From a virus: a stretch of DNA of 64,000 nucleotides. A program made the position numbers and the translations under genes. Shown here piece after piece: positions 1 to 64,000 of this stretch. How positions within the stretch are numbered: position 1 is the stretch's first letter; each line of letters begins with the position of its first letter. A model generated the notes under the pieces. That model was given only the letters and a program-made list of their open reading frames with translations. It searched no databases and was not told where the DNA came from. Location of the stretch: the IMG/VR virus record IMGVR_UViG_3300005826_000294, positions 62,001 through 126,000 of that record; one strand, given 5' to 3'.

Positions 1-206
1 ATAAGTTTTTTCATAAATTCTATATCTGAAGCATCTCCAATATAGAATTTATGATTTTTATTAAAATATATACGTTTTGTATCTTCTAATCGATTAATAT
101 TGTCGATACTAATTATCTCAAAATTTTTAGACCTATATACAATATAACGAATGAAATTCGCCATTAAAAACCCTGTAGATCCACATACTAAAATTTTTTT
201 TCTCAT
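1..206 (-). CDS. NAD-dependent sugar epimerase/dehydratase, N-terminal part
   Basis: Only the first 68 or so codons are in the window; the frame is still open at base 1. The ATG at 204-206 follows an AAGGAA ribosome site 9 bases upstream. Residues 5-14 (ILVCGSTGFL) form the glycine-rich Rossmann loop GxxGFL of the short-chain dehydrogenase/epimerase family that acts on nucleotide sugars, and SIDN at about 37-40 is the usual end of the second strand that binds the NAD ribose. It is the last visible gene of the glycan locus. The catalytic YxxxK is outside the window, so epimerase, dehydratase and reductase cannot be told apart. Confidence 0.7.
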   Translation of the reverse strand, partial: MRKKILVCGSTGFLMANFIRYIVYRSKNFEIISIDNINRLEDTKRIYFNKNHKFYIGDASDIEFMKKL

Positions 207-236
207 ATTAAAAAATTCCTTGGTTTTTTAGTACTT

Positions 237-1019
237 TTACTTTTTCCCCCATATAAAATGTTCTTCTTCTAATTTTTTTATTTTAAATGGAGGAGTGTTG
301 TTTATTACAATTGAATTTAAATTTCTTCTTTCTAAAGCATTTTGTAATGCCTTTTTAGCATTTAAATCTTGTTCTGTTCTTGATTTTGTTGAGACTTGAT
401 TACTATGTTGTCTATAATAATAAGTTATAGGATCTTTAATTCTATGTATTTTAAATTTTTCATCAATTTTAAGAGCCAAATCATAATCTACAGCAGAAGT
501 TAATTCATTAGAGTATCCACCAACATTTTTTATAACTGATTTTCTATAAAATCTCATAGGAAATAAACACATATATTTAAGAAGAACATTTGAATCATAT
601 TCTCCACTTTTTTCTACATGAGGCAAAACCCATTTTTTTTCATTATTAAAACATATAAAATTACCACAGCAGGCTCCTATATCAGGATGTTTGTCCATAT
701 AATTAACAAAAATTTCTAAACAATTAGTAGGAATTAAATCATCACTTCCAACATGACAAATATATTTATGATCATCTAATTTTTCAATACATTCATTTTT
801 AATTTGTCCTATTTTACCAGAATGTTTCTCTCTTCTATAAAAAGAAAACCTTGAATCTTTTATAGATTTAGTTTTTTCAAATGTTTTATCTTCTGAACAA
901 TCATCTATTAAAATATATTGAAAATTACTATAAGTTTGATTAATAATACTATTAATTGATTCATTTATATATTTTTCAACATTATGTGCTGGAACATAAA
1001 TACCTACTGAATTTAACAT
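237..1019 (-). CDS. Family 2 glycosyltransferase (GT-A fold)
   Basis: This 260-residue protein has the layout of an inverting GT2 enzyme, transferring a sugar from a nucleotide donor in the cytoplasm. The N-terminal strand GIYVPAHN (6-13) is followed by LIDDCSED at 37-44, the first acidic nucleotide-binding motif. GSDDLIP at 91-97 is the DxD-like metal site. The acceptor region includes a GGYSNE segment and a VDYDLALK segment, which match the usual GG...D(Y/W)DL pattern. The start overlaps the stop of the upstream gene by seven bases, indicating translational coupling. Donor and acceptor cannot be predicted. Confidence 0.85.
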   Translation of the reverse strand: MLNSVGIYVPAHNVEKYINESINSIINQTYSNFQYILIDDCSEDKTFEKTKSIKDSRFSFYRREKHSGKIGQIKNECIEKLDDHKYICHVGSDDLIPTNCLEIFVNYMDKHPDIGACCGNFICFNNEKKWVLPHVEKSGEYDSNVLLKYMCLFPMRFYRKSVIKNVGGYSNELTSAVDYDLALKIDEKFKIHRIKDPITYYYRQHSNQVSTKSRTEQDLNAKKALQNALERRNLNSIVINNTPPFKIKKLEEEHFIWGKK

Positions 1020-1354
1020 TTTTTCCTCTTAAATAATGGATATTTACATAAATCTAAAGTTCCATTTATGTTTAGAAACCAAACATCAGCATTAAGTCGT
1101 TTATCAATTACACCACTATAACCTGTATAACCATCATCATGCTTTATTGAAACTTGAATATATTTTTTATTAGAATATTTATCTTTATATTCTATAAAAC
1201 TTGCAACAACAGGATTTTTATTATTTAATTGATCTATAGAATTCCATTTATTTCCATTAACCAAATTATTATTTATCCATTTAACTGCTACCTTATTATA
1301 CGAAAGTTTGTCTCCAATTTCAACAAAAAATCTGCTAGAATTGAGAATTTTCAT
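1013..1354 (-). CDS. Hypothetical protein, 113 aa
   Basis: I do not recognise a family. The frame is open further upstream, but the ATG at 1352-1354 overlaps the stop of the preceding gene as TAATG, the junction used throughout this operon, so I chose it. The protein is basic at its C-terminus (FKRKKC), has no signal peptide or membrane segment, and contains a central region rich in Lys, Tyr and Asn with the segment KHDDGYTGYSG. It sits between two glycosyltransferases and shares their operon, so a supporting role in glycan synthesis is plausible but unproven. Confidence 0.6.
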   Translation of the reverse strand: MKILNSSRFFVEIGDKLSYNKVAVKWINNNLVNGNKWNSIDQLNNKNPVVASFIEYKDKYSNKKYIQVSIKHDDGYTGYSGVIDKRLNADVWFLNINGTLDLCKYPLFKRKKC

Positions 1355-2301
1355 TAAAAAACCTCTTTGTATGCTTTTTTCATTATACTTTCCCATTTAA
1401 ACATATTAACAGATTTAAGACTATTCTTTATTATATTCTCTCTTTCAGTATCATGATTTAAATAATATTTAATTAAATCAACACAATCACATAAAGAATA
1501 AAACCATACAATATCTTTATGATTTGTAAAATAATTTTCAAGTTTAGGAATGTATTTTGTAATCATTAAATTTCCTGAAGCCATTCCTTCAATCATTCTA
1601 ATAGACCAATAATGTTCTATATTATTGAAATGATTAATATTTAATATTATTTTTGATTTATTATAAAAATCATTAATTTTAGGAAGACTAAAAAATCCTA
1701 AAATATTTTCTTTTGGGATGAATTTATCCCATCCATTTCCTAAAATCTTAATGTTAAAATGTTTTATTAAATAAGATATTATTCCAACTCTCTCAATTGT
1801 TCCGGGGAAACCACTATTTTTATAAACATTTCCAGCAAATACAATATCATATTCTTTATTAATGTTTTTTTTAAAAAATAATAAATCACTAAATCCTTCT
1901 TGTAATATTTTACAATTTAACCCATTTTTTTGATACTCATGTTTTCTTCCTTTTTGAAAGCAAACATCAACATATTTCCCAGCACTAATTGTATATTTAT
2001 CTAATTCATTTCTCATATCAACAGACATAAGAGATATTTTTATATTAGGATGTCTTTCTTTGACTACTTTAAAAAAATCAGGCAAAATAATTGGATTATA
2101 TTGATATTGACAAAAAATCCAGTCTGGTATATGTTCATCAATGAGTTGTAAAATTTGATAATGACCTTCTTTTTGTCCATATTTTCTTATAAATGATCTA
2201 TAACCAAAATAACCTGTTTCTATATCCATATTATTAAGACCATTAACCATTGATATCCCATTTTCTATATATTCAGTTGCTCCAATTATAAAAGTTTTCA
2301 T
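1354..2301 (-). CDS. CgeB-like glycosyltransferase
   Basis: The protein has 315 residues from the ATG at 2299-2301, which overlaps the upstream stop as ATGA; an in-frame codon further upstream lacks this coupling. It has the two-half layout of GT-B enzymes of the CgeB/Glyco_trans_1_2 type. DIVFAGNVY (152-160) opens the C-terminal nucleotide-binding half, and RMIEGMASGNLMIT (235-248) followed by the IPKLENYF loop is the family's donor-binding helix. A clear paralogue of this half forms the C-terminal part of the gene at 7922-9319. The donor sugar is unknown; expected to be a cytoplasmic retaining or inverting GT-B enzyme. Confidence 0.75.
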   Translation of the reverse strand: MKTFIIGATEYIENGISMVNGLNNMDIETGYFGYRSFIRKYGQKEGHYQILQLIDEHIPDWIFCQYQYNPIILPDFFKVVKERHPNIKISLMSVDMRNELDKYTISAGKYVDVCFQKGRKHEYQKNGLNCKILQEGFSDLLFFKKNINKEYDIVFAGNVYKNSGFPGTIERVGIISYLIKHFNIKILGNGWDKFIPKENILGFFSLPKINDFYNKSKIILNINHFNNIEHYWSIRMIEGMASGNLMITKYIPKLENYFTNHKDIVWFYSLCDCVDLIKYYLNHDTERENIIKNSLKSVNMFKWESIMKKAYKEVF

Positions 2302-3002
2302 AAATCTTTCCATTTTGTTATAATACAATTATGAGGATTTGTTTTTTCTATATTTTTATATTCTCCAATTAAAATAATATTACATCCACAACATAACGCA
2401 AAATCAACCAATCCACTCGGAGGAGATATTAAAAATTCAGAATTATTAAATACATTAATTTGCTCACTAATGTTATTTGTAAATTTAATATTTAAATCAA
2501 ATCTTTCTTTATAAAATCCATGTCCTATTATCTCTTTATTTTGATAGTTGGATTTAATCCATTTAATATGTTCTTTCATTTCAATGTTTTTTTTTGGTCT
2601 TATTGAACGTTTTCGCGGAAATATTGAGATATATCTTTTTACTTTATTTTGTTTTCCAAAAATAAGTTTTTTATTTAGAATATTAAAAACTTTATGAGTA
2701 TCATCATAAAAAAATTTATAATTAGGATCAATAGAAAAAAAGTGTTTAAACCCTTCTGTTTCAAGAAATTTTGTTGTTTCAACATGTCTAAAATGAGTAC
2801 AATCTCTATATTTTTCTTCTAGACTATATTTAACTATATTTTCTATATTTATCGTATCATATCTATTAGGCCATAATAAATTTATTAAATAACATACTGA
2901 TGGCCAAGTAACTAAACTAATATCAACAGTATTAATTTCAAGAAATGGAAGGAGTTGTCTAAAAATATATCCAAATTCTCCAAGAAAATAAAGTTTTTCC
3001 AT
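2298..3002 (-). CDS. Putative GT-B type glycosyltransferase, copy 1
   Basis: This 234-residue protein is a close paralogue of the gene at 7224-7928; both begin with M(E/V)(K/D)KLYF(L/I)GE(F/Y)G and keep a conserved SIFPR segment (126-130 here). The segment FLISPPSGLVD (190-200) with CCGCNIIL (204-211) resembles the C-terminal nucleotide-sugar site of GT-B enzymes such as heptosyl/GT9-like transferases, where a Ser-Gly pair contacts the phosphates. I infer glycosyltransferase activity from this and from the context. It starts at TAATG with a tiny upstream gene and overlaps the next glycosyltransferase by ATGA. Donor and acceptor are unknown. Confidence 0.6.
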   Translation of the reverse strand: MEKLYFLGEFGYIFRQLLPFLEINTVDISLVTWPSVCYLINLLWPNRYDTINIENIVKYSLEEKYRDCTHFRHVETTKFLETEGFKHFFSIDPNYKFFYDDTHKVFNILNKKLIFGKQNKVKRYISIFPRKRSIRPKKNIEMKEHIKWIKSNYQNKEIIGHGFYKERFDLNIKFTNNISEQINVFNNSEFLISPPSGLVDFALCCGCNIILIGEYKNIEKTNPHNCIITKWKDL

Positions 3003-3115
3003 TATGGTTTATCGCAAATACTATAAAGTTTTTTAACTTTAGCAAAACCTATAAGAAGTTTTTCACGCATAAAAAGCTCCTTATTTGCCAAGAATTTATT
3101 TTTTATTTTATTCAT
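3002..3115 (-). CDS. Small hypothetical protein, 37 aa
   Basis: This short frame fills the gap between two genes exactly. Its ATG (3113-3115) overlaps the upstream methyltransferase stop as ATGA, and its TAA overlaps the next ATG as TAATG. A second in-frame ATG at 3068-3070 has an excellent AAGGAG site 6 bases upstream, so a 22-residue product is also possible. The peptide is basic (about ten Lys/Arg in 37) and would form an amphipathic helix. No homologue is recognised. It could instead be a leader that keeps ribosomes moving between the flanking genes. Confidence 0.55.
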   Translation of the reverse strand: MNKIKNKFLANKELFMREKLLIGFAKVKKLYSICDKP

Positions 3116-3795
3116 TTTTTTATAACATATGCTGTTGGACAAACATAATCTAAAGATTTAACCAACACTCCTTTATTTTTAAAAAATTCATCAACACCAA
3201 TACTTTCTGACCACTTATGATAAGCATATTCATCAAATATTACAATACCACCTATAGAAACCCTATTCCAAAAAGATCTTAAAGCATAATATGTAGGATC
3301 ACAAAGATCAAAATCCATATAAAGTAAAGATATTTTAAATCCAGGGTTTTTTAAGATATATTCTGGAGCAGTATTTTTTATATCTCCTTTAATTAGTTCA
3401 AAATCTCTATCAACAAACCCAGCATTCAATATTTTCTCTCTAACATCATTTAATGAATGGGCATTATGTTTAATATTACGACTACTAAACAAATTTTTCA
3501 TTTCCTCTGCATCTCGACCACTTATTGTATTTAATAACTTATCTGTTTCAAAAAAATCAAAACCTATAACTCTTTTTATAGAATTTGAAAAAAAGATTTT
3601 TTTTAATTTAAGAAAAGTGACCATTCCAGAGCCTATAAAAACTCCACATTCTACAATATCTCCTGGTATTTGTTTTGTTTTATCAACAAAAAGAGATCTA
3701 GCAACTAATTTTCCTAATACTTTTGTTTCATCTGTGAAAATAAAATCATTAAAAGAATTGTATGTCTCTTTTAAAGTATTATCAAAAATATCCAT
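3112..3795 (-). CDS. TylF/MycF-type O-methyltransferase
   Basis: A class I SAM-dependent methyltransferase of 227 residues, close in layout to macrocin O-methyltransferase TylF. VECGVFIGSG (48-57) is the SAM-binding glycine loop. GFDFFE (78-83) is the strand ending in the acidic residue that binds the SAM ribose. LLYMDFDLCDPT (157-168) matches the TylF signature with metal-binding aspartates, and VIFDEY (185-190) supplies another metal ligand. Known members methylate sugar hydroxyls in a Mg-dependent way, which fits its place among sugar-nucleotide and glycosyltransferase genes. The sugar acceptor is not predictable. Confidence 0.85.
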   Translation of the reverse strand: MDIFDNTLKETYNSFNDFIFTDETKVLGKLVARSLFVDKTKQIPGDIVECGVFIGSGMVTFLKLKKIFFSNSIKRVIGFDFFETDKLLNTISGRDAEEMKNLFSSRNIKHNAHSLNDVREKILNAGFVDRDFELIKGDIKNTAPEYILKNPGFKISLLYMDFDLCDPTYYALRSFWNRVSIGGIVIFDEYAYHKWSESIGVDEFFKNKGVLVKSLDYVCPTAYVIKK

Positions 3796-3797
3796 AA

Positions 3798-5150
3798 TTA
3801 TTTTCCATATTTATTAATCCATTTCTGTAAAAGCAAAGATCCAAGAAGATAAGAATAAGCAACAGATAAAACATTACTTTTAACATATTCTGTAACAGAA
3901 AGCCATATAATAGAAAGAAGAAAATCAATTTTTCTACCATATGATTTTATATTCTCAACTTCAAAACCATTACTACTTATAGGTAATAAGCATCCTCTAT
4001 TTAATAAATGCCAATTAGTTTTAGAGTAATATATTTTTGCTATATCATAATCAGCATCACCATATAAAAGAGAATTACCAAATATTCCTCTAGGATCTAT
4101 TACATAAGGAATATTATTTTCCCATAAAACATTTGATGAAGTAAGATCTCCATGTATTGGAACAAAACGATTAGGAACCATCTCCTCTATATTAATCTTA
4201 TTTAGATTAATTAATGGATTTAAACATTCTGTTTTATTTACTATAAATTTCTCACCAAAATTAGTTAAAAAACTAATTTTATTTAATCTTGAAATTGTCT
4301 TATCAATATACATATATTTACAATCTTCTAAAGAACTTGGAATAGAAGGTTTAAATATATGTATAAGATTAGCAATATAATACAAAGGTTTAATTTTATA
4401 AAACTTCTTAACACCATTTATTTTTTTCATTGTTAAAGGGTTATATGAAATTATATTTGGTATAAAACAAAAACCATTCATATTTTTATACCAATTCTCT
4501 TCTGAATTACGTAATTTTATATTCTTACACTCTTTAATTACAATATTATCTTTAATTGTAATAGTATTAAATGATCTTATAGGGTTTTTACAAGAAATTA
4601 ATTTTTTATTATATTTTTTAGTATCTCCAATATCAATAGCAGGAATAACAACTTCTTCAAAATCTTTAATATTAATAGCATCTAATAATGTTATTTCTCT
4701 ATTTAAATTAGGTAAAACTTTTGGATAAGTAATTTCATTTTTATTCCAAAGAAAAACACCATAAATTCCACCATTTTTTCCATTAAATGAGCATAAAATA
4801 TTAGGACTACTAAAAAAAATATTTTTATTGGTTGTGGGTTTTTCTAAAGGTAAAACATCACACCAATTAAGAATAACTCTGTTATTTTTAGATCTTAACA
4901 ATCCTGATTGTACAGCATATCCAGATCCTTTTCTATTTTCAACAACATATATATATTTATTTTCAGTATATTGTTTAACAATATTTAATATATTATCTCT
5001 AACAACTATAATTACTTCATCAGCATTCCAAAATTCTATAATATGATTAATAATTGCTTTATTATATAAAGGTAATAATAACTTTGGATATATAAATTTC
5101 TTTAATCTTAAACCTAATCCAGCAGATGGAATTATAAGAGAAGTTTTCAT
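3798..5150 (-). CDS. Sugar nucleotidyltransferase fused to an APH/choline-kinase-like domain
   Basis: The 450 residues form two modules. Residues 1 to about 235 look like a nucleotidyltransferase: IIPSAGLGLRL (6-16) is a variant of the GxGxRL nucleotide loop, with YPKLLLPL (21-28) after it and WCDVLP near 96-101 at the metal-site position. Residues about 260-450 look like an aminoglycoside/choline kinase fold: IHGDLTSSN (342-350) is the catalytic HGDxxxxN loop and VIDPRG (360-365) is the metal-binding strand. The pair could phosphorylate a sugar or alcohol and then activate it with CTP or another NTP, as separate LicA and LicC do for choline. The substrate is unknown. The start overlaps the upstream gene by ATGA. 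Confidence 0.75.
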   Translation of the reverse strand: MKTSLIIPSAGLGLRLKKFIYPKLLLPLYNKAIINHIIEFWNADEVIIVVRDNILNIVKQYTENKYIYVVENRKGSGYAVQSGLLRSKNNRVILNWCDVLPLEKPTTNKNIFFSSPNILCSFNGKNGGIYGVFLWNKNEITYPKVLPNLNREITLLDAINIKDFEEVVIPAIDIGDTKKYNKKLISCKNPIRSFNTITIKDNIVIKECKNIKLRNSEENWYKNMNGFCFIPNIISYNPLTMKKINGVKKFYKIKPLYYIANLIHIFKPSIPSSLEDCKYMYIDKTISRLNKISFLTNFGEKFIVNKTECLNPLINLNKINIEEMVPNRFVPIHGDLTSSNVLWENNIPYVIDPRGIFGNSLLYGDADYDIAKIYYSKTNWHLLNRGCLLPISSNGFEVENIKSYGRKIDFLLSIIWLSVTEYVKSNVLSVAYSYLLGSLLLQKWINKYGK

Positions 5151-6082
5151 ATATTTTTTCCTATAGTTCCACCAGAATGGTTTAATAAATAATCTTCACG
5201 GTTACATCTATAACTATATGTAATTACTTTTAAAATTGAAAAATAAGTTTTTAAATATTCTTGTATTGTAATTTGTGGACTAAAACCAAGAAACGAATTT
5301 TCAATAATATTATCTATAACTAATATATTTTTAAAATAAGGAATAGCTTTAGCATTTGAATTAGAAGTTATTAAAAAGGTATTTAATTTATTAAACTTTT
5401 TATATAATGATTTCATCATATTTATTAATTCTTCAGTATCTCCAGATTTGGAAGAAGCAATAACAATATCATTTATATTAATTAGTCCTAAACTTCCATG
5501 AGAACTATGATTAGCATCTAAAGGAACAGCAACAATATTATAAGGAAGAAAAAATTCACTAACCAATTGAGCCAAAGAAAAATTCTTACCAACCCCAGTA
5601 ATTACTATTTTTCCAGAAATAGAATCTCTTATTTTTTTAGCAAAACTTAATATATTTTCTTTTCTTATCCAATTTAATATATGAGGAAAAACATTTTTTC
5701 CAGCTAATGTGGGCAATATAAAATCAGAATTATTTTTTGCTTGTGGTGTTGAATCATTTAAACAAAGATTTATTAAAGCATTAGGTTCATTAATTCCATC
5801 TCCAACATATACACAAGGCATATTTTCATCTATAAGTTTTTGTCTTTCTTCAACTTTACTAAAAATATAGTTAATTCCCATTTCTTTACATCTTATTTCA
5901 TTAATTTTAGATCCAGAAGATGTATTATCTGCAGAACATAATATTATTTCATTAAAATATTTCTTTAGAATAGGAATTGAAGGCCGATCATTACTACTAA
6001 AAGATTTTACTATTTTTCCATCAATTGAATAAAAATGCTCACCAGATGTTATTATTCCATCTATATCACAGATTAATTTCAT
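5147..6082 (-). CDS. KdsC-like phosphatase fused to KdsD/KpsF-like SIS isomerase
   Basis: From the TAATG-coupled ATG at 6080-6082 the protein has 311 residues. Residues 1-140 are a KdsC-type HAD phosphatase: DID at 6-8 holds the nucleophile and general acid/base, and VYVGDGINE (91-99) is the metal-binding loop. Residues 145-311 are an SIS domain like arabinose-5-phosphate isomerase KdsD: GVGKNFS (163-169), HSSHGSLG (192-199), SKSGDTEEL (211-219) and the terminal HSGGTIGK (302-309), matching HPGGALGR of KdsD. The C-terminal CBS pair of bacterial KdsD is absent. It likely makes and dephosphorylates a Kdo-like or other sugar phosphate. KdsA and KdsB partners are not in the window. Confidence 0.8.
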   Translation of the reverse strand: MKLICDIDGIITSGEHFYSIDGKIVKSFSSNDRPSIPILKKYFNEIILCSADNTSSGSKINEIRCKEMGINYIFSKVEERQKLIDENMPCVYVGDGINEPNALINLCLNDSTPQAKNNSDFILPTLAGKNVFPHILNWIRKENILSFAKKIRDSISGKIVITGVGKNFSLAQLVSEFFLPYNIVAVPLDANHSSHGSLGLININDIVIASSKSGDTEELINMMKSLYKKFNKLNTFLITSNSNAKAIPYFKNILVIDNIIENSFLGFSPQITIQEYLKTYFSILKVITYSYRCNREDYLLNHSGGTIGKNI

Positions 6083-7227
6083 TATTTTCTCCACTTAATG
6101 TTTGGAACTATAATAGAACTATCTATTTTACTTTTAAATGGAATTAGATCTTTAAACATACTTTTTAGTTCTTCTAACATATCAGATGTAGGTTTATAAC
6201 CTAAATTTAAAAGAATATTATGATCAACATTATACTCATGATCTTCCTTTTCAATTCTTGGATTTTCTATATTTGAGATTGTTGTTTCAATTCCAAATTC
6301 TTTTGCTACAATAGAAACATTTTTAGCAAGTTCAGATAGATCATAAATCTCTTCAAATTGATTAATAATCCTATATTTACCATTTTTTGGAGGATTATCA
6401 ATAATAATAGAAATACATTGTATTGAATCTCTTAAAGGAAGAAATCCTCTTTTTTGATGACCTTTTCCAAATAAAGTAATAGGAAATCCTTTAATAGCTT
6501 GAACAACAAAACGATTAATTGCAGTACCAAAAATACCATCATAATCAAATCTTGTTTTAAATTCACTAAATTCTATGTCACCTATATTAGTACCATAAAC
6601 AACACCCTGCATAATATCAGTACAAGTTATTCCCCAAATACGATTAGCAAAATCTATATTTATACTATCATGAACTTTTGTAGCATGATAGAAACTTCCA
6701 GGAAGTCTAGGAAACATCACCCTATCTTTTTTATTTTTATATTCTATCTCAAAGAAACCTTCTGCGATAGGAATATTAGGAGTTCCAAATTCGCCCATTG
6801 AACCAAGCTTAATTAAATGAATTTCTGGACAAACTTCATAAATAGCATAAAGAAGTGATAAATTGCCAATAACATTATTAAAATGAGTAAAAGAAGCATG
6901 CTTAAAATCAATCATAGAATATGGTGCAGATGGAATTTGACCTAAATTTACTATAACATCAGGCTTAAATTTTATTAAAGCAGATTTGAGAAAATTAAAA
7001 TTAGTCATATCAAATTTTAATATTTCTATTTCTCCAATAAATCTGCGAAAAACTTTTTGTCTTTTTGATATAGAAGATATTGGAATTAAAGAATTTCCTC
7101 CAAATTTTTTTACAAATTTTCTTCTGCTTAAATTATCTATTCCAAATATCTTATGTCCTTTACACCCTAAAAATTGAGCTAAAGGCCATCCTAAATATCC
7201 ATCAATTCCACAAATTAAAACTCTCAC
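6082..7227 (-). CDS. sqdB: UDP-sulfoquinovose synthase (SQD1/SqdB-like)
   Basis: This enzyme joins sulfite to UDP-glucose to make UDP-sulfoquinovose, using bound NAD. The 381-residue protein follows the plant SQD1 pattern closely: GIDGYLGW (7-14) binds NAD, NLSRR follows strand 2, SAPYSMID (100-107) is a family signature, GSMGEFGTPN (142-151) matches GTMGEYGTPN with Ser for the catalytic Thr, and Y180/K184 form YxxxK. I chose the GTG start at 7225-7227: it overlaps the upstream stop as GTGA and has GGGAG at the right distance, though an ATG four codons earlier exists. Sulfoquinovose would be a sulfonated sugar for the local transferases. Confidence 0.87.
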   Translation of the reverse strand: MRVLICGIDGYLGWPLAQFLGCKGHKIFGIDNLSRRKFVKKFGGNSLIPISSISKRQKVFRRFIGEIEILKFDMTNFNFLKSALIKFKPDVIVNLGQIPSAPYSMIDFKHASFTHFNNVIGNLSLLYAIYEVCPEIHLIKLGSMGEFGTPNIPIAEGFFEIEYKNKKDRVMFPRLPGSFYHATKVHDSINIDFANRIWGITCTDIMQGVVYGTNIGDIEFSEFKTRFDYDGIFGTAINRFVVQAIKGFPITLFGKGHQKRGFLPLRDSIQCISIIIDNPPKNGKYRIINQFEEIYDLSELAKNVSIVAKEFGIETTISNIENPRIEKEDHEYNVDHNILLNLGYKPTSDMLEELKSMFKDLIPFKSKIDSSIIVPNIKWRK

Positions 7228-7928
7228 AAATTCTCCCATCTATCTATTTTACAACTATGATAATTTACCTTATCTAAAGTTTCATATTCATCAGTTAATA
7301 TAATATTACATCCACACATTAAACCTAAATCAGCCATTCCACTAGCAGGAGTTATAAATACCTCGGAATTATTTAATACATTTATTTGATGATAAATATC
7401 ACGACAAAAATCAATATTTAAATTAAATCTTTCATTTTCTAAACCATGACCCATAATTTTTTTATTTGGAAATTTATATTTAAGCCATTTTATATGATCC
7501 CTGCCTGTTATATTTTTATTAGGTTGAATTTTACGATTTCGTGGAAAAATGGAAACAAATTTTTTTTCTTCAAATTGCTCACCATACATTAATTTTGGTT
7601 TAACTAAATTATATACTTTTCTAACATTATCATAAAAAAATCTATTATTTTTATCAAAATTAAAACAATGAGAAAATCCCATTTCTATAAATTTTTTATT
7701 TATATTATCATCTCTATAATGATTACAATCTCTAAGACTTTCATTAATATTATTAATAAATAATTCTACAGAGATCATATTAAATCTTCCAGGCCATAAT
7801 ATATGTAAAATTCTAACTAGTGAATCCCAAGTTAGAATTTCAAGAGGCTTGTTATATTGTTCTAAAAATGGAAATAATTGCCTAAATCCAAAACCATATT
7901 CCCCAATAAAATATAACTTATCTACCAT
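7224..7928 (-). CDS. Putative GT-B type glycosyltransferase, copy 2
   Basis: The 234-residue paralogue of the gene at 2298-3002, with the same length and conserved blocks: KLYFIGEYG near the start, VSIFPRNR at about 125-132, GHGLENERF near 160, and ITPASGMADLGLMCGCNIIL near 191-210. The last block resembles the nucleotide-sugar site of GT-B transferases. It follows a CgeB-like transferase, overlapping its TAG stop within ATGGTAG. In the other copy the order of the two gene types is reversed, so the pair was duplicated and rearranged. The function is inferred from these features and the context only. Confidence 0.6.
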   Translation of the reverse strand: MVDKLYFIGEYGFGFRQLFPFLEQYNKPLEILTWDSLVRILHILWPGRFNMISVELFINNINESLRDCNHYRDDNINKKFIEMGFSHCFNFDKNNRFFYDNVRKVYNLVKPKLMYGEQFEEKKFVSIFPRNRKIQPNKNITGRDHIKWLKYKFPNKKIMGHGLENERFNLNIDFCRDIYHQINVLNNSEVFITPASGMADLGLMCGCNIILTDEYETLDKVNYHSCKIDRWENL

Positions 7929-9319
7929 TCTTTAAAACCAAGACGAACAGATAATTCTCTTACTCTACAAAAATAACTATGGTTTTTATTTACTATTTTT
8001 GATCCTTGTTTTCCTATTTCCTCTCGTTTTTCATTATTGTTCAAATAATATTCAAGTAAATCATAACATTCTTTTTCATCTTTAAACCAAACAAGATCTT
8101 TACCATTTTCAAAATATTCTTCCATTCCAGGAATATACGAACTTAATGTTAATGTCCCACAGGCCATTGCTATTAATTGGCGTTTAGAAAAATATTTATA
8201 TACATTATTAAAATTATTAATACTTATAATTATTTTTGAAGCATTATAAACTTCATTTTGTTTTAAATATGAAATGTAATTACTTGGACGATCCCGCCAT
8301 TTTCCATATAATTTAAACCTATCTCCATATTTTATTTGAAGATGATTAATAACTTTTTTTCTAAGATTAGTCCCAGGAAAATTATGAGAAATATTATTAG
8401 CACAAAAAACAATATCATGTTTATATTTCTTATATAATTTATTTCTTATTTCATCAGGCATTCTATAAAAAGCATTAACATTAACCCCAACTTGCCAATA
8501 ATCAACATTTAAACTCCCAGCTTTTCTATACATTTCAAGTTGTCCCTCACTAGAAATAAGTGCTTTATGTATATGTTTTGATATATTAACAAAATAAGGA
8601 ACAGCATACTCTCTAATATCTATTGTATTATTTGTTATTATTGTATTAGGTAAATTTTCTCTAATCTGTAAAATAGTTGTTGGATCAACAGTTTTATCAA
8701 AAAATTGTAACTGCATATGTATCCAATCTGGTTTAAATAATAATGCCTCAGATTTTATAAAATTTTGGAGTTTTTCTTTTCCAAAACAATCCATATATTT
8801 ATTAAAACAAATAGCTTTTACACTGAATCCATTATCTACAAAAGCTTTAGTAAGAGCCATTTGATTTATCTCTTTTGTAGTATACCTTAAAAACAAAACT
8901 TTTAGAGATCCATTTTTATAATCTTCAATAAAACTATGTGATTTTATAGGTATTTTTGAATTATTAATTATTACTTTTCTTATAAAAACAGATCCTGTTC
9001 CCTCTTTTCCTCGCCAAATCCTTAATTTTATTGGAATATCTTTAGAAAAATCTTCAGTTATAATATTTACATCAAATTTTTTCCAATTATTTTCACACAC
9101 CAATTTTGAATGAGGAAAATCATAATATTTATTCCCATAAAAATTACAAAATATTACACCATTACCACCCTTACAATAAATTTCTAATGTTAATCTATAT
9201 ATAGTATTTGGAATAACATTAATGGGAAAATATAATAATGATGTATTATTTATCATTAAAACTTCTTTATTCTTTAATGAAAAAAGACGACCTTTCCACA
9301 TAGAGCTAGAAATTTCCAT
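7922..9319 (-). CDS. Glycosyltransferase with N-terminal beta-sandwich module and CgeB-like GT domain
   Basis: The 465 residues comprise two parts. Residues 1 to about 122 form a beta-rich module that recurs almost unchanged at the start of the protein encoded at 29847-31358; shared blocks include LLYFPINVIPN, YDFPHSKLVCE and LRIWRGKEGTGS. It resembles carbohydrate-binding beta-sandwiches. Residues about 135-465 are a GT-B enzyme of the CgeB/Glyco_trans_1_2 type, with DIVFCANN in the second half and a RQLIAMACGTLTLSS donor-site helix before the IPGMEEYF loop. The module may hold the growing glycan or a glycosylated protein. It ends with TAG and heads a gene pair with 7224-7928. Confidence 0.75.
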   Translation of the reverse strand: MEISSSMWKGRLFSLKNKEVLMINNTSLLYFPINVIPNTIYRLTLEIYCKGGNGVIFCNFYGNKYYDFPHSKLVCENNWKKFDVNIITEDFSKDIPIKLRIWRGKEGTGSVFIRKVIINNSKIPIKSHSFIEDYKNGSLKVLFLRYTTKEINQMALTKAFVDNGFSVKAICFNKYMDCFGKEKLQNFIKSEALLFKPDWIHMQLQFFDKTVDPTTILQIRENLPNTIITNNTIDIREYAVPYFVNISKHIHKALISSEGQLEMYRKAGSLNVDYWQVGVNVNAFYRMPDEIRNKLYKKYKHDIVFCANNISHNFPGTNLRKKVINHLQIKYGDRFKLYGKWRDRPSNYISYLKQNEVYNASKIIISINNFNNVYKYFSKRQLIAMACGTLTLSSYIPGMEEYFENGKDLVWFKDEKECYDLLEYYLNNNEKREEIGKQGSKIVNKNHSYFCRVRELSVRLGFKEW

Positions 9320-9382
9320 TAGTTATTTCTTATCCTTATATTGTTATACGAAATTTCATATATATAAAATTCAACAAAAAAA

Positions 9383-10699
9383 TTATTTTTGTTCATCAAA
9401 ATCATTTTCCCAAATAAAAACAATTTTATATCCTGCAGTTTTTATTAAGTTTTCTCTTTTAATTGTATTTTCATAAAGAGTACCATATGTTTTTTTATTT
9501 ATAGGATTTATTTCATTTTTGCTATAAATTTTTGGATTCCCATGCCAAAAATCACCATAAAATTCATAAACTATATTTTCAATTAATGCATCAACATAAA
9601 ATTTCTTTTTATTTATAATAATACAAATTTCTCTATTAGATAAATCTATATTTAGTCGGTCTAGCCATAAATTACATTTTTTTGATGAATTTAAATGTTT
9701 TACACAAACTGGACATCCAGCAATCTGACTTCTACTATTAACAGTGGCAAACCAAGAATGATTATTTTTACACTTCCACCACACTTTCTTTGAACTATGT
9801 GGAGTAACATCATATGGAGTTATAGAATTTTTTTTAAAATCCCACTCTAATGCTAAATCTGGGTTTATTGTAAATAAACAATTATCAATACAAACTTTTT
9901 TATTTGAACAATATGGACAATTTGTTCCAAAACTGCGATGGCTCACTGAAGTCTTCCAAGAATGGTTGTTTTTACATTTCCACCAAATTTTTTTTGAACT
10001 ATATGGGGTAACATCATGTGGAGTTATAGAGTTTTTTATATAATCCCACTCTAATACTAAATCTGGATTTATTGTAAATAAACAATTATCAATACAAACT
10101 TTTTTATTTGAACAATATGGACATCCATCTTCACGACATGTTCTATTACATAGAGGAGAATACCAAGAATGATTATTCTTACATTTCCACCAAACTTTCT
10201 TATTAGATTTACTATGAATCATAGAGGGTAAAATTATATTTTTATTATAGTCCCACTCACATAATAATTCTGGATTTCTTATTTTTAAATTATTTATATC
10301 ATTTACAATCTTGCCAGAACAACATGGGCAACCATGATTAGTTCTACTATTTGGAGAATTTTTCCACTCGTATCCACATTTACATTTCCACCAAACTTTT
10401 TTGTTGCTTTTTGCTGTAATTTCATTAGTCTTAATTATATTTTTTTTGCTCCACTCCTTGGCAAGATTATGAGCTTTTACTAATAAAGAATTTTCCAAAC
10501 ATACACGCTGTCCAGAACAATATGGACATCCATCCCCACGAGATATTCTTTTATCAATTGGTGCAAACCAAGAATGATTATTTTTACATTTCCACCAAAC
10601 TTTTTTTGAACTTCCGATTGTAATGTTTTCTGGAAAAATATTATTTTTTATAAAGTCCCACTCACTTACAATACTAAACTCCGAAACCTTAGGTTTCAT
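9383..10699 (-). CDS. Zinc-ribbon repeat protein with Vsr-like endonuclease domain (putative homing endonuclease)
   Basis: Residues 1 to about 335 contain five tandem units of about 68 residues, each with a WD or EW start, KKVWWKC, (N/H)HSW and a CPYC pair. This is the treble-clef zinc-ribbon repeat of the DUF4379 type, expected to bind DNA. Residues about 340-438 resemble the very-short-patch-repair nuclease fold: FYVDALI (D370), then YEFYGDFWHGNP with E379, D383 and H386, a helix with YENTIKR, and GYKIVFIWENDF. Vsr-like (EDxHD) domains occur in free-standing homing endonucleases. It overlaps the 3' end of the intein-bearing gmd gene by 11 bases, so it probably targets a site nearby. Confidence 0.8.
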   Translation of the reverse strand: MKPKVSEFSIVSEWDFIKNNIFPENITIGSSKKVWWKCKNNHSWFAPIDKRISRGDGCPYCSGQRVCLENSLLVKAHNLAKEWSKKNIIKTNEITAKSNKKVWWKCKCGYEWKNSPNSRTNHGCPCCSGKIVNDINNLKIRNPELLCEWDYNKNIILPSMIHSKSNKKVWWKCKNNHSWYSPLCNRTCREDGCPYCSNKKVCIDNCLFTINPDLVLEWDYIKNSITPHDVTPYSSKKIWWKCKNNHSWKTSVSHRSFGTNCPYCSNKKVCIDNCLFTINPDLALEWDFKKNSITPYDVTPHSSKKVWWKCKNNHSWFATVNSRSQIAGCPVCVKHLNSSKKCNLWLDRLNIDLSNREICIIINKKKFYVDALIENIVYEFYGDFWHGNPKIYSKNEINPINKKTYGTLYENTIKRENLIKTAGYKIVFIWENDFDEQK

Positions 10700-12878
10700 T
10701 ATCTTCTTCCTTTTTAGAATTTACACCTAAAAGTTTACAATCATAATCTACCATACGTTTAACTAACTCTTCAAACTTTACTTTAGGTTCCCACCCAATA
10801 AGTTCTGTTGTTTTAGAATAATCTCCACAGAGATCATTTACTTCGGCAGCTCGCATATAAAACCTATCAATTTCTACATAATCTTCCCAATTTAATCCAA
10901 CATGACCAAAAGCAATTTCGCAAAACTCTTTAACTGAGTGAGTCTCTCCCGTTGCAAATATATAATCATTTGGTTTAGGTTGTTGAAGAGTCATAATAAA
11001 ACCCTCACAATATTCTTTGGCTAACCCCCAATCTCGTCTTGCATTTAAATTACCCAACTTTAACTTAAAACTTGGATTTTTAAGAGCCTGTGCTACACCC
11101 ATAGATATTTTTCTAGTTACGAAATTTGGGCCTCTTCTCCCCGGTTCTTCATGGTTGAACGTTACTCCAGCACAACAATACATATTATATGATTCTCTAT
11201 ACAATCTTATAAAATGATGACTAGCAACCTTAGCTATCGCATATGGACTTTGTGGCATATAAATAGTTTCAGTATTTTGAGGAGCAGGAGAAGAACCAAA
11301 CATTTCACTAGTATTGTGAACTAAGATTGGAGACACACCACAATACCATTTTTCAGTATCCTTAACTGAAAAATCACCAACACGCTGATGTATATGAAGT
11401 TTTTCTATTTGTTGTATTTTTTCCATATTAATATCTGAATTTTCAAAATGGCACAAATTTTCTCCAGAGATATTTTTTATATTAATATCTTTCTTTTGTA
11501 TTTTATAACTAGAGAAGTTATGTAACTCATCCTTTGAAATTATAATATCCCAAACTAAAGAATCTTTAGTTAGTATTTGTTGTGGCAATAAGAATGATTT
11601 AACAAATCTATTATGTAAATGCCCACCAATACCAATTAATCTTAATAACCATAATATATCAATTGCCAAATCCTTATATATAGTTGTATATTTTATTTCT
11701 CTTTCATCTATTTTAGCGCCTCCTAAATAACCATTTAAAAAAGAAATCTTTACACTTGTTGAAGATTCATATAATTCACTAGGTAATCTTTTAGAATGAG
11801 AATTATTTTCAGCATATTTAGAAAAAAAAGAACAAATTTTTCTTTTACATATGGACACTTGAGTAGAATTTTTTTTAATCCTAATATTACTCTTATATTT
11901 AAAATATTTTTCAATTATATTTTTAGTTTCTTCTGATCTATTACAATTAAAAGCATGGTTGCTAAATGTTAAAGTTATACTTTCATTTCCATGACTTTTA
12001 GAATAATATCCTTCTGCCATATAAATTCCTAATAAATATGCTATTTCTTCATTTAATAAAATACTTTCATTAAATTTACTATTTAAAATTTTAGTTCCCT
12101 TATTTCGCTCTACTTTATGTTTTAAAAAAAAATCCCATTTTAGTTTCTTATATTTATCATGTTTGTAAAAATCTTCTTGATTACAAAAAGTTATTAAATG
12201 GTCACCAACAGATAAATCCGAAACTTTAGTTTCAACAAACCTATTATTATATAAAGTAATCAAAGAATGATCTGGAGTCACAATTAAATCTTTTCCCCCA
12301 GAAAAACTAATTTTATAAACTTGTTTAAATCCATGATCAACAACATCCATTACTTGCTTAAAACATGTTTTTCCATCATTATCAGCTGTTAAAACCTCAA
12401 ACGAATTATGTTCGCCCTTCTTCCATAAATTAAAAGCATTTTCTAATGTAGTTCTATTCAACACTCCATTATATTTAATTAATACCGGAGTATTAAAAAC
12501 TATTGAACTCGCATGAAAAATTCTTGTAGAATAACCTAACAATTTAATACTTTCTAAAATATTAACAACTCCTTTTGTATCGATATCTAATGTAGCTAAT
12601 GGTTGTTCAAAACTCGTATGAACGTGAGACATTGCTGCCATATTATATAATTCATGAGGACGAGTATCTCGAACGATGCGTAACATTGAAGACATATCAG
12701 TAATATCACCTTCAAAAATATCAATCTTATTTTCCAAATGAACTACATTGCCAAAATTATTGGTTGCATTTCTTCTCATTACACCAATTACATTATATTC
12801 CTTTTCTAATAATAAATCGGCTAATAAACTTCCATCTTGGCCACAAATTCCTATTATTAATGCAGTTTTTTTCTTCAT
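10689..12878 (-). CDS. gmd: GDP-mannose 4,6-dehydratase interrupted by an intein
   Basis: The 729-residue precursor contains a 331-residue dehydratase split by a 398-residue intein. The mature enzyme converts GDP-mannose to GDP-4-keto-6-deoxymannose with bound NADP, the first step to GDP-L-fucose. Residues 1-124 carry GICGQDGSLL (10-19) and the VMRRN and NMAAMSHV blocks typical of GMD. After the intein the sequence resumes at TSEMFGSS, then SPYAIAK (Tyr/Lys of YxxxK) and FNHEEPGRRG, another GMD signature. Joining the two halves restores HASTSEMFG, the active-site motif. It is TAATG-coupled to the fucose synthase gene upstream. It is slightly shorter than bacterial GMD (about 345-375). Confidence 0.92.
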   Translation of the reverse strand: MKKKTALIIGICGQDGSLLADLLLEKEYNVIGVMRRNATNNFGNVVHLENKIDIFEGDITDMSSMLRIVRDTRPHELYNMAAMSHVHTSFEQPLATLDIDTKGVVNILESIKLLGYSTRIFHASSIVFNTPVLIKYNGVLNRTTLENAFNLWKKGEHNSFEVLTADNDGKTCFKQVMDVVDHGFKQVYKISFSGGKDLIVTPDHSLITLYNNRFVETKVSDLSVGDHLITFCNQEDFYKHDKYKKLKWDFFLKHKVERNKGTKILNSKFNESILLNEEIAYLLGIYMAEGYYSKSHGNESITLTFSNHAFNCNRSEETKNIIEKYFKYKSNIRIKKNSTQVSICKRKICSFFSKYAENNSHSKRLPSELYESSTSVKISFLNGYLGGAKIDEREIKYTTIYKDLAIDILWLLRLIGIGGHLHNRFVKSFLLPQQILTKDSLVWDIIISKDELHNFSSYKIQKKDINIKNISGENLCHFENSDINMEKIQQIEKLHIHQRVGDFSVKDTEKWYCGVSPILVHNTSEMFGSSPAPQNTETIYMPQSPYAIAKVASHHFIRLYRESYNMYCCAGVTFNHEEPGRRGPNFVTRKISMGVAQALKNPSFKLKLGNLNARRDWGLAKEYCEGFIMTLQQPKPNDYIFATGETHSVKEFCEIAFGHVGLNWEDYVEIDRFYMRAAEVNDLCGDYSKTTELIGWEPKVKFEELVKRMVDYDCKLLGVNSKKEEDNET
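11313..12506 (-). mobile_element. Intein with partly degenerate LAGLIDADG endonuclease domain
   Basis: This 398-codon insert begins with Ser (SIVFNTPVLIKY) and ends with VSPILVHN followed by Thr, which fit the splicing blocks: a Ser nucleophile, a terminal His-Asn pair and a Thr at +1. VTPDHSL matches the internal TxxH block. A homing-endonuclease region lies between: LLGIYMAEGYY is the first LAGLIDADG motif with Glu as the acid, while the second, FLNGYLGGAKID, has Ala and Lys where Asp-Gly is expected. The following IKYTTIYKDLAIDIL matches the family's second repeat. Splicing seems intact; nuclease activity is doubtful. The +1 Thr is the conserved active-site residue of the dehydratase. Confidence 0.92.
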
Positions 12879-13795
12879 TAAAGTCCCCGTAAATTTGGAT
12901 AATTTTTAATAAACCATTTATATGTTTTTTCTAAACCAGTAAAAAGTGTAGTAAATTTTATATCATTTTTTATTAAATTTTTAAATTTTGTTGTATCAGA
13001 TGGTTTTTTAAATTGTCCTTCTGGCATATTAGTATTAAAAACTATGTTACCATTATATTCAACAACTTTTTTAATATTTTTAACAAGTTCATTAATAGAA
13101 TATTCTTTATTATATCCAATATTAATAGGTTCCTCTTCATTATAATGTTCCATTACATAAATCATACAATCAGCAATATCAGATGAATATGTAAATTCTC
13201 TCATACAATTTCCAGAACCCCAAATTTCTATCTCATTTAAATTATTAAGTTTTGCTTCATGAAATCTTAACATTAATGCTGGAATTACATGACAACCATA
13301 TCCATACTGATCATTTGGACCATATATATTATTTGGGATCACACAAACAAAATTACATCCATATTGTTTTCTATATACTCTTGATTGAACATCAAGCATT
13401 CTTTTTGTAAAAGCATATGAAAAATTTGATTGATGAGGAAAACCATTATGTAATTGGTCTTCTGTTAATGGATAGTTTACATTATCTGGATAAACACAAG
13501 TACTTAAAACAGATATAACCTTTTTTACTTCTGTTTTATAACATGCATCTAAAACATTTGAATTTATTCTTATATTTTGTATATAAAATTCTGCTAGATA
13601 TTTAGAATTTTCTAAAACACCTCCAACACGAGATGCAAGATGAAAAACTATATCTGGTTTATTTTTTAACATAAAAGATAATACTTTTTCACTATTTTCT
13701 AAATCTAATTCTTTTCTTGTAGGGCAAATTGAATATATTTTTTTTCTTAATGCTCTTCCTAACATTCCATGTCCACCAGTAATTACGACTTTCAT
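12878..13795 (-). CDS. fcl: GDP-L-fucose synthase
   Basis: The 305-residue protein is a 3,5-epimerase/4-reductase of the short-chain dehydrogenase family that converts the GMD product to GDP-L-fucose with NADPH. GGHGMLG (7-13) is the dinucleotide loop. FHLASRVGGV (51-60) is a hallmark of GDP-fucose synthases, STCVYP (98-103) holds the active-site Ser and Cys, and SYAFTK gives Tyr127 and Lys131. NIYGPNDQYG and the C-terminal substrate region also fit. A strong AAGGAG site precedes the ATG by 6 bases. Its stop overlaps the gmd start as TAATG, so the two pathway enzymes are made together. Confidence 0.92.
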   Translation of the reverse strand: MKVVITGGHGMLGRALRKKIYSICPTRKELDLENSEKVLSFMLKNKPDIVFHLASRVGGVLENSKYLAEFYIQNIRINSNVLDACYKTEVKKVISVLSTCVYPDNVNYPLTEDQLHNGFPHQSNFSYAFTKRMLDVQSRVYRKQYGCNFVCVIPNNIYGPNDQYGYGCHVIPALMLRFHEAKLNNLNEIEIWGSGNCMREFTYSSDIADCMIYVMEHYNEEEPINIGYNKEYSINELVKNIKKVVEYNGNIVFNTNMPEGQFKKPSDTTKFKNLIKNDIKFTTLFTGLEKTYKWFIKNYPNLRGL

Positions 13796-13811
13796 TTATT
13801 ACTCCTTAATA

Positions 13812-14639
13812 TTAAAAAATTTCATGACTAATAATAACTTTTGGATCTCCCCAAATATGATCTGTATTTGCTATATAATTATAATTTTTTAAATTTTCTC
13901 GCATTAATAAAAGATTTTTATCTCTCATTTCTTTTTCTGTGTATCGTAAAATATGTTTTTTTGTATTTAAATTTGAATGATCTTGATGAATTCCAATTAT
14001 ATTATGTTCAAAAACAGGAGTAACTCCAAACATTTTCATTCGATTAGAAAAATCATCATCTTCAGCACAAAACCCTTCACCAAATCTTTCATCTATTCCT
14101 CCTATTTTTTCTACATATTCTTTCTTAACAACACAAAAATAATAATAAGCAGGTGGATGAGGAGGTCTAGTTAAACAATTATTTTTTGCACCTGGAAGTT
14201 TTAATAAACCATCAAATGATTTATTCCAATTTTTATTGATAATATCAATAAAAATACTATTTGACTTATATACTAATCCATATCCACATTGTTTTCTATT
14301 AATAAATGAAGATGCTACTTTTATATTATTTTTATTTTGAAGGGTTTCTGGGCCAGTTATACAAACAATATTACTTCTAGCCATTCTCATTCCAACATTA
14401 TTACTTAATACAGGAGTAAATGTTGTAATTGGAACATCACATTTAGAATTATCTATTTGAATATATTGGAAGTTTAAGTTAGGATAATTATTACATAATT
14501 CTCTTATATCTTGCCTATTTCCATCATCAATAAGAACGAGTTCAAAATCTTTTTCTGTTTGATTATTCCAAGTATCAAGAGCGCGATTAAAATAAGAAAA
14601 TCTATTATCACATAAAGATATTACCACTGAAACTTTCAT
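13812..14639 (-). CDS. Family 2 glycosyltransferase
   Basis: The 275 residues form a GT-A glycosyltransferase. VSVVISLCDN (3-12) opens the fold, LIDDGN (36-41) binds the nucleotide, and AEDDDFSNRM (192-201) is the ED-containing catalytic loop that holds the general base. The end of the enzyme carries IIGIHQDHSN. It is clearly related to the C-terminal domain of the protein encoded at 29847-31358, sharing the blocks VLSNN(V/I)G, ITGPETL, LPGAK and GIHQDH, so both may use related donors or acceptors. It lies between the GSCFA protein and the GDP-fucose genes. Confidence 0.85.
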   Translation of the reverse strand: MKVSVVISLCDNRFSYFNRALDTWNNQTEKDFELVLIDDGNRQDIRELCNNYPNLNFQYIQIDNSKCDVPITTFTPVLSNNVGMRMARSNIVCITGPETLQNKNNIKVASSFINRKQCGYGLVYKSNSIFIDIINKNWNKSFDGLLKLPGAKNNCLTRPPHPPAYYYFCVVKKEYVEKIGGIDERFGEGFCAEDDDFSNRMKMFGVTPVFEHNIIGIHQDHSNLNTKKHILRYTEKEMRDKNLLLMRENLKNYNYIANTDHIWGDPKVIISHEIF

Positions 14640-14645
14640 TGCGAT

Positions 14646-15575
14646 TTATTCCTTTATTACATAATATTTAACAAAAGATCTCATAATCATTTCTATAATA
14701 TCTTGTTTTGGATGAACAGGTTCTCCAAATGGGTTTTCTACATATTCTTTTATAATCTCATATGCTGGCCAATAATAAACATTATTTTCTTTTCCATAAC
14801 TAGTAACAATATTATCTACTGAAGCTCTTAAAATAGATTTAGAAACACAATTTGCCGTAATGCAAGAAACTGTTCTAAATGTCGCAATTAATGGAATCGG
14901 AGAAACAGTAAATACTATAGAAGATTTTGGTCTATGTTTTTTTATTAACTTAACAATTATATTAAGATTATCAACATTTTCTTGATATGAAACTATTCTA
15001 AAACCATGTTTATTTGGGTCAAAACTATCTTTTACTGGAGTTTTCCAATAAACCTCATTTGTTTGCTTATTATACCAAATTTCTGAAAGACCTACCGTAA
15101 TAATAAAAACATCTGTTTTATCAAATTGTTTTTTCGTTGCCTCTCTCATACTTTTACTATATTCTAATGGCTTTTTTTCACGCGTATGCCATAATTTATC
15201 TGAAAATTCTTTATCATTCCAAGACCACTCAAATTGTTGAGCAATAGTATATGTATTTACTATTTCTGCTGCATATCTCACCACATATGGTTCTTTATCT
15301 AATTTATTTAAATTAAATCCTTGATTTTTTAAATGTGTTATAATATATTCAGCAAAGCAACTACCAAAAGCCGTAATTATACTTGATTTGGTTATAAAAG
15401 GTTTTTCTGGTATCCAACCATATAAAACATATCTAAAAAGAGCATCTTCTTCTTGCAAATTTTCTTTACTGGGCCAAAAATTCGCTTCCGGACCCCTGTT
15501 AAAATATGGAATGGCAAACGCAACCCTCTTATCAGGTAAACCGGGTCCTTTATAATTTTTCTCATTTGTAGTCAT
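14646..15575 (-). CDS. GSCFA-domain protein
   Basis: The name motif is present: AFGSCFAEYI at residues 69-78. The family resembles SGNH/GDSL hydrolases, with the Ser of GSCFA in the nucleophile position. Later blocks fit: VGLSEIWY near 160, VSPIPL near 226, and EPVHP near 287 supplying the C-terminal Asp/His-like pair. Members occur in bacterial polysaccharide clusters and may remove or move acyl groups on glycans, but no reaction is firmly established for most. The 309-residue length is normal. No signal peptide is seen, so it should act in the cytoplasm. An AAGGAA site precedes the ATG. Confidence 0.85.
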   Translation of the reverse strand: MTTNEKNYKGPGLPDKRVAFAIPYFNRGPEANFWPSKENLQEEDALFRYVLYGWIPEKPFITKSSIITAFGSCFAEYIITHLKNQGFNLNKLDKEPYVVRYAAEIVNTYTIAQQFEWSWNDKEFSDKLWHTREKKPLEYSKSMREATKKQFDKTDVFIITVGLSEIWYNKQTNEVYWKTPVKDSFDPNKHGFRIVSYQENVDNLNIIVKLIKKHRPKSSIVFTVSPIPLIATFRTVSCITANCVSKSILRASVDNIVTSYGKENNVYYWPAYEIIKEYVENPFGEPVHPKQDIIEMIMRSFVKYYVIKE

Positions 15576-15585
15576 TTAATTTTCC

Positions 15586-15849
15586 TTATATAAACCATTC
15601 AGCAAATCTACTTAATATATTATGTTTTATATAATATTCCAAATCTTTCATTTCTTTAACTTTTCCAGATAGTTCCGGGTCAATAATTTTTGAATAATCA
15701 ATATATTTTATAGTTGTCCAAAATCCATCAATTGCTATCATTTTGGCCACCATTTGCTTCGTATATTTAAATATATCAGGCATAGTGTAATGTTCTAAAA
15801 TTAATAGAAAATATATATATAAAATGCTACTTTTTAATAGTCTTTTCAT
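15586..15849 (-). CDS. Hypothetical protein, 87 aa
   Basis: I do not recognise this protein. The ATG at 15847-15849 overlaps the stop of the radical-SAM-like gene as ATGA. The first 20 residues (after MKR) are hydrophobic and aromatic, suggesting a short membrane anchor or signal-like segment; an internal Met at codon 23 would remove it. The remainder is soluble-looking, with WTTIKYIDYSKIIDPE and an acidic C-terminal helix. Because it sits between a radical-SAM-like enzyme and a GSCFA protein, a role in glycan modification is possible. Confidence 0.5.
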   Translation of the reverse strand: MKRLLKSSILYIYFLLILEHYTMPDIFKYTKQMVAKMIAIDGFWTTIKYIDYSKIIDPELSGKVKEMKDLEYYIKHNILSRFAEWFI

Positions 15850-16562
15850 CTACTAGAAGCACACCTTTTACAAATATCTAAAAATCTATCTCCATTACTT
15901 AATTTATTATAAACCTCATGTAATTTACCTTCTTTAATAATCTCTTCTAAAGTCATATATTTTAAATCTCCAAATATATATTTTCTTTTCCATTCTCTAC
16001 AACATAATGACAAATTTCCATTATGGGTTATTATTAATTCATTTAAAGGGGCAAAACATGGTTTTTTACAATTTATTAATGGTTTATCATAGATTTCTAA
16101 ATGATCTGATATGAGTTTTGTTTTTACTATTTTGTGTTTAATGTCTATTTTTAAATTTGACACATTATAAAAATCTTTTTCAAAATAAGCAGAAACATGC
16201 AAATCAGTTAAACCAACATTTATTAACTCATCCAAGTATTTTTGAGTTAATAATGACCCATTAGTAGATAAATAAATATTAGAATTAGGACAATATTTTT
16301 TTGCGTTTTTTATTAATTCTATCAATCTTTTATCTATTGTTGGTTCATTATAAGTATGAAAAGCTATTAAACCATTGAAATTAAATAGATATAGAGAATT
16401 AAATATAGAATAAATAATATTAGTTGGCAAAATTATAGATTTTTTTTCTAAACTAACTGGACATTCTTTATGAATTTTAGAATAATTACATTGGTTTGAT
16501 ATTTCTATAGAAACTCGGTTTGTATGTTTAAACAATTCATTTTCCATAATTTTATTTTTCAA
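15846..16562 (-). CDS. Radical SAM/SPASM-like protein with atypical cysteine motif
   Basis: Over 238 residues the protein follows the radical SAM barrel: RVSIEISNQCN at the start, FHTYNEP (69-74) at the usual GGEP position, and IYLSTNGSLL (96-105). The expected CxxxCxxC is not intact: only C25 and C34 are present, so the SAM-binding cluster would be unusual or absent. The C-terminal SPASM-like region has C165, C169, C187, C188, C231 and C234. Translation probably starts at TTG 16560-16562, which has GGAGGG 6-7 bases upstream; the in-frame ATG at 16547 lacks a site. It begins a minus-strand run after the inverted cassette. Confidence 0.65.
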   Translation of the reverse strand: MKNKIMENELFKHTNRVSIEISNQCNYSKIHKECPVSLEKKSIILPTNIIYSIFNSLYLFNFNGLIAFHTYNEPTIDKRLIELIKNAKKYCPNSNIYLSTNGSLLTQKYLDELINVGLTDLHVSAYFEKDFYNVSNLKIDIKHKIVKTKLISDHLEIYDKPLINCKKPCFAPLNELIITHNGNLSLCCREWKRKYIFGDLKYMTLEEIIKEGKLHEVYNKLSNGDRFLDICKRCASSR

Positions 16563-16637
16563 AAAAACCCTCCAAAAAACATAACTTTTTACACTATTAA
16601 TAAAAAAATAATAATATATATATTAGGAGAATATTCT
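16563..16637. promoter_or_regulatory. Divergent intergenic region, candidate promoters
   Basis: This is the only place in the window where genes diverge, so promoters are expected. On the plus strand TTTACA at 16588-16593 and TAATAT at 16612-16617 are 18 bases apart and lie upstream of the AGGAGA ribosome site (16625-16630). The region is nearly all A and T, which makes such matches weak. The minus strand has the GGAGGG ribosome site for the TTG-started gene but no convincing -10 box. Confidence 0.35.
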
Positions 16638-17198
16638 ATGATAAAAAAATATGATAGGCAGACAAAATCTTTAGTCGATAATATAAAAAATATAGAAAAT
16701 GGATATGAAAAATTTTTATTATATATTGGTGGAGGAAATAGATGTTATTTATTAAATGACTTTCAAAAATGGAAATATGAAATAGAAATAATAGAAATAT
16801 GGAAACCTAATGTTGATTTTTTAAAAAAAACTTTTTCATTTCCAGTAATACATGGAGATATAAGAAATTTTAAAACAATAATTAATAAATCTTATGATAT
16901 TTGTTGTTGGTGGCATGGTCCAGAACATATTAATAAAAATGATTTTGAAAAACTTTTGCCAAAATTAGAACAAAAATGTAAACTACTTATTTTAGGATGT
17001 CCAGAGGGATATTCTCCACAAGAAGAAATAAATGGAAATCCATATGAAAAACATTTATGGTCAGTTGAAACAGAATATCTAAAAAATATGGGATTTTCTG
17101 TTTCAGTTATAACAGATAGAGTTTATTTTGATAAAAAAACAGAAACTTTTAAAAAAGATTGTAATCATATTACTGCTTGGAAAGAAAACTTAAAATAA
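16638..17198 (+). CDS. SAM-dependent methyltransferase-like protein
   Basis: The protein has 186 residues from an ATG with AGGAGA seven bases upstream; longer in-frame extensions lack a site. It resembles a class I methyltransferase core: LLYIGGGNRCYLL (27-39) in the place of the SAM glycine loop, IEIWKPN after strand 2, HGDIRN after strand 3, and DICCWWHGPEHI where the catalytic strand 4 normally lies. The loop is less glycine-rich than usual, so the cofactor cannot be called with certainty. It is the first of two genes on the plus strand, followed by a sulfotransferase, which suggests joint modification of a glycan. Confidence 0.6.
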   Translation: MIKKYDRQTKSLVDNIKNIENGYEKFLLYIGGGNRCYLLNDFQKWKYEIEIIEIWKPNVDFLKKTFSFPVIHGDIRNFKTIINKSYDICCWWHGPEHINKNDFEKLLPKLEQKCKLLILGCPEGYSPQEEINGNPYEKHLWSVETEYLKNMGFSVSVITDRVYFDKKTETFKKDCNHITAWKENLK

Positions 17199-17216
17199 AC
17201 TTTAAAAGGATCACAT

Positions 17217-17918
17217 ATGAAACCAATATTTTTATATCATGTTGAAAAAACTGGCGGAAGAAGTTTGCGTATTTCATTTATAAAACATTTGGTTGAAAAG
17301 TATAAAAGTGAAATAGATCCTTTTGAAATTCATTTTAAATCATGGGGAGGAAGGTATTTTGAAGTAGGCCCCTATATAATCGGTGGAGAAAATAATAACG
17401 TTCCATTTCAAGGCACTCATGGATTATATAACGAAAATATTGATAATGATCATTATAGAATAGTAATTTTACGGAATCCAATAAATAGAATTTTTTCATT
17501 TATTCGTATGCTTTATGCTTTTGAATCAAGAAAAAGTAGTTCAAAATTTCATTTAGAACATAAATATCTTATTGAAAATGGAATTGAAAATTTTTCTGAA
17601 ATGTGCCCAGATGAAATTCTTAATAAACAGGTCTATACATTTTCCCAAATATTTTCAATACAGGAAGCTTTTGAAAAAATTAAAAATTTAGATTTAGTAA
17701 TGTTTACAGAATATTTTCAAGATGGATTGGATCAAATTTCTAATGATTTAAATTTAATACCAAAATTAGAAAATATTTATTTTAAAGGAGAAAGCGAATA
17801 CGGGCCCGGTAATGATGAAATTCTTAATAAAGACAATATATTAATACAACAATTAGAAGAAAAATTAAATTTAGATATAGAATTGTATCAAAAATGTTTA
17901 GATATGTTTCATAAATAA
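17217..17918 (+). CDS. Sulfotransferase
   Basis: The 233-residue protein has both PAPS-binding signatures of the sulfotransferase family. HVEKTGGRSLR (8-18) is the 5'-phosphosulfate loop, as in the HxPKTGGTS of heparan-type sulfotransferases. RIVILRNPINRIFSF (81-95) is the 3'-phosphate loop with Arg and Ser at the right spacing. It would transfer sulfate from PAPS to a hydroxyl, most likely on a sugar. An AAAGGA site lies upstream. Its end overlaps the convergent gene by 10 bases with no room for a terminator. Confidence 0.85.
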   Translation: MKPIFLYHVEKTGGRSLRISFIKHLVEKYKSEIDPFEIHFKSWGGRYFEVGPYIIGGENNNVPFQGTHGLYNENIDNDHYRIVILRNPINRIFSFIRMLYAFESRKSSSKFHLEHKYLIENGIENFSEMCPDEILNKQVYTFSQIFSIQEAFEKIKNLDLVMFTEYFQDGLDQISNDLNLIPKLENIYFKGESEYGPGNDEILNKDNILIQQLEEKLNLDIELYQKCLDMFHK

Positions 17919-18346
17919 TCTTCAATATAATCACTACAAATTCCAGCAACATTTTGTAAATTTTTTAATTTAACATTATAATTTTCTGGTAAAACAGCAA
18001 TAACATCTTTTTCATAATTATATGTTGGAAATGCCCAAATAAATCCTTTTGAAGTAACAGTATATTCATCTGTTTGATGCCAAAAACAATGAATATTCAT
18101 ATTAAGCATTTTTAATAATGCAGCATAATTTTTAGCATGACACCATAAACCTTTATTTTTTAAAAACTCTTCATTTATCACATAAATGGGAGAATCATGT
18201 CCCAAAAAAAATACACCACATAAATCCCATACATCAATTTCAACATCAAATTGATCTAATATTTTTATAATATGATCTGGATTATTTTCTAATTTTGAAG
18301 GGCCATTTATGTTACCACGATGTGATATGTATTTCATTTTATTCAT
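17909..18346 (-). CDS. Small glycerophosphodiester phosphodiesterase-like protein
   Basis: About 145 residues. ISHRGN near the N-terminus matches the HRG catalytic motif of GDPD/PI-PLC barrels. NNPDHI is in the place of PENT, VEIDVW matches the (A/V)E(L/I)DV metal-binding strand, and FLGHDSP matches the HD motif. The protein is shorter than full GDPD enzymes (about 240), but similar compact forms occur in glycan loci. It could hydrolyse a phosphodiester-linked group on a glycan. Starts at 18346 and 18337 are both possible; a longer frame to 18373 has no ribosome site. The gene ends convergent with the sulfotransferase. Confidence 0.65.
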   Translation of the reverse strand: MNKMKYISHRGNINGPSKLENNPDHIIKILDQFDVEIDVWDLCGVFFLGHDSPIYVINEEFLKNKGLWCHAKNYAALLKMLNMNIHCFWHQTDEYTVTSKGFIWAFPTYNYEKDVIAVLPENYNVKLKNLQNVAGICSDYIEDYL

Positions 18347-19079
18347 GATTTTCTTTATAATATTTATCTCCATGATCTATTATTATTTGTAATTCATTAT
18401 CAGTTAAATTAATAAATTTATTAACTAAATCTTTATCCATTTCTAAAAAAGATGGATTTTTTTCTGTTAATAACCAAACAATAGAATCTGGATTTATAAA
18501 AAATTGTATATTTTTTCTAACTCTATGAGACCATTCAATATCTTCAGACTCACCCCAAGACAATCGTTCATCTAAAGGATATTTTTCCATTATTTCTTTT
18601 TTTGCTACCCAATATGCTCCAGAAATATACATTATATTAGTAAGTCCTAAATCTCTATAAGGAAGTAATCTATTATATCTTTTATTAGTAATATGTGAAA
18701 TATTAGCCATAGCATCAATGGTCCAATCTCTATATCTTTTACCACTTGGAGTTTTCATTTTAGTCATACAAATAGAAAAATTATTACCAAATTTTAAAAA
18801 TCCATTATACCAATTTTTATCTAATTTTATATAATCATGAAGAAAAACTATATTTTCATAATTAGAATTTTTAGTTATTATATTTTTCTTTTTAGTAATC
18901 CATTTTGGTTTTATAGTCTCATCAAAAGGAATATTTTTAATAAAATCTCCATTAATCTCACTATTACCAACTATAATTATTTCATAATTTTGTATTTTTT
19001 GTTCTTTAATAGAATTTATTATTTTTAATATTCTATTATCTGCTCCACCACCAGTAATTATTCCAAATGTAAAATTCAT
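18339..19079 (-). CDS. GT-A type glycosyltransferase
   Basis: The 246-residue protein starts with FTFGIITGGG (3-12) and EIIIVGNSEI near 33-42, as in GT2-like enzymes. VFLHDYIKLDKNW near 74-86 supplies the acidic metal site. SGAYWVAKKE and SWGESEDIEWSHR near 174-185 match the catalytic (G)EDxEW loop. Its ATG is two bases from the upstream HAD/nucleotidyltransferase stop (ATGA-type overlap). It probably adds a sugar in the cytoplasm; the donor is unknown, though the upstream gene may supply it. Confidence 0.8.
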   Translation of the reverse strand: MNFTFGIITGGGADNRILKIINSIKEQKIQNYEIIIVGNSEINGDFIKNIPFDETIKPKWITKKKNIITKNSNYENIVFLHDYIKLDKNWYNGFLKFGNNFSICMTKMKTPSGKRYRDWTIDAMANISHITNKRYNRLLPYRDLGLTNIMYISGAYWVAKKEIMEKYPLDERLSWGESEDIEWSHRVRKNIQFFINPDSIVWLLTEKNPSFLEMDKDLVNKFINLTDNELQIIIDHGDKYYKENHE

Positions 19080-20446
19080 TTATTCCTCGATAAAAATACA
19101 CTTAAATCTTCTGGGGTTCCAATTCCCCACATTTTTTCTATCTCATATGTTTTAATTCTTTTATTATCTTCAATTGCTTCATTAAAAACTGGACAAACAT
19201 AAAATTCATTATTTGTTTTTATATTTTTATTTATCATTTGCTCAGTATATTTTACATAATCAGAACCTTTTGCCCAATAATAAACACCAACAGTCGCAAC
19301 ATCACTTATCGGTTTTTTTTCAGCAACCTCAATAACATAACCATTTTCATCAAGTTTGGCGAAACTCCATTTAGGATGAGTTGCTTTAAAAGTTAAAATT
19401 CCGCCATCAATATCATCAGCAATCATAGAATACATAAATTCATTACTATTCCATTCAATATATTGATCGGAATTTGCTAATAAAAGTGGTTCATCATTGT
19501 TAATAAATTCTTTTGCTAATAGAGTTGTACAAGCAGCTCCTTCTGTAATTCCGTCAACCTGAATTATTTTACAATTGGGAGAAATTAAATTAAGTAAATA
19601 CTTTAAATTAAATTTTTCAAAATGTTCTTTTTGAACTACAAATATATGATTTCCTTCCATATTTAGGTTTTCAACAACAACCTGAATCATTGGTTTTCCC
19701 TCAACCTCTATTAAGGGTTTTGGAAATGTATATCCAGCTTCTTGAAATCTGGAACCAGCTCCAGCCATTGGAATTAGAATATTCATCTTACCTCCTTGCC
19801 ATTTCGGCTTAAGTTCTGTTATATTATTAGCATTTCTAATACTTTTATTTATTTTTTCATAACTTACATCATCAGTATTTTTTACAGCACATAAAAATGC
19901 ACCAGAATTAATTACTGATTGCCTACCAATATGAGAATCTTCTATAATTAAAGTTTCTTTTGGATTAACCTCTGCCTTTATCATACATTTCATATACATT
20001 TCTGTATTTGGTTTTGGATTTTTAACATCTTGATTTGAATAGTAAAAATCTATATATTCTATTAGTCCTTTTTTTACAAGCATCATTTTTAATGTTTCTC
20101 TAATAGAATTAGATGCTACACATAAAATATATCCATTATTTTTTAATCTTTCAAGAATAAAACGCATTTTATTATCATAAGACATTTCTGTTTTTATTAT
20201 TTTTAATGTTTCGTCTTGTTTTGCTTTCCAAATATCATTATAAAGATCTTTTAAAAGTCCTTTATTTTTCGTCAACATCTTTAATTTTTTTGTAGTAGGT
20301 AAACCATCATATATAGAAAGGTGTTCATCTCTATTTATTACATATTTTTCATTAAAACTTTTTAAAGCACCATTTAATGCTTTATAATGTAATTCTCTTG
20401 CATCAACTAAAACACCATCAAGATCGAATATTATTAATTTAATCAT
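19076..20446 (-). CDS. HAD phosphatase fused to sugar nucleotidyltransferase
   Basis: The 456 residues join two enzymes. Residues 1-215 form a HAD hydrolase of the beta-phosphoglucomutase type: IFDLDGVLVD (6-15) has the nucleophile and acid Asp, ASNS (111-114) is motif II, and KPNTEMY plus IIEDS (167-171) give motifs III and IV. Residues 221-456 form a nucleotidyltransferase: LIPMAGAGSRF (224-234), FPKPLIEVEGKP (241-252), LLANSDQYIEW (the metal site) and a C-terminal GIGTPEDL block. It would dephosphorylate or isomerise a sugar phosphate and activate the sugar. A strong ribosome site at the junction could also give a separate second enzyme. Confidence 0.85.
   Translation of the reverse strand: MIKLIIFDLDGVLVDARELHYKALNGALKSFNEKYVINRDEHLSIYDGLPTTKKLKMLTKNKGLLKDLYNDIWKAKQDETLKIIKTEMSYDNKMRFILERLKNNGYILCVASNSIRETLKMMLVKKGLIEYIDFYYSNQDVKNPKPNTEMYMKCMIKAEVNPKETLIIEDSHIGRQSVINSGAFLCAVKNTDDVSYEKINKSIRNANNITELKPKWQGGKMNILIPMAGAGSRFQEAGYTFPKPLIEVEGKPMIQVVVENLNMEGNHIFVVQKEHFEKFNLKYLLNLISPNCKIIQVDGITEGAACTTLLAKEFINNDEPLLLANSDQYIEWNSNEFMYSMIADDIDGGILTFKATHPKWSFAKLDENGYVIEVAEKKPISDVATVGVYYWAKGSDYVKYTEQMINKNIKTNNEFYVCPVFNEAIEDNKRIKTYEIEKMWGIGTPEDLSVFLSRNK
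19784..19797 (-). promoter_or_regulatory. Internal ribosome binding site and start codon
   Basis: On the minus strand AAGGAGGT (19790-19797) is a near-perfect anti-16S match, four to five bases from an in-frame ATG at 19784-19786. That ATG encodes residue 221 of the HAD-nucleotidyltransferase fusion, exactly where the second domain begins. It would allow a separate 236-residue nucleotidyltransferase to be made, or is a relic of two genes that later fused. Confidence 0.6.
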
Positions 20447-21210
20447 TTTCCAATTCCAGTTATAATATAATGACCTTTTAGAGAAACGAATTCTTCCAAA
20501 TTAAAGTCAGAACAATTTTTATTAACAAATTCTTCAAATCTACTTTTTCCACCACTAAATACAAATAAAAATGCTGAAAATTCTTTAACATTATTTAAAA
20601 TCTTATTCATAACTTCTATCGGGGCCTCTTCTAAAGCGTGAGTTGAAATACATAAAGAATTTTCTTTATTTAATATTTTATTTAACTTATTAAAATTACA
20701 ACATAATTGAACTTCATTGGATTTATCAGAAGCAATAATATTATTTGTTTGTAAATAATATTTTTGTATTGTTAATAATTCAGGAAAATCAAAAATAACA
20801 TATTTTCCTGCAAAACCAAGTGATTTAGCAACTCTGCACATATTTCCAAATCCAGCACCAAATTCAAAAATAAAATCAAATTCATTAATTGGTTTTACAA
20901 ATTTTTCTAATTTATTTAAATAATATGAATGATTAACAGCACTAGTAGTAAATTCATTTTTTAATAATTGATCCCATCTATCCCAATTATTTTCTAATTT
21001 TAATAATTTTAAATGATCTTTTGAAAATCCTGTTCTCGGATCTCCAGCATTCATTGTTTGTCTAATAGGTCCCCAATTATGAAAATTTCTAATATCTTCT
21101 GTTAATATTAAACTTCTAATATTAAGAAGAAAATTATTCCACATATTAGTTCCATTCGTTTCAGAGCTTAAATTAATATAAAAATCTCTAATTTCACTTA
21201 ATAATTTCAT
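20443..21210 (-). CDS. Putative sugar O-methyltransferase
   Basis: The 255-residue protein matches the layout of the putative sugar O-methyltransferase family found in polysaccharide clusters. The N-terminal part has WGPIRQTM near 46-53, and a helical region with NHSYYLNKLEKF (93-104) comes before the core. FEFGAGFGNM (115-124) is the SAM loop, and YVIFDFPEL follows as the strand that ends at the ribose-binding acidic residue. No metal-site signature is seen. It overlaps both neighbours by four bases in the manner of this operon. Confidence 0.75.
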   Translation of the reverse strand: MKLLSEIRDFYINLSSETNGTNMWNNFLLNIRSLILTEDIRNFHNWGPIRQTMNAGDPRTGFSKDHLKLLKLENNWDRWDQLLKNEFTTSAVNHSYYLNKLEKFVKPINEFDFIFEFGAGFGNMCRVAKSLGFAGKYVIFDFPELLTIQKYYLQTNNIIASDKSNEVQLCCNFNKLNKILNKENSLCISTHALEEAPIEVMNKILNNVKEFSAFLFVFSGGKSRFEEFVNKNCSDFNLEEFVSLKGHYIITGIGK

Positions 21211-21878
21211 TTTATAACCCTTGTAATATTTTCTGTTGATATATTTTCTTTTTTTAATAATTCAAGTGCTCCTTCTTGCCAAACACTGCGAACTATTGCT
21301 GTTATAAAGTATGGAGTAGGAGTTTGCTCTCTCCAAACACTTAAAAATTTATAAGGAAGATTATTAGATCTTTTTGTTCCTTTTATTTCAAAATCTCCCC
21401 CACTTTCTTTTAAAACAAGTAAAGAAAGTAATACATTTTTTCTCCAAAATGCTGTTTGAGTAGAAACTCGATATGCATCTCCAATTTGTAAAATTCCCAA
21501 ATCTTTATATTCTGATGGTGCTGTTGGTCCAGGACATGGTGCTAATCTTAGACACCCAATATTAGAGTTTTCACATAAATAATTTTCAAATGATAATATT
21601 TTTTCAGTATTAAAATAATCTGTAAATAAATAATCTTCTTGAAAATATAAAATAATATCTTCTGGTATTTTATTAAGTCCATAAATTAAATTGCTCGAAA
21701 ATCCTAAGTCTGAGCCAATTGTAATTGTTTCAACAATCTCATCTTCATATTTTCCAAAATCTGTAATCATATATATTTTATATGGACAGTCAGGCCAATA
21801 TTTCTTTAATAAAATAAAAAAAGGATTCCAAGCTTGAGAAAATTTTTTACAAGTAATCATTACTACTGCTGTTTTCAT
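21207..21878 (-). CDS. Putative GT-A glycosyltransferase
   Basis: The 223-residue protein begins with TAVVMITCKKF (2-12), and KIYMITDFG lies near 34-42. LYFQEDYLFTD near 77-87 is an acidic motif in the position of the DxD metal site. RLAPCPGP and TAFWRKNVL occupy the acceptor and catalytic areas, as in GT-A enzymes of capsule clusters. The assignment rests on this pattern and on context. It lies between the sugar O-methyltransferase and the thymidylyltransferase genes. The donor might be the dTDP sugar made by the genes just upstream, but nothing in the sequence proves it. Confidence 0.6.
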   Translation of the reverse strand: MKTAVVMITCKKFSQAWNPFFILLKKYWPDCPYKIYMITDFGKYEDEIVETITIGSDLGFSSNLIYGLNKIPEDIILYFQEDYLFTDYFNTEKILSFENYLCENSNIGCLRLAPCPGPTAPSEYKDLGILQIGDAYRVSTQTAFWRKNVLLSLLVLKESGGDFEIKGTKRSNNLPYKFLSVWREQTPTPYFITAIVRSVWQEGALELLKKENISTENITRVIK

Positions 21879-21890
21879 TTTTATATTTCC

Positions 21891-22628
21891 TTATATCATA
21901 GATTTAAGAACTTTAACTAATTCTAGACAAAGTTCAGTCCAAACTTTTTCATTTGCTTTTCTATATGATTCCTGTGTTCCAGCATCAGACCACCATTTTT
22001 TTACTTCAATAGTAGTAATTTCTCCATTTTGAATTAACCACTTATTAGCATCCGATATTTCTAATTCTCCTCTTTCCGATCTTTTTATAGTACTTATAGC
22101 ATACCATATCTTTTTAGAATATACATACGCTCCTGTAATCGCCATATTACTTTTAGGATTTTCCGGTTTCTCTTCAATATCTATAAGTTTTTTTAGATGA
22201 TCAACTTCTGCAACTCCAAATCTATGAGGATCTGAAACTTCTTTAATATAAAAAATACCATCATAATTTTTAATATTAGGTTTAAGAACTTCTCCAAATA
22301 TATTATCACCCAGAAATACCATTATATCTTCATTACCAGCAAAATTTTTACAAAGACTTAACGCCTCAGCAATTCCTCCAGCCTCATCTTGAACTTTATA
22401 TGTAAATTCGCAACCAAATTTTTTCCCGCTACCCAATAGTGATACGACAGAACCCAAATGAAAAAGACCAGAAACAATACATATATCAGTTATTCCATTA
22501 CATAAAAGTTGAGAAATTGGATGATAGATCATCGGGAAATTTCCGAGAGGCAAAAGATGTTTATTAGTTACGAGAGAAAGAGGCCCTAATCGTGAACCAG
22601 TACCACCAGCTAAGATTATTCCACGCAT
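21891..22628 (-). CDS. rmlA: Glucose-1-phosphate thymidylyltransferase, short form
   Basis: This enzyme joins dTTP and glucose-1-phosphate to give dTDP-glucose. I chose the ATG at 22626-22628, which has GGGAG 8 bases upstream and begins MRGIILAGGTGSRL, as in other RmlA proteins; a longer frame overlaps the upstream gene. LAGGTGSRL (6-14) is the nucleotide loop, NKHLLPL (22-28) has the catalytic Lys, and FLGDNIF (105-111) holds the metal Asp. The 245-residue length matches short RmlA-like enzymes that lack the C-terminal allosteric helices. The upstream gene encodes the next pathway enzyme. Confidence 0.87.
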   Translation of the reverse strand: MRGIILAGGTGSRLGPLSLVTNKHLLPLGNFPMIYHPISQLLCNGITDICIVSGLFHLGSVVSLLGSGKKFGCEFTYKVQDEAGGIAEALSLCKNFAGNEDIMVFLGDNIFGEVLKPNIKNYDGIFYIKEVSDPHRFGVAEVDHLKKLIDIEEKPENPKSNMAITGAYVYSKKIWYAISTIKRSERGELEISDANKWLIQNGEITTIEVKKWWSDAGTQESYRKANEKVWTELCLELVKVLKSMI

Positions 22629-22629
22629 A

Positions 22630-23550
22630 TTATATCTCCCAATAATTTTGATTTTTCTCATACCATTTTATAGTTTTTTCTAATCCTGTATCTATATTTT
22701 CTTTTAAAGACCAATCTAATTTAAAAGTTTTACTTGAATTTAAAGCATATCTTTTATCATGTCCCTTTCTATCTTCAACATATTTAATAAGAGAATTGGG
22801 TTTTCCAATAATTTTTAATATCTTATGTATCATTTCTTTATTTGTAATTTCACAACTACTTCCAACATTATAAATTTCACCATTTTTACCATTTTGAGCT
22901 ATTTCCATTATTGCTCTGCAATTATCTTCAACAAAAATCCATTCTCTAATATTTTCTCCATTTCCATATAGAGGAATTTTAGAATTATTTAAAGCATTTA
23001 AAATAATAACAGGAATAAATTTTTCTTTATATTGAAATGGACCGTAATTATTACAAGATCTTACAATTTTAGTATTAATTCCATATGTTCTGTAGTATGC
23101 CTGAACAAGCATGTCCGCAGATGCTTTTGAAGCTGAATATGGAGAACTTGGTTTCATTTGATAATAATTGGAAAATGGAGGATCATCCTTTTCTAAATCT
23201 CCATAAACTTCATCAGTAGAAATCATTACCAAATCAATTTTATATTTTTTTACAAATTCTAATATCTGAAAAGTTCCAACTATGTTACTATTTATAAATG
23301 GAAAAGGAGATTTTATGCTATTGTCGACATGACTTTCAGCGCCGAAATGAAAAACAATATCAAAATCTGTTGGAATGCCAATTTCATTAATATTTATAAT
23401 ATCTTCTTCATATGTTTTACAAAGAAGTTTTGCTCTTGAATCATGAGCATAACTTAAATTATCTATGCCAATAATTTCATGTTTTTCTTTATAGATTCGA
23501 ACAAAATTTTGTCCTATAAATCCACAATTTCCCGTAACTAATATTTTCAT
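22630..23550 (-). CDS. rmlB: dTDP-glucose 4,6-dehydratase
   Basis: The 306-residue protein turns dTDP-glucose into dTDP-4-keto-6-deoxyglucose. VTGNCGFIGQN (5-15) binds NAD, FHFGAESHVDNSI (68-79) and STDEVYGD (111-118) are RmlB signatures with the catalytic Asp-Glu pair in TDE, and SPYSASK gives Tyr138 and Lys142. RSCNNYGP and YGNGENIREW also fit. It overlaps the aminotransferase gene by four bases and precedes rmlA closely, forming a dTDP-sugar set. Confidence 0.93.
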   Translation of the reverse strand: MKILVTGNCGFIGQNFVRIYKEKHEIIGIDNLSYAHDSRAKLLCKTYEEDIININEIGIPTDFDIVFHFGAESHVDNSIKSPFPFINSNIVGTFQILEFVKKYKIDLVMISTDEVYGDLEKDDPPFSNYYQMKPSSPYSASKASADMLVQAYYRTYGINTKIVRSCNNYGPFQYKEKFIPVIILNALNNSKIPLYGNGENIREWIFVEDNCRAIMEIAQNGKNGEIYNVGSSCEITNKEMIHKILKIIGKPNSLIKYVEDRKGHDKRYALNSSKTFKLDWSLKENIDTGLEKTIKWYEKNQNYWEI

Positions 23551-24614
23551 TTATCTTTCTCCAAACATCTTTCTGCTGAATCTAATATATATTCTATTTC
23601 TTTTTCTTTCAACCAAGGATTAAATGGTAAAGAAATTATTTCAGAAGCAAATTTTTCTGCTATTGGAAAAGAAACATTACATTTTTCTATTAAAGATGGT
23701 AAAGTAAATGGATAATGAATTATAGTTTCAATTTCAAGTTCTTTCATATTTTTAATAAATTTTTTTCTATTTTTAACAAATATTGGAAATAAATGAGGCA
23801 TACAACCATCATTCCATTTTATAGTATATTTATTAAGTCTATTATTATATCTATTAAATAATTCTAATCTTCTTTCTTCAATTCTATTATGAATAGAAAG
23901 TTTATTTAATAATATTGTACATTGTATTTCATCAACTCTACTATTCATTCCTATCATATTACTCATAGAACTTTTATCTTTTTGACCATAAAATCTTAAT
24001 TCTCTTATTTTTTGAGCAATGTTAGTATTTTTTGTTATTACCAAACCAGCATCACCAAAACTGCCTAAATTTTTACTTGGAAAAAAACTAAAAGCTCCAG
24101 TATGACCAAATGTTCCAATAAATTTGTTATTTATTTTGGTTCCAAAAGCTTGAGCACAATCTTCTATAATTATTAATCCATTATTTTTATAACTTATTAA
24201 TTTATTAATATTAAAATTATTTCCATATAAATATACTGGAACAATAGCATTTACATTATTAATATTTTTAAAATCAATTCCACCACTTAAACTGTTACAT
24301 AAATCAAAATATCTTATTTTAGCCCCAATCATTTTAATAGCAACTGCAGTAGGAATGGCAGAAAAAGCAGGAACTCCAACAATACTATTACTATTTATTC
24401 CACAAGCCATAAGAGAAATTGCAATAGCATCAGTTCCACTTCCAACAAGTATTGCTTCAGAATTAAATTTTTCAGACATATATTCTTCTAATTTATTAGA
24501 ATTTTTTCCAAATAAATATCTTCCAGAAGATATTACAGATTCAATATTTTTAAGAAGTCCGTTTTTTAATAAAAAATCAGCCTCTCTTTTCATGTCTAAA
24601 AATTGTATTTTCAT
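23547..24614 (-). CDS. fdtB: DegT/DnrJ/EryC1 family sugar aminotransferase (FdtB-like)
   Basis: A 355-residue PLP-dependent aminotransferase. VGSGTDAI (57-64) binds the cofactor phosphate, VPVYLYG (125-131) and IIEDCAQAFG (149-158) are family blocks, and FSFFPSKNLGSFGDAG (175-190) places the Schiff-base lysine at K181. Members aminate keto sugars using glutamate. The genes on either side (a 3,4-ketoisomerase and RmlB/RmlA) suggest it aminates C3 of dTDP-3-keto-6-deoxyhexose, as FdtB or QdtB do. The sugar stereochemistry is not decided by the sequence. No acetyltransferase for the next step is in the window. Confidence 0.87.
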   Translation of the reverse strand: MKIQFLDMKREADFLLKNGLLKNIESVISSGRYLFGKNSNKLEEYMSEKFNSEAILVGSGTDAIAISLMACGINSNSIVGVPAFSAIPTAVAIKMIGAKIRYFDLCNSLSGGIDFKNINNVNAIVPVYLYGNNFNINKLISYKNNGLIIIEDCAQAFGTKINNKFIGTFGHTGAFSFFPSKNLGSFGDAGLVITKNTNIAQKIRELRFYGQKDKSSMSNMIGMNSRVDEIQCTILLNKLSIHNRIEERRLELFNRYNNRLNKYTIKWNDGCMPHLFPIFVKNRKKFIKNMKELEIETIIHYPFTLPSLIEKCNVSFPIAEKFASEIISLPFNPWLKEKEIEYILDSAERCLEKDK

Positions 24615-25015
24615 TTTAACCTTTCTAAATAATTATAAATATTTCTAATATAATCACTTTCTAAGTATTTTTCAGATGCTAAAACTAAACAGATATCATC
24701 TGGACCTAAATTTAAAATATCTACCCAAATCATTTTTGGAATAAATAATCCCACATTAGGTTCATTCATAGAATATAAAATAGAGTTTTCTCCATCAAAT
24801 AATTTTACAACAAAAGAACCAGAAATAGATATAATAAATTGTTCAGTATTTATATGAGCGTGACCACCTCTAATAGTATTTGGTGGATGATTAAACATAT
24901 AAAAAATACGTTTAATATTAAATGGAATTAATTCATTTTCTTCAACAAAAACTAATTTTCCACGATTATCACAAAAAGAAGATAAATTTACTAATTTACA
25001 ATTATTTATTTTCAT
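24611..25015 (-). CDS. fdtA: dTDP-4-keto-6-deoxyglucose 3,4-ketoisomerase (FdtA/QdtA-like)
   Basis: The 134-residue cupin has the FdtA/QdtA/WxcM features: RGKLVFVEE (18-26), IKRIFYM (34-40), RGGHAH (49-54) with the catalytic histidines, and QFIISISGSF after it. These enzymes move the keto group from C4 to C3 before amination. The order of action with RmlA, RmlB and the aminotransferase gives dTDP-3-amino-3,6-dideoxyhexose. FdtA (galacto product) and QdtA (gluco product) cannot be separated here by eye. It overlaps the exostosin-like gene by 14 bases. Confidence 0.88.
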   Translation of the reverse strand: MKINNCKLVNLSSFCDNRGKLVFVEENELIPFNIKRIFYMFNHPPNTIRGGHAHINTEQFIISISGSFVVKLFDGENSILYSMNEPNVGLFIPKMIWVDILNLGPDDICLVLASEKYLESDYIRNIYNYLERLK

Positions 25016-25931
25016 TATTTAACTTTTCATTTAATATATAAGCAATTAATTCAGGTTGCTTATCTCTATTTAACCATTTATACCACATTTCTCTTCCATA
25101 TTTTCCCATTTCAATAATTTTTTCATCAGAATTGTTTTCTAAAAATGTTTTAATTAAATTTCCAGCATTTTTTGCCTGTTCTGCATCAAATCTTAAAGTG
25201 CATTTATCCCAATCAATTTTATTTTGAAATGGAAGATGATATCCAGTACAAAATAATGCTGGAACCCTTGCTGAAGACATTGCTTCATAAAATCTATATG
25301 GAAATACTCCCGGAATTGATTGTGGAGCTAATAATATTTTTGAATCTTGTTGACTTTTTAAAAAACTAACTCTTCTTCTTTTTTGCTCTTCTTTATCTGA
25401 TAGTAAACCATAAAAATCGCTAAATGTTTTATGATTAAATCTATTTCCTAATATGTTTTTACAAGAATTTACAGAATCTTTTCTTGTATTTGTAGAAAGC
25501 CATCCTTGAAAAGATGTATCATATTTAAAACCATCATTTGGAATAGAAGTATAATTTCCCAAATCTTCTACAGGCCAAAACCAAGGAATTGTGTTTTTAT
25601 CTTTTAACATAAAGTCTCGAACATTACATCTTATTAACAAAGCAGATGTTCCACCAAGATTTACTTCAAAATCACTACAATCAAAAAAAACATGTTTATA
25701 TTCATAATCTTTCCAATATGGTAATTCTTCTACTTCTCTTTTAAGTGATTTATCTATTCTTAATGTTTGATCTTTTGACCTAATTCTATGCAATGCTATA
25801 GGACAAATAATATAATCTGCTTCATTTGGATTATTTACATTTATTATATAATTAGCTTTTGGTTCCCACGGTCTTTCTTTAAATGGTGGAAAATTTTTTA
25901 TTTCTAATTTACTATATGTATATATTTTCAT
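25002..25931 (-). CDS. Exostosin-like glycosyltransferase
   Basis: The 309 residues show a GT47 exostosin-like pattern. After an N-terminal part with ADYIICPIA (38-46) and a HVFFDCSDF segment (80-88), the C-terminal half has FKYDTSFQGWLSTNTR near 135-150 and the signature FPYRFYEAMSSARVPALF (210-227), with the conserved Glu and a following pocket with LPF and D. Exostosin domains transfer uronic acid or other sugars in eukaryotic and some bacterial glycans. An AAGGAA site precedes the ATG. The donor is unknown. Confidence 0.78.
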   Translation of the reverse strand: MKIYTYSKLEIKNFPPFKERPWEPKANYIINVNNPNEADYIICPIALHRIRSKDQTLRIDKSLKREVEELPYWKDYEYKHVFFDCSDFEVNLGGTSALLIRCNVRDFMLKDKNTIPWFWPVEDLGNYTSIPNDGFKYDTSFQGWLSTNTRKDSVNSCKNILGNRFNHKTFSDFYGLLSDKEEQKRRRVSFLKSQQDSKILLAPQSIPGVFPYRFYEAMSSARVPALFCTGYHLPFQNKIDWDKCTLRFDAEQAKNAGNLIKTFLENNSDEKIIEMGKYGREMWYKWLNRDKQPELIAYILNEKLNNENK

Positions 25932-25958
25932 TTTATATTCCTTATAATTTATTATATA

Positions 25959-26714
25959 TTAATTTTCTTTTAAAAATTTTAATACAAATTTAGAAGACAT
26001 ATTTAGAATGGTTTTTTTATCTTTTTCATTAAATTCATTCATATATTCTTTATTTATATAATAATCTCGATTAAAATTTTTATTAGATAATGTTGTATAA
26101 CATCCTACATCTTTTTTAGTTAAAATATATTCATTACTTATTCGCTTTAAACAAAATTTTTTTTCAATAAAGTTTAAATTATCTATAATATCTGGATTAA
26201 GTAACATTTTATTATGTTTTATAATAGTACCACAAGAAGAATTTTTATTAATAAAAGATATCCAATCTTTATTTAAAGAATTCCAATATTCAATAATATG
26301 AGGTTTGATAGGAAATGGATTTATTTCTTTTGATCTGGATTCACTAATATAAAAACTATAAATATCTTTTATACTAAGTAAAAATTTTGTTGATCCATTT
26401 ATAACACTATCAATTACATTTTTTTTTAAATCAGAATCTTTTGTTTTTTTTGTAAAAATATCTGAAATTATTAATGCTGCTGGACCTATTATATTATCAT
26501 TTGGACCAAGCCTAGATATAAAATCATCAACTTCATTTAAATTATAATTTAAAACTCCACCTTTTCCACCCCAATCAATAAAATTAAAAAAATTATAATG
26601 TTTAAAATGTTTTAAAGATGTTATAATTATAATATCTTTAAAATTTGTTTTTAAAAGCCATTGTAAATGACTTGTTCCAGATCTTGGACATCCACATATA
26701 TAAAAAACATTCAT
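25959..26714 (-). CDS. Sulfotransferase-like protein
   Basis: I chose the ATG at 26712-26714 rather than an upstream GTG. The 251-residue protein opens with FYICGCPRSGTSHLQW (4-19), the 5'-phosphosulfate loop of PAPS-dependent sulfotransferases (GxPRSGTS). The 3'-phosphate loop is less clear; FLLSIKDIYSFYISESRS near 115-130 is in the right place, with Lys for the usual Arg. The protein is probably a second sulfotransferase of the glycan locus, unrelated to the one on the plus strand except in fold. Confidence 0.68.
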   Translation of the reverse strand: MNVFYICGCPRSGTSHLQWLLKTNFKDIIIITSLKHFKHYNFFNFIDWGGKGGVLNYNLNEVDDFISRLGPNDNIIGPAALIISDIFTKKTKDSDLKKNVIDSVINGSTKFLLSIKDIYSFYISESRSKEINPFPIKPHIIEYWNSLNKDWISFINKNSSCGTIIKHNKMLLNPDIIDNLNFIEKKFCLKRISNEYILTKKDVGCYTTLSNKNFNRDYYINKEYMNEFNEKDKKTILNMSSKFVLKFLKEN

Positions 26715-26716
26715 TT

Positions 26717-27604
26717 TTATATACACTCCTTTAATTCATTTTTTATTCTTTGTTCTAGTTTCAATCTTACTTTTTCTATTGATTCAGGATGTTTTCCGTT
26801 AAATTTTTTTGTATAAGCATCTCCTCTTCGTTGAGCAATCCATTCTTGAACGCCCTTTGTTGGTTTTTCTATTTTTAGCTTTTCTTCTTCAGTTTTTGCC
26901 TTTATCCATGGAATATATAAATTATCCCAATAGTTTGGTATAATTCCTCTTGGATCTCGTTGATAATAATATTCCATTTTTGCTTTTATTTGTTTAGGAA
27001 ATACATGAGAATAATGATAAATTCTAATTCTCCAACTATCTGTTGTATTAAAATCTATATGTCCCATTTCTTTACAGGTTTTTCCCGTTGGTGGCCAAAG
27101 CATTGTAGGAGGTCTATGTGTTACCCATTTTGATTTTCCAGGAATAATACGTTGGATTCTATGAACTTCAAAATTTTCTTCAAATCCAGAAATATATCTA
27201 TCAAAGCCACCATAAAAAGATTTTAACTTAAATGCCATAGAATAACAATTACTATTATCATTAAGATATTTAACTACTTTTTCCATATCAAATTGAGTAT
27301 AAATTTCATCAGAGTCGACATGCCAAACAAAATCTCCAACAAAATATGGAGATTGAATATCACACATATGATCTTTTCCATTCCAAGTACCTTGAATCAA
27401 TTGTATTTTATTCTTTGGATCAGGAAAATTTTTTATTATATCAATGGTCTTATCAGTTGAACATGAAAATCCTAATTTTTGATAATGTTTAACAGGACCT
27501 TCTGTAATAATTATTTTTTCAGCAAATGGATAAATAGATTCTAAATTTTCTTTTAAAACATAATCTCCATTAAAAACTATCATAGTAAACGTAATTTTTT
27601 TCAT
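26717..27604 (-). CDS. Glycosyltransferase, GT2-like
   Basis: The 295-residue protein begins ITFTMIVFNGDYVLKENL (4-21), the pattern of GT2-like enzymes of the WaaE type. IIITEGP (31-37) follows as the nucleotide strand, and VWHVDSDEIY (93-102) is the metal-binding DxD. Later there are HRIQRIIPG and HYSHV segments that could be near the acceptor. It lies between a methyltransferase and a sulfotransferase and overlaps its upstream neighbour by four bases. Donor and acceptor are unknown. Confidence 0.75.
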   Translation of the reverse strand: MKKITFTMIVFNGDYVLKENLESIYPFAEKIIITEGPVKHYQKLGFSCSTDKTIDIIKNFPDPKNKIQLIQGTWNGKDHMCDIQSPYFVGDFVWHVDSDEIYTQFDMEKVVKYLNDNSNCYSMAFKLKSFYGGFDRYISGFEENFEVHRIQRIIPGKSKWVTHRPPTMLWPPTGKTCKEMGHIDFNTTDSWRIRIYHYSHVFPKQIKAKMEYYYQRDPRGIIPNYWDNLYIPWIKAKTEEEKLKIEKPTKGVQEWIAQRRGDAYTKKFNGKHPESIEKVRLKLEQRIKNELKECI

Positions 27605-28260
27605 ATATTTCTCCTAAAAATAAATGTTCCCATTTTATATGTTTTATCATGCCAAATATCTTCTTTTTTTAATTCAAATCCTTCTTTTTTTAATATTTTA
27701 TTTAAATCATCTCTTCCAATATAAAATCTAATATCAGGTATTTTATTATATGTTTTTACTTGTTCAATTTTTGTTTTATCATCTGTAATAAATAATCTAT
27801 GAGATATAAACCATTTATTTGCACTTTTAAGCATATTTTTAAATGCCTTTTCCCAATTATGAATAAGTTCTAATACTGCAGATTCCATAACAATATCATA
27901 TTTTTTAATAGCGTTTATATCACATATATTTTTTATATAAAATTTACCATTTGTAAAATTTTTTTTAGCAATATTACACATATTTTTAGAAATATCATAT
28001 CCAATATATTCTAAAGGCGGAATTAATCCCTTTTTTTGTAAATAAATAGCATGCCAGCCCGCTCCACAGCCAACATCTAATAAGGTTTTATTATTTTTAT
28101 CATTTTTTATTATCCATTCAAAAGCTTCATATAATTTAAAAAATGCTTCATATTTTTCAAAGTCACCAGAATCAAAATAAGATTTATTTAATTCATTATG
28201 AGCATCAGCTATTTCTTTTAAAGTCCAATCAGCTGAAATTATATTTTCAGGAACTTTCAT
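27601..28260 (-). CDS. Class I SAM-dependent methyltransferase
   Basis: A 219-residue enzyme with LLDVGCGAGWHAIYL (60-74) as the SAM loop and YIGYDIS (87-93) ending in the ribose-binding Asp. DIVMESAVLELIHNW (126-140) is the strand-4 region with helices that shape the substrate pocket. It resembles small methyltransferases of polysaccharide loci, probably acting on a sugar or lipid-linked sugar. Its start overlaps the end of an HNH protein gene by 14 bases. Confidence 0.83.
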   Translation of the reverse strand: MKVPENIISADWTLKEIADAHNELNKSYFDSGDFEKYEAFFKLYEAFEWIIKNDKNNKTLLDVGCGAGWHAIYLQKKGLIPPLEYIGYDISKNMCNIAKKNFTNGKFYIKNICDINAIKKYDIVMESAVLELIHNWEKAFKNMLKSANKWFISHRLFITDDKTKIEQVKTYNKIPDIRFYIGRDDLNKILKKEGFELKKEDIWHDKTYKMGTFIFRRNI

Positions 28261-29014
28261 AATAGTTCTCCATTATATCATTTATATGTTTAATCCATTT
28301 TTCAAATTCTAACGTTCCTTTTCCACTATTACATATTTTACAACATGAAACTAAATTATTTTCTATATATCCTTTTGAATTATCAATTCTATCTAAATTT
28401 ATAACATTTGTAATAGTTCCACAATAAAAACAAGGTTTTCCTAAAAATGATTTAAATTCTTCAAATGATATTAAAAATTCAAAATTTCTTCTTGAAGCAC
28501 TATAAATATAATTTTTAAATTGTCTATTTAATCCATAATTATATTTATGTTTATAATTATATTCAATTTTTCTTAAAGTTTTATATCTGATAAAATTTTT
28601 AAGTTGACATATATAATCATTCCAATCTTTAATTGTTTGATTATTTTTTAACTTATTACAAATAATACAACAAGAAACTACGTTATTATAATAATATCCA
28701 AGATTATTATCTATCCTGTCTAAACTAATTGTTTCTATCTCATTACTACAATAAAAACATGGTTTATTCCAAAATGTTTTAAACTCTTTAAATGATATTG
28801 AAAAAATAATATTTCTTTCTTTCGCTTTTGTTTTATATTTACTAAATTTACCATTTATAGTTTTAGAATATAATTTTGCTTTTTTATTATTTTTTTCTTT
28901 ATTTTTGTAATAATGTAATCTACTTGCTTCTCTTCCACAATCTTTACACCAAGAACTTTTTGGATAAAAATTACAACTATTTTTTTCTAATTTACATTTA
29001 CTACATTTTTTCAT
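28247..29014 (-). CDS. HNH endonuclease with two tandem HNH domains
   Basis: The 255-residue protein starts with a zinc-ribbon (C4, C7, C23, C26). Two HNH-like units follow: 86-120 (CFYC, LDRIDNNLGYY, NNVVSCCIICN) and 195-229 (CFYC, LDRIDNSKGYI, NNLVSCCKICN). Each is preceded by a similar helix (ERNIIFSISFKEFK; RRNFEFLISFEEFK). Such domains are typical of free-standing phage homing endonucleases; having both in one chain is less usual and implies internal duplication. It lies between two glycan genes and overlaps both, so it was accommodated without breaking the operon. Confidence 0.83.
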   Translation of the reverse strand: MKKCSKCKLEKNSCNFYPKSSWCKDCGREASRLHYYKNKEKNNKKAKLYSKTINGKFSKYKTKAKERNIIFSISFKEFKTFWNKPCFYCSNEIETISLDRIDNNLGYYYNNVVSCCIICNKLKNNQTIKDWNDYICQLKNFIRYKTLRKIEYNYKHKYNYGLNRQFKNYIYSASRRNFEFLISFEEFKSFLGKPCFYCGTITNVINLDRIDNSKGYIENNLVSCCKICNSGKGTLEFEKWIKHINDIMENYYESS

Positions 29015-29847
29015 AATTTTCCAGATATAGATAATTTCATTAATTCAAAATAAGGGTCATATATTATTTTTTTATCACTTTGAGTATGTTTCCATCCAGT
29101 TGGATAATAAGAATTTTCTAATATTCGAAACTCATGGTAATGATAACAAATAAGATTATATTTATCATTTACTATTAATTTATTATTTTCTTTTGTAATT
29201 TTATATTTGGCAATATTCCATGGTCCCATATTTATACCAGGATGTGGACAAGAAAGATGATTTTGAAATTTATTAGGAGTATCATATAAAATATTTAAAT
29301 ATCCCTGATCTGCACACATTCCATTTGGTAATGTTTCCCATTTACACCATTCTAAACATCGTTCTTTCCACCATAAAAGAAATTCTTTACAATAATTATC
29401 ATTTCGATATCCTAATATCCCAACATTAAATCTAACACCAGATCTTGGTGGTTCAAATCCATGGTCTACAACCATCAAAGAGTAATCCCCCATAACTTGT
29501 TCTATTTCATTTGGATCAGACCAAAAAGCAATGTCGGCATCAGTATAATATAATGTATTTATATAGCTAAAATTATTAAAGATATATAAAGGTAATATTG
29601 GAGATATAGTTGCATAATATTCTTTTAATAATCTTGTATGTTTAATAGTAACAAGTTCTGGAAATTGATTTTCTAAATCTTTTAATTTAATTAGTATTAC
29701 ATTATTTAATTTAGAAGAAATATTATAAACATTATCATCTAAACATAATATAAATAATATACTATTTTTATCTTGTTTATGAAGAGTATAATTACAAACC
29801 AAACCTTTATTAAAATAATTAGAATCAAAATATGTACAAAAATACAT
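29011..29847 (-). CDS. GT8-like glycosyltransferase, copy 1
   Basis: The 278-residue protein has the layout of a retaining GT-A enzyme. FCTYFDSNYF (3-12) opens it, ILFILCLDD (30-38) follows, and LYYTDADIAFW (99-109) contains the DxD metal motif as in GT8. FNVGILGYRN near 138-148 and the tryptophan-rich WWKERCLEWCKWE segment are shared with the gene at 40872-41735, as are GINMGPWNIAKYK and ICYHYHEFR. It probably uses a UDP sugar. The relative of this gene lies inside the tail-fibre cluster. Confidence 0.8.
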   Translation of the reverse strand: MYFCTYFDSNYFNKGLVCNYTLHKQDKNSILFILCLDDNVYNISSKLNNVILIKLKDLENQFPELVTIKHTRLLKEYYATISPILPLYIFNNFSYINTLYYTDADIAFWSDPNEIEQVMGDYSLMVVDHGFEPPRSGVRFNVGILGYRNDNYCKEFLLWWKERCLEWCKWETLPNGMCADQGYLNILYDTPNKFQNHLSCPHPGINMGPWNIAKYKITKENNKLIVNDKYNLICYHYHEFRILENSYYPTGWKHTQSDKKIIYDPYFELMKLSISGKL

Positions 29848-31358
29848 TAGAACGTCTCCACTTTTATTATTGCATTTTCAGAACCCCAATCTATATGTTC
29901 ATTTGCTACTGGATTTTTATATTTTATCCATTCATGTAAAAAATTAGTATTTATAGTTCTTAATCTTTTCCACTCTCTTTTATCATATCTAAAAGAATGT
30001 AAATCATTTTTATCATTTCTTGTATGATCTTGATGAATTCCAACTATTCTATGTTCTCTAATAAGTGGAACTCCAGAAAAAGACATTCGTAAAGCAAAAT
30101 CATCATCTTCACCAGTTATTCCCTTCATAAATTTTTCATCAACTCCATTTATAGCAAGAATATGTTCTTTACGAACTGCAATATAATACCACCACCATCC
30201 AAAAGTTACTGAAGGATCTGCTTTTGCTCCGGGAATTTCTAAAATATTATCAAAATCCATATATTTTATATTTATTTTTTTCACTTCATTAACAAATTTT
30301 TCTGATGATCTAAAAACATCACCGTAAACACAATATCCTTTATTTGCCATTTCCCATGATATTTTTAAATTATCTTCTTTTATAAGAGTTTCTGGCCCAG
30401 TTATAACAGTTACAGATCCTCGACTATGTTTTAATCCAATATTATTACTTAATGCTGGCACAAATGATGCTGGTTTAATTGCTCCTTTTTGATTATCAAT
30501 TAATATATATTTAAATTGTAATCTATATTCTCTTGAAAATTGTTTACATAAACCTAAAATATTATCTTTACTTTTATCATCAATAATAACTATTTCAAAT
30601 TCTTTTTTTGGTAAAGTTTGTTTTATATATGTTTCAAGAGTTCTTCTAAAAAATCCAATTCTATTATAAATTGAAATAAGAATAGAAACTTTTATACCAT
30701 CTTCTCCAATAACTACTGGTAAAATTTTAGGAGGAGGAGTTGCTACATCAATTCTTGTTGGTAATGTAACAGGTTTATTTTTCTTTCGTTTCGGTACTTT
30801 TATTTCTTCTTTTGCTTGTTTAGCTCTTTCTTTTTTTTCTATTTTAGGGTTTTTTACCATTTTTTGAGCAGGGCGCTGAGGAGGTTGCTTATATTCTGCA
30901 GGATTTGGGGATTTGGGACCAAATCCATCAATAGAAATAACTTTTCCTATTGTGTTAATATTATCTACAGGACCCTCTTCAAGTTGAACAATTATCTTAC
31001 GTACTAAAATACTACCACTTCCTTCACTACCTCTCCATATCCTAAAAACCATAGGAACAGTTTTAGGAAAATCTTTTGTTATTACATCAACATCAAATGT
31101 TGTCCAATTTCCATTTTCACATAAAATTTTTGAATGATGAAAATCATAATTTCTGTTTCCATATAAATTACAATATATTATTCCATTTCCACTTTCTCTG
31201 CATAGTTCTAATGTAACTTTATAAACAGCATTTGGTAAAATATTTACGGGAATATATAACAGTGATTTAGGACCAACCATAGCTGTGTATTTTCGTCCAT
31301 TAGAGTCTTTTCTACTGTTAATTGAACGTCCTCGCCAAGATGGTTGAAATATTTCCAT
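29847..31358 (-). CDS. GT2 glycosyltransferase with N-terminal beta-sandwich module and Pro/Lys linker
   Basis: The 503 residues make three regions. Residues 1-126 are the same beta-rich module as in the protein of 7922-9319 (LLYIPVNILPN, YDFHHSKILCE, FRIWRGSEGSGS). Residues about 127-220 are a flexible linker rich in Pro and Lys. Residues 222-503 are a GT2 domain with KVSILISIYN (223-232), VIIDDKSKD (257-265) and a GEDDDFALRM catalytic loop, related to the gene at 13812-14639. The module probably positions a glycan or a protein acceptor. A GGGAG site precedes the ATG by about 11 bases. Confidence 0.83.
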   Translation of the reverse strand: MEIFQPSWRGRSINSRKDSNGRKYTAMVGPKSLLYIPVNILPNAVYKVTLELCRESGNGIIYCNLYGNRNYDFHHSKILCENGNWTTFDVDVITKDFPKTVPMVFRIWRGSEGSGSILVRKIIVQLEEGPVDNINTIGKVISIDGFGPKSPNPAEYKQPPQRPAQKMVKNPKIEKKERAKQAKEEIKVPKRKKNKPVTLPTRIDVATPPPKILPVVIGEDGIKVSILISIYNRIGFFRRTLETYIKQTLPKKEFEIVIIDDKSKDNILGLCKQFSREYRLQFKYILIDNQKGAIKPASFVPALSNNIGLKHSRGSVTVITGPETLIKEDNLKISWEMANKGYCVYGDVFRSSEKFVNEVKKINIKYMDFDNILEIPGAKADPSVTFGWWWYYIAVRKEHILAINGVDEKFMKGITGEDDDFALRMSFSGVPLIREHRIVGIHQDHTRNDKNDLHSFRYDKREWKRLRTINTNFLHEWIKYKNPVANEHIDWGSENAIIKVETF

Positions 31359-31366
31359 TAGTTAAA

Positions 31367-33604
31367 TTACTCCCTATTTTTAAATAATAAATTATATAAA
31401 TGATTAATATTGAAATTATTTGCTTTTTCTCTTGCCGCACGAGATACTGTTCGACAATTAAAAGAACATTTTTCTAATAATTTCCTATTGTTCTTGAATT
31501 TTTGAATTTCTCGAATAAATAAAGCAGGATTGTTTGAATTCCAAACCAAACTACCAGTAATTCCATCAAATACTATCTCCGAAATGGCTCCTACATCTGA
31601 AGCAATAACTGGAACTCCAGCCATCATTGCTTCCAAAATAACAAGAGGCATTCCCTCCATGGTTGAAGGAAGAATTAATAAATCAAAAGTAGCATAAAAC
31701 TCTTCAACATTGTCTTTTGATCCAATAAAACACACATTGTTTAATTGCTTCGCCATTTGTTCTAAAGGTTTTCTTTGAGGCCCGTCTCCAACAATTACAA
31801 AAGAAGCATCTGGAATTACTTTAGCACAATATAATATAATAGGAATATTCTTTTCAGGAGATAATCTTCCAACAAAACCTATAGTAAAATTTTCATTTAA
31901 TTTTTTCTCAACATTAAATCTTTCCCAATCAATTTGTTGAGGAAGAACAGCAACATTCTTATTACCATCTTTTAATAACTTTCTCCCCATCTTATTTGAA
32001 ACAGCCGTTATTAATGTAACATGTTCTCCGCGAGATGAAACTTTATTCATAGAATCATTCCAACTTAATTCGCTATGAACTGTTTCTACAATTCTACGCC
32101 TAAAACCTTGCTTCCATGCTTCTTGAATAACTCTATATACTCCAAAACTATTATAAAAATGAATTATACTATAATTTTCAGCTTCAATAAGGCATTTTAA
32201 TGCTTTATCTCTTCCCGAAGATGATAAATCCTCTATAATAACTCCCATATCTTTCAAAGATTGTTTAAACTTTTCTTCAGTTCCAGATATTAAAGCTACA
32301 TGAGGTTCATAAATTGATTTATTTAATTGAGAAATTGCTTGCTTAATCCATATCTCACCACCACCAACCATTTTATATGGAATAATATATAAAACTTTTC
32401 TTTTTATAGAAAGTTTTTTTGGAATAGGAAGATCTAAAATCATTTGAGCAGCATTTTCCCAAGAGAATTTTTTAACAATCTCTCTGGCTGGATTTTTAAT
32501 CCTCTTCAACTCCTTATCAAGATTTTTATAAGAATGATATAATAATTCTTTAAAATTTTCAATACTAGGATCTCCTACAACAGCACCTTTCATAACTCCC
32601 CAATACTGCATAGAATTTGGAGCTTCCATTTCTCCTGTATCAACCAATAAAGAATTATCATCATTTAAGAAATCTAATTGTCCTCCGTGTCTTGGAGCTA
32701 TAACCAATTTTTCGCAAGCTAAGGCCTCAAGAAGAGGTAAGCAAAAACCTTCCGTAGCACTCATACTAATAACTACATCACAAGCAGTATATAATGCTCC
32801 CATACTTGGAATAAATGTATTTACAACTTCAATCTCAGGAGGATTTTTCTTTCCTTTAAGATTATTTTCAATAATGGATTTTACATCAACTTCAAAAGGC
32901 TTAGTTTTATCAGGAGTTATAAATTGGGTTTTTAAAACTAAACAAACATCATCTTTGCTTGTGAATGTCTCAATATAACCTTTGATTACCCTTTCATGGA
33001 GTTTTCTATGGTGAGGAATAGCATTATGAAGGAATTTTACTTTTTTGTTTGTTTTTAATTTAAAAGGAGTAATATTGGGATTGAAAATAGTTTGATCAAC
33101 ACCATGAGGGACAATTAACATCTTATTTTTAGGAACACCATTATTAGCAAAAATATCATATGAAAATTGGCTTGAAGGAAGAATATAATCTATTGCCCTG
33201 CTATAATACTGCCATCCAGGAGGTAATACCGAACTCTCAAAGTTCCATATGGCCGCTTTACATTTGGACTCAGGAAAGAAACGCCTTGGATATTGATAAA
33301 ATATTGTATATGCTAATTCTAAATCATAAGGTCTGTTTTTGTCTTCAATTTCGGGTTTAGGTTGTTCTTTTGTAACAATAATCTCATTACCTTGCCCATC
33401 AACATATTCCGTGGGACCTTGAACCAAATGCCCATGATAACCAGAAAGTAAAATATCTTTTAAATCTTCAGGAAAATATTCTAATCCATTTGTGGATTTA
33501 AAATATATTTCATGTTCGGTTTTCTTCATTGCTCTGGCCAATGCTTGAGCTGTATAACTCCACGAATGGTTAGTTGCTCCCATTGTATGCCATCTTACTT
33601 TCAT
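31367..33604 (-). CDS. Tandem GT4 glycosyltransferase (two GT-B domains)
   Basis: The 745-residue chain holds two retaining GT4 enzymes. The first (1 to about 395) has the donor motif EGFCLPLLE (285-293), with LIVPHGVDQTIFNP at 163-176. The second (about 402-745) has YKMVGGGEIW (410-419), GFVGRLSPEKNI (576-587) and EGMPLVILE (650-658). Each EX7E-type pair is intact. It could add two sugars in a row, as other double GT4 proteins do. The ribosome site AGGAG lies within the end of the homing endonuclease gene, and the starts overlap by ATGA. Confidence 0.87.
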   Translation of the reverse strand: MKVRWHTMGATNHSWSYTAQALARAMKKTEHEIYFKSTNGLEYFPEDLKDILLSGYHGHLVQGPTEYVDGQGNEIIVTKEQPKPEIEDKNRPYDLELAYTIFYQYPRRFFPESKCKAAIWNFESSVLPPGWQYYSRAIDYILPSSQFSYDIFANNGVPKNKMLIVPHGVDQTIFNPNITPFKLKTNKKVKFLHNAIPHHRKLHERVIKGYIETFTSKDDVCLVLKTQFITPDKTKPFEVDVKSIIENNLKGKKNPPEIEVVNTFIPSMGALYTACDVVISMSATEGFCLPLLEALACEKLVIAPRHGGQLDFLNDDNSLLVDTGEMEAPNSMQYWGVMKGAVVGDPSIENFKELLYHSYKNLDKELKRIKNPAREIVKKFSWENAAQMILDLPIPKKLSIKRKVLYIIPYKMVGGGEIWIKQAISQLNKSIYEPHVALISGTEEKFKQSLKDMGVIIEDLSSSGRDKALKCLIEAENYSIIHFYNSFGVYRVIQEAWKQGFRRRIVETVHSELSWNDSMNKVSSRGEHVTLITAVSNKMGRKLLKDGNKNVAVLPQQIDWERFNVEKKLNENFTIGFVGRLSPEKNIPIILYCAKVIPDASFVIVGDGPQRKPLEQMAKQLNNVCFIGSKDNVEEFYATFDLLILPSTMEGMPLVILEAMMAGVPVIASDVGAISEIVFDGITGSLVWNSNNPALFIREIQKFKNNRKLLEKCSFNCRTVSRAAREKANNFNINHLYNLLFKNRE

Positions 33605-34500
33605 TTATTTCTCCTTATATCACACATTCTTAATTTCTTATCAATTGTAATTTTAGCACAACCGAATTTTTCTGCTATTTGTTTTCTTGTTAGTTTTTGA
33701 ATAATATATAAATTATATAGAGTTTCTTTGGAAATATCTATTTTATAATTTATTTTTCCAATGGGATTAAGATCCCATTTATATGATAAAGATTTAAAAG
33801 GAGGCTTGCCGATATATTCTAATAATAAAGGAACAGAGGTTTTAGGAATAAATATCCTATAATCTTTCTTATAATTCATAACAGATGATTTTATTTGTAT
33901 TTCTTTGTTTAACTTATAAGAAAGAAAATTTATTTCATTATAACTAAAACAATCAGTACAGAAAATAGCATATTCTTTATTAGGAAGAGAACCATCTCCT
34001 AAATACCAATGAAGAACAAGATTTGGGGAAATTTTTAAATCAGGAATTATCTTCTTTCTATTTATATACCACTTTTTTTCTAACTCTTCAAACTGTATAG
34101 AACAATGCGTTGAAAATATATATCTTGTATACCATTTGTTCCAGTTCTTATGATAATATCTTTCTTTTTGAATACTATTATTAACTAATGGTATATTGCT
34201 ATCCTTAAAAAAATTAGAAAGCCATACAGCATAATCTTCCTTGCAACTAGAAAAACAAAACTTAGCTTGATGTGTTCTTTTAGTTAAAGATCCATCTCCC
34301 AATAATTCTCCCTCTATTCTTTGTATTATCTCTTTATTAAGAGGATAATTATTTTGTTTTGCTAATCTCAAACCCTCTCCAGATGTCCTTAACTTCGTAT
34401 TCTTTAACAAAATTTTTCTAGTTTTTGATGGAGAAATTCCAACTTTCTTTGCTATTTGACGAATAGAGAATCCTTTCTTATAAAACTCTACAATTCTCAT
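33601..34500 (-). CDS. LAGLIDADG homing endonuclease, free-standing
   Basis: The 299-residue protein starts with a helix-turn-helix (FSIRQIAKKVGISPSKTRKIL, roughly 11-31). It has two LAGLIDADG motifs, RIEGELLGDGSL (61-72) and LVLHWYLGDGSL (161-172), both with the catalytic Asp. A second helix-turn-helix (LTRKQIAEKFG) is near the C-terminus. It is of the monomeric two-motif type. A small ribbon-helix-helix gene overlaps its start by ATGA and could control it. It sits between the fibre genes and the glycan locus. Confidence 0.87.
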   Translation of the reverse strand: MRIVEFYKKGFSIRQIAKKVGISPSKTRKILLKNTKLRTSGEGLRLAKQNNYPLNKEIIQRIEGELLGDGSLTKRTHQAKFCFSSCKEDYAVWLSNFFKDSNIPLVNNSIQKERYYHKNWNKWYTRYIFSTHCSIQFEELEKKWYINRKKIIPDLKISPNLVLHWYLGDGSLPNKEYAIFCTDCFSYNEINFLSYKLNKEIQIKSSVMNYKKDYRIFIPKTSVPLLLEYIGKPPFKSLSYKWDLNPIGKINYKIDISKETLYNLYIIQKLTRKQIAEKFGCAKITIDKKLRMCDIRRNK

Positions 34501-34667
34501 TTCTTTGGATAAACCAAAGGAAGTCCCTTATGTTCTTTATATAAATTGGCAATTATTTCTCTTAAAACAGCGGTAATTGTTTTAAAATTCTCTTTTGAAT
34601 ATTGAGCAAGAAAATCATATAACTCTCTTTCAATTCTTATATTAATTTGTTTTCTATTATCATCCAT
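34497..34667 (-). CDS. Ribbon-helix-helix DNA-binding protein, 56 aa
   Basis: This short gene starts at ATG 34665-34667 with a very good AAAGGAG site 6 bases upstream and ends in an ATGA overlap with the homing endonuclease. The 56 residues read as an Arc/CopG-type fold: KQINIRIERELYDFLAQYS (6-24) provides the beta-strand and first helix, and FKTITAVLREIIANLYKEH (28-46) the second helix. Such proteins bind DNA as dimers and repress their own operon. I infer a role in limiting the endonuclease or the downstream glycan operon. Confidence 0.75.
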   Translation of the reverse strand: MDDNRKQINIRIERELYDFLAQYSKENFKTITAVLREIIANLYKEHKGLPLVYPKK

Positions 34668-34765
34668 TATTGCTCCTTTAAAAACAGCTTTAATAATATA
34701 AATATATAGTTATTGATAGATTTATGATATATTTATTGAAGCATTATGATATAAAAAAAATTTTA
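34668..34765. promoter_or_regulatory. Intergenic region before the glycan operon
   Basis: This 98-base gap, long for this genome, lies between the last fibre gene and the ribbon-helix-helix gene. It is almost purely A and T, with stretches such as TATATTTATATTATTA on the minus strand that could hold a promoter or an operator for the small DNA-binding protein. No GC-rich terminator hairpin is seen. The boundaries of any promoter cannot be fixed by eye. Confidence 0.3.
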
Positions 34766-37732
34766 TCAACTTTTTATCCACTCATCTATCCAGCCGTGGC
34801 AATCAACACGATACTCTGAAAATGCAGCTTCTCGGAAATAATCTACTTGTTTTGTAGTTGTTGGAGTCGCAATTAATCCCCTACTATGAGCTGCTTCTCC
34901 ACCAGCATTTCCACCTAACCGAAATGTAGATGTATTCCAAAGAGTTGTTCCACTTGAAGAATCACCTTCTCCATTAACAAAAAAGTAAGAAGTGCTTGCA
35001 GAATTAACCTGAATATAGGCTTGTAAAATAGCATATGAAGCGGTCGCTGGAATATGATCAACAAGTGATAAAGTCTGTATTGATACATCTGCTGAGCCAC
35101 CCCCTGTAAATCCTCCAGTAGGTTGGCTTTGTGTAGCATAACTAAATTGTTGCCCACTTTGGAATACTTTTGCCAGATTACCACTACCATCAATATAATC
35201 CGCCCATAAATACTCAAAATTAGAATATCCAGCCGGACCAGTAGAAGGTGGATTATCACTGGCTCTAATGCTCAATATATTATCATCCCCACTAGATGGT
35301 ACAGCATACCAATATAGCCATTTGCTGTTTCCTTGAGATCCAGCTTCATCATATCCAAGATCTGCAATTCCTGTTGCAACTGCCCAATTAAGGGTTCCTA
35401 TAACTGTTCGTTGTTTCCCATCCTGTAGAGTTAATTTAACAGTAGAAGGTTGCCCTGAATATGCCAAAAAATCCACGGTAGTTACTGTTTGCCATATTCC
35501 CTTAAATGGTTTTGTATCTGGCAAGTATGGTGCTTGGGCTCGCGCCTCGTTGGCTCCCGGATACAGGGCGTTTCGATACCCGGCAAGTTGGATGGTCCAG
35601 GTCGATGAAACCGACTGGCCGAACTGCACCGCCAGTTCGCGTGCAGGGCACGCCATCCTTCTGGCGGCGCTGTAAGAACTATTCGTCGCAAATCGCTGAG
35701 TGTAGGGTTGTGCTGATGCTGCGGTCCAACTCGGTGCGGCTTCCGCAGCCAGCCACAACTGCTGATTGGTGGAAGAAACAATTCCGTGGACGTCTATCTC
35801 ATCAGCACTTTCTGGCATCAAAGCCCGCAGAGCGGTGGTCTTGTCCACCCAGGAACCGACCGTCCCAGGAACCGCCGAATCCCCAGAGTCGAGTGTGTAG
35901 GCCGTTAGATCTTTGGCCAGCGGCTCGTACCACCCACCCTCGGTCATCAGGAACTCTTCAAGCACCACAGGTCCCGTAGAAGTCACCCGCACCGTCCACA
36001 GGTAGCGGTATACGGAGAAGCTCGGTGGCCCCGAGGTTCCCGGCACCGCATCTTTGGACAGCACAAGCTTAGCCCTCGTGACGTCGGTGTCGCTCTCGAC
36101 CGCGAATAGGTGATAGAGGTCCCCCGCCGATTCGGCCGTGGCATCACCCGTGTCACGGCCACCAATGCCGTCCGTGTCGATGTCACACGTCAGAGGCAGG
36201 CTCGCTTTGCGCCGGACGCCATCGTTGAACAGGAGCCGCATCTCGGAGTCAGCACCGATGGCGGCGGTAGCGTTGATGAGCGATGTATCAGAGCTGTCTC
36301 GTGCAAAGACGGGTGTGTTTTCGGGATGGACGTAGCCACCGCGAATTTGACGTATCGCCGAACGAGACGTAAAGGACAATCCACCAAATGTGGTCGCCCC
36401 AAAGACCGTGCCAGATCCAGCGTCGTGGTATTCACCGAGATCTATCGTATTCGAGCCAGAACTGAGATCTAACTCTACTACGCCAGACAGTGGCGTCCAG
36501 TAGCCGGATACAGCTGACGCACCTTCCAGGGGGACCCAGCTTCCGGAATTTACACGATAAGCCAATGTGCGTGTCGCTGTGGAAGAACTAGAAATGATCA
36601 CAGAATACGTTAGGGCGAGTCTTTCCCCTTCGATAATGGTGACCGTGTGAGATAGACCAGTAATGATATTCCATGCTGAGGCAGACAACCCGGTTTGATC
36701 GCTTGATAGAGCTGCCGATGAAACCTCTACCCCCCCGGCAACACCATTGAACTCTACGTTCGCGGTGCCTCCAACGTTGGTCACCGAGACGTTGGGACCC
36801 ACGTAGTTGACCGCTGCGGGCTTGTCGATGATGTTGACGCCATCATGGCGTATGGGGACCAGGCCGCCTCTATTTTGATCAACGTCAATCCAAGATCCGG
36901 CCTTGATGCTCCAGCTCTGCGAAGTGAAGGTCGCTGCATACAGCTCTAGCGTGTGCGAGCCCGCGTCGACCTGCACAGAGAAACTGTCATTAAGAGGACC
37001 TTGATAAGTAGTATTCGGGAGCACCTCTGATAAAACGTTCCCAATCAAGGTGCCATCAAGACGAAGCTGCAGGTATACAGTGTTAGCACCTGTTCCACTT
37101 GCCCCCTGAACATGCAGTCCAACCCGGACAGTCTCGTCCTGGGTCGACTCAAACGTCACGCTCATCGGCTCCGTGGGGACGGGCGACAGTGATGTGGCCG
37201 TGATTGTCCGGTCAGCGCTCTGGATGAACTTGTTTGGTGCTAGGTTTCCACCTGCACCAGAACCACTAACAGCAACAAGCTCTAACCGAGGAGCCTGAAC
37301 CGGATTCGACGACGACCCAAGAACCTGGAGACCCGTCCCATTTATCTCTTTTGCGTAGGCCGTGACCGTGTGTGTCCCCGCAGATAGTTCAACCTCTCCA
37401 AACCATACGCTGGAGTCAAAGTTTGTTATCACACGGATTTGCCATTCGTCATCGTAACCTACCACTATAGGAGTTCCAGCTTCATCAAAAACTAATTTGA
37501 TTTGTCCAGTAGTGGCCGACACGGCATTGAATTGGCAACCGAACATGATCCGGTATAGACCAGAGAACGGAACCTCAAAGCTCATGCTGGCTTCGTCTTC
37601 CGGCATGATCTTGGTGTCCGTGGCTCCTATGGATATCGTGTTTACGGGCTGGCCGTCGCTGATTGCAATTCGGATCCCTGGAGCAGTGATGATCGCGTCA
37701 GAAATCTGGTCTACTTTTATAGATCTACTCAT
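34766..37732 (-). CDS. Tail fibre/receptor-binding protein with GC-rich mosaic segment
   Basis: The 988-residue protein is rich in Ser, Thr, Gly and Val and built of beta-rich domains, as in tail fibres or appendages. Its position at the end of the fibre genes suggests receptor binding. Two segments near the C-terminal half are related: one with LYHLFAVES, LVLSKDAVPG and VYRYLW, and another with WLYWYAVPS, SIRASDNPP and FEYLWADY. DNA from about 35520 to 37710 is GC-rich while the 3' end is AT-rich. The start has GGAG close upstream, within the end of the preceding gene. The receptor is unknown. Confidence 0.75.
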   Translation of the reverse strand: MSRSIKVDQISDAIITAPGIRIAISDGQPVNTISIGATDTKIMPEDEASMSFEVPFSGLYRIMFGCQFNAVSATTGQIKLVFDEAGTPIVVGYDDEWQIRVITNFDSSVWFGEVELSAGTHTVTAYAKEINGTGLQVLGSSSNPVQAPRLELVAVSGSGAGGNLAPNKFIQSADRTITATSLSPVPTEPMSVTFESTQDETVRVGLHVQGASGTGANTVYLQLRLDGTLIGNVLSEVLPNTTYQGPLNDSFSVQVDAGSHTLELYAATFTSQSWSIKAGSWIDVDQNRGGLVPIRHDGVNIIDKPAAVNYVGPNVSVTNVGGTANVEFNGVAGGVEVSSAALSSDQTGLSASAWNIITGLSHTVTIIEGERLALTYSVIISSSSTATRTLAYRVNSGSWVPLEGASAVSGYWTPLSGVVELDLSSGSNTIDLGEYHDAGSGTVFGATTFGGLSFTSRSAIRQIRGGYVHPENTPVFARDSSDTSLINATAAIGADSEMRLLFNDGVRRKASLPLTCDIDTDGIGGRDTGDATAESAGDLYHLFAVESDTDVTRAKLVLSKDAVPGTSGPPSFSVYRYLWTVRVTSTGPVVLEEFLMTEGGWYEPLAKDLTAYTLDSGDSAVPGTVGSWVDKTTALRALMPESADEIDVHGIVSSTNQQLWLAAEAAPSWTAASAQPYTQRFATNSSYSAARRMACPARELAVQFGQSVSSTWTIQLAGYRNALYPGANEARAQAPYLPDTKPFKGIWQTVTTVDFLAYSGQPSTVKLTLQDGKQRTVIGTLNWAVATGIADLGYDEAGSQGNSKWLYWYAVPSSGDDNILSIRASDNPPSTGPAGYSNFEYLWADYIDGSGNLAKVFQSGQQFSYATQSQPTGGFTGGGSADVSIQTLSLVDHIPATASYAILQAYIQVNSASTSYFFVNGEGDSSSGTTLWNTSTFRLGGNAGGEAAHSRGLIATPTTTKQVDYFREAAFSEYRVDCHGWIDEWIKS
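35520..37710. other. GC-rich island inside the fibre gene
   Basis: By direct count, bases 35821-35880 have 39 G or C of 60, while an ordinary stretch (4561-4620) has 8 of 60. The rise starts near 35520 and falls back near 37710, just before the gene's start codon, without breaking the reading frame. Lower-GC patches near 37000-37050 and 37450-37510 make it look mosaic. This is the pattern of a recent import from a genome with much higher GC. Confidence 0.85.
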
Positions 37733-37734
37733 TA

Positions 37735-39747
37735 TTAACTCCTATAAATTACTTCATAGTCATCTGCAGAACCAGATGCTAAAATATCTATTTCATTATT
37801 ACCACTATCATAATTATAATGATTATATGTTGAAGGTGTATTATTATATTTCATCTTTACTCCATTTCTAAAAACAATAATATCATATCCAGAAGGAGTA
37901 TCTGCGGTTCCAGATCCTCTTGGTGTAGCATTTAAAGCCTCAGAAACCGTTGCTCCTGGAGTTTCGACGCCGGTCGTAGAAAATTCTTCTTCATGTGGTG
38001 TCGAACCAGATCCTGATATTTCAGCCCATTTTATTCCTGTTGCTTCTGAACTATCTGCTGTTAGAACATATCCATCAGAATCTATTGGAAGTCTTGTATT
38101 ATCTGTATCATAAACCCAAAGATCACCTTTTGTTGTTAATGGAGAGGAGGTTCCACTTCCAGATACATAACCATCAAGAGTAATTTGAACAACATTTCCA
38201 TTATTATCTAAATAAAATAATTCTGTATCACCAGCATCATCTTTTGTATATAATAACCCACTATTTTCTAAAGTCGATGGATCATTAATTTCATTTAATG
38301 CTAAATATCCATCAATCTCTAAAGCATCTGTTCCATATCCATCTATAAAAACTGGTTCTCCATTAATAACCCATATTATATTTCCATTAATATATGATTC
38401 GTGAAGGGTTCCAGAACCACTACCTCCTCCGCCTGGTGGAGGTGTCCAAGAGCCATCGGCTCTCAAATAATTAGTCGTTCCCCCTCCAGATGCTGGAGCT
38501 AAACCTTTAAGAGAATCTGTAAAACTATTAAGAATTTCGGTTGCTTGAGAAGAAGTCAAATCAACTGGGTCTCCAGTCCCTGAACCAGAAACTCTACCTT
38601 TGATTGTTGATTGAGCCATATCTGTAAGTTTTGTATTATCAACGACACCAGTATTAATCGTAGGGCCTGGATATGTTCCTGTAAGATCTCCAGAAGCAGA
38701 CCCTATTGGATTTCTTGAATCACTTAATCTAGAATCATTTCCTTGACAAATTGTATTAGCAGAGGAACCATATGTTGGTGTTATAATAGCATCAATATTA
38801 TCTCCTATATTTGTAACACCATTAGAACCTGTAATTGAATCGGTTTGTCCAAATAAATATCCATCTAAACGATATGAAAGACCATAATCATCCATATAAA
38901 TAAGAGCAGAATGTCCTTCTATTTCTTTTGAATATAAAAGACCAGCATTTACTAATGGTAAAGGATCATAAATATCATTTAGAGTTAAATATCCATCAAT
39001 TTCTATAGCATTTTCTTCATTTGCGTCAATAAAAATTGGACCGGAATCCGCATTAATTATTCTTCCTTCGCCACTTCCTCCTTGGTCATATGCTTGATCA
39101 AGAGTGTTATTTAAGGGAATATCTATCCATTTAATACCTAATAATTCTGTACTATCTGCAGATAAAATTTGAGTATCTGTTCCAACGGGAATTCTAGAAG
39201 AAGTTGTTCCATATCCATAAAGATCACCTTTAGTTGTTAAAGGATCAATAACAGATATGTCTTCCCATTTAAATCCAATTGCTTGAGAACTATCAGCCAT
39301 TAAAATTTTGTAATTTGTTCCAATAGGAAGACGATCTTCAACAGTAGAAAACCCATATAAATCACCTTTAGTTGTAAGAGGAGAATCAATTGGTAAACTA
39401 CTAATAGTAATACGTTTTTTATTCCATGAATCAGTACTATCTTCAATTATAAACTCATCAGAAACTGCGGGAGAGCTTTTTAGAGTAATCTGATGAATTT
39501 CGTCAGAGACATTATCGTGTATAGCATCATTGTCTGTTCCAACAAGAGATTCTAAAACAGTTACTCTTTTCCTAACACTTCCAAGTTCTTCTAAATCTGA
39601 TCCTAAAACAGATTGAACTGAAAAAATAGCATCTCTAATTGAAAGTATTTGACTTATATGTGATACATCTTGCTTATTAACAAGGTTGGGCATTTCTGTA
39701 GTTGTATCTAAACTAGTTGGGAAATTACTTTTCCAAGTTTTTACCAT
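37735..39747 (-). CDS. Tail fibre protein with tandem repeats
   Basis: The 670 residues start with a short coiled-coil-like segment (about 35-70). Three copies of a unit of about 43 residues beginning PLTTKGDLY(G) follow (123-165, 169-210 and one near 540-580). Two copies of a longer unit contain AIEIDGYLTLND or ALEIDGYLALNE. The middle has SGDLTGTYPGPTI and YLRADGSWTPPPGGGG, both frequent in phage fibres. The C-terminus (FRNGVKMKY, NNEIDILASGSADDYEVIY) is a common fibre tip module. A GGAGGAG ribosome site precedes the start. It probably forms a trimeric fibre or adaptor. Confidence 0.85.
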   Translation of the reverse strand: MVKTWKSNFPTSLDTTTEMPNLVNKQDVSHISQILSIRDAIFSVQSVLGSDLEELGSVRKRVTVLESLVGTDNDAIHDNVSDEIHQITLKSSPAVSDEFIIEDSTDSWNKKRITISSLPIDSPLTTKGDLYGFSTVEDRLPIGTNYKILMADSSQAIGFKWEDISVIDPLTTKGDLYGYGTTSSRIPVGTDTQILSADSTELLGIKWIDIPLNNTLDQAYDQGGSGEGRIINADSGPIFIDANEENAIEIDGYLTLNDIYDPLPLVNAGLLYSKEIEGHSALIYMDDYGLSYRLDGYLFGQTDSITGSNGVTNIGDNIDAIITPTYGSSANTICQGNDSRLSDSRNPIGSASGDLTGTYPGPTINTGVVDNTKLTDMAQSTIKGRVSGSGTGDPVDLTSSQATEILNSFTDSLKGLAPASGGGTTNYLRADGSWTPPPGGGGSGSGTLHESYINGNIIWVINGEPVFIDGYGTDALEIDGYLALNEINDPSTLENSGLLYTKDDAGDTELFYLDNNGNVVQITLDGYVSGSGTSSPLTTKGDLWVYDTDNTRLPIDSDGYVLTADSSEATGIKWAEISGSGSTPHEEEFSTTGVETPGATVSEALNATPRGSGTADTPSGYDIIVFRNGVKMKYNNTPSTYNHYNYDSGNNEIDILASGSADDYEVIYRS

Positions 39748-39793
39748 TAGCTCTCCTCCGAAAAATTCTATAATTATGTATAGATATTAATAG

Positions 39794-40900
39794 TTAAAGT
39801 ATATTTACTCTAAAACGTTTTATATATTGCCCACCTTCTTGATATATAATTCTTCCTTGAAATGAAACATCATTAGATCCTGAATCACCATCTTGATATA
39901 ACCCTGGATAACCATAAACACCATTTGATCCAGGAGTTCCAGCCGGTCCATTTGCTGCTGATTCATCACAACCACTAACACCTCCTGTTGATCCATCATA
40001 ACCATTCATACCGCCTCCACATCCAGCACCACCTAATCCTCCTGGTCCACCTATTCCATAAGAACCAGCAGAACCACCATCTGCATCTCCACCAATTCCT
40101 GGTTCTCCACTTGAATAAGATGATGAATTTATTGAAAACCATGAACTTGTTGGCCTAGAAGATTCAATAACTATATTTCCTCCATTTCCTCCATTCCTTC
40201 CAGCTCCACCAGTTCCTCCAGCTCCTCCACTTGTAGCACAGCCTCCTGATCCACCAGTTCCACCATTTCCACCATTATAAGAACCTAAATCACAATCAAT
40301 ACTACAAGCAGCATCACCTCCATTTCCTCCATTTCCTCCATTTCCTCCATTTCCTCCATTTCCTCCATTGGCATTCCCACCATTTCCACCATTACCACCA
40401 TCTGATTCTATATTTCCAAGTATAACTTCTACAGAAGATAAAGTAAGATCTCCTCCATTTCCAGCATATCCTCCACCTAAAGCAATTCCGCCATTTGTTG
40501 GATAACCACCAAATTCACCACCCCCACCACTTCCGCCATTTCCTCCACCACTACAAAAGACAGCATCAATCCCATTAGCTCCATTAGTTCCATTGGCCCC
40601 ATTAGTTCCATTAGTTCCATTAGAACTACTACCAGTTCCACCATTATATCCTTTTGTACTTATAGTATTTCCAACACTATATATTTTTCTAATAGCATTA
40701 ATTTCACAATCATTAGAATATCCATTAACATTAGCATGTATATATGCTTCAATACAATTTATAGAAAAATTACTTATAATCGTAGTAGCAGATGATATTG
40801 TAAATATCCCAACATTTATATGAACTCCACCTATATTTCCACCAGAAAAAGTCCAATCATCTCCTCCATGATCACCCCCACCAGTTGCAGTCCAAGTCAT
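39794..40900 (-). CDS. Glycine-rich adhesin-like protein
   Basis: Of 368 residues, a large fraction are Gly, arranged as GGNGG, GTGG and similar repeats through the centre (about 85-340). The first 80 residues ([16 protein letters not shown], then a beta-rich part) and the last 25 ([16 protein letters not shown]) differ in composition and could anchor the domain. Glycine-rich cores like this form polyglycine-II helices in tail-tip adhesins such as gp38 of T-even-type phages; this is an analogy, not proven homology. About eight Cys residues are unusual for such a protein. GGAGG lies 8-9 bases before the ATG, inside the upstream glycosyltransferase gene. Confidence 0.7.
40318..40369 (-). repeat. 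9-bp tandem repeat encoding Gly-Gly-Asn
   Basis: Five full copies and one partial copy of CTCCATTTC (plus strand) occur in a row. Each copy encodes Gly-Gly-Asn on the minus strand. As the unit is nine bases, gain or loss of copies by slippage keeps the frame and would change only the adhesin's length. Confidence 0.9.
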
Positions 40901-41735
40901 TTAAAAAATCCTCCCTAAATAAACAATATTTTTTATAATATGAATCATATATGTATTTTGATACATTATCTCTAAACCTAACAGAAGCATCATAACCATT
41001 TTTATTAATTTTAAGACCTTGATAATGAAAACAAATTAATAAATCATTATCAACATATATCTTATCATTTTTTATTTTTAATTGATGTTTACACATATTC
41101 CAATATGCTAAATTGATACCATGATGTTTTGATATCAAAACACCTTTAAACTTTTCTGGTTGATCATAAAAAATATTAAAATATCCTTCTTCGGAAAACC
41201 TTCCCCCTTCTCCTGGTTTCCATAAACACCATTCAATGGTTTTCTTTTGCCACCATTTTAAAAATTTATTTCCCAATTTATCATTTTTGCAAGCATAAAA
41301 TCCACCATTATATCTTCCTTGTCTTGGAGGAGGTTCCCCAGATTCTCGTGATGTAACCATAAAAGAATAACTGCCAAGAATGTCATTTATTTGAGAACTT
41401 TTGTCCCAAAAATATAAATCCGAATCAACATAATAAACACAATTCTCATTATAAATGTCAAATATATAACTAGGAATAAAGACCTTACAAGTTTGAGTAT
41501 AAGCATTCCAAGGTCTTGTTAATCGAGCCTTAAATAAATCTGGATAATAGTTTTCTAAATCATATAATTGGATTGGTATTATATTATTTTTATATTTATA
41601 TGCTTCTTGAAAAACTCTTTGATCTAAACATAAAACATAAATTTTCATTGTTGGATCAAAATCTATTATTGATTTACAACATAACCAACCTTCTATTGAA
41701 AAATTACTATCAAATAACATACATGCCGAAATCAT
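40872..41735 (-). CDS. GT8-like glycosyltransferase within the tail-fibre cluster, copy 2
   Basis: The 287-residue protein is related to that of 29011-29847. Shared blocks include ACMLFDSNF at the start, [18 protein letters not shown] with the DxD motif (about 105), [35 protein letters not shown] and ICFHYQG. The 3' end overlaps the glycine-rich adhesin gene by 29 bases and the start overlaps a fibre gene as TAATG, so it is made with those proteins. An enzyme bound into the fibre operon is a good candidate to glycosylate fibre protein. It is less likely to be a structural protein. Confidence 0.8.
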
Positions 41736-43483
41736 TAGTTAAATACCGCATAAAGATCTGTATATTGTAGATATGCTGTATCTGTTCCTGTTGTAACTCT
41801 TAGATTAAACTCAACAACTAGAAGATTTCCAGGTGTTTCTGGAGGGTTTGAAACGGTAATTGTTTGTTGTAAAACTGTTTCTAATGTATTTGTTGTTGTA
41901 AAGGTTGTACTATCCCAAGTAGAAACGCCATCTCCAACTCTAACAATACATTCTGCAGTATCTCCATAACCACCTGAAACCCAAAGACTAACAACTACTA
42001 ACCACTCATCATTAACACGTCCAGTTGGAATTACAAGTCTAAATGTTTTTTTTGTTACTGAACTAGTTCCTGATTCAGCAAATGTTGTATCATCAGAGAA
42101 TACAAGGAAATGTCCTACTGATCCTCCACCACCACCAGATTGAGCTTGAGGTTCCCATTGATTATTATATGTGCTCCATACTAAGACATCACTATCATTT
42201 GGAGAAGAATTTTCTACAGCTCTTCCTTGAATCGCAATAACAGTAGGATCTGGATAAAAACCATCAAGATCACCACTTGCGGCCTCAGTAATTCCTGGTA
42301 TAGCATCTGGAACCCATTGAGAACCACTATTATTCCAAATTAAAACATCTCCATCATTTGGAGACGCAGAATCTACATTATTTCCTTGTAATCCTGTTAC
42401 AGTAATGTTTGTAAAAACTCCTGATACATCACCACCAGAAGAAGTCGTTGTAAATATAAAATCTGCTCCACTTACTTTGGAATTAATACTTGATGGTGTA
42501 TCAGCAATATGTTGGGCTCCGCCCATAGTGTGTGAAGCAACAGATGGAGTTGCAGGAGCCCATTGGGAACCTGTCCAAGATAAAACTTGTCCAGAACTAG
42601 GAGATGTTAAGGAAATGGCCCTTGTTTGAAGTTGTCCAGCATTTTGAGCATCTGCTAAAACTCCACTTAATCCTCCAACATTTATCTCATCAGCTCCACC
42701 ATTTTCATGAGTAGAAGCATGTGCTCCTGGAGCACCAGCAGGTGTTGGAGTCCATTTTGATCCATCATATGCTAAAACTTCTGATGCTGAAGGAGTCGCA
42801 GAATCTATATTTCTTCCTTGAATTTTAACAACAGTAGGATTTGGATATGTTCCATCTAAATCTCCATTAGCATCTGTTATTCCACTTATAATAACATTTA
42901 TTGGAGTCCATTGGGAACCTGTCCAAGATAAAACTTGATTAGATGCAGGAGATCCAGAAATACTATATCCTAATAATCCAACAACAGTAGGATTAGGTAA
43001 AGATCCATTAAGATCTCCTCCAACATTACCACTTCCTGTTGCTGAAATGACAGTAGCATATCCATCTTCTAATGCTCTTAAATTTGAATAAATTCCATCA
43101 CTCCAACCATTAAATTCATTTGTTTCATCTTTAGCAGTTAATCTCATATTAAGATAAGGACTTCTAACACAAACTCCAACTCTTCCTTTTAGTATTCGAT
43201 TTAATGTTAGTTCTACAATATAAGAACCATAAGCATCTGCGGTAAATGATGTTTTAATATCTCCAACAGATCCTGAGTCTACCTCTCTACTCCAAGACAC
43301 AAAACTTAAAGAAGCAGAAGATCCGGGAGGTTTAGAAACAATTCTCCAAGCATATCCATCTACATGAGTTTTATCTGTATTTTCAAACTCGACTAAACTA
43401 TTATATAGTATATCATCATTACTAATATTAGGTTCTCCACCATTTACGCTGATACTAATAATCGCATTTTGTCTATGCGCCAT
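41735..43483 (-). CDS. Tail fibre protein with GDL-x-G repeats
   Basis: After an N-terminal beta-rich domain of about 150 residues, which may attach it to the tail, the 582-residue protein has five units of about 40 residues of the type GDLNGSLPNPTV ... QVLSWTGSQWTP. One is truncated to its second half (GQVLSWTGSQWAP). The repeats are a common phage fibre shaft module. The C-terminal region (about 460-582) is a beta-rich domain with FRLVIPTGRVNDEW that may form the tip. It ends in TAATG with the glycosyltransferase gene. Confidence 0.83.
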   Translation of the reverse strand: MAHRQNAIISISVNGGEPNISNDDILYNSLVEFENTDKTHVDGYAWRIVSKPPGSSASLSFVSWSREVDSGSVGDIKTSFTADAYGSYIVELTLNRILKGRVGVCVRSPYLNMRLTAKDETNEFNGWSDGIYSNLRALEDGYATVISATGSGNVGGDLNGSLPNPTVVGLLGYSISGSPASNQVLSWTGSQWTPINVIISGITDANGDLDGTYPNPTVVKIQGRNIDSATPSASEVLAYDGSKWTPTPAGAPGAHASTHENGGADEINVGGLSGVLADAQNAGQLQTRAISLTSPSSGQVLSWTGSQWAPATPSVASHTMGGAQHIADTPSSINSKVSGADFIFTTTSSGGDVSGVFTNITVTGLQGNNVDSASPNDGDVLIWNNSGSQWVPDAIPGITEAASGDLDGFYPDPTVIAIQGRAVENSSPNDSDVLVWSTYNNQWEPQAQSGGGGGSVGHFLVFSDDTTFAESGTSSVTKKTFRLVIPTGRVNDEWLVVVSLWVSGGYGDTAECIVRVGDGVSTWDSTTFTTTNTLETVLQQTITVSNPPETPGNLLVVEFNLRVTTGTDTAYLQYTDLYAVFN

Positions 43484-43494
43484 TTAATTTCCTC

Positions 43495-46341
43495 CTATAT
43501 TCCTAAAAGGGCTCTCATTTCGCCATCTGTTATATTTTGAGTTGGATTTCTAAAACCTGCTTTCTTTAAATAAACTTCAATAAGAATTTTGGTTCTAATT
43601 GCTGGTTCAGCAATTGCTTCATAACCATCAGTCATATAAAGTGTCATTAAAGAAATATCTGGATCATAATTCAAACCAACAATATCTGTAATATTACCGC
43701 TAAATGGAACGGAAACATTACTTGAAGTTGATTGAATTGAAGGAGCAATTTTAACTTTTCCATCATCAAAATCTGTTGCTTGAACATAAGAATTATCTGA
43801 GAATTTCATAGCATTAAAGCCAGAAGCAGTTTTCCCATTAGCCTCTTCTGCTACAAAAGTATCAAATAATAAAATTCCTGAATATCCATCAATCAATATT
43901 GGACTTCCATATGCATCTGTAATTGGAACATGTAATGATAAATGAGTCATCTCAAAATCAATTTTATAATCTGTTCCATCTGGGTTAAGTATTTCACCTT
44001 CTAATAACAAATCTCCAGGAATAAAATAATTATTCTGTCCACCATTACATCCATTTACAGGATCTGAAATTGTAGTAGCAAGCTTTCTTCTTGAATCACT
44101 TACAACTACTAAATCTGGGATCCATGTTGGAAAGTATTCTATCTTCCAATTAATACTTGAAAATGGAACATTAGCAAAAGAAGAACAAACACTAGGAATT
44201 TCGGCTTCAGCCTTTAATGAATCAGTTAAATTTTCCACAGTAAGCATTAGTCTAGGAAAAGTTGAACCAGCAGAAAAACTTGAAACTATTTTATCAACAA
44301 AATCTTCTATTAATCCCTCATCAACATTATTAATAATACCATTAGAATCTACATCTGATCTTAATAATGTTTCAATATCAACATATCCATCAATAATAAA
44401 CTGTTGAGTCATTGAATCTGAAAGATCAAGAATATTTGTACCTAATCCAACTCCAAGAATTTCTTCAGTATAATTAAGATAATCTTGTCTTATTTCTTGT
44501 AATGTTAAAAGATCTTCAATACTTATAGAGCCATCTCCATTTACATCTCCATAAGCATCATAAAATAACTCTGCCTTGGTAATACGATAGGTTTCACAAC
44601 AACTTGTTGAATTAGGAGTTAATAATGATCCTACCCAATTATGTTGTAATAAATCAGCATTAGGATAAAGTATATTAAACTCATTTCTTCTAGCCAATCC
44701 AATTATATTTGTTATTCCATTTACTTCGGCAATATTTGCCCTTGGGTTCCTATCTCTTGCACAACCTAATAATAAAGGTGTTGGGTTAGTTTCAAGTAAA
44801 GTATTTAATCTAGACAAACTAATAAGAGAAAAACTAGGAACAGGTTTTACTCTTGAAGAAATAAGATTTCCTGTTCTTTGATCTTGAGTTGGTTCAGAAT
44901 ATTCTAATTGTCTTTCCATAATTATATAGTTATATGCGTCTCTTGTTACTAAACTAAATTCATGAGGACCAGAAACATAAGGAACCTCAGTATTTGTTGA
45001 ATCTTTTTGTATTTTTGGAACTTCAATCCCAATTCCATCTTCATATGCTATTCCATCAGCTACTTTAATATAATCACCATAAACAATATACCACATATCA
45101 CTATCTTTTATATTAATCCATTGAGTTCCATCATAATAGATCATATATCCTGTGTCGCCACGTTGAGGAGCCTCTTCTATTATCAAATCTCCTACACTTG
45201 TGTCTCCAGATCTATGAATTGTAAAAGCATAATATTTATCAGGTGTTACTGGTGATCTTAAAGGATCTGAAATATTAGTATTTGTAAATACAAAATCTAC
45301 TATTTGAGAGTAACCATCTAATACAATACCTTGTTTTTCTAAATCTATTTTATCAAGAGAAAGTTGCCCAATAATTCTAGGATCTGGGTCAAAATCTTCT
45401 GAATTATCTGGTACAGGAGAAACTGGGCAATTTACCTCGGTTTGAAGTTCATAAACAGATAAAGTAACGGCTCCAGACCAATCATATCCATCAACTGAAT
45501 CATAGGCAGACGAAAGTAGAATAGATATTTTTTGAATATTATTACCATTGGACTGAAATTTTTGTCCAATTTTGGTTGTTACATCTAAAGCAGATAAAGT
45601 TCTTTGTTGAGACGATACTAAACCAATATCCAAATCAGCAATAGATTTTGCATCATCATCAGCTCTAATAGCAGTATCTAACATTGTAGTTACTGTTGTT
45701 GTCCAATTTGCTGGAATTAATTCAGCAAAAAACTTATTTGGTTGGGAAGTTTGATATGCTAATATTGTATCACGAGATGCTTCAAGAGAATCAACTTCAA
45801 CAATTAAGCAACGTCCTACAAGATTACCAGAAACAATAGCATTTGATCTACTTCCACGAAGATTCCCAGCAAAATCACCAAAAATTATAGAACGTATTTT
45901 TTTATATCTTCCACGAGTTAATTGAGTTCCATTCTCATTAAAAATAAGATCATCATGTACTAATTCATCACCAAATGTGTCTCCTATAATAGAAACTTTT
46001 GATTGGGATTTTCCTTCTAAAACCACATCAGATAAGGTTATAGAAAGTTGAACTCCTTTAATAACATCACTTACGACATCATCATTATCATATATATTTT
46101 GTCCATCAAAAGAATAAGCATCAAGTAATGCTTGTTGTTCTGAACTAAGATTATTAGTATCAAGTATAACATTCTTTATAGTTGTATTTACAGTAATACC
46201 ACTGCTAAAAAAGTTATGAATGTTGGAAGCATCAATATCTTTATGTCTAGTTTGTTCATCAACCATATCATCTTTATCTACCTGCATTCCATCAAACCAA
46301 TTAACTCGGGATATTCCTACCGGTAATTTTTTGGTAATCAT
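43495..46341 (-). CDS. Tail structural protein with dockerin-like calcium-binding pair
   Basis: The 948-residue protein starts SRVNWFDGMQVDKDDM, a pattern seen at the N-terminus of phage tail or baseplate proteins. Most of it is beta-rich. Residues 599-610 (DVNGDGSISIED) and 663-674 (DVDSNGIINNVD) fit the Ca-binding loop of type I dockerins or EF-hands, separated by a helix-rich spacer longer than in a true dockerin. Cys pairs such as SCCET (580-583) are present. It lies between the giant LamG-type protein and the fibres and may connect appendages to the baseplate. Confidence 0.72.
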   Translation of the reverse strand: MITKKLPVGISRVNWFDGMQVDKDDMVDEQTRHKDIDASNIHNFFSSGITVNTTIKNVILDTNNLSSEQQALLDAYSFDGQNIYDNDDVVSDVIKGVQLSITLSDVVLEGKSQSKVSIIGDTFGDELVHDDLIFNENGTQLTRGRYKKIRSIIFGDFAGNLRGSRSNAIVSGNLVGRCLIVEVDSLEASRDTILAYQTSQPNKFFAELIPANWTTTVTTMLDTAIRADDDAKSIADLDIGLVSSQQRTLSALDVTTKIGQKFQSNGNNIQKISILLSSAYDSVDGYDWSGAVTLSVYELQTEVNCPVSPVPDNSEDFDPDPRIIGQLSLDKIDLEKQGIVLDGYSQIVDFVFTNTNISDPLRSPVTPDKYYAFTIHRSGDTSVGDLIIEEAPQRGDTGYMIYYDGTQWINIKDSDMWYIVYGDYIKVADGIAYEDGIGIEVPKIQKDSTNTEVPYVSGPHEFSLVTRDAYNYIIMERQLEYSEPTQDQRTGNLISSRVKPVPSFSLISLSRLNTLLETNPTPLLLGCARDRNPRANIAEVNGITNIIGLARRNEFNILYPNADLLQHNWVGSLLTPNSTSCCETYRITKAELFYDAYGDVNGDGSISIEDLLTLQEIRQDYLNYTEEILGVGLGTNILDLSDSMTQQFIIDGYVDIETLLRSDVDSNGIINNVDEGLIEDFVDKIVSSFSAGSTFPRLMLTVENLTDSLKAEAEIPSVCSSFANVPFSSINWKIEYFPTWIPDLVVVSDSRRKLATTISDPVNGCNGGQNNYFIPGDLLLEGEILNPDGTDYKIDFEMTHLSLHVPITDAYGSPILIDGYSGILLFDTFVAEEANGKTASGFNAMKFSDNSYVQATDFDDGKVKIAPSIQSTSSNVSVPFSGNITDIVGLNYDPDISLMTLYMTDGYEAIAEPAIRTKILIEVYLKKAGFRNPTQNITDGEMRALLGI

Positions 46342-46352
46342 TTATTATTCTC

Positions 46353-49300
46353 CTACTTAGTAAAGCTTACAAAAGCTCTAGTATGCGATGGTTTTATTCT
46401 ATTTATTAAATCCTCAATTAATTGATGTGCTAAATCTGTATCAACTAATTCAAATGTGTCTATTACTTCTACAAAGAAATCAAAAATACCTGTTGTTGCG
46501 TCTCTAATTTGTATCAAATACTCTACTTCATTTTGTTCTGTATTAAAATCCAATAATAATCCTGTTATAGCATCATCAATCACTGGTAGAGCAGCATTAA
46601 TATTGCTCGTATATAATAAATCTTTACCAATGAGTTTTCCAGGTCCAAGACCAACAACAATATCCGTTTCAGTAGCTCCAAGATATGTAATTGGTCTTAA
46701 AGCTGAAGAAAATCTTATATTATCCATTCTAGCAAGGGCCGAATATTGTTCAGTAAAATCCGCTCCTATATTTATAATATTAAATGTATCTAAGAGATTA
46801 ATATCAGCAAGAATATTTCTAGAAATAGTTGTTCCAACATCTGCCGATCCCCAAACAGTTTTCATTCCGTATGTAATACCAGTTCCATATATTAAACCAG
46901 TCCCATATCTTACTATACCACCCTCAGTTCCATCTACTATAAAAATAAGTCGATCTTGTCCGTCGCTATTATTAAGATCCCAACCAGCAAATACACGATG
47001 CCAAGTATTTTTCTTCCAATAAATAGGCGTTGAAATTTGATAATCAACACCAGATGCTGTCACCGAAAATACTAAATTACCAATTTCATTTTTAAAAATG
47101 CTAAAACGATCACCTTGTGTTGCTATTGGAACATATGTAATATTAACTTCCAAAATATCTACGGGTAATTGTTGTCCTAAACGGACATTTATTCCATCAT
47201 TTGCTAAACTTCCACCAATAAAATAATTTGTTGTATCTCCTGGAATTGTTATAGATGTTACAGCCCTAGCTCTTTTAGGTAATCTAATAGAAAGAGATGT
47301 AATTACCTGAGCAGTAGAAGAAATTTCGGAAGATAAATCAATATAATATCTTTTACTTGGATCATTATATGTATCTAATATGGGACTTACCCAAAATTCA
47401 ACCGTTCCTTCGTTATTCTTAAATACAGCATTATTATCAATTTGTAATGATTTTTTCATATTAAAAATAGCAGATTGACCAAAATTTGTATTTACGCTGT
47501 TTTCACTTTGTTTATAATTTCCAGAAAAACTGGTTATAAAATTAGCAGAGTTTTCTATATCTTCATTAAAATGAAATAATGCTAATGTTTGATTTGTTGT
47601 TTCAAACTCACGAACAGCAATAGCATCTGTTGATATACTTCTTCCAGAACTTGGTAAAATTTCTCCAGTATGAGTGTCTAAAGACATTTCATCTAAAATT
47701 CTCATCTCATCAATAACAGCATTAGCTTGATTTTCTCCAAATATATCGGAACCAATATATATATTATTAGGTATTTCATTCCAAGGAATAATTAAATATG
47801 CTGGAAAATCAACCTCATACCAACAACTCCTTAATAAGAATGGTTGTCCTCCAGTTCTTGCTGTTTCTAAAGTAATTAACCCATTAGCAAAACCACTATT
47901 TCCATACGAAGTATTTAACATTCTCCAAGATATTGTATTATATCCATCTGGAAATGTAGAATCTAAAACAACGCTATTAGAATCTTTTGCCGTTCCTGAT
48001 GGATCTAATGGAACATCTATAATAGTATATGTATTAGAAATTGCAGATGTTGTTACTCCATAAGCATCTTTTGCTGATATAATATTAATTATTTTATTAA
48101 TATCTTCTTCACCAAATCTTGAATAAATATCTGTAAGATTTGGTGATCCAGAAGTCACATATCCATCACTTCCAACTTGTTCTATGGAAGATAAATGAAT
48201 ATCAGCATAGAGACCACTATTTTCTGGCCAGTTAATAGGAAAAGTTTCTCTAATTTCAATAGCTCCTGCTGATAATGATGAATCAATTGGCGAGAAAGAA
48301 ACATTAATATCTGTAAGGGATGTAAAAAACTTTGTTGTAGATTGTTTTCCTGGTCCGCTAAAAGTAATAATTTCAACATTAGTTCCATCATAAGTGGTTC
48401 CAACAATTACAACCTGATTAAATCCAAACCAATCAATATTATTACCAGAAACAGTTATGGTTAAACTTCTTCCAGTATCAGTATTTGATGGTTGGCAAAA
48501 ATCAAGACTAGAGGTTAATATAGTAACGAGATGACCGCCAACCAATGTAGCAATCAAAGCAAAAGAACCAGGTTCAATCATTGTTCTTTTTATTATCATA
48601 TTAACAATATTTATTTTAGAAATAGCAGTTGGAGCAGGCATTATTGTATTTAATAAGTTTGTTTTTAAATCAGGCCATACATATACAAATTGAGAACACC
48701 TACCAAGAGTTAATCCATATGTTTTTATTGAAATTGGGCTACCAGTAGATACACCATTATAAATATTAACAAAATCCATATATCCATCTTTATTTAAACT
48801 ATAATCTGGTGTTAATGTATTTGGAGAATTTAATTCAATTTCTGTTCCATAAGAATCTTCAACAAATATTCTTATTTTTTCTATTTCGACATCACTAACT
48901 GTTTGAAGTTCAAGTGGGTTTATTGTATATCTAATATTTTCTAATGTAGCATTTGCGGTCCATAAAACTCCAGATCCTGGAAGACCTAAACTATCTCCGA
49001 CCTCTATTTCAAGAAAATTTTGCCCTACAGTTTTTACATATGCGAATGGGAAACTCTGAGTGCTTAGACCATCTGTCGTATCATCAAGAATTTCAAATCT
49101 ATTTCCAATAGAAACACCATTTCCAGAAAAATTTGAGCTCAATGATACAACTTGCGAAGATCCTTGGGTTGTTTGGAGATCGAACCCTCCAATGGTAGGA
49201 GAAGTGGCAGAAATTACCAAAATCTCTTTCGCTTCATCCAAAAATTTTGAGCCATTAGGAACAGTTATAGGGTTTTTAAACCTATAAGTATTTTTATTAA

Positions 49301-52300
49301 CACCAGCAGGGACGTCTAAATATCCTTTAAATCTATATGAGTTTGGAACCTCATCTCCATCAACAAATAAATGTAATTCATCTCTTTGTTCTATAGTTCC
49401 CATTTTCCATGAAACTGCTAAATGATGAGTTTCTCCAGGTAACCAATTGTTAATATTATGACTTAAAACTTTGATACGTCTATTATTATCATATATTCTA
49501 AACTTAATAAAACCTGATCCATCTTTATATAAAGACATCCTACATTTATTTGTTTCAACACCAGTGTCAAAAAAGTAATGTAAATTATCGGAGGTTAAAT
49601 CAATTCCATCAAATCCTGCGATAGTCCCAAATGAATCATATGCGTCATAAGCATCAAACGACATATTCATCATATCATAATCATCAATAATAAATGAGAA
49701 TTTTACACTTTCATCCGTAGACCATAATCTATCATTTATTTCATCAATTTCATATCCATCATAACCATCATATCCAGAAGCCGTGGTTGCTATTTTAACA
49801 TTATAGAATTCTCCAGAAGTTGATATTATTCCAGAAAAAAGTCTTTCTTCATCAATAGGAGCCCTTGTTCTTAATCTCCAACAATTAAAACCTGTATCAA
49901 ACCAAATAAAATATCCTGAAACTCCATGACTATGAAGATTACTTGGAACACCAAGAACACTAGGATTATTATTATCTAAATCAAAAGGAATAGAAGTAGG
50001 ATTTATTGCAGTAGAACCTATATATATTTTATTAACATCTATTTCATTATTATCCATAAATAAATCAAATGTTAATGTCGCATCATTCTGAATTCCACTC
50101 CAATTTGGAATAATAAATGCTTCCCAAGTTCCTTCACTAAATTTCATATTAGAACTAGCAGGAAAAATTGCTGTTTGACTATCTTGATCTAATAATAATC
50201 CATTTCCAAATTTTCCATTTGCGTATCCTGGATTTGAGGTCAATTCTATTGGTAAAAGATTAAAGTAATCTCTGCCTAAAATCCATTCCTGAAAAACAGA
50301 TTCTGTAATATTTGGTGTAATTTGTGTAAATGCTTCTACTAATGCTTCAATTGAAGGAATTGTGGGCCCTTTCATAAATGATTGTAATGATCCAGAAACA
50401 GCATTTCGATAAGTCTCCCTATCCAAATTATCTGGAATAACAGATAGTTCTGGTAAGCTTGTCAAGACTCCAAAATTATCACGTAAAGCATTTCTTAATG
50501 CTCCATATCTATATGAAACATAATATGTTTCACCTTCATATAAAGAACTTGATATACTCCAATCAAGAATATTATCTCCATATTCATAACTAACTAAAAG
50601 TTCATCTTTAGAATATGTATAATCAATAAAAACATCTCCAACAGAATAATCTACAAGAACGGCAGCATTATTTCTTAATCTCGCATGATATGTTATATTA
50701 ACATTTTGTCCAATAATATTTGTACCAGATGGTAAATATATTCTATTATTTGTAACATCAACATATCCATCAGAACCTTGATTAAAATAATTTAATGATC
50801 CATTAGAAATACTTGTAGCAGATGTTAATTCAACCAATCCCTGAGAATATAAATCATCAATTCGTCCCGCCTCAACATATTCTCTTTCTCCATTTGTTTG
50901 TACTATTCCCGAGTCAGAAATTAAAACTCCAGAACTATTTAAACTTATTGTTTTAAAAGAAAATGTAGCATTAGTAGCGAAATTTATTGGATTACTTGTA
51001 GTCTGTAAATCTGTTACTTGAAATATTTTATATAATTTAAAAATATCGGAAGAAGTTATTATAGTATTATTATTTACAGTTATAACAGTTCCAGAAACTT
51101 CTATTTCTCCAGCATGATTTAAAGAAGGAACATTTACAACATCATCACTAATACTTCCTACTTCAAAAATTTCTATATTTGGAAGGCTTACCGAAGAACT
51201 CCTATAGATATCATCTACTCTAATAATATGTCTATTTCTTGTTTGTATATTATTTCTTTTATAAGTTGCATCACCAATATCTGTACTTTGTCCAGCAACT
51301 ACTGCTAAATATACTATTCCAGATTCATAATCAACAATATAATCTCCTACATTTAAAAGTCGTTGTAAATTTTCCGAGATAGTTTTATCTGGACTATAAT
51401 ATAATTCATTAACAAATAAATCTTGTTCAGAAAATATTAATGAAGTATTAAAATTGGCACCTAAAAAGCCTCCAATAGAAGACATAATATCACTATCTGT
51501 TAATTCTATTGTGAAAATATCAAATAAAGTTTCTGAAGAAGTAGCGGTTATTACTAATTGAGATTGAATTACAGATTCATATGTAACCGCCTCTCTTAAA
51601 ACATTTAATGTTCTTGGAGGCTGAGATGCCGAAAAATATACTTCATTTCCATTAATCCTAATAGGTGTGTAAAGTTCCCCAGTAGTTTCATTGTATATCC
51701 TAAAAACTTCATTTACAGGATAATTTATAGTTTTTAATCCAATATCTTCAATAAGGCGGTTTTCCACTCTTTCATTTATAATTTCTACATGAGAAGAAAA
51801 ATTGAAATCTGATCCATTTGCAAAAGTGTCTTCATAGTTAAATGTAATTATAGCAGAATTTCCTCTTAATTCCCTACTCGGGACAGAAGCTATTTCATCT
51901 AAATCCGAAAAGAAAATATAATCCAAATTAGCTTGATATTCTTTTTTATATGTATAATTAGCAACTGGTGGAATAGAAGTTGTCCCATCTACTCCAGATC
52001 CATCTACTCCAAAAACAAAAACTTGTCCTGTACTATAATTAATAGAATATTCACCAGTCTGATTTGGAAAACTTGAATTACTAAAAGCAATTTCTGCTGT
52101 AAAAGCAGGATGCTTTTTAGTAGGATTAAAATTTGTTGCCGGATCAAGCCAAACTACACCATTAAGAGTGGGTATGTTTCCATTAGAATCTACAACTGGT
52201 GCATTTGATAGAAAAAATGATGTAGCAACTGCTGAAACACTTTCTCTTACAACATTTATAGTTGTAAAAACTTCTATGGAATCAGGATCAACATCTCTAC

Positions 52301-53264
52301 CTTCTTTTTTATAATAATAAGATACTAAAATAGTATCACTTCCCTGAGGTAAAGGAAAATTTGGTCCTATTGACGACGTGCTGAGACGAATTTGATCATT
52401 TTCAATATCAACTGCTAAATAAGAATTATTAGAATCATATTTACTTTCTTTAATTCCATATTTATATTGTGTTATATCATATTGATATGTTACATTATCT
52501 CTGATTAATTCAATAGAGAGAATCTTAATTACAGGTTTTTTAGAAAGTGTTATAGTTAGTCCAGAAAAATTATTCGAATCATTAGAAGTATTAGATACCG
52601 TTTCACTTTCAACTAATATCTGTTGAAGACTAATAGGATCAGAAGGAAATTCTTCAAATTCAATTCTATTTTGTTCTTTAGCTGATGTTGGAAAAGAACC
52701 TACCCTAAGTAACTGATAAACTCCTTCATTTGGAAACCTATCATAAGGACCACTTCCTCTGGTCATAGCAACATCTTGAACTTCAATTGATACATAATTA
52801 GCACTTCTAACTTCTCCGGCAGCATGAACTCCATTTAAAATTTGTTTAGAACCAGCATCAATTGAATCAAAAACTAATTTTCCAGGTTCAGCATCATATA
52901 TATCTGGAAGGTCATCAATAATATTATCTCTAACAATATTATCTTCTTGTTGTCCTACAAAAAAAATAACATTATTACTTCCATCTTCTACAAGAACTTC
53001 TCCCTTAGAACCCTTAAATGGTTTTGTTGATGTAGAAAATAATGTGATTTTATAATTAGCACGAGGAATAAGAGGACGTATAGAAATTGTTAATACTTTT
53101 TCAGAAGGAACAACAGATATAATAGTTGGATTAGATATACCTCCAGAAGCTCCAACTATAGAAATATTCTCAACTCCTAAGTTTGTATCAAGATTATGCG
53201 TAAATAGAATTTCAATGGTTGTACTGCTTTTAACAGAAAGTCTAACAACCCTCAGATTTACCAT
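46353..53264 (-). CDS. Giant tail/baseplate appendage protein with LamG-like domains
   Basis: At 2303 residues this is the largest gene in the window. The first 1000 residues are beta-rich, with Ig-like or fibronectin-like segments (the N-terminus reads like a big Ig-like repeat with RVVRLSVKSSTT and TISIRPLIP). LamG/concanavalin-like domains are suggested near residues 990-1170, 1190-1310 and 1890-2120 by patterns such as EGTWEAFI, HHLAVSWKMG, LHLFVDGDEVP and EGTVEFWVSP, IFIVDGTEGG. Such domains bind sugars. The C-terminus (LIEDLINRIKPSHTRAFV) resembles the end of tail-fibre or baseplate proteins. It lies directly after Baseplate-J. Confidence 0.75.
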   Translation of the reverse strand: MVNLRVVRLSVKSSTTIEILFTHNLDTNLGVENISIVGASGGISNPTIISVVPSEKVLTISIRPLIPRANYKITLFSTSTKPFKGSKGEVLVEDGSNNVIFFVGQQEDNIVRDNIIDDLPDIYDAEPGKLVFDSIDAGSKQILNGVHAAGEVRSANYVSIEVQDVAMTRGSGPYDRFPNEGVYQLLRVGSFPTSAKEQNRIEFEEFPSDPISLQQILVESETVSNTSNDSNNFSGLTITLSKKPVIKILSIELIRDNVTYQYDITQYKYGIKESKYDSNNSYLAVDIENDQIRLSTSSIGPNFPLPQGSDTILVSYYYKKEGRDVDPDSIEVFTTINVVRESVSAVATSFFLSNAPVVDSNGNIPTLNGVVWLDPATNFNPTKKHPAFTAEIAFSNSSFPNQTGEYSINYSTGQVFVFGVDGSGVDGTTSIPPVANYTYKKEYQANLDYIFFSDLDEIASVPSRELRGNSAIITFNYEDTFANGSDFNFSSHVEIINERVENRLIEDIGLKTINYPVNEVFRIYNETTGELYTPIRINGNEVYFSASQPPRTLNVLREAVTYESVIQSQLVITATSSETLFDIFTIELTDSDIMSSIGGFLGANFNTSLIFSEQDLFVNELYYSPDKTISENLQRLLNVGDYIVDYESGIVYLAVVAGQSTDIGDATYKRNNIQTRNRHIIRVDDIYRSSSVSLPNIEIFEVGSISDDVVNVPSLNHAGEIEVSGTVITVNNNTIITSSDIFKLYKIFQVTDLQTTSNPINFATNATFSFKTISLNSSGVLISDSGIVQTNGEREYVEAGRIDDLYSQGLVELTSATSISNGSLNYFNQGSDGYVDVTNNRIYLPSGTNIIGQNVNITYHARLRNNAAVLVDYSVGDVFIDYTYSKDELLVSYEYGDNILDWSISSSLYEGETYYVSYRYGALRNALRDNFGVLTSLPELSVIPDNLDRETYRNAVSGSLQSFMKGPTIPSIEALVEAFTQITPNITESVFQEWILGRDYFNLLPIELTSNPGYANGKFGNGLLLDQDSQTAIFPASSNMKFSEGTWEAFIIPNWSGIQNDATLTFDLFMDNNEIDVNKIYIGSTAINPTSIPFDLDNNNPSVLGVPSNLHSHGVSGYFIWFDTGFNCWRLRTRAPIDEERLFSGIISTSGEFYNVKIATTASGYDGYDGYEIDEINDRLWSTDESVKFSFIIDDYDMMNMSFDAYDAYDSFGTIAGFDGIDLTSDNLHYFFDTGVETNKCRMSLYKDGSGFIKFRIYDNNRRIKVLSHNINNWLPGETHHLAVSWKMGTIEQRDELHLFVDGDEVPNSYRFKGYLDVPAGVNKNTYRFKNPITVPNGSKFLDEAKEILVISATSPTIGGFDLQTTQGSSQVVSLSSNFSGNGVSIGNRFEILDDTTDGLSTQSFPFAYVKTVGQNFLEIEVGDSLGLPGSGVLWTANATLENIRYTINPLELQTVSDVEIEKIRIFVEDSYGTEIELNSPNTLTPDYSLNKDGYMDFVNIYNGVSTGSPISIKTYGLTLGRCSQFVYVWPDLKTNLLNTIMPAPTAISKINIVNMIIKRTMIEPGSFALIATLVGGHLVTILTSSLDFCQPSNTDTGRSLTITVSGNNIDWFGFNQVVIVGTTYDGTNVEIITFSGPGKQSTTKFFTSLTDINVSFSPIDSSLSAGAIEIRETFPINWPENSGLYADIHLSSIEQVGSDGYVTSGSPNLTDIYSRFGEEDINKIINIISAKDAYGVTTSAISNTYTIIDVPLDPSGTAKDSNSVVLDSTFPDGYNTISWRMLNTSYGNSGFANGLITLETARTGGQPFLLRSCWYEVDFPAYLIIPWNEIPNNIYIGSDIFGENQANAVIDEMRILDEMSLDTHTGEILPSSGRSISTDAIAVREFETTNQTLALFHFNEDIENSANFITSFSGNYKQSENSVNTNFGQSAIFNMKKSLQIDNNAVFKNNEGTVEFWVSPILDTYNDPSKRYYIDLSSEISSTAQVITSLSIRLPKRARAVTSITIPGDTTNYFIGGSLANDGINVRLGQQLPVDILEVNITYVPIATQGDRFSIFKNEIGNLVFSVTASGVDYQISTPIYWKKNTWHRVFAGWDLNNSDGQDRLIFIVDGTEGGIVRYGTGLIYGTGITYGMKTVWGSADVGTTISRNILADINLLDTFNIINIGADFTEQYSALARMDNIRFSSALRPITYLGATETDIVVGLGPGKLIGKDLLYTSNINAALPVIDDAITGLLLDFNTEQNEVEYLIQIRDATTGIFDFFVEVIDTFELVDTDLAHQLIEDLINRIKPSHTRAFVSFTK

Positions 53265-53266
53265 TT

Positions 53267-56200
53267 TTATCGCTCCTCTATATTAACAGAAATTGTTCCC
53301 GGAGCAATATATTCATTACCCTCGGCAGAAATACTTTCCTTCGTACCAGAAATATTTGCTTTATTAAATCTTGTAACTCTAACTCTATCTACACCAGCAA
53401 CATTATAGATATTACTTACTATATCTGAAGCATCTAATGTTGTCCCAAGTTCCTCTGAATTTAATATAGAACTAATATTATCAGCAACATCCTGTTTAAC
53501 AGTTTCTTCTTTATCTTTAAAAGATGTATCTATTACTACATATACGGTTACATCAATTTTTATCTCAGTAGCAGATTTTACTAAAACATCTGCTGTAATT
53601 GGTCTAGAATCTTCAATTGCCTCTGTAGAATCAACAATAAGTTTATTATATTCATAATTAACAGTTATTCTTTCACCCTCTTTTGGAGCAGTATAAGTAT
53701 AATCTACAGAATATGTAGAACTTAATGCTGGTTGATTTAAACTATCAATAGTTATATTACCCTGAATATTTCCTATTGAATCTTGAAAACCAGATATTCT
53801 GTTAATAGAATATATATTTCCAAATCGTTTTTCTGTAATTCCTACACCATTTTTAGAGAAAAATAAATCTTCTGTATCAAATTGCTGGGCATAATAAAAA
53901 ACAACTCTTAATTGTGTCCCTGTACTAATAGGATTTGATGTATTTATTGAAGTATCTGACAAACCAACTTCTGTTTTACTTAAAGATGTATTCTGTAAAG
54001 AATTTGCTTTATCCCATACATTATTATAGATAGAATAATTAGTTACATCATATGTTGTGTTAACAGATGATACTTCTTCAGTTACCGTTAATTCAATATT
54101 TTCAACTGATATTAAACGAGCTATATATATTGTTGATGGTAATGTTGCTGTATCAGAGAGACCTTTTGATCTTCTTATTAATATTGCTAAATCTAATTCA
54201 TCATTAGCAGTAGCAGTATAAATTCCAGTTATTTTATTTATTGTAGTCCCAGAGATACGTAATAACCCAGAAGTTGATAAACCACCTATATTGACTTGAA
54301 GTCTAGATGGAGATCTTCTCTTATTAGAAATAATTGTTGTTCCAGAAAATTCGTTTTGGACTGGTTGGTAACCATCTATATTTTGAAAACTATTTAAATT
54401 ATTTGTAGAAATAGGAAGCTCAGTTATATCAGTTTTCGGGATTAAATTAAAAAAATCAGCAACATAATTTACTCTAACGCTTGTGCCTGTTGTGGTCCCA
54501 GCATCAGAAGGAAGAGTTATTTGATTATTTAAAACAGTTCCAGATCCATAACTATCACTAGTAAATACATCATTTAAACTATAAATAACATTAACATTAT
54601 CTCCAACTTCAGCCAAAGTATCTGATGGAAGAGTAATTGTTTTATTAGAAATACTACCATTATTTAAATAAGTATTATATACTTCTGGAGAACCAGAAAT
54701 GCTAATATCTTTTATACTATGTAAATTATTAGTATTTGATGAAGTTACAACAGATTTTCCAGCAATAACACTACTAGTTTCTGATTTATATGTATTAACC
54801 GATAAAACTCTACTAATTGGAAAATCAGTAGTAATATTCATATTTTCATAGGCATCTACTAAAACTGTTTTAATTTCATCTCTTATATAATTAGAAAAAC
54901 CCCATTCAATTGAATCTTGAGCTTCATTAAGAGGATCTATTGGATTTAAATTATCTAAATCTATATGTGGATCAAAACTATAAATCCAGGTATAATCAAC
55001 TTGTAGAATATCGCTAGATGTTGGCAAAGTTCTTCCACTTATTTGTATTCTTCCTGTTGTATTTATACTTCCAGAATCATCAGGAGTTTGATCTTCAATA
55101 ACATATCTTTCACCTGTTGTTAAATTAAAAACTCTACTAACGGTCCTAACAGGATAATGTTTAAGTTGAATAAAGTTTCTTGAACTTGAAACAGAAGATT
55201 TTTCATTTGTTATTTGAATATCTTGTTTAACTGCCTCTATTGTTAAAATATCTGTAAATCCTAGGCCATCTATACTATTAGAACCTGTTTTAGTATTTGA
55301 TTCTCCTTGAAGCTGAATTTTATTATCTGTCCAACCTAATTTATCTAATCCAAATGGACTACCTGACGCTTCTCCTGTATCTTTAATAAGTTTAAAATTA
55401 CCTTGTAAATTACCTGTTTCATCTAAATATTGTTCAACAAAATTAGGCCCAGACAAACTTCCACTAACAGAAACCAAAGAAGAAACAGGTTGTTCTGGAA
55501 TTTGTGCTCCTTGTGATAATACAGCAACTCTTCTAGAATTTATAGTTAAAGAAGTGCTTGGAGTTAAACTACTTTGCCCTAAAACATAATTATTTAAAGA
55601 ATCAGTTGGATCATCTTTACCACTTTGATCATTAAAAATAAAACTATCCGTTCCAGATTGGGCATTTGTTCCCATAACATATATATCTACTCTTCCACCT
55701 GTTCCAGGTTCTGAAACAATTTTATTTCCATCATTATCATATCCAACAATGGTCCCATCTCTAACCATTAATGGATCACCTGGTTCTACAACAAGGGCAT
55801 CAATAGCATCAGATAAACTTAATATTGTGCTTCTATATGCTACTGATGTTCCTACATTAGCTCCAGCAAATGTAGCAAGAACTTTTGCTTTAAGTTCTGA
55901 ATCTAATTCTAAATCTGTTCCTCCCGTAAAAGATGTTAAATTTGTAACATTATTTACATCACTAGCACTTGTTGTAATTATTGAATATGATGCTATATTT
56001 CCAATTGACCCAGCACTTTGAGCTTCAACAGAAGCCTCAATCGCAAATTCATCATTAATATTAACAGTAGCAAGTTCTTGTCTCAATCTTGTTGCTGTAG
56101 CCCTTAAAGCATTAGATTGAGATGTATTTATAGATAAAGTAGATACTGTTAAAAATGGAATTCCATTTCTTGTTCTAACTATTGTTCCAGAAGGAATATT

Positions 56201-56503
56201 AAAATCATCATCAATAGATTTAAATGTAAATACAACAGTTCCTATTGATTTTGTCCCATTCTGTTTTATAACTCCAAAATTACTGGCGTAATTAACTAAA
56301 TCTTGACCAGAAATATTTAGGATAGATTGTAGACTAGATAATTCTTTAAGAGCTTCATATATGTCTGAAACTTGCAAAGCTTGAAGATCAATCATAAGAT
56401 CTCTCGCAACCGTTCCAGGTTTTGTGTCTAAACTTGGTTGTGTTAGATTTAGTTGTTGAAGCATATCTAAAACAATATTATTAAAACTTTTAAAAGTTAC
56501 CAT
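53267..56503 (-). CDS. Baseplate J-like protein (gp6-like)
   Basis: The N-terminal 260 residues of this 1078-residue protein follow the Baseplate_J pattern: DTKPGTVARDLM near 26-37, then IPSGTIVRTRNG near 99-110, AGSIGNIASYSI near 165-176, and TSFTGGTDLELDSELK near 193-208. Such proteins form the wedge ring of contractile tails. The remaining 800 residues are extra beta-rich domains, making the chain about three times as long as P2 gpJ. The end (VADNISSILNSEELG, VDRVRVTRFN) also fits the family's C-terminal fold. It is next to the gp25-like gene, as in many myoviruses. Confidence 0.88.
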   Translation of the reverse strand: MVTFKSFNNIVLDMLQQLNLTQPSLDTKPGTVARDLMIDLQALQVSDIYEALKELSSLQSILNISGQDLVNYASNFGVIKQNGTKSIGTVVFTFKSIDDDFNIPSGTIVRTRNGIPFLTVSTLSINTSQSNALRATATRLRQELATVNINDEFAIEASVEAQSAGSIGNIASYSIITTSASDVNNVTNLTSFTGGTDLELDSELKAKVLATFAGANVGTSVAYRSTILSLSDAIDALVVEPGDPLMVRDGTIVGYDNDGNKIVSEPGTGGRVDIYVMGTNAQSGTDSFIFNDQSGKDDPTDSLNNYVLGQSSLTPSTSLTINSRRVAVLSQGAQIPEQPVSSLVSVSGSLSGPNFVEQYLDETGNLQGNFKLIKDTGEASGSPFGLDKLGWTDNKIQLQGESNTKTGSNSIDGLGFTDILTIEAVKQDIQITNEKSSVSSSRNFIQLKHYPVRTVSRVFNLTTGERYVIEDQTPDDSGSINTTGRIQISGRTLPTSSDILQVDYTWIYSFDPHIDLDNLNPIDPLNEAQDSIEWGFSNYIRDEIKTVLVDAYENMNITTDFPISRVLSVNTYKSETSSVIAGKSVVTSSNTNNLHSIKDISISGSPEVYNTYLNNGSISNKTITLPSDTLAEVGDNVNVIYSLNDVFTSDSYGSGTVLNNQITLPSDAGTTTGTSVRVNYVADFFNLIPKTDITELPISTNNLNSFQNIDGYQPVQNEFSGTTIISNKRRSPSRLQVNIGGLSTSGLLRISGTTINKITGIYTATANDELDLAILIRRSKGLSDTATLPSTIYIARLISVENIELTVTEEVSSVNTTYDVTNYSIYNNVWDKANSLQNTSLSKTEVGLSDTSINTSNPISTGTQLRVVFYYAQQFDTEDLFFSKNGVGITEKRFGNIYSINRISGFQDSIGNIQGNITIDSLNQPALSSTYSVDYTYTAPKEGERITVNYEYNKLIVDSTEAIEDSRPITADVLVKSATEIKIDVTVYVVIDTSFKDKEETVKQDVADNISSILNSEELGTTLDASDIVSNIYNVAGVDRVRVTRFNKANISGTKESISAEGNEYIAPGTISVNIEER

Positions 56504-56504
56504 A

Positions 56505-56936
56505 TTAAGCCACCCTCAAAGTGAAAGTATCTTCCAGTATTGTTAATTTTCTGGTCAAAACAGATATTTTTATTTCATATAGTCTTGGGTCTTCATTGTT
56601 TCGTAGAACAGAAACCCCTCTAATAGATGCTATTGCTTCTCCAGCCGATATATATTGAGTTCTTCCTTGTACTTTTTGTAATGCTACTAAATTATTTAGA
56701 GCTGTTTGTACAGATCTCGCTACTTCGGTTTCTAATTGAGTAGGATCAAGTAGATTACCAATAATACGAGTTCCAAGACTACTACCATACCAACGAAAAA
56801 TTTTATTAGAACCTGCGGATGTTAATATGATTTTAAGAATATCTTGAACAAGTTTTTCATTATCATGAACTGTTTGTAATGTTCCATCAGGATTTATTCC
56901 CAGATCATTATTGACGATTTTTAAGTCATAAGACAT
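56505..56936 (-). CDS. gp25-like baseplate wedge protein
   Basis: The 143-residue protein from the TAATG-coupled ATG (56934-56936, AAGGAG upstream) has the GPW/gp25 layout: an N-terminal Asp-Asn-containing lead (IVNNDLG), TVHDNEKLVQDILKIILT (about 23-40), IFRWYGSSLGTRIIG and a C-terminal beta part. gp25 proteins start assembly of the sheath on the baseplate. A longer upstream frame has no ribosome site. The gene is between Baseplate-J and a structural gene, which agrees with the call. Confidence 0.87.
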   Translation of the reverse strand: MSYDLKIVNNDLGINPDGTLQTVHDNEKLVQDILKIILTSAGSNKIFRWYGSSLGTRIIGNLLDPTQLETEVARSVQTALNNLVALQKVQGRTQYISAGEAIASIRGVSVLRNNEDPRLYEIKISVLTRKLTILEDTFTLRVA

Positions 56937-58600
56937 TATGTCTCCTTTGTTGAAACCGCACATCGCGGTGGAGTAGAAGATTTATCATCGGAAGATCTTA
57001 TAGATCTTGCCTGTTTCCCTTGATTTTTTCTATTTTGAGTAGCATCAACTTCAATTTGAAATAAAGAAAAAAGTTGCTCAATAACTATTTCTAAATCTTG
57101 TATAGCAATCATAGCATTAGAAGCTTCTGGTTTTACATCTTTAATAATAGTTTTCAATACCTTATCAGTCTTCATTAAATCAATTGTGTATTTATCTAAT
57201 AAATTTAAAAGAGTTTCTCTTTTTACTATAAATAAAGAGGCAATGGTGATTACTATATCTGGTAAAGAAAGACCAGAAAATTCTCCCGTCATAAGATCCA
57301 ATTCAAGACGAATTCTTTCTAAATTATTAATGTTCTTTTTAGATTGAGCAATTATACTATCTCTATCTTCTATGTTTTTTTGTAAATTATATCTTATTAA
57401 CATATTGAATGGATTTTGTAAAGCACTTGGAGTTATATTTCTTGTACTACTCTTTTTTGGATCCGTTTTTTCATTTTCATCCGTAGGTAATAATGAAATT
57501 AAAGCTTCTTCTAACGCAATAACAGAATTTAATTTTTTTAATTTTTCTCCTTCTTCCGTTCCATCCAAAACAGTAGAAATTTCTATTCTTTTTCCAAACA
57601 TACTAGCACGAGAAGAACTTGTTTTAATAGCAATAACAGGACTTATTTTTCTTAAAAGTCTTACTCTTTGTTCATTAATTTTAACCCATTTTCTCGCTAA
57701 ATTTTTAATAGCATATAGAAATTTGATAATTATAAATTGCTCTAATCTATTTGTTTGTGTAAATAAAAAATCACCAGAAAATATTTCGTTAAATTGTGTT
57801 TCTCCAATAAAATATTTTATAGATGATGTGATATCTTCTTCTGTTTTATTTTCTTCATCTGTCTGAGAATTCCCATATTCTACAAATCTTATTCTAATTA
57901 CTTGTTCTAAAAATGGTTTTCTTAATATAGTTTCTCCATCAATTCTTCTTTCTTTAACTGAAAGAGTAAATGGTCTTGCTATTTGATTTCTTAAAGGTAA
58001 AACTCTATGAAAACTTGGAATTAATGGAAATAATTGCTTAAAAATAATACGGATATTTTCCGTATCTGGCCCATTTCCTGGATAAGCTCTCGGGATAAAT
58101 GCTTCTGTTTTTCCTAACGATTCAGATGGAATATTTGCCTTAACATCAGCAGGACTACAAATAGCGAGACCCATACGCTCATTCATATTTTGTTTTCCAA
58201 TTTCTTCATTAATTTTCTTTAATTCTGATTTTCTTTTCTCTAAAATTTCTGCTACATTCCCCTCTAAATCTTTTCCCGATGGACTAACAGTAGCATAAAT
58301 TTGTTTTTTATTATCTACTATTTCTTTATTAGCCAATGTACTATTCACACTAGCTCCAAATCCAGAATTGAGAAATTTAACATCATCTTTTTTATTACTT
58401 TCTTTGTCAGAGATAATAACAAAATAAGGTAACCCAATTAATCTAAAAAAAGCATCAATACGAGTTTCAGTTGGAGTTTTATAAGTATCTCCAGTTTTAT
58501 CATCAATTAATTCATCAAACGAACGAACATTTTCAATTTCATTCATTATGCTTTTAGCAAACCCAATAATATCAAATTCTTTTTCAGAAATATCCGCCAT
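56936..58600 (-). CDS. Virion-associated protein of unknown function, 554 aa
   Basis: I do not recognise a family. The sequence is charged and mostly helical, with a likely coiled-coil region near 110-140 (AEILEKRKSELKKINEEI) and another near 420-450. An Arg/Ser-rich, disordered tail (KQARSIRSSDDKSST) ends it. It has no signal peptide or clear membrane segment. Being between gp25-like and hub-side genes with TAATG and overlap junctions, it is probably a baseplate or tail-assembly component. Confidence 0.6.
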   Translation of the reverse strand: MADISEKEFDIIGFAKSIMNEIENVRSFDELIDDKTGDTYKTPTETRIDAFFRLIGLPYFVIISDKESNKKDDVKFLNSGFGASVNSTLANKEIVDNKKQIYATVSPSGKDLEGNVAEILEKRKSELKKINEEIGKQNMNERMGLAICSPADVKANIPSESLGKTEAFIPRAYPGNGPDTENIRIIFKQLFPLIPSFHRVLPLRNQIARPFTLSVKERRIDGETILRKPFLEQVIRIRFVEYGNSQTDEENKTEEDITSSIKYFIGETQFNEIFSGDFLFTQTNRLEQFIIIKFLYAIKNLARKWVKINEQRVRLLRKISPVIAIKTSSSRASMFGKRIEISTVLDGTEEGEKLKKLNSVIALEEALISLLPTDENEKTDPKKSSTRNITPSALQNPFNMLIRYNLQKNIEDRDSIIAQSKKNINNLERIRLELDLMTGEFSGLSLPDIVITIASLFIVKRETLLNLLDKYTIDLMKTDKVLKTIIKDVKPEASNAMIAIQDLEIVIEQLFSLFQIEVDATQNRKNQGKQARSIRSSDDKSSTPPRCAVSTKET

Positions 58601-60609
58601 TATTTACTCCGACCTACTGGTTCTGTTGATACTTCTCCAGTTATAGCTAATGACCTACGTCTTGCCTCTTCAGAAGTTATAAATTCAACCGAAACTTCTT
58701 TAGGAATAAGATTATTACCATTAAAATATGATATATATCTTCCTCCAATTTTAGCCTTAATATTTGCTATACCTGGTGTAAAACTAGTTATTGTAGAAAT
58801 ATATTGTCCTGTAGTATTGTTTTCTATAACTTCCCCAACGGACCCAAAATTTGTTTCAAAATCAATTTCAACAATACCAGGAGGAACAGTTACACCAAGT
58901 AATCCTCCATTTCTATCATATGGTATTGCTTGAATATTAGCATCTAATCCAATTATTTGAATTCTTGGTTCAACATCAAATTCGGATGTCTCAGGATCTA
59001 CAAGAACAGGATATATTTCTTTCGCATAATCTATAGCATCATTTTTAAAACCATTAAGTTGATCTGATACACAATCATAAAGTCCAGTTATTTCAGTAGC
59101 AATTGTTTGATAATTATTTAAAACATATTCTGTATCAACATCAATTGGTGCTACTTTTCCTATACATTCACTAATATTATTAACCAAACTATCAAAATCT
59201 GGTAAGTCAGGAAGAGTAGCTTCCATATCAGGAAATCTATTAACTAATGCTTCTCTTGTTGCTTTAACAGCAGGATGACAACCTACATTTATTAAACCAT
59301 GACGCAATAATTCTTCATGGTTAATTTCAAGTTCAAAATTTAAATTATTAGTTATAGAAGGAACCGAAGGTTCAAGCTTCCACCTAAGATGTTCAGATGG
59401 AGCACCATAACTCCATACATCAGACGATCTTTTAAATAAAACATTATATCCATCATAATAATTTTGTATCTTCCAAGATCCACCATTTATTTGAGATTGA
59501 CTAATTCCTCTTATATCCGACATAGTTACATAACTTCCAACACTACTGGACGTAAATGTTTCTGTTTTTGTATTAAATCTCGCTTCAAGAGGATCAGTTA
59601 ATGGAACATTATTAATATCAGTGCTAGAAAGGTAACCATCCGAAATATATTCTGGCGGAAGTTGATATAATGTAGAATATCCGCTTGAATCAACAGAAGT
59701 TACAACATATTTTTGAACAGCACCACTAGATTGAGTAATATTCAAAATATATGGGACATCTTCTTCATTTTTTACTTCAGCATAATCTAACCCTCTTGGA
59801 AAAAAGTTTCTCATTTGTATAAAATCTAATTTATGAGATGAAGAATAAAATAGAATTTGAAAACTAAATCCATTAGAACCAAATAAAATTACAAATTGTC
59901 CATCTGTCCCAGAAAAACTTGTTTGTTGTAATATTTCAGGACAAATTTCATCTCCACCACATTCAGAACAACTTCCTCCAGAACCTCCGCAAGGAATTCC
60001 TATACCTGCCGACAAAAGAGCTTTAACCATAACCCATATTCCATTTAACACAGCAAGAATTCCAAGAATATTATATAATTCTTTTATTAGAGCTGCCAAT
60101 TTAAAACCTACTGCTTCTACAGCATCTTGATTATCATCATTAAAAGCATCAATAAGATCCTGAATATTTTGAATAATATCTAAAATAATTGGAAGTAATA
60201 CTTCAAGAATATATTCTACTATTGCTAGAATAATTTTAACCAAACATATAATAATTGCGGGTAAAGCAAATTGAGGGAAAATTAAAATAAAATCAGGAAT
60301 ACATGTTCCAAAAAGTCTAATTATAGCAAAAATAATACAAAATGGATTAACAAGACAACATAATACATCAATAATACAAGCAACCATTTTAAGAACAACG
60401 GTCACTACTCCATATGCTGACGTGAAAGTGCTAAGAATTCTCGTATGATCAGCAATAATATCCCCTAAATCTATTGTAGCACTAGGAAGAGAAGATGGTC
60501 GTATCTGTGCCCCTGCGGGACAAGTACATTTCAATTGATCAAGTTGTTCCGAATATGTTTTCGGTTGCTCTTCTTTTTGAAAATTATTTCTATTAGGATC
60601 TGTTGCCAT
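58600..60609 (-). CDS. Cys-rich protein with hydrophobic helices and C-terminal Ig-like domain
   Basis: The 669-residue protein is unusual for a baseplate operon. Residues about 62-150 and 170-205 are strongly hydrophobic, long enough for several membrane-spanning helices. Cysteines cluster around them (C78, C84, C85, C91, C103, C122) and in CxxC-like pairs (C207, C214, C217, C223). After a middle part of unknown fold, residues about 560-650 resemble a bacterial Ig-like domain (IQAIPYDRNGG, VTVPPGIVEIDFETNFG). It could be a tail component that enters the host envelope, or an assembly factor. Confidence 0.6.
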   Translation of the reverse strand: MATDPNRNNFQKEEQPKTYSEQLDQLKCTCPAGAQIRPSSLPSATIDLGDIIADHTRILSTFTSAYGVVTVVLKMVACIIDVLCCLVNPFCIIFAIIRLFGTCIPDFILIFPQFALPAIIICLVKIILAIVEYILEVLLPIILDIIQNIQDLIDAFNDDNQDAVEAVGFKLAALIKELYNILGILAVLNGIWVMVKALLSAGIGIPCGGSGGSCSECGGDEICPEILQQTSFSGTDGQFVILFGSNGFSFQILFYSSSHKLDFIQMRNFFPRGLDYAEVKNEEDVPYILNITQSSGAVQKYVVTSVDSSGYSTLYQLPPEYISDGYLSSTDINNVPLTDPLEARFNTKTETFTSSSVGSYVTMSDIRGISQSQINGGSWKIQNYYDGYNVLFKRSSDVWSYGAPSEHLRWKLEPSVPSITNNLNFELEINHEELLRHGLINVGCHPAVKATREALVNRFPDMEATLPDLPDFDSLVNNISECIGKVAPIDVDTEYVLNNYQTIATEITGLYDCVSDQLNGFKNDAIDYAKEIYPVLVDPETSEFDVEPRIQIIGLDANIQAIPYDRNGGLLGVTVPPGIVEIDFETNFGSVGEVIENNTTGQYISTITSFTPGIANIKAKIGGRYISYFNGNNLIPKEVSVEFITSEEARRRSLAITGEVSTEPVGRSK

Positions 60610-60619
60610 ACCTTCTCCG

Positions 60620-62875
60620 TTATTTTATTAACCTAGCAGTTCTTGCGAAATATTTAGGATTTTCTTTATAGATTTGAACTTTTGGAGCATCTAAAGTAAT
60701 TAAACTTTTACTTGTAAAAGACATGTTTTTTTCACTAATTAAATCAAATCTTCCTGATGTTGTTAATGTTATTCCTGTTTCATCTATAATTAAATATGTA
60801 TCTTTTTCACTACTATCTGGTTCCGTTCCTTCTTCATTTGCTTTTCTTACTCTAATAATTAATTTTCCAGAACGAAATTGAGTTGGATCTAATTGTAAAA
60901 CTTCTTCTCTTGCCCCTGTTCCTTTTCCAACAAATCTTGTATCAACTTCATCATTATTAGATTTTCCAATATAATCAAATCCGCCAATTTCTAAAGCAAT
61001 TGTTCCATCTGCTTGTATTACAGCACTTCTTCCTGATCTATCTCTTCCTAATCTCCATACCAAAGCACCAGCAGTATCTAAAACCCAAGAAACTCTATCA
61101 ATTGTATTTGCACCAATAGACATTTCTAAACTTCCATCAAAATTAGCATTTATACTTCTTCCACCAGCATTTGGTTGGTTTTTTAATAATCCAGATTTAT
61201 TTTCTAATCTTGTAGCAGGAGATAAATCATTTTTTGGTATTGTAGGATTTATCTCTTTTGATATTGCTCTTAATCCTTCTTCAGTAGAGGTTGGCCCATC
61301 AAGATATATACTATTTGCTTTTGTATTGATATTTTCTTTAATTAAAGCCCAAGCCGTTTCTGTAATATCGTGAAAAGCTGTTCCAGCTTCAACATTTATT
61401 CCCATTAGTTCTTGAGAAGAATTTCTTCCATCATCTACCCAACTGGTTTTTTTACCAACCATTCTATTATCAGGAGGATTTCCAAGAACTTTTATACCTC
61501 CGGGACCAACTTGTTCAATAAAAACATCACGATTTTTTTTATTACGATATAACTTTTTTGTATCAACTTCTCTCTTACGACCTTTTGAGGTGGGGTTTCC
61601 ATCAGATGTAATATCCAAAACGCTTGAATTCTCATATCTTGTAAGCATAGGAACATTTCCAGTTTCAGAACTAGCGGGGATATTAATTTTAGTTAACCCT
61701 TCTTTATCAACATCAATAAACCATCTGCTTCTATCACGAGCATTATTTGCTACAGAATCCACTACCGCTAAATGATCTTTAAAAAGAGAAGGTTTTTTAC
61801 TATCTTGACTTTTACTATCAAATCTATATCCTTTTCTTACATTTATTTCCATATGATATGCTATTGTATGTCGTGCTTGTTCTAATGCATCTTCTAATAA
61901 TTTTTTATTATTATCTCCAACTGGAGTATCTAAAATTTTCCTATTAATATCAATAGTATTTCCAAATATATCAACTAACGTTCCACTCACAGTTTCTATA
62001 AGTTCATTTGGGACGGATAATGATAAACCCAAAACATTACTTCGTCTTTCACTACGATACTCTGAATTTACAACTGGAGGAACAGTACTATCTAATCTTT
62101 CATTTTCTTCTTTATATGTTCCAACAACATATTCTCTTCCATATTCATAAATAACTTGTCTATCTTCAACAAATGCTGGGTTTCTATATATTTTTCCTCC
62201 AGTTTGTCCTTTTACTGATTCACCAAGTCCTCCAGATATATATGTAACTTGTTTGCTTGGATCCCAACCAATTTCTTCTAATGATTGCTCAGATTCAAGT
62301 CTGGAAAGAAAATCTACAAAACTTTCTTCAACATCTTCTATTTTTACATCACGTCGAATAACACCAGAAGCCTTAATTCCATAAGGAGATATAGTATAAT
62401 CTACAGGTGAAGAATGTTTTATGGAACAACGAAAACTATCACTTCCTCCACCAATTATAATTCCTTCTCCAAATTCATTATCTAAAACAATTTCTTCTAA
62501 TTTATTACTATTATTTAATCTTATTTGAGATCCTGTTGGACCTTGTAATACAATCTCTCCCTGATCTAATGAAGGAAAACCCTGATCATCAAAATCAACT
62601 TCAGAAATAGATGCTAAATCATCACTATAATATGCGTTTGTTGGAAGAATAGCAACAGGGAAATATGTTTTAAAAGCCCCCATAGTTAAAACAATAACAG
62701 TTCCAATTTTTATTCCAACAAATATTCCAGAACCACCTTGATTTCCAAATGGATGCGGAATTGGGACTGTTGGCCCTGGATTATCATCATCTAACCATCT
62801 CGTATGCATTATACCATCAGCATAATTCACACTTGATACAACAGCTCTTCTTGAAACCGCAGATGAATATCTCAT
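60620..62875 (-). CDS. Baseplate spike/OB-fold protein (gpV/gp5-like)
   Basis: In the first 80 residues of the 751-residue protein a short beta-barrel is likely: VVSSVNYADGIMHTRWLD, then TVPIPHPFGN and VGIKIGTVIVLTM, which match the gp5/gpV OB-fold with the G(T/S)xVxV strand. The C-terminal part (about 550-751) has segments like GSLEMSIGANTIDR, SAVIQADGTIALEIGG and TYLIIDETGITL, typical of a triple-stranded beta-helix spike. The middle part is extended and unassigned. It lies next to the hub gene, which fits a membrane-piercing spike. Confidence 0.75.
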   Translation of the reverse strand: MRYSSAVSRRAVVSSVNYADGIMHTRWLDDDNPGPTVPIPHPFGNQGGSGIFVGIKIGTVIVLTMGAFKTYFPVAILPTNAYYSDDLASISEVDFDDQGFPSLDQGEIVLQGPTGSQIRLNNSNKLEEIVLDNEFGEGIIIGGGSDSFRCSIKHSSPVDYTISPYGIKASGVIRRDVKIEDVEESFVDFLSRLESEQSLEEIGWDPSKQVTYISGGLGESVKGQTGGKIYRNPAFVEDRQVIYEYGREYVVGTYKEENERLDSTVPPVVNSEYRSERRSNVLGLSLSVPNELIETVSGTLVDIFGNTIDINRKILDTPVGDNNKKLLEDALEQARHTIAYHMEINVRKGYRFDSKSQDSKKPSLFKDHLAVVDSVANNARDRSRWFIDVDKEGLTKINIPASSETGNVPMLTRYENSSVLDITSDGNPTSKGRKREVDTKKLYRNKKNRDVFIEQVGPGGIKVLGNPPDNRMVGKKTSWVDDGRNSSQELMGINVEAGTAFHDITETAWALIKENINTKANSIYLDGPTSTEEGLRAISKEINPTIPKNDLSPATRLENKSGLLKNQPNAGGRSINANFDGSLEMSIGANTIDRVSWVLDTAGALVWRLGRDRSGRSAVIQADGTIALEIGGFDYIGKSNNDEVDTRFVGKGTGAREEVLQLDPTQFRSGKLIIRVRKANEEGTEPDSSEKDTYLIIDETGITLTTSGRFDLISEKNMSFTSKSLITLDAPKVQIYKENPKYFARTARLIK

Positions 62876-64000
62876 TTAACTATTCCTTTTCCAACCACCA
62901 ACTGGAGGTTGTCTAAGTCTAATTTCAATAACATTTTTCAATGTAGGATCAATTCCTCTTGTTTTTTGGCTTGCTACTAATCCAGATTTAAGGAAATTCT
63001 TCTCAGAAGTGGATAAATTTTTATATTCTTCTGATTGTCTAATATATGTGGAATCAATATATGCGGCATTAATTTGATAATCACCTATATTTTTATCAGA
63101 AGTGTTAATATTATTTGTATTAACAACATCTCCACGACCATCTGCTCCAACACCTCCAGATGGTTCTCCCGGAGCATAAGGACTATGAAACCAACTTCTT
63201 ATCCGACCTATACGAATATTTTGCTCATCTTTATCTCCACCATAAGCAATAAGATAAATTTTTGAAGATTCGGAAACTCTATTACTGAAATCTCTTTTTG
63301 CTATTGAGGCCGCTCGTTTTAATTCTTCAAAATTTCTATTTCCTCTTTGAGCTCCAAGTAAATCTGTATTATTTTTAGCAAAATCAACTACTCCTATAAT
63401 AGTATCCTCTGGAGGAATATCTCTTCTCATTCTATATGCCGTATGAGTTCTACCTTTTGTAACTAAACCTTTACCAATAACATCTAATGGTGTAGGAATA
63501 TATTCTCCCGGAGAATGACCATATGTTAATTTAAGAGTTGTATTAAAACTACCATTATAATTAAATGAGTGTTGCACGGACTCTACATAATATAACATAT
63601 TTCTATGAGTAATATAAACAACATCTCCAAGTTGATAAAATTCATTTCCTATTAATGTAACAGTTCCAGTTATAGTATTTTTTCTTTGTCTAGAAAGTAA
63701 CATAACAGCATATGGAGCACATTGTAATTCAGCACTCCAAAAAAATGGTTTTTCAAAACTTTTTTCAGTTCTCCAACCATATTGTCTCCATAAATCAAAA
63801 TCTGTTCCAAATGCCGTATATACTGGAATATTTGCTAAACTTCCTTTTTCTCCAACAAGTGGTTCTGTCCCATTAACCGAAACACTCGTCATATTTGGTG
63901 GTTTTTCTGTAAATGTTGCTGATATAATATGTTCATCCTTAATTACAAATCTTTCTCCAGACATATGACCTAAAACATTTTTAGTATCATCTTCAACTAA
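62876..64000 (-). CDS. Tail hub protein (gpD/gp27-like), partial
   Basis: The frame is open to the end of the window, so the true start is beyond base 64000. An internal Met at 63962-63964 begins MSGERFVIKDEHIISATF, a segment typical of the middle of phage hub proteins rather than of a start. The pattern YQLGDVVYITHRNMLYYVESVQHSFNYNG, in two short parts around 108-136 from that Met, is the usual hub strand-turn-strand fold where the cell-puncturing device attaches. The C-terminal 150 residues are probably disordered. It precedes the spike gene, as in other myoviruses. Confidence 0.72.
   Translation of the reverse strand, partial: LVEDDTKNVLGHMSGERFVIKDEHIISATFTEKPPNMTSVSVNGTEPLVGEKGSLANIPVYTAFGTDFDLWRQYGWRTEKSFEKPFFWSAELQCAPYAVMLLSRQRKNTITGTVTLIGNEFYQLGDVVYITHRNMLYYVESVQHSFNYNGSFNTTLKLTYGHSPGEYIPTPLDVIGKGLVTKGRTHTAYRMRRDIPPEDTIIGVVDFAKNNTDLLGAQRGNRNFEELKRAASIAKRDFSNRVSESSKIYLIAYGGDKDEQNIRIGRIRSWFHSPYAPGEPSGGVGADGRGDVVNTNNINTSDKNIGDYQINAAYIDSTYIRQSEEYKNLSTSEKNFLKSGLVASQKTRGIDPTLKNVIEIRLRQPPVGGWKRNS

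Follow-up and report, generated by a model that had tools for sequence, protein, structure and literature searches.

This study describes a large locus for glycan synthesis and transfer lying beside the tail genes of an uncultivated jumbo phage, together with the tripeptide Asp-Gly-Tyr (DGY), which is strongly enriched in the outer tail proteins of the clade. We lean towards the view that soluble phage glycosyltransferases (GTs) build a glycan on the outer tail proteins at the DGY tyrosines, using an ancestral core of enzymes and exchangeable sugar cassettes. The broader proposal, a clade-wide, sequon-guided tyrosine O-glycosylation in which a GT4/GT2 module specific to these phages recognises DGY and the product is elaborated by cassettes in some members, is put forward more tentatively as a quite possible reading.

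The window, meaning the whole analysed stretch of 64,000 nucleotides, covers bases 62,001-126,000 of the 301,683-base virus record IMGVR_UViG_3300005826_000294. Positions 1-34,500 are densely coding, with about 32.9 kb on the minus strand, and contain GTs, nucleotide-sugar enzymes and methyltransferases, the last recognised by profile matches; the genes upstream, also on the minus strand, include those of the baseplate. Gene content and tail flanks bear out the original prediction of a phage with a large glycan synthesis and transfer locus, methylation enzymes included, beside its tail genes. Its borders and its description as one continuous operon had to be revised, as the locus runs past base 1 to record position 61,376 (the short-chain dehydrogenase/reductase, SDR, gene), the minus-strand run is broken by two plus-strand genes (16,524-17,918), and the glycan locus is set off from the fibre genes by a gap of 265 bp (34,501-34,765) together with a homing endonuclease. 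A promoter scan gave promoter-like sites only at chance level, and PADLOC, run on six proteins, returned no match. The features observed in the window are the following:

1..206, minus: 5' part of the SDR epimerase gene (whole gene at record 61,376-62,206); homologues in G001, G017, G018, G019
237..1019, minus: GT2 glycosyltransferase, conserved core (PF00535, E 5e-25; orthologues at 48-56% in G001, G017, G019)
1354..2328, minus: GT4-like glycosyltransferase (PF13524, E 1.7e-20)
3112..3795, minus: TylF-type O-methyltransferase (PF05711, E 3.7e-14)
3798..5150, minus: sugar nucleotidyltransferase-like and kinase (APH)-like fusion (weak Pfam matches below cut-off)
5147..6094, minus: HAD phosphatase (KdsC-like) fused to SIS phosphosugar isomerase (KpsF-like)
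6082..7239, minus: UDP-sulfoquinovose synthase homologue, SQD1 family (E 1e-106 to Arabidopsis SQD1)
7922..9319, minus: carbohydrate-binding-like domain fused to GT4-like transferase (PF13524, E 2e-23)
10689..12878, minus: GDP-mannose 4,6-dehydratase with intein (profile and intact spliced product)
12878..13795, minus: GDP-L-fucose synthase-like reductase, WcaG type (PF01370, E 1.7e-48; NF047922, E 1e-78, below cut-off)
13812..14639, minus: GT2 glycosyltransferase (PF00535, E 1.8e-5; orthologues in G001, G017, G019)
14646..15575, minus: GSCFA-family protein (PF08885, E 3.7e-40)
15846..16562, minus: radical SAM/SPASM protein (PF13186, E 6e-10)
16524..17918, plus: two unassigned genes, weakly sulfotransferase-like
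19076..20446, minus: HAD phosphatase/sugar nucleotidyltransferase fusion (PF13419, E 3e-28; 72% identical orthologue in G017)
21891..25015, minus: dTDP-3-amino-sugar cassette (RmlA, RmlB, DegT/FdtB-type aminotransferase, FdtA ketoisomerase)
25002..25931, minus: exostosin/GT47-like glycosyltransferase (PF03016, E 8e-10; 75% identical orthologue in G017)
26717..27604, minus: GT2 glycosyltransferase (PF00535, E 7.5e-6)
27601..28260, minus: SAM methyltransferase (PF13489, E 5e-14; orthologues in G001, G017)
29011..29847, minus: GT8-fold glycosyltransferase, glycogenin/LgtC-like (AlphaFold, Foldseek, DxD motif)
29847..31358, minus: carbohydrate-binding-like domain and GT2 (PF00535, E 2e-11; relatives in all five expanded loci)
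31367..33604, minus: double GT4 transferase (Pfam, E 4.6e-47)
33601..34500, minus: free-standing LAGLIDADG homing endonuclease (PF03161, E 6e-23)
37735..39747, minus: fibre protein, 6 DGY motifs
40872..41735, minus: second GT8-fold transferase (from an alignment)
43495..46341, minus: p948 tail protein, 5 DGY motifs
46353..53264, minus: 2303-aa tail protein, 6 DGY motifs
53267..56503, minus: baseplate wedge protein, 1 DGY motif (phrog_6, E 4e-40)

Profile or fold support was obtained for nine GT proteins with ten GT domains, starting at 237, 1354, 7922, 13812, 25002, 26717, 29011, 29847 and 31367 (two domains), and those at 2298, 7224, 18339 and 21207 are candidates only, so that the roughly 13 GTs first counted stand as an upper bound. 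The N-terminal half of the double GT4 is the core GT4 of the whole clade, a family with a GT-B/GT4 fold and a family-4 C-terminal domain (AlphaFold pLDDT 94). By sequence, the proteins at 7922..9319 and 29847-31358 have their N-terminal domain in common. Two enzymes, at 29011 and 40872, display the GT-A fold of family GT8 with a conserved DxD motif, and neither had a Pfam match or a match in profile searches against PDB sequences. For the first (pLDDT 82, pTM 0.86), Foldseek placed glycogenin on top (E 1.9e-8), with LgtC at TM 0.62; the second lies outside the range 1-34,500, within the tail operon, where it overlaps a structural gene, and was noticed at the same place in G001 and G016.

The sugar pathways can be followed some distance. 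The dTDP-3-amino-sugar cassette (gene starts 21891 for RmlA, 22630 for RmlB, 23547 for the DegT/FdtB-type aminotransferase and 24611 for FdtA) has RmlB above the cut-off of TIGR01181 and FdtA at E 2e-41 to PF05523. With the steps from GDP-mannose to a GDP-fucose-type sugar, this upholds much of the predicted near-complete pathway, except that the locus in the window has no recognised gene of the ManB/ManC type, and GDP-mannose must therefore be host-supplied. The predicted sulfation holds only in another form: the sulfotransferases are weak (E 0.05-0.08), those considered at 17217 and 25959 being rejected as not significant, and the firm sulfur enzyme is the UDP-sulfoquinovose synthase homologue. 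This protein is homologous over its full length and keeps the YxxxK motif, with Ser replacing Thr of the catalytic motif, and it scores 501.7 bits against NCBIfam NF041015, under the equivalog cut-off of 575.

Three homing-endonuclease-like genes were disclosed in the glycan locus, and the LAGLIDADG gene between the fibre and glycan genes is a mobile passenger. The intein of the GDP-mannose dehydratase (11,313-12,506, 398 aa, S...HN|T) sits inside the catalytic HAS/TSEMFG motif and has the features needed for splicing (Ser1, block-B TxxH, terminal HN and +1 Thr). The spliced enzyme is intact and 66% identical to that of G001 over 323 aa, and the orthologues in G001, G017, G018 and G019 are intein-free.

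The comparison with other phage genomes revealed four more phages in which this locus occupies the same site. The five uncultivated jumbo phages with the expanded locus (the window phage, G001, G017, G018 and G019) range in GC from 0.30 to 0.56, and their versions, of 13-35 kb with variable sugar cassettes, always lie between tail/fibre genes and a tubulin/FtsZ-like gene; the SDR epimerase gene, which closes the locus on the side away from the tail genes, belongs to the conserved core. A small core of GT4, GT2 and usually SDR is present at this site in some 60 additional contigs of huge phages. Among the 63 p948 loci with at least 3 kb of downstream sequence, GT4 follows the p948 tail gene in all 63, GT2 is present in 58 and SDR in 48; p948 adjoins GT4 in the clade, and other fibre genes lie between them in the window phage. 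Since no clade member without GT4 was found, the link between GTs and DGY is one of shared ancestry and position and not of independent gains and losses. The core GT4 family gave nothing beyond one 22% match in cultured phage records and, among 84,980 prokaryote genomes, was detected in a single one, there on a phage-like contig; one relative (L213) was found inside a Chitinophagales MAG. Core GTs have been noted in the recently described moraphages, a lineage typed with PolB (PMC12619734), and possible membership of the window phage among them is a lead only; its record carries a DnaE-like gene, judged from sequence, in contrast to the moraphage PolB.

The distribution of DGY carries the proposal. 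In the outer tail proteins of 68 clade loci (246,648 aa), 788 DGY were observed against 51.7 expected, and over six phages 458 were counted, 6.9 times expectation, with the variants DGF (1.08), NGY (1.02) and EGY (0.74) near or below expectation and DGW at background. Non-structural proteins of the same phages have 2 in 32,445 aa (4.3 expected), and proteins downstream of p948 have 8 (14.5 expected). DAY (Asp-Ala-Tyr) is enriched only in the sub-clade of the window and not in the wider clade, and was rejected as an equal sequon. Of the distinct p948 orthologues, 61 of 62 bear DGY (median 5), and in their alignment it occupies 51 columns, ranking first of 2,656 matched tripeptides, whose median is 6. 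The tail sheath has 2-3 DGY in five of five orthologues and the tail tube none in ten of ten. DGY is no general trait of tail proteins, as observed/expected values in control tail regions were 0.88 for cyanophage-type and 1.6, a mild excess, for T4-type phages, and the huge-phage pieces LR756501 and LR756508 gave 3 against 3.6 and 1 against 2.8 expected. A DNA-level cause, such as a repeat or an endonuclease target, was likewise rejected: DGY codons follow genome GC and differ between AT-rich G000 and GC-rich G001, so that it is the peptide that is under selection.

It is less probable, and still to be taken seriously, that DGY has no connection with the GTs and serves the tail proteins of the clade as a structural or binding motif, whether or not the GTs glycosylate the virion, for example as a turn docking a virion protein or a receptor sugar, or as a place where the tyrosine is modified in some other way, for instance by sulfation. 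The motif does occur mainly in beta-rich fibre-like proteins, T4 itself shows a mild excess (10 against 2.7 expected), and one locus, L168 (= L196), retains GT4 and both GT2 with a p948 lacking DGY and only 2 DGY, against 0.9 expected, in its upstream tail proteins. However, NGY, DGF and DGW would be expected to serve in a turn as well, and all three are at background, the positions turn over across the 51 columns of p948, and DGY is found in mutually unrelated proteins (sheath, p948, the 2303-aa protein and spikes) and in tandem (DGYDGYDGY).

Between the two targets originally considered, decoration of the virion is better supported than a change of the host surface, because DGY is confined to outer tail proteins, the position beside tail genes is constant, and no phosphoglycosyltransferase, flippase or membrane protein accompanies the locus. 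No transmembrane transferase or transporter was found, and PF02397, PF13440 and PF00953, searched for lipid-carrier transferases and flippases, are absent from four phages. Remodelling of the host O-antigen or capsule against rival phages or grazers is thus improbable; this is how P-SSM2-type clusters with comparable enzymes have been interpreted (PMC7824862, PMC9602691), the sugar cassettes are complete, and host flippases or lipid-carrier enzymes could be borrowed, but this explanation has to face the missing membrane step, the constant place in the tail module and a DGY pattern that cyanophage-type tail regions lack.

Phage GTs are known to glycosylate DNA in other phages. Such a role here, forming hypermodified bases against nucleases, is very unlikely: a thymidylate-synthase-like gene does exist elsewhere in the genome (record 23,060-23,869, judged from its sequence), but the locus adjoins tail genes and not replication genes, its amino-sugar, sulfosugar and methylation enzymes exceed known DNA glucosylation needs, and the DGY pattern would be left unexplained. 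An assembly error, in which a polysaccharide cluster of bacterial origin was fused to phage sequence, might be suspected because the locus has a GC of 0.23-0.29 and the tail genes one of about 0.31. It is refuted by synteny: four other phage records have orthologous loci between the same pair of flanks, which excludes a chimera.

For glycosylation of the virion, we propose that the locus enzymes would make activated sugars in the host cytoplasm, namely a dTDP-3-amino-3,6-dideoxyhexose, a sugar of the GDP-fucose type for which the host provides GDP-mannose, and probably one of the sulfoquinovose type. Late in infection, the outer tail proteins of the phage itself may be the direct acceptors on which the soluble GTs assemble an oligosaccharide. 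The attachment site suggested by the motif statistics would be the tyrosine of DGY, bonded through its oxygen, and possibly that of DAY in the sub-clade of the window, the phages having presumably spread DGY across the proteins of sheath, baseplate and fibres. The ancestral state in a large huge-phage clade would be a minimal core of GT4, two GT2 and one SDR, with the window phage and its nearest relatives having enlarged it by exchangeable cassettes, so that the glycan would vary between phages. The GT8-fold enzymes resemble glycogenin, which O-glucosylates a tyrosine, and the gene for one of them lies inside the tail operon, but LgtC, inactive on tyrosine, is equally close in fold. They cannot be the universal first enzyme, a role for which they were considered and rejected, because they are absent from the 134-kb G018 contig (a partial genome) and unseen in minimal modules. 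The benefit of the glycan would presumably be shielding of the tail or tuning of adhesion.

Comparison with known systems gives both likeness and difference. The jumbo cyanophages P-SSM2 and S-SCSM1 carry LPS/capsule-type clusters (PMC7824862, PMC9602691), which likewise combine several GTs with GMD, fucose synthase and RmlB in large myovirus-like phages; unlike those clusters of 13-15 genes, the present locus has about 35, is fixed beside tail genes across the clade, has no membrane step and accompanies DGY-rich virion proteins, of which cyanophage-type tail regions show no excess. As far as the account of Freeman et al. 2023 in PMC12619734 goes, mycobacteriophage virions have glycans at the C-termini of capsid and tail-tube subunits. 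Phage-encoded GTs are common to both, with virion proteins proposed as targets here, but our proposal concerns a short sequon within the sheath, baseplate and fibre proteins and a phage that makes its own sugars; the DGY-free tube is contrary to the capsid and tube pattern of that account only if DGY is the site. Glycogenin shares the GT8 fold and the tyrosine acceptor proposed here, without a sequence-level match to the phage enzymes, and modifies its own tyrosine, whereas other proteins would be the substrates of the phage enzyme. Chlorovirus is a eukaryotic algal virus with other acceptor chemistry, in which we know of no DGY motif. It glycosylates autonomously with soluble GTs that it encodes itself, and one of them, the GT4 B736L (PDB 3oy2), belongs to the solved GT4 structures closest to the phage enzyme. 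The SQD1 relationship has a viral precedent, a UDP-sulfoquinovose synthase homologue having been reported in a Mu-like contig (PMC7785012), and the window homologue retains the conserved Tyr/Lys.

Phage sugar-synthesis genes are usually filed as 'LPS modification' with the acceptor not identified, and here the sequence indicates an acceptor, through a short and exact peptide motif that is peculiar to the outer tail proteins. Our literature search found no paper with 'DGY motif', and, of the six papers listed on tyrosine O-glycosylation, none deals with phage virions to judge by its title. If true, the proposal would supply a candidate sequon for phage-made protein glycosylation, of which no report was found in the literature searched, and would explain why these huge phages have such long glycan islands. 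The DGY motif and the core GT4 together are usable as a clade marker. Glycan coats on the tails would bear on host range, adhesion and the shielding of tails, and may perhaps be one reason why such phages are seldom isolated.

The glycan locus was observed to occupy positions 61,376-96,500 of the 301,683-base IMG/VR virus record (window 1-34,500 and one gene past its left edge, the window being bases 62,001-126,000), where about 35 minus-strand genes, called mechanically as ORFs, are tightly packed, mostly with overlaps of a few bases. Pfam and NCBIfam searches disclosed GT2, GT4-like, GT47-like and double-GT4 transferases, GDP-mannose 4,6-dehydratase with a fucose-synthase-type reductase, and RmlA, RmlB, a DegT aminotransferase and FdtA, which make up a dTDP-3-amino-3,6-dideoxyhexose route with no obvious acetyltransferase. 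Methyltransferases, a KdsC/KpsF-like fusion, a GSCFA protein and a radical SAM/SPASM protein were also found. The main features, in window coordinates unless stated, are as follows.

6082-7239: protein with a full-length match to Arabidopsis SQD1 (E 1e-106)
9383-10699, 28247-29014 and 33601-34500: homing-endonuclease-like genes
11313-12506: intein of 398 aa, inserted into the GDP-mannose 4,6-dehydratase at its active-site motif
29011-29847 and 40872-41735: GT8-fold transferases without Pfam match
31367-33604: double GT4, its N-terminal half being the core GT4
34766-37732: fibre-like ORF of 988 aa
43495-46341, minus strand: tail protein p948
record 59,793-61,193: tubulin/FtsZ-family protein (PF00091, E 6e-14), also at 13452-14885 of the fetched G017 locus (L052)

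The GT8 fold was recognized from an AlphaFold model (pLDDT 82, pTM 0.86), with glycogenin as top match (E 1.9e-8) and LgtC at TM 0.62. The three homing-endonuclease-like genes and the intein are passengers, and the dehydratase genes of all four relatives described below are intein-free. Homing-endonuclease-like genes (treble-clef DUF4379/HNH, LAGLIDADG) have heavily invaded the genome, occurring at many further record loci (e.g. L009, L010, L011), several of them within structural and glycan gene blocks.

The genome layout is that of a contractile-tail phage, with genes for the baseplate wedge at 53-57 kb of the window and the tail sheath at record 137,065-139,611. The best match to its terminase among 50,697 phage records is at most about 25% identical, which places the phage in an uncultivated lineage; relatives at 64-88% are present in IMG/VR. 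Scattered across 9 kb of the record (L004:4636-13695) are eight or nine genes for tRNAs, including four for tRNA-Lys(ttt).

The original prediction held the locus to be phage-borne and called for comparison with other phage genomes; this comparison bears it out, as the locus lies in exactly the same place in four other phage records.

G001: 340 kb, GC 0.56, locus about 22 kb
G017: 316 kb, GC 0.32, locus about 31 kb
G018: 134 kb, GC 0.53, locus about 13 kb
G019: 318 kb, locus about 15 kb

Shared flanks are p948 and fibre genes on one side and, on the other, the tubulin/FtsZ-like gene followed by the same replication genes. This tubulin/FtsZ-family protein, 60-68% identical across the sub-clade and always adjoining the locus, is possibly a spindle protein of the PhuZ kind. 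All or nearly all five loci contain the double GT4, a carbohydrate-binding-like+GT2 protein, dehydratase, reductase, one GT2 and an SDR, and the sugar cassettes vary. Of the five, only the window phage harbors the SQD1 homologue; a viral UDP-sulfoquinovose synthase has already been reported (PMC7785012). The G017 locus carries a NeuB-like synthase, a CMP-sugar synthetase-like protein and a GT29-like sialyltransferase, which would form a nonulosonic-acid branch in a phage (L052:1709-3231, G017 record 105,709-107,231, and L052:951-1712).

Relatives of the core GT4, at 34-39%, occur in huge phages of up to 480 kb. A broad p948 alignment gave 135 relatives, from which 68 distinct loci were fetched; among the 63 with at least 3 kb downstream, GT4 followed p948 in all, a GT2 was present in 58 and the SDR in 48, and this minimal module is ancestral. 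In phage records the core GT4 was not found except for one 22% match. Among 84,980 prokaryote genomes a single one had it, on a contig of 383 kb from a Chitinophagales MAG. This contig itself has p948, GT4, both GT2 and SDR; it is most likely a misbinned phage, and gives a weak hint of a Bacteroidota host. A formamidopyrimidine-DNA glycosylase-like gene (MPEGPEV start; L137:8279-9115) lies within the module, and many clade loci have it in this position.

The tripeptide DGY (Asp-Gly-Tyr) was by far the most over-represented in the structural proteins, with 63 observed against 5.7 expected in 26,615 aa. In six phages pooled, DGY (458) was 6.9-fold enriched and DAY 2.5-fold, while DGF, NGY and EGY were near or below background. 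The 68 loci gave 788 against 51.7 expected, with DAY, DGF and NGY near background; as these loci are related and partly redundant, the fold-enrichments are not independent counts. The measure least affected by kinship is the count of alignment columns in p948: DGY occupied 51 different columns in 62 orthologues, the top rank among 2,656 tripeptides matched in composition (median 6). Where an orthologue lacked DGY at one of these columns, it had unrelated residues. Tandem copies such as DGYDGYDGY occur. DGY is encoded by different codons in AT-rich genomes than in GC-rich ones, and selection therefore acts on the peptide. The controls were flat, with ratios of 0.88 in 54 cyanophage-type tail loci, 1.6 in T4-type tail loci and below 1 in two other huge-phage pieces.

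Tail sheath orthologues carried two to three DGY each in five of five phages, and tail-tube orthologues none in ten of ten. Hub-like, tape-measure-like, terminase and enzyme genes had none or chance numbers, and proteins downstream of p948 had 8 against 14.5 expected. The fibre-like ORF (GC 0.51 vs 0.26-0.34 around it), without DGY and without a match among the 50,697 phage records, probably encodes an adhesin that was acquired recently.

DGY is exact in its specificity (Asp, then Gly, then an aromatic residue with a hydroxyl group, with no preference for Phe or Trp), is selected at the peptide level, is restricted to outer virion proteins and turns over rapidly in position, all of which are hallmarks of a modification sequon. 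The module constantly found beside the tail genes encodes soluble glycosyltransferases. Neither hydropathy, the sole criterion for membrane segments, nor family searches in four phages turned up a membrane transferase, a flippase or a lipid-carrier enzyme; the families searched occur in 9, 14 and 12 of 14 control genomes. On these grounds, glycosylation of the virion at DGY tyrosines is the best reading, which we hold to be slightly better than an even chance; that the motif signals tyrosine O-glycosylation is our inference. Being universal, the core GT4 is the strongest candidate for making the first bond; the GT8-fold enzymes, attractive by analogy with glycogenin, are not universal. Since GT4 is present in all clade members with enough sequence, its association with DGY has no loss cases to compare. 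One sequence, fetched identically as L168 and L196, retains GT4 and both GT2 with a DGY-free p948 and no DGY excess; its sequon may have been switched, or else it speaks against the link.

Sugar clusters of jumbo phages are known and have been read as host-surface modifiers (PMC7824862, PMC9602691), and virion glycosylation is known in mycobacteriophages, as cited in PMC12619734. The literature searched contained no mention of DGY or of any phage sequon, and the DGY system may represent a new principle.

Follow-up and report, generated by a model that had tools for sequence, protein, structure and literature searches.

The window analysed here is a 64,000-nt stretch of DNA (positions 62001-126000) from an uncultivated phage record of 301,683 bp (IMGVR_UViG_3300005826_000294), and the record, at 30% G+C, represents a large, very AT-rich bacterial virus. 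An open reading frame (ORF) of 988 amino acids is located between its baseplate genes and a cluster of glycosyltransferase genes (Table 1). This ORF is separated by only 2 nt from the 670-aa fibre-like ORF upstream, and an AGGAG motif resembling a ribosome-binding site (RBS) ends 8 nt before its ATG, within the last codons of the upstream ORF. On the other side, the fibre locus adjoins a long AT-rich run (23-28% G+C) with several glycosyltransferase genes, which occupies window positions 15846-34500 and continues upstream of them; the gene order of this run is conserved in part of the clade.

Table 1. Genes and gene parts of the fibre locus, in window coordinates
Feature	Position	Strand	Basis
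Double glycosyltransferase gene with clade-wide conservation	31367..33604	-	Clade comparison
LAGLIDADG homing endonuclease, free-standing	33601..34500	-	PF03161, 6e-23
Short ribbon-helix-helix-like gene that borders the slot downstream	34504..34668 (ends approximate)	-	Sequence read by eye; counterparts in relatives
988-aa ORF encoding a probable chimeric tail fibre / receptor-binding protein	34766..37732	-	Uninterrupted frame; RBS-like AGGAG
AT-rich part, codons 738-988 (40% G+C, GC3 0.19), C-terminal tip-like domain D2	34766..35521	-	Change-point analysis; weak tail fibre matches
GC-rich part, codons 1-737 (55% G+C, GC3 0.58)	35522..37732	-	Change-point analysis; codon-usage likelihood
GC-rich tip-like domain D1 (about aa 471-737), distant homologue of D2	35522..36322	-	Local alignment
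N-terminal part (aa 1-335) with what may be two related beta-sandwich-like repeats	36728..37732	-	Weak repeat relation
670-aa fibre-like protein, directly upstream, translationally abutting	37735..39747	-	phrog_32934, 2.3e-29; weaker tail-protein matches
Glycine-rich 368-aa protein, same fibre slot	39794..40900	-	Similar counterparts in relatives
582-aa fibre protein	41735..43483	-	Tail fiber PHROG 9729, 2e-9; relatives have a counterpart
Conserved 948-aa baseplate-proximal protein that borders the slot upstream	43495..46341	-	49-78% identity in 7/7 related records
Baseplate J / wedge protein	53267..56503	-	PF04865

The 988-aa ORF occupies a variable slot with conserved borders

A search with the baseplate J protein yielded seven related IMG/VR records (55-78% identity). 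When the glycosyltransferase at the opposite border of the slot was used as the query, the same clade was recovered, with L047 as an additional contig and a further 16 matches that were weaker. In this clade, the 948-aa gene is followed by a variable slot, the ribbon-helix-helix-like gene, the LAGLIDADG endonuclease (in three records), and the glycosyltransferase. The slot holds nothing in two records and one to five ORFs in the others, often a fibre with a shared N-terminal region together with a glycine-rich protein. The 988-aa ORF sits in this slot of the tail/fibre operon, and no homologue of it was found in the seven relatives.

The closest relative (78% identity) carries the upstream fibre gene cut to its first 73 codons, with the N-terminal ~73 aa of the 670-aa protein present there as a short separate ORF; the start of a TnpB-like ORF and the end of the contig (L034) follow. 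The N-terminus encoded by this start is near-identical to that of a TnpB-like ORF of the present record, where adjacent ORFs at record positions 35315-37032 resemble, when read by eye, TnpA and TnpB of the IS607 type. Two relatives carry a copy of the LAGLIDADG endonuclease at the equivalent site, with 62% and 46% identity to the one described here. A broken second LAGLIDADG-type endonuclease lies in the fibre slot of the relative IMGVR_UViG_3300023199_000204 (L035 ~2180-3050, equal to L042 ~8070-8940).

Synonymous composition changes abruptly at a single codon

In 120-bp windows, G+C content rises from 37% to 62% at position ~35520 and drops from 47% to 24% between positions 37620 and 37860, which places the GC-rich block where the first-pass annotation had put it. 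The DNA that flanks the ORF is much poorer in G+C, at 24% immediately before the start codon and 18-27% immediately after the stop codon. The difference within the ORF is concentrated at the third codon positions: GC3 drops significantly after codon 737 (Fisher's test, P = 1.5e-28; values in Table 1), whereas GC1 and GC2 are nearly equal on both sides. Because GC1 and GC2 barely move while GC3 falls, the shift is synonymous, and the protein is not its cause. For comparison, the mean GC3 of the record is 0.16 (SD 0.08, 251 mechanically called ORFs).

A change-point analysis locates the break at codon 737 (window position ~35521), with a log-likelihood gain of 61.9 nats against a permutation maximum of 8.6 nats (n = 1,000). 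Among ORFs of at least 400 aa, this is by far the strongest within-ORF step in the record, where the runner-up reaches 16.5 nats (56 ORFs). In the loci of the relatives, the best change point reaches 32.5 nats (132 ORFs of at least 400 aa); it lies in an 850-aa ORF of a related phage (L036, 15328-17880) and is the second strongest within-ORF GC3 step observed. A second, weaker step in the 988-aa ORF falls at codon 483 (7.5 nats, permutation P = 0.0035). G+C content is 53% in codons 1-483 and 61% in codons 484-737, a hint that the GC-rich part is itself made of two pieces that meet at codon 483. The block averages 55% G+C, and the "roughly 60% G+C" reported earlier is too high for this average.

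The frame is open over the in-gene junction, in agreement with the first-pass annotation, which had described an island with two junctions inside the gene. We found that the block begins at the ATG or within a few codons of it and that only one junction is in the gene. Since the block extends from the start codon to this single junction, it makes up the 5' three quarters of the gene and is not an internal island. Nor is it the only GC-rich tract in the record: outside the window, a tract at record positions ~5800-7550 (up to 67% G+C in 300 bp, GC3 ~0.6) encodes pentapeptide-repeat proteins, at 5.8-7.4 kb, and more genes with raised GC3 are located at record positions 8.8-14.8 kb.

Two tip-like domains meet at the junction

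Comparison with family models (Pfam, PHROGs, NCBIfam, and PDB sequences) returned no match for the 988-aa ORF, and no paralogue was found within the record. Local alignment relates the GC-rich domain D1 to the AT-rich domain D2 (z = 6.2, a score reached by 0 of 500 shuffles), with 24% identity over 104 residues, and shows the two domains to be homologous. The relation between the N-terminal repeats is weak (z = 3.0, equalled by 4 of 500 shuffles). AlphaFold single-sequence models of both halves had pLDDT values of 32-34 and were uninformative on the fold.

Two proteins match D2 weakly, a tail fibre of podovirus ctVRi840 (UOF81314.1, E = 3e-3) and a protein of Pseudomonas phage vB_PsaM_M1 (UZS00943.1, E = 7e-3), the latter annotated as 'tail fiber assembly protein U''. 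Both are ~31% identical over 44-47% of D2, at E values of only 3e-3 to 7e-3, and neither matches D1 or the N-terminal parts. Given its position in the operon and the weak similarity of D2, we infer that the 988-aa ORF encodes a tail fibre or receptor-binding protein. The earlier designation as a fibre gene thus holds with respect to operon position, which is conserved in the relatives, and is backed weakly by the similarity of the C-terminal domain to tail fibre proteins. In a low-identity alignment, D1 stops close to the point at which such fibre domains naturally terminate. This is only suggestive of a natural end at that point; if D1 does end there, the junction would lie roughly where one fibre should end and the next tip-like domain begins.

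Codon usage points to a donor at roughly 50-57% G+C

To describe the codon usage of the pieces, likelihoods were compared for 24 codon sets. Given the amino acids, codons 484-737 fit the usage of the record poorly (-2.27 nats per codon) and that of two relatives at 51-57% G+C much better (-1.26 and -1.22), with uniform usage at -1.29. Codons 1-483 show mixed usage, for which the uniform set fits best (-1.27) and no tested set is better, while codons 738-988 fit AT-rich usage (-0.97 to -0.99). The synonymous shift and the misfit of the GC-rich codons to the record make the foreign origin of the GC-rich part well supported. A donor at roughly 50-57% G+C is likely.

The protein search that had been proposed as a way to the donor found none. 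No relative of the GC-rich part was detected in phages or plasmids (both searched by tblastn), IMG/VR (queried with the whole ORF and three pieces), or GTDB genomes (searched twice), with pattern scans reaching close relatives only; the horizontal transfer is consequently inferred from composition. Among the sets tested, the best match to the GC-rich codon usage comes from phages of the same clade at 51-57% G+C, and the donor need therefore not be phylogenetically distant; it was possibly a phage of this clade. Composition varies widely within the clade, whose genomes span about 30-57% G+C: GC3 of the baseplate J gene is 0.09 in the present record, 0.31 in the closest relative, and 0.62 and 0.72 in two GC-rich relatives. 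With phages of this clade spanning about 33-57% G+C and no donor found, the "distant genome" first named as the source is unproven.

Fusion as the probable origin of the chimeric gene

We consider it probable that the 988-aa ORF is a chimeric tail-fibre gene, in which a foreign fibre was fused in frame onto an AT-rich tip-like domain. The homologous tip-like domains on either side of the junction make fusion, and not a clean replacement, the best reading. Under this scenario, illegitimate recombination close to or exactly at a domain border would have joined a fibre gene from a genome of ~50-57% G+C in frame to the 251-aa domain D2, within a slot that gains and loses fibre genes. D2 matches the AT-rich phage in composition and would be a resident domain, although a different AT-rich phage could have been its source. 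The encoded protein, most likely a tail fibre or an accessory receptor-binding protein, would have a tandem pair of homologous tip-like domains, the foreign D1 and the AT-rich D2, and would be expressed from the fibre operon beside the baseplate genes. Its likely role is to bind to the surface of the host, where the graft would add a binding specificity or alter an existing one.

The first-pass annotation had instead envisaged the replacement of a receptor-binding segment. A true replacement, in which a resident AT-rich fibre kept its tip and received its 5' part from a donor, would explain why foreign 5' DNA meets AT-rich 3' DNA at one junction only. It is, however, unlikely, because the foreign part includes the N-terminus and apparently ends with a tip-like domain of its own, followed by the homologous AT-rich one, an arrangement that an exchange at equivalent positions would not yield. 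The initial observation is thus confirmed and its interpretation partly supported. That the step arose when a GC-rich contig piece was misjoined into the phage record is conceivable for a metagenomic record in which the junction was seen without a second copy and the ORF has no homologue in seven relatives. We nevertheless regard such an assembly chimera as very improbable: the block starts at a start codon behind an RBS-like sequence, stays in frame, and joins homologous domains, and repeats longer than 23 nt that could cause a misjoin were not found. Least credible of all is an effect of the protein itself, a fibre rich in Gly, Ala, Ser, and Thr, on composition. In its favour, other fibre-like genes of this locus have G+C raised to 34-39% with low GC3. 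We rejected this explanation on the synonymous third positions of the 988-aa ORF, where the shift lies.

Mobile elements were weighed as well. A transposon-type insertion was rejected, with only short imperfect repeats present and none of them bracketing the GC-rich block. The LAGLIDADG endonuclease might drive the exchange of adjoining fibre genes by cutting slot alleles that lack it; in favour of this, it immediately follows the slot in three records, and a broken second copy lies within one slot. Its presence is, however, not linked to fibre content across the relatives, one of which combines the endonuclease with an empty slot while others have fibres and no endonuclease, and we think this mechanism improbable. 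Homing endonucleases at the locus, together with the TnpB-like gene beside a truncated fibre anchor in one relative, led us to a further conjecture, to which we likewise give little credence: that the interval from the 948-aa gene to the glycosyltransferase is a nuclease-associated site for host-range cassettes, where cuts promote the capture and fusion of foreign fibres.

Relation to known mosaic fibres

Mosaic tail fibres are a well-known route by which phages change hosts. The case described here fits this known kind, mosaic and horizontally acquired tail fibres, and is in that respect fairly ordinary; its particular features are the sharp step and the tandem tip-like domains. Tail-fibre modules are horizontally shared among tailed phages, as in Alteromonas phages A5 and V22 (PMC10579305), and P2-type fibres are described likewise in the work of Haggard-Ljungquist et al. 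(1992), as cited there. In those cases, as in ours, the fibre genes that end the tail operon are unlike the backbone and seem to have moved between phages. Donors or sharing phages were identified for A5/V22 and the P2-type fibres, whereas here composition alone points to the transfer, and, unlike in those systems, the junction lies between two homologous tip-like domains of one ORF. Bacillus phage G is distant kin by its baseplate wedge protein (29% identity over 27% of the length) and has no match to the chimeric ORF.

The gene is an unusually sharp example of its kind, with GC3 falling from 0.58 to 0.19 at a single codon between homologous tip-like domains. These observations suggest that fusion, and not swapping alone, can make fibre genes grow, and that a donor need not be phylogenetically distant for the step in composition to be large.
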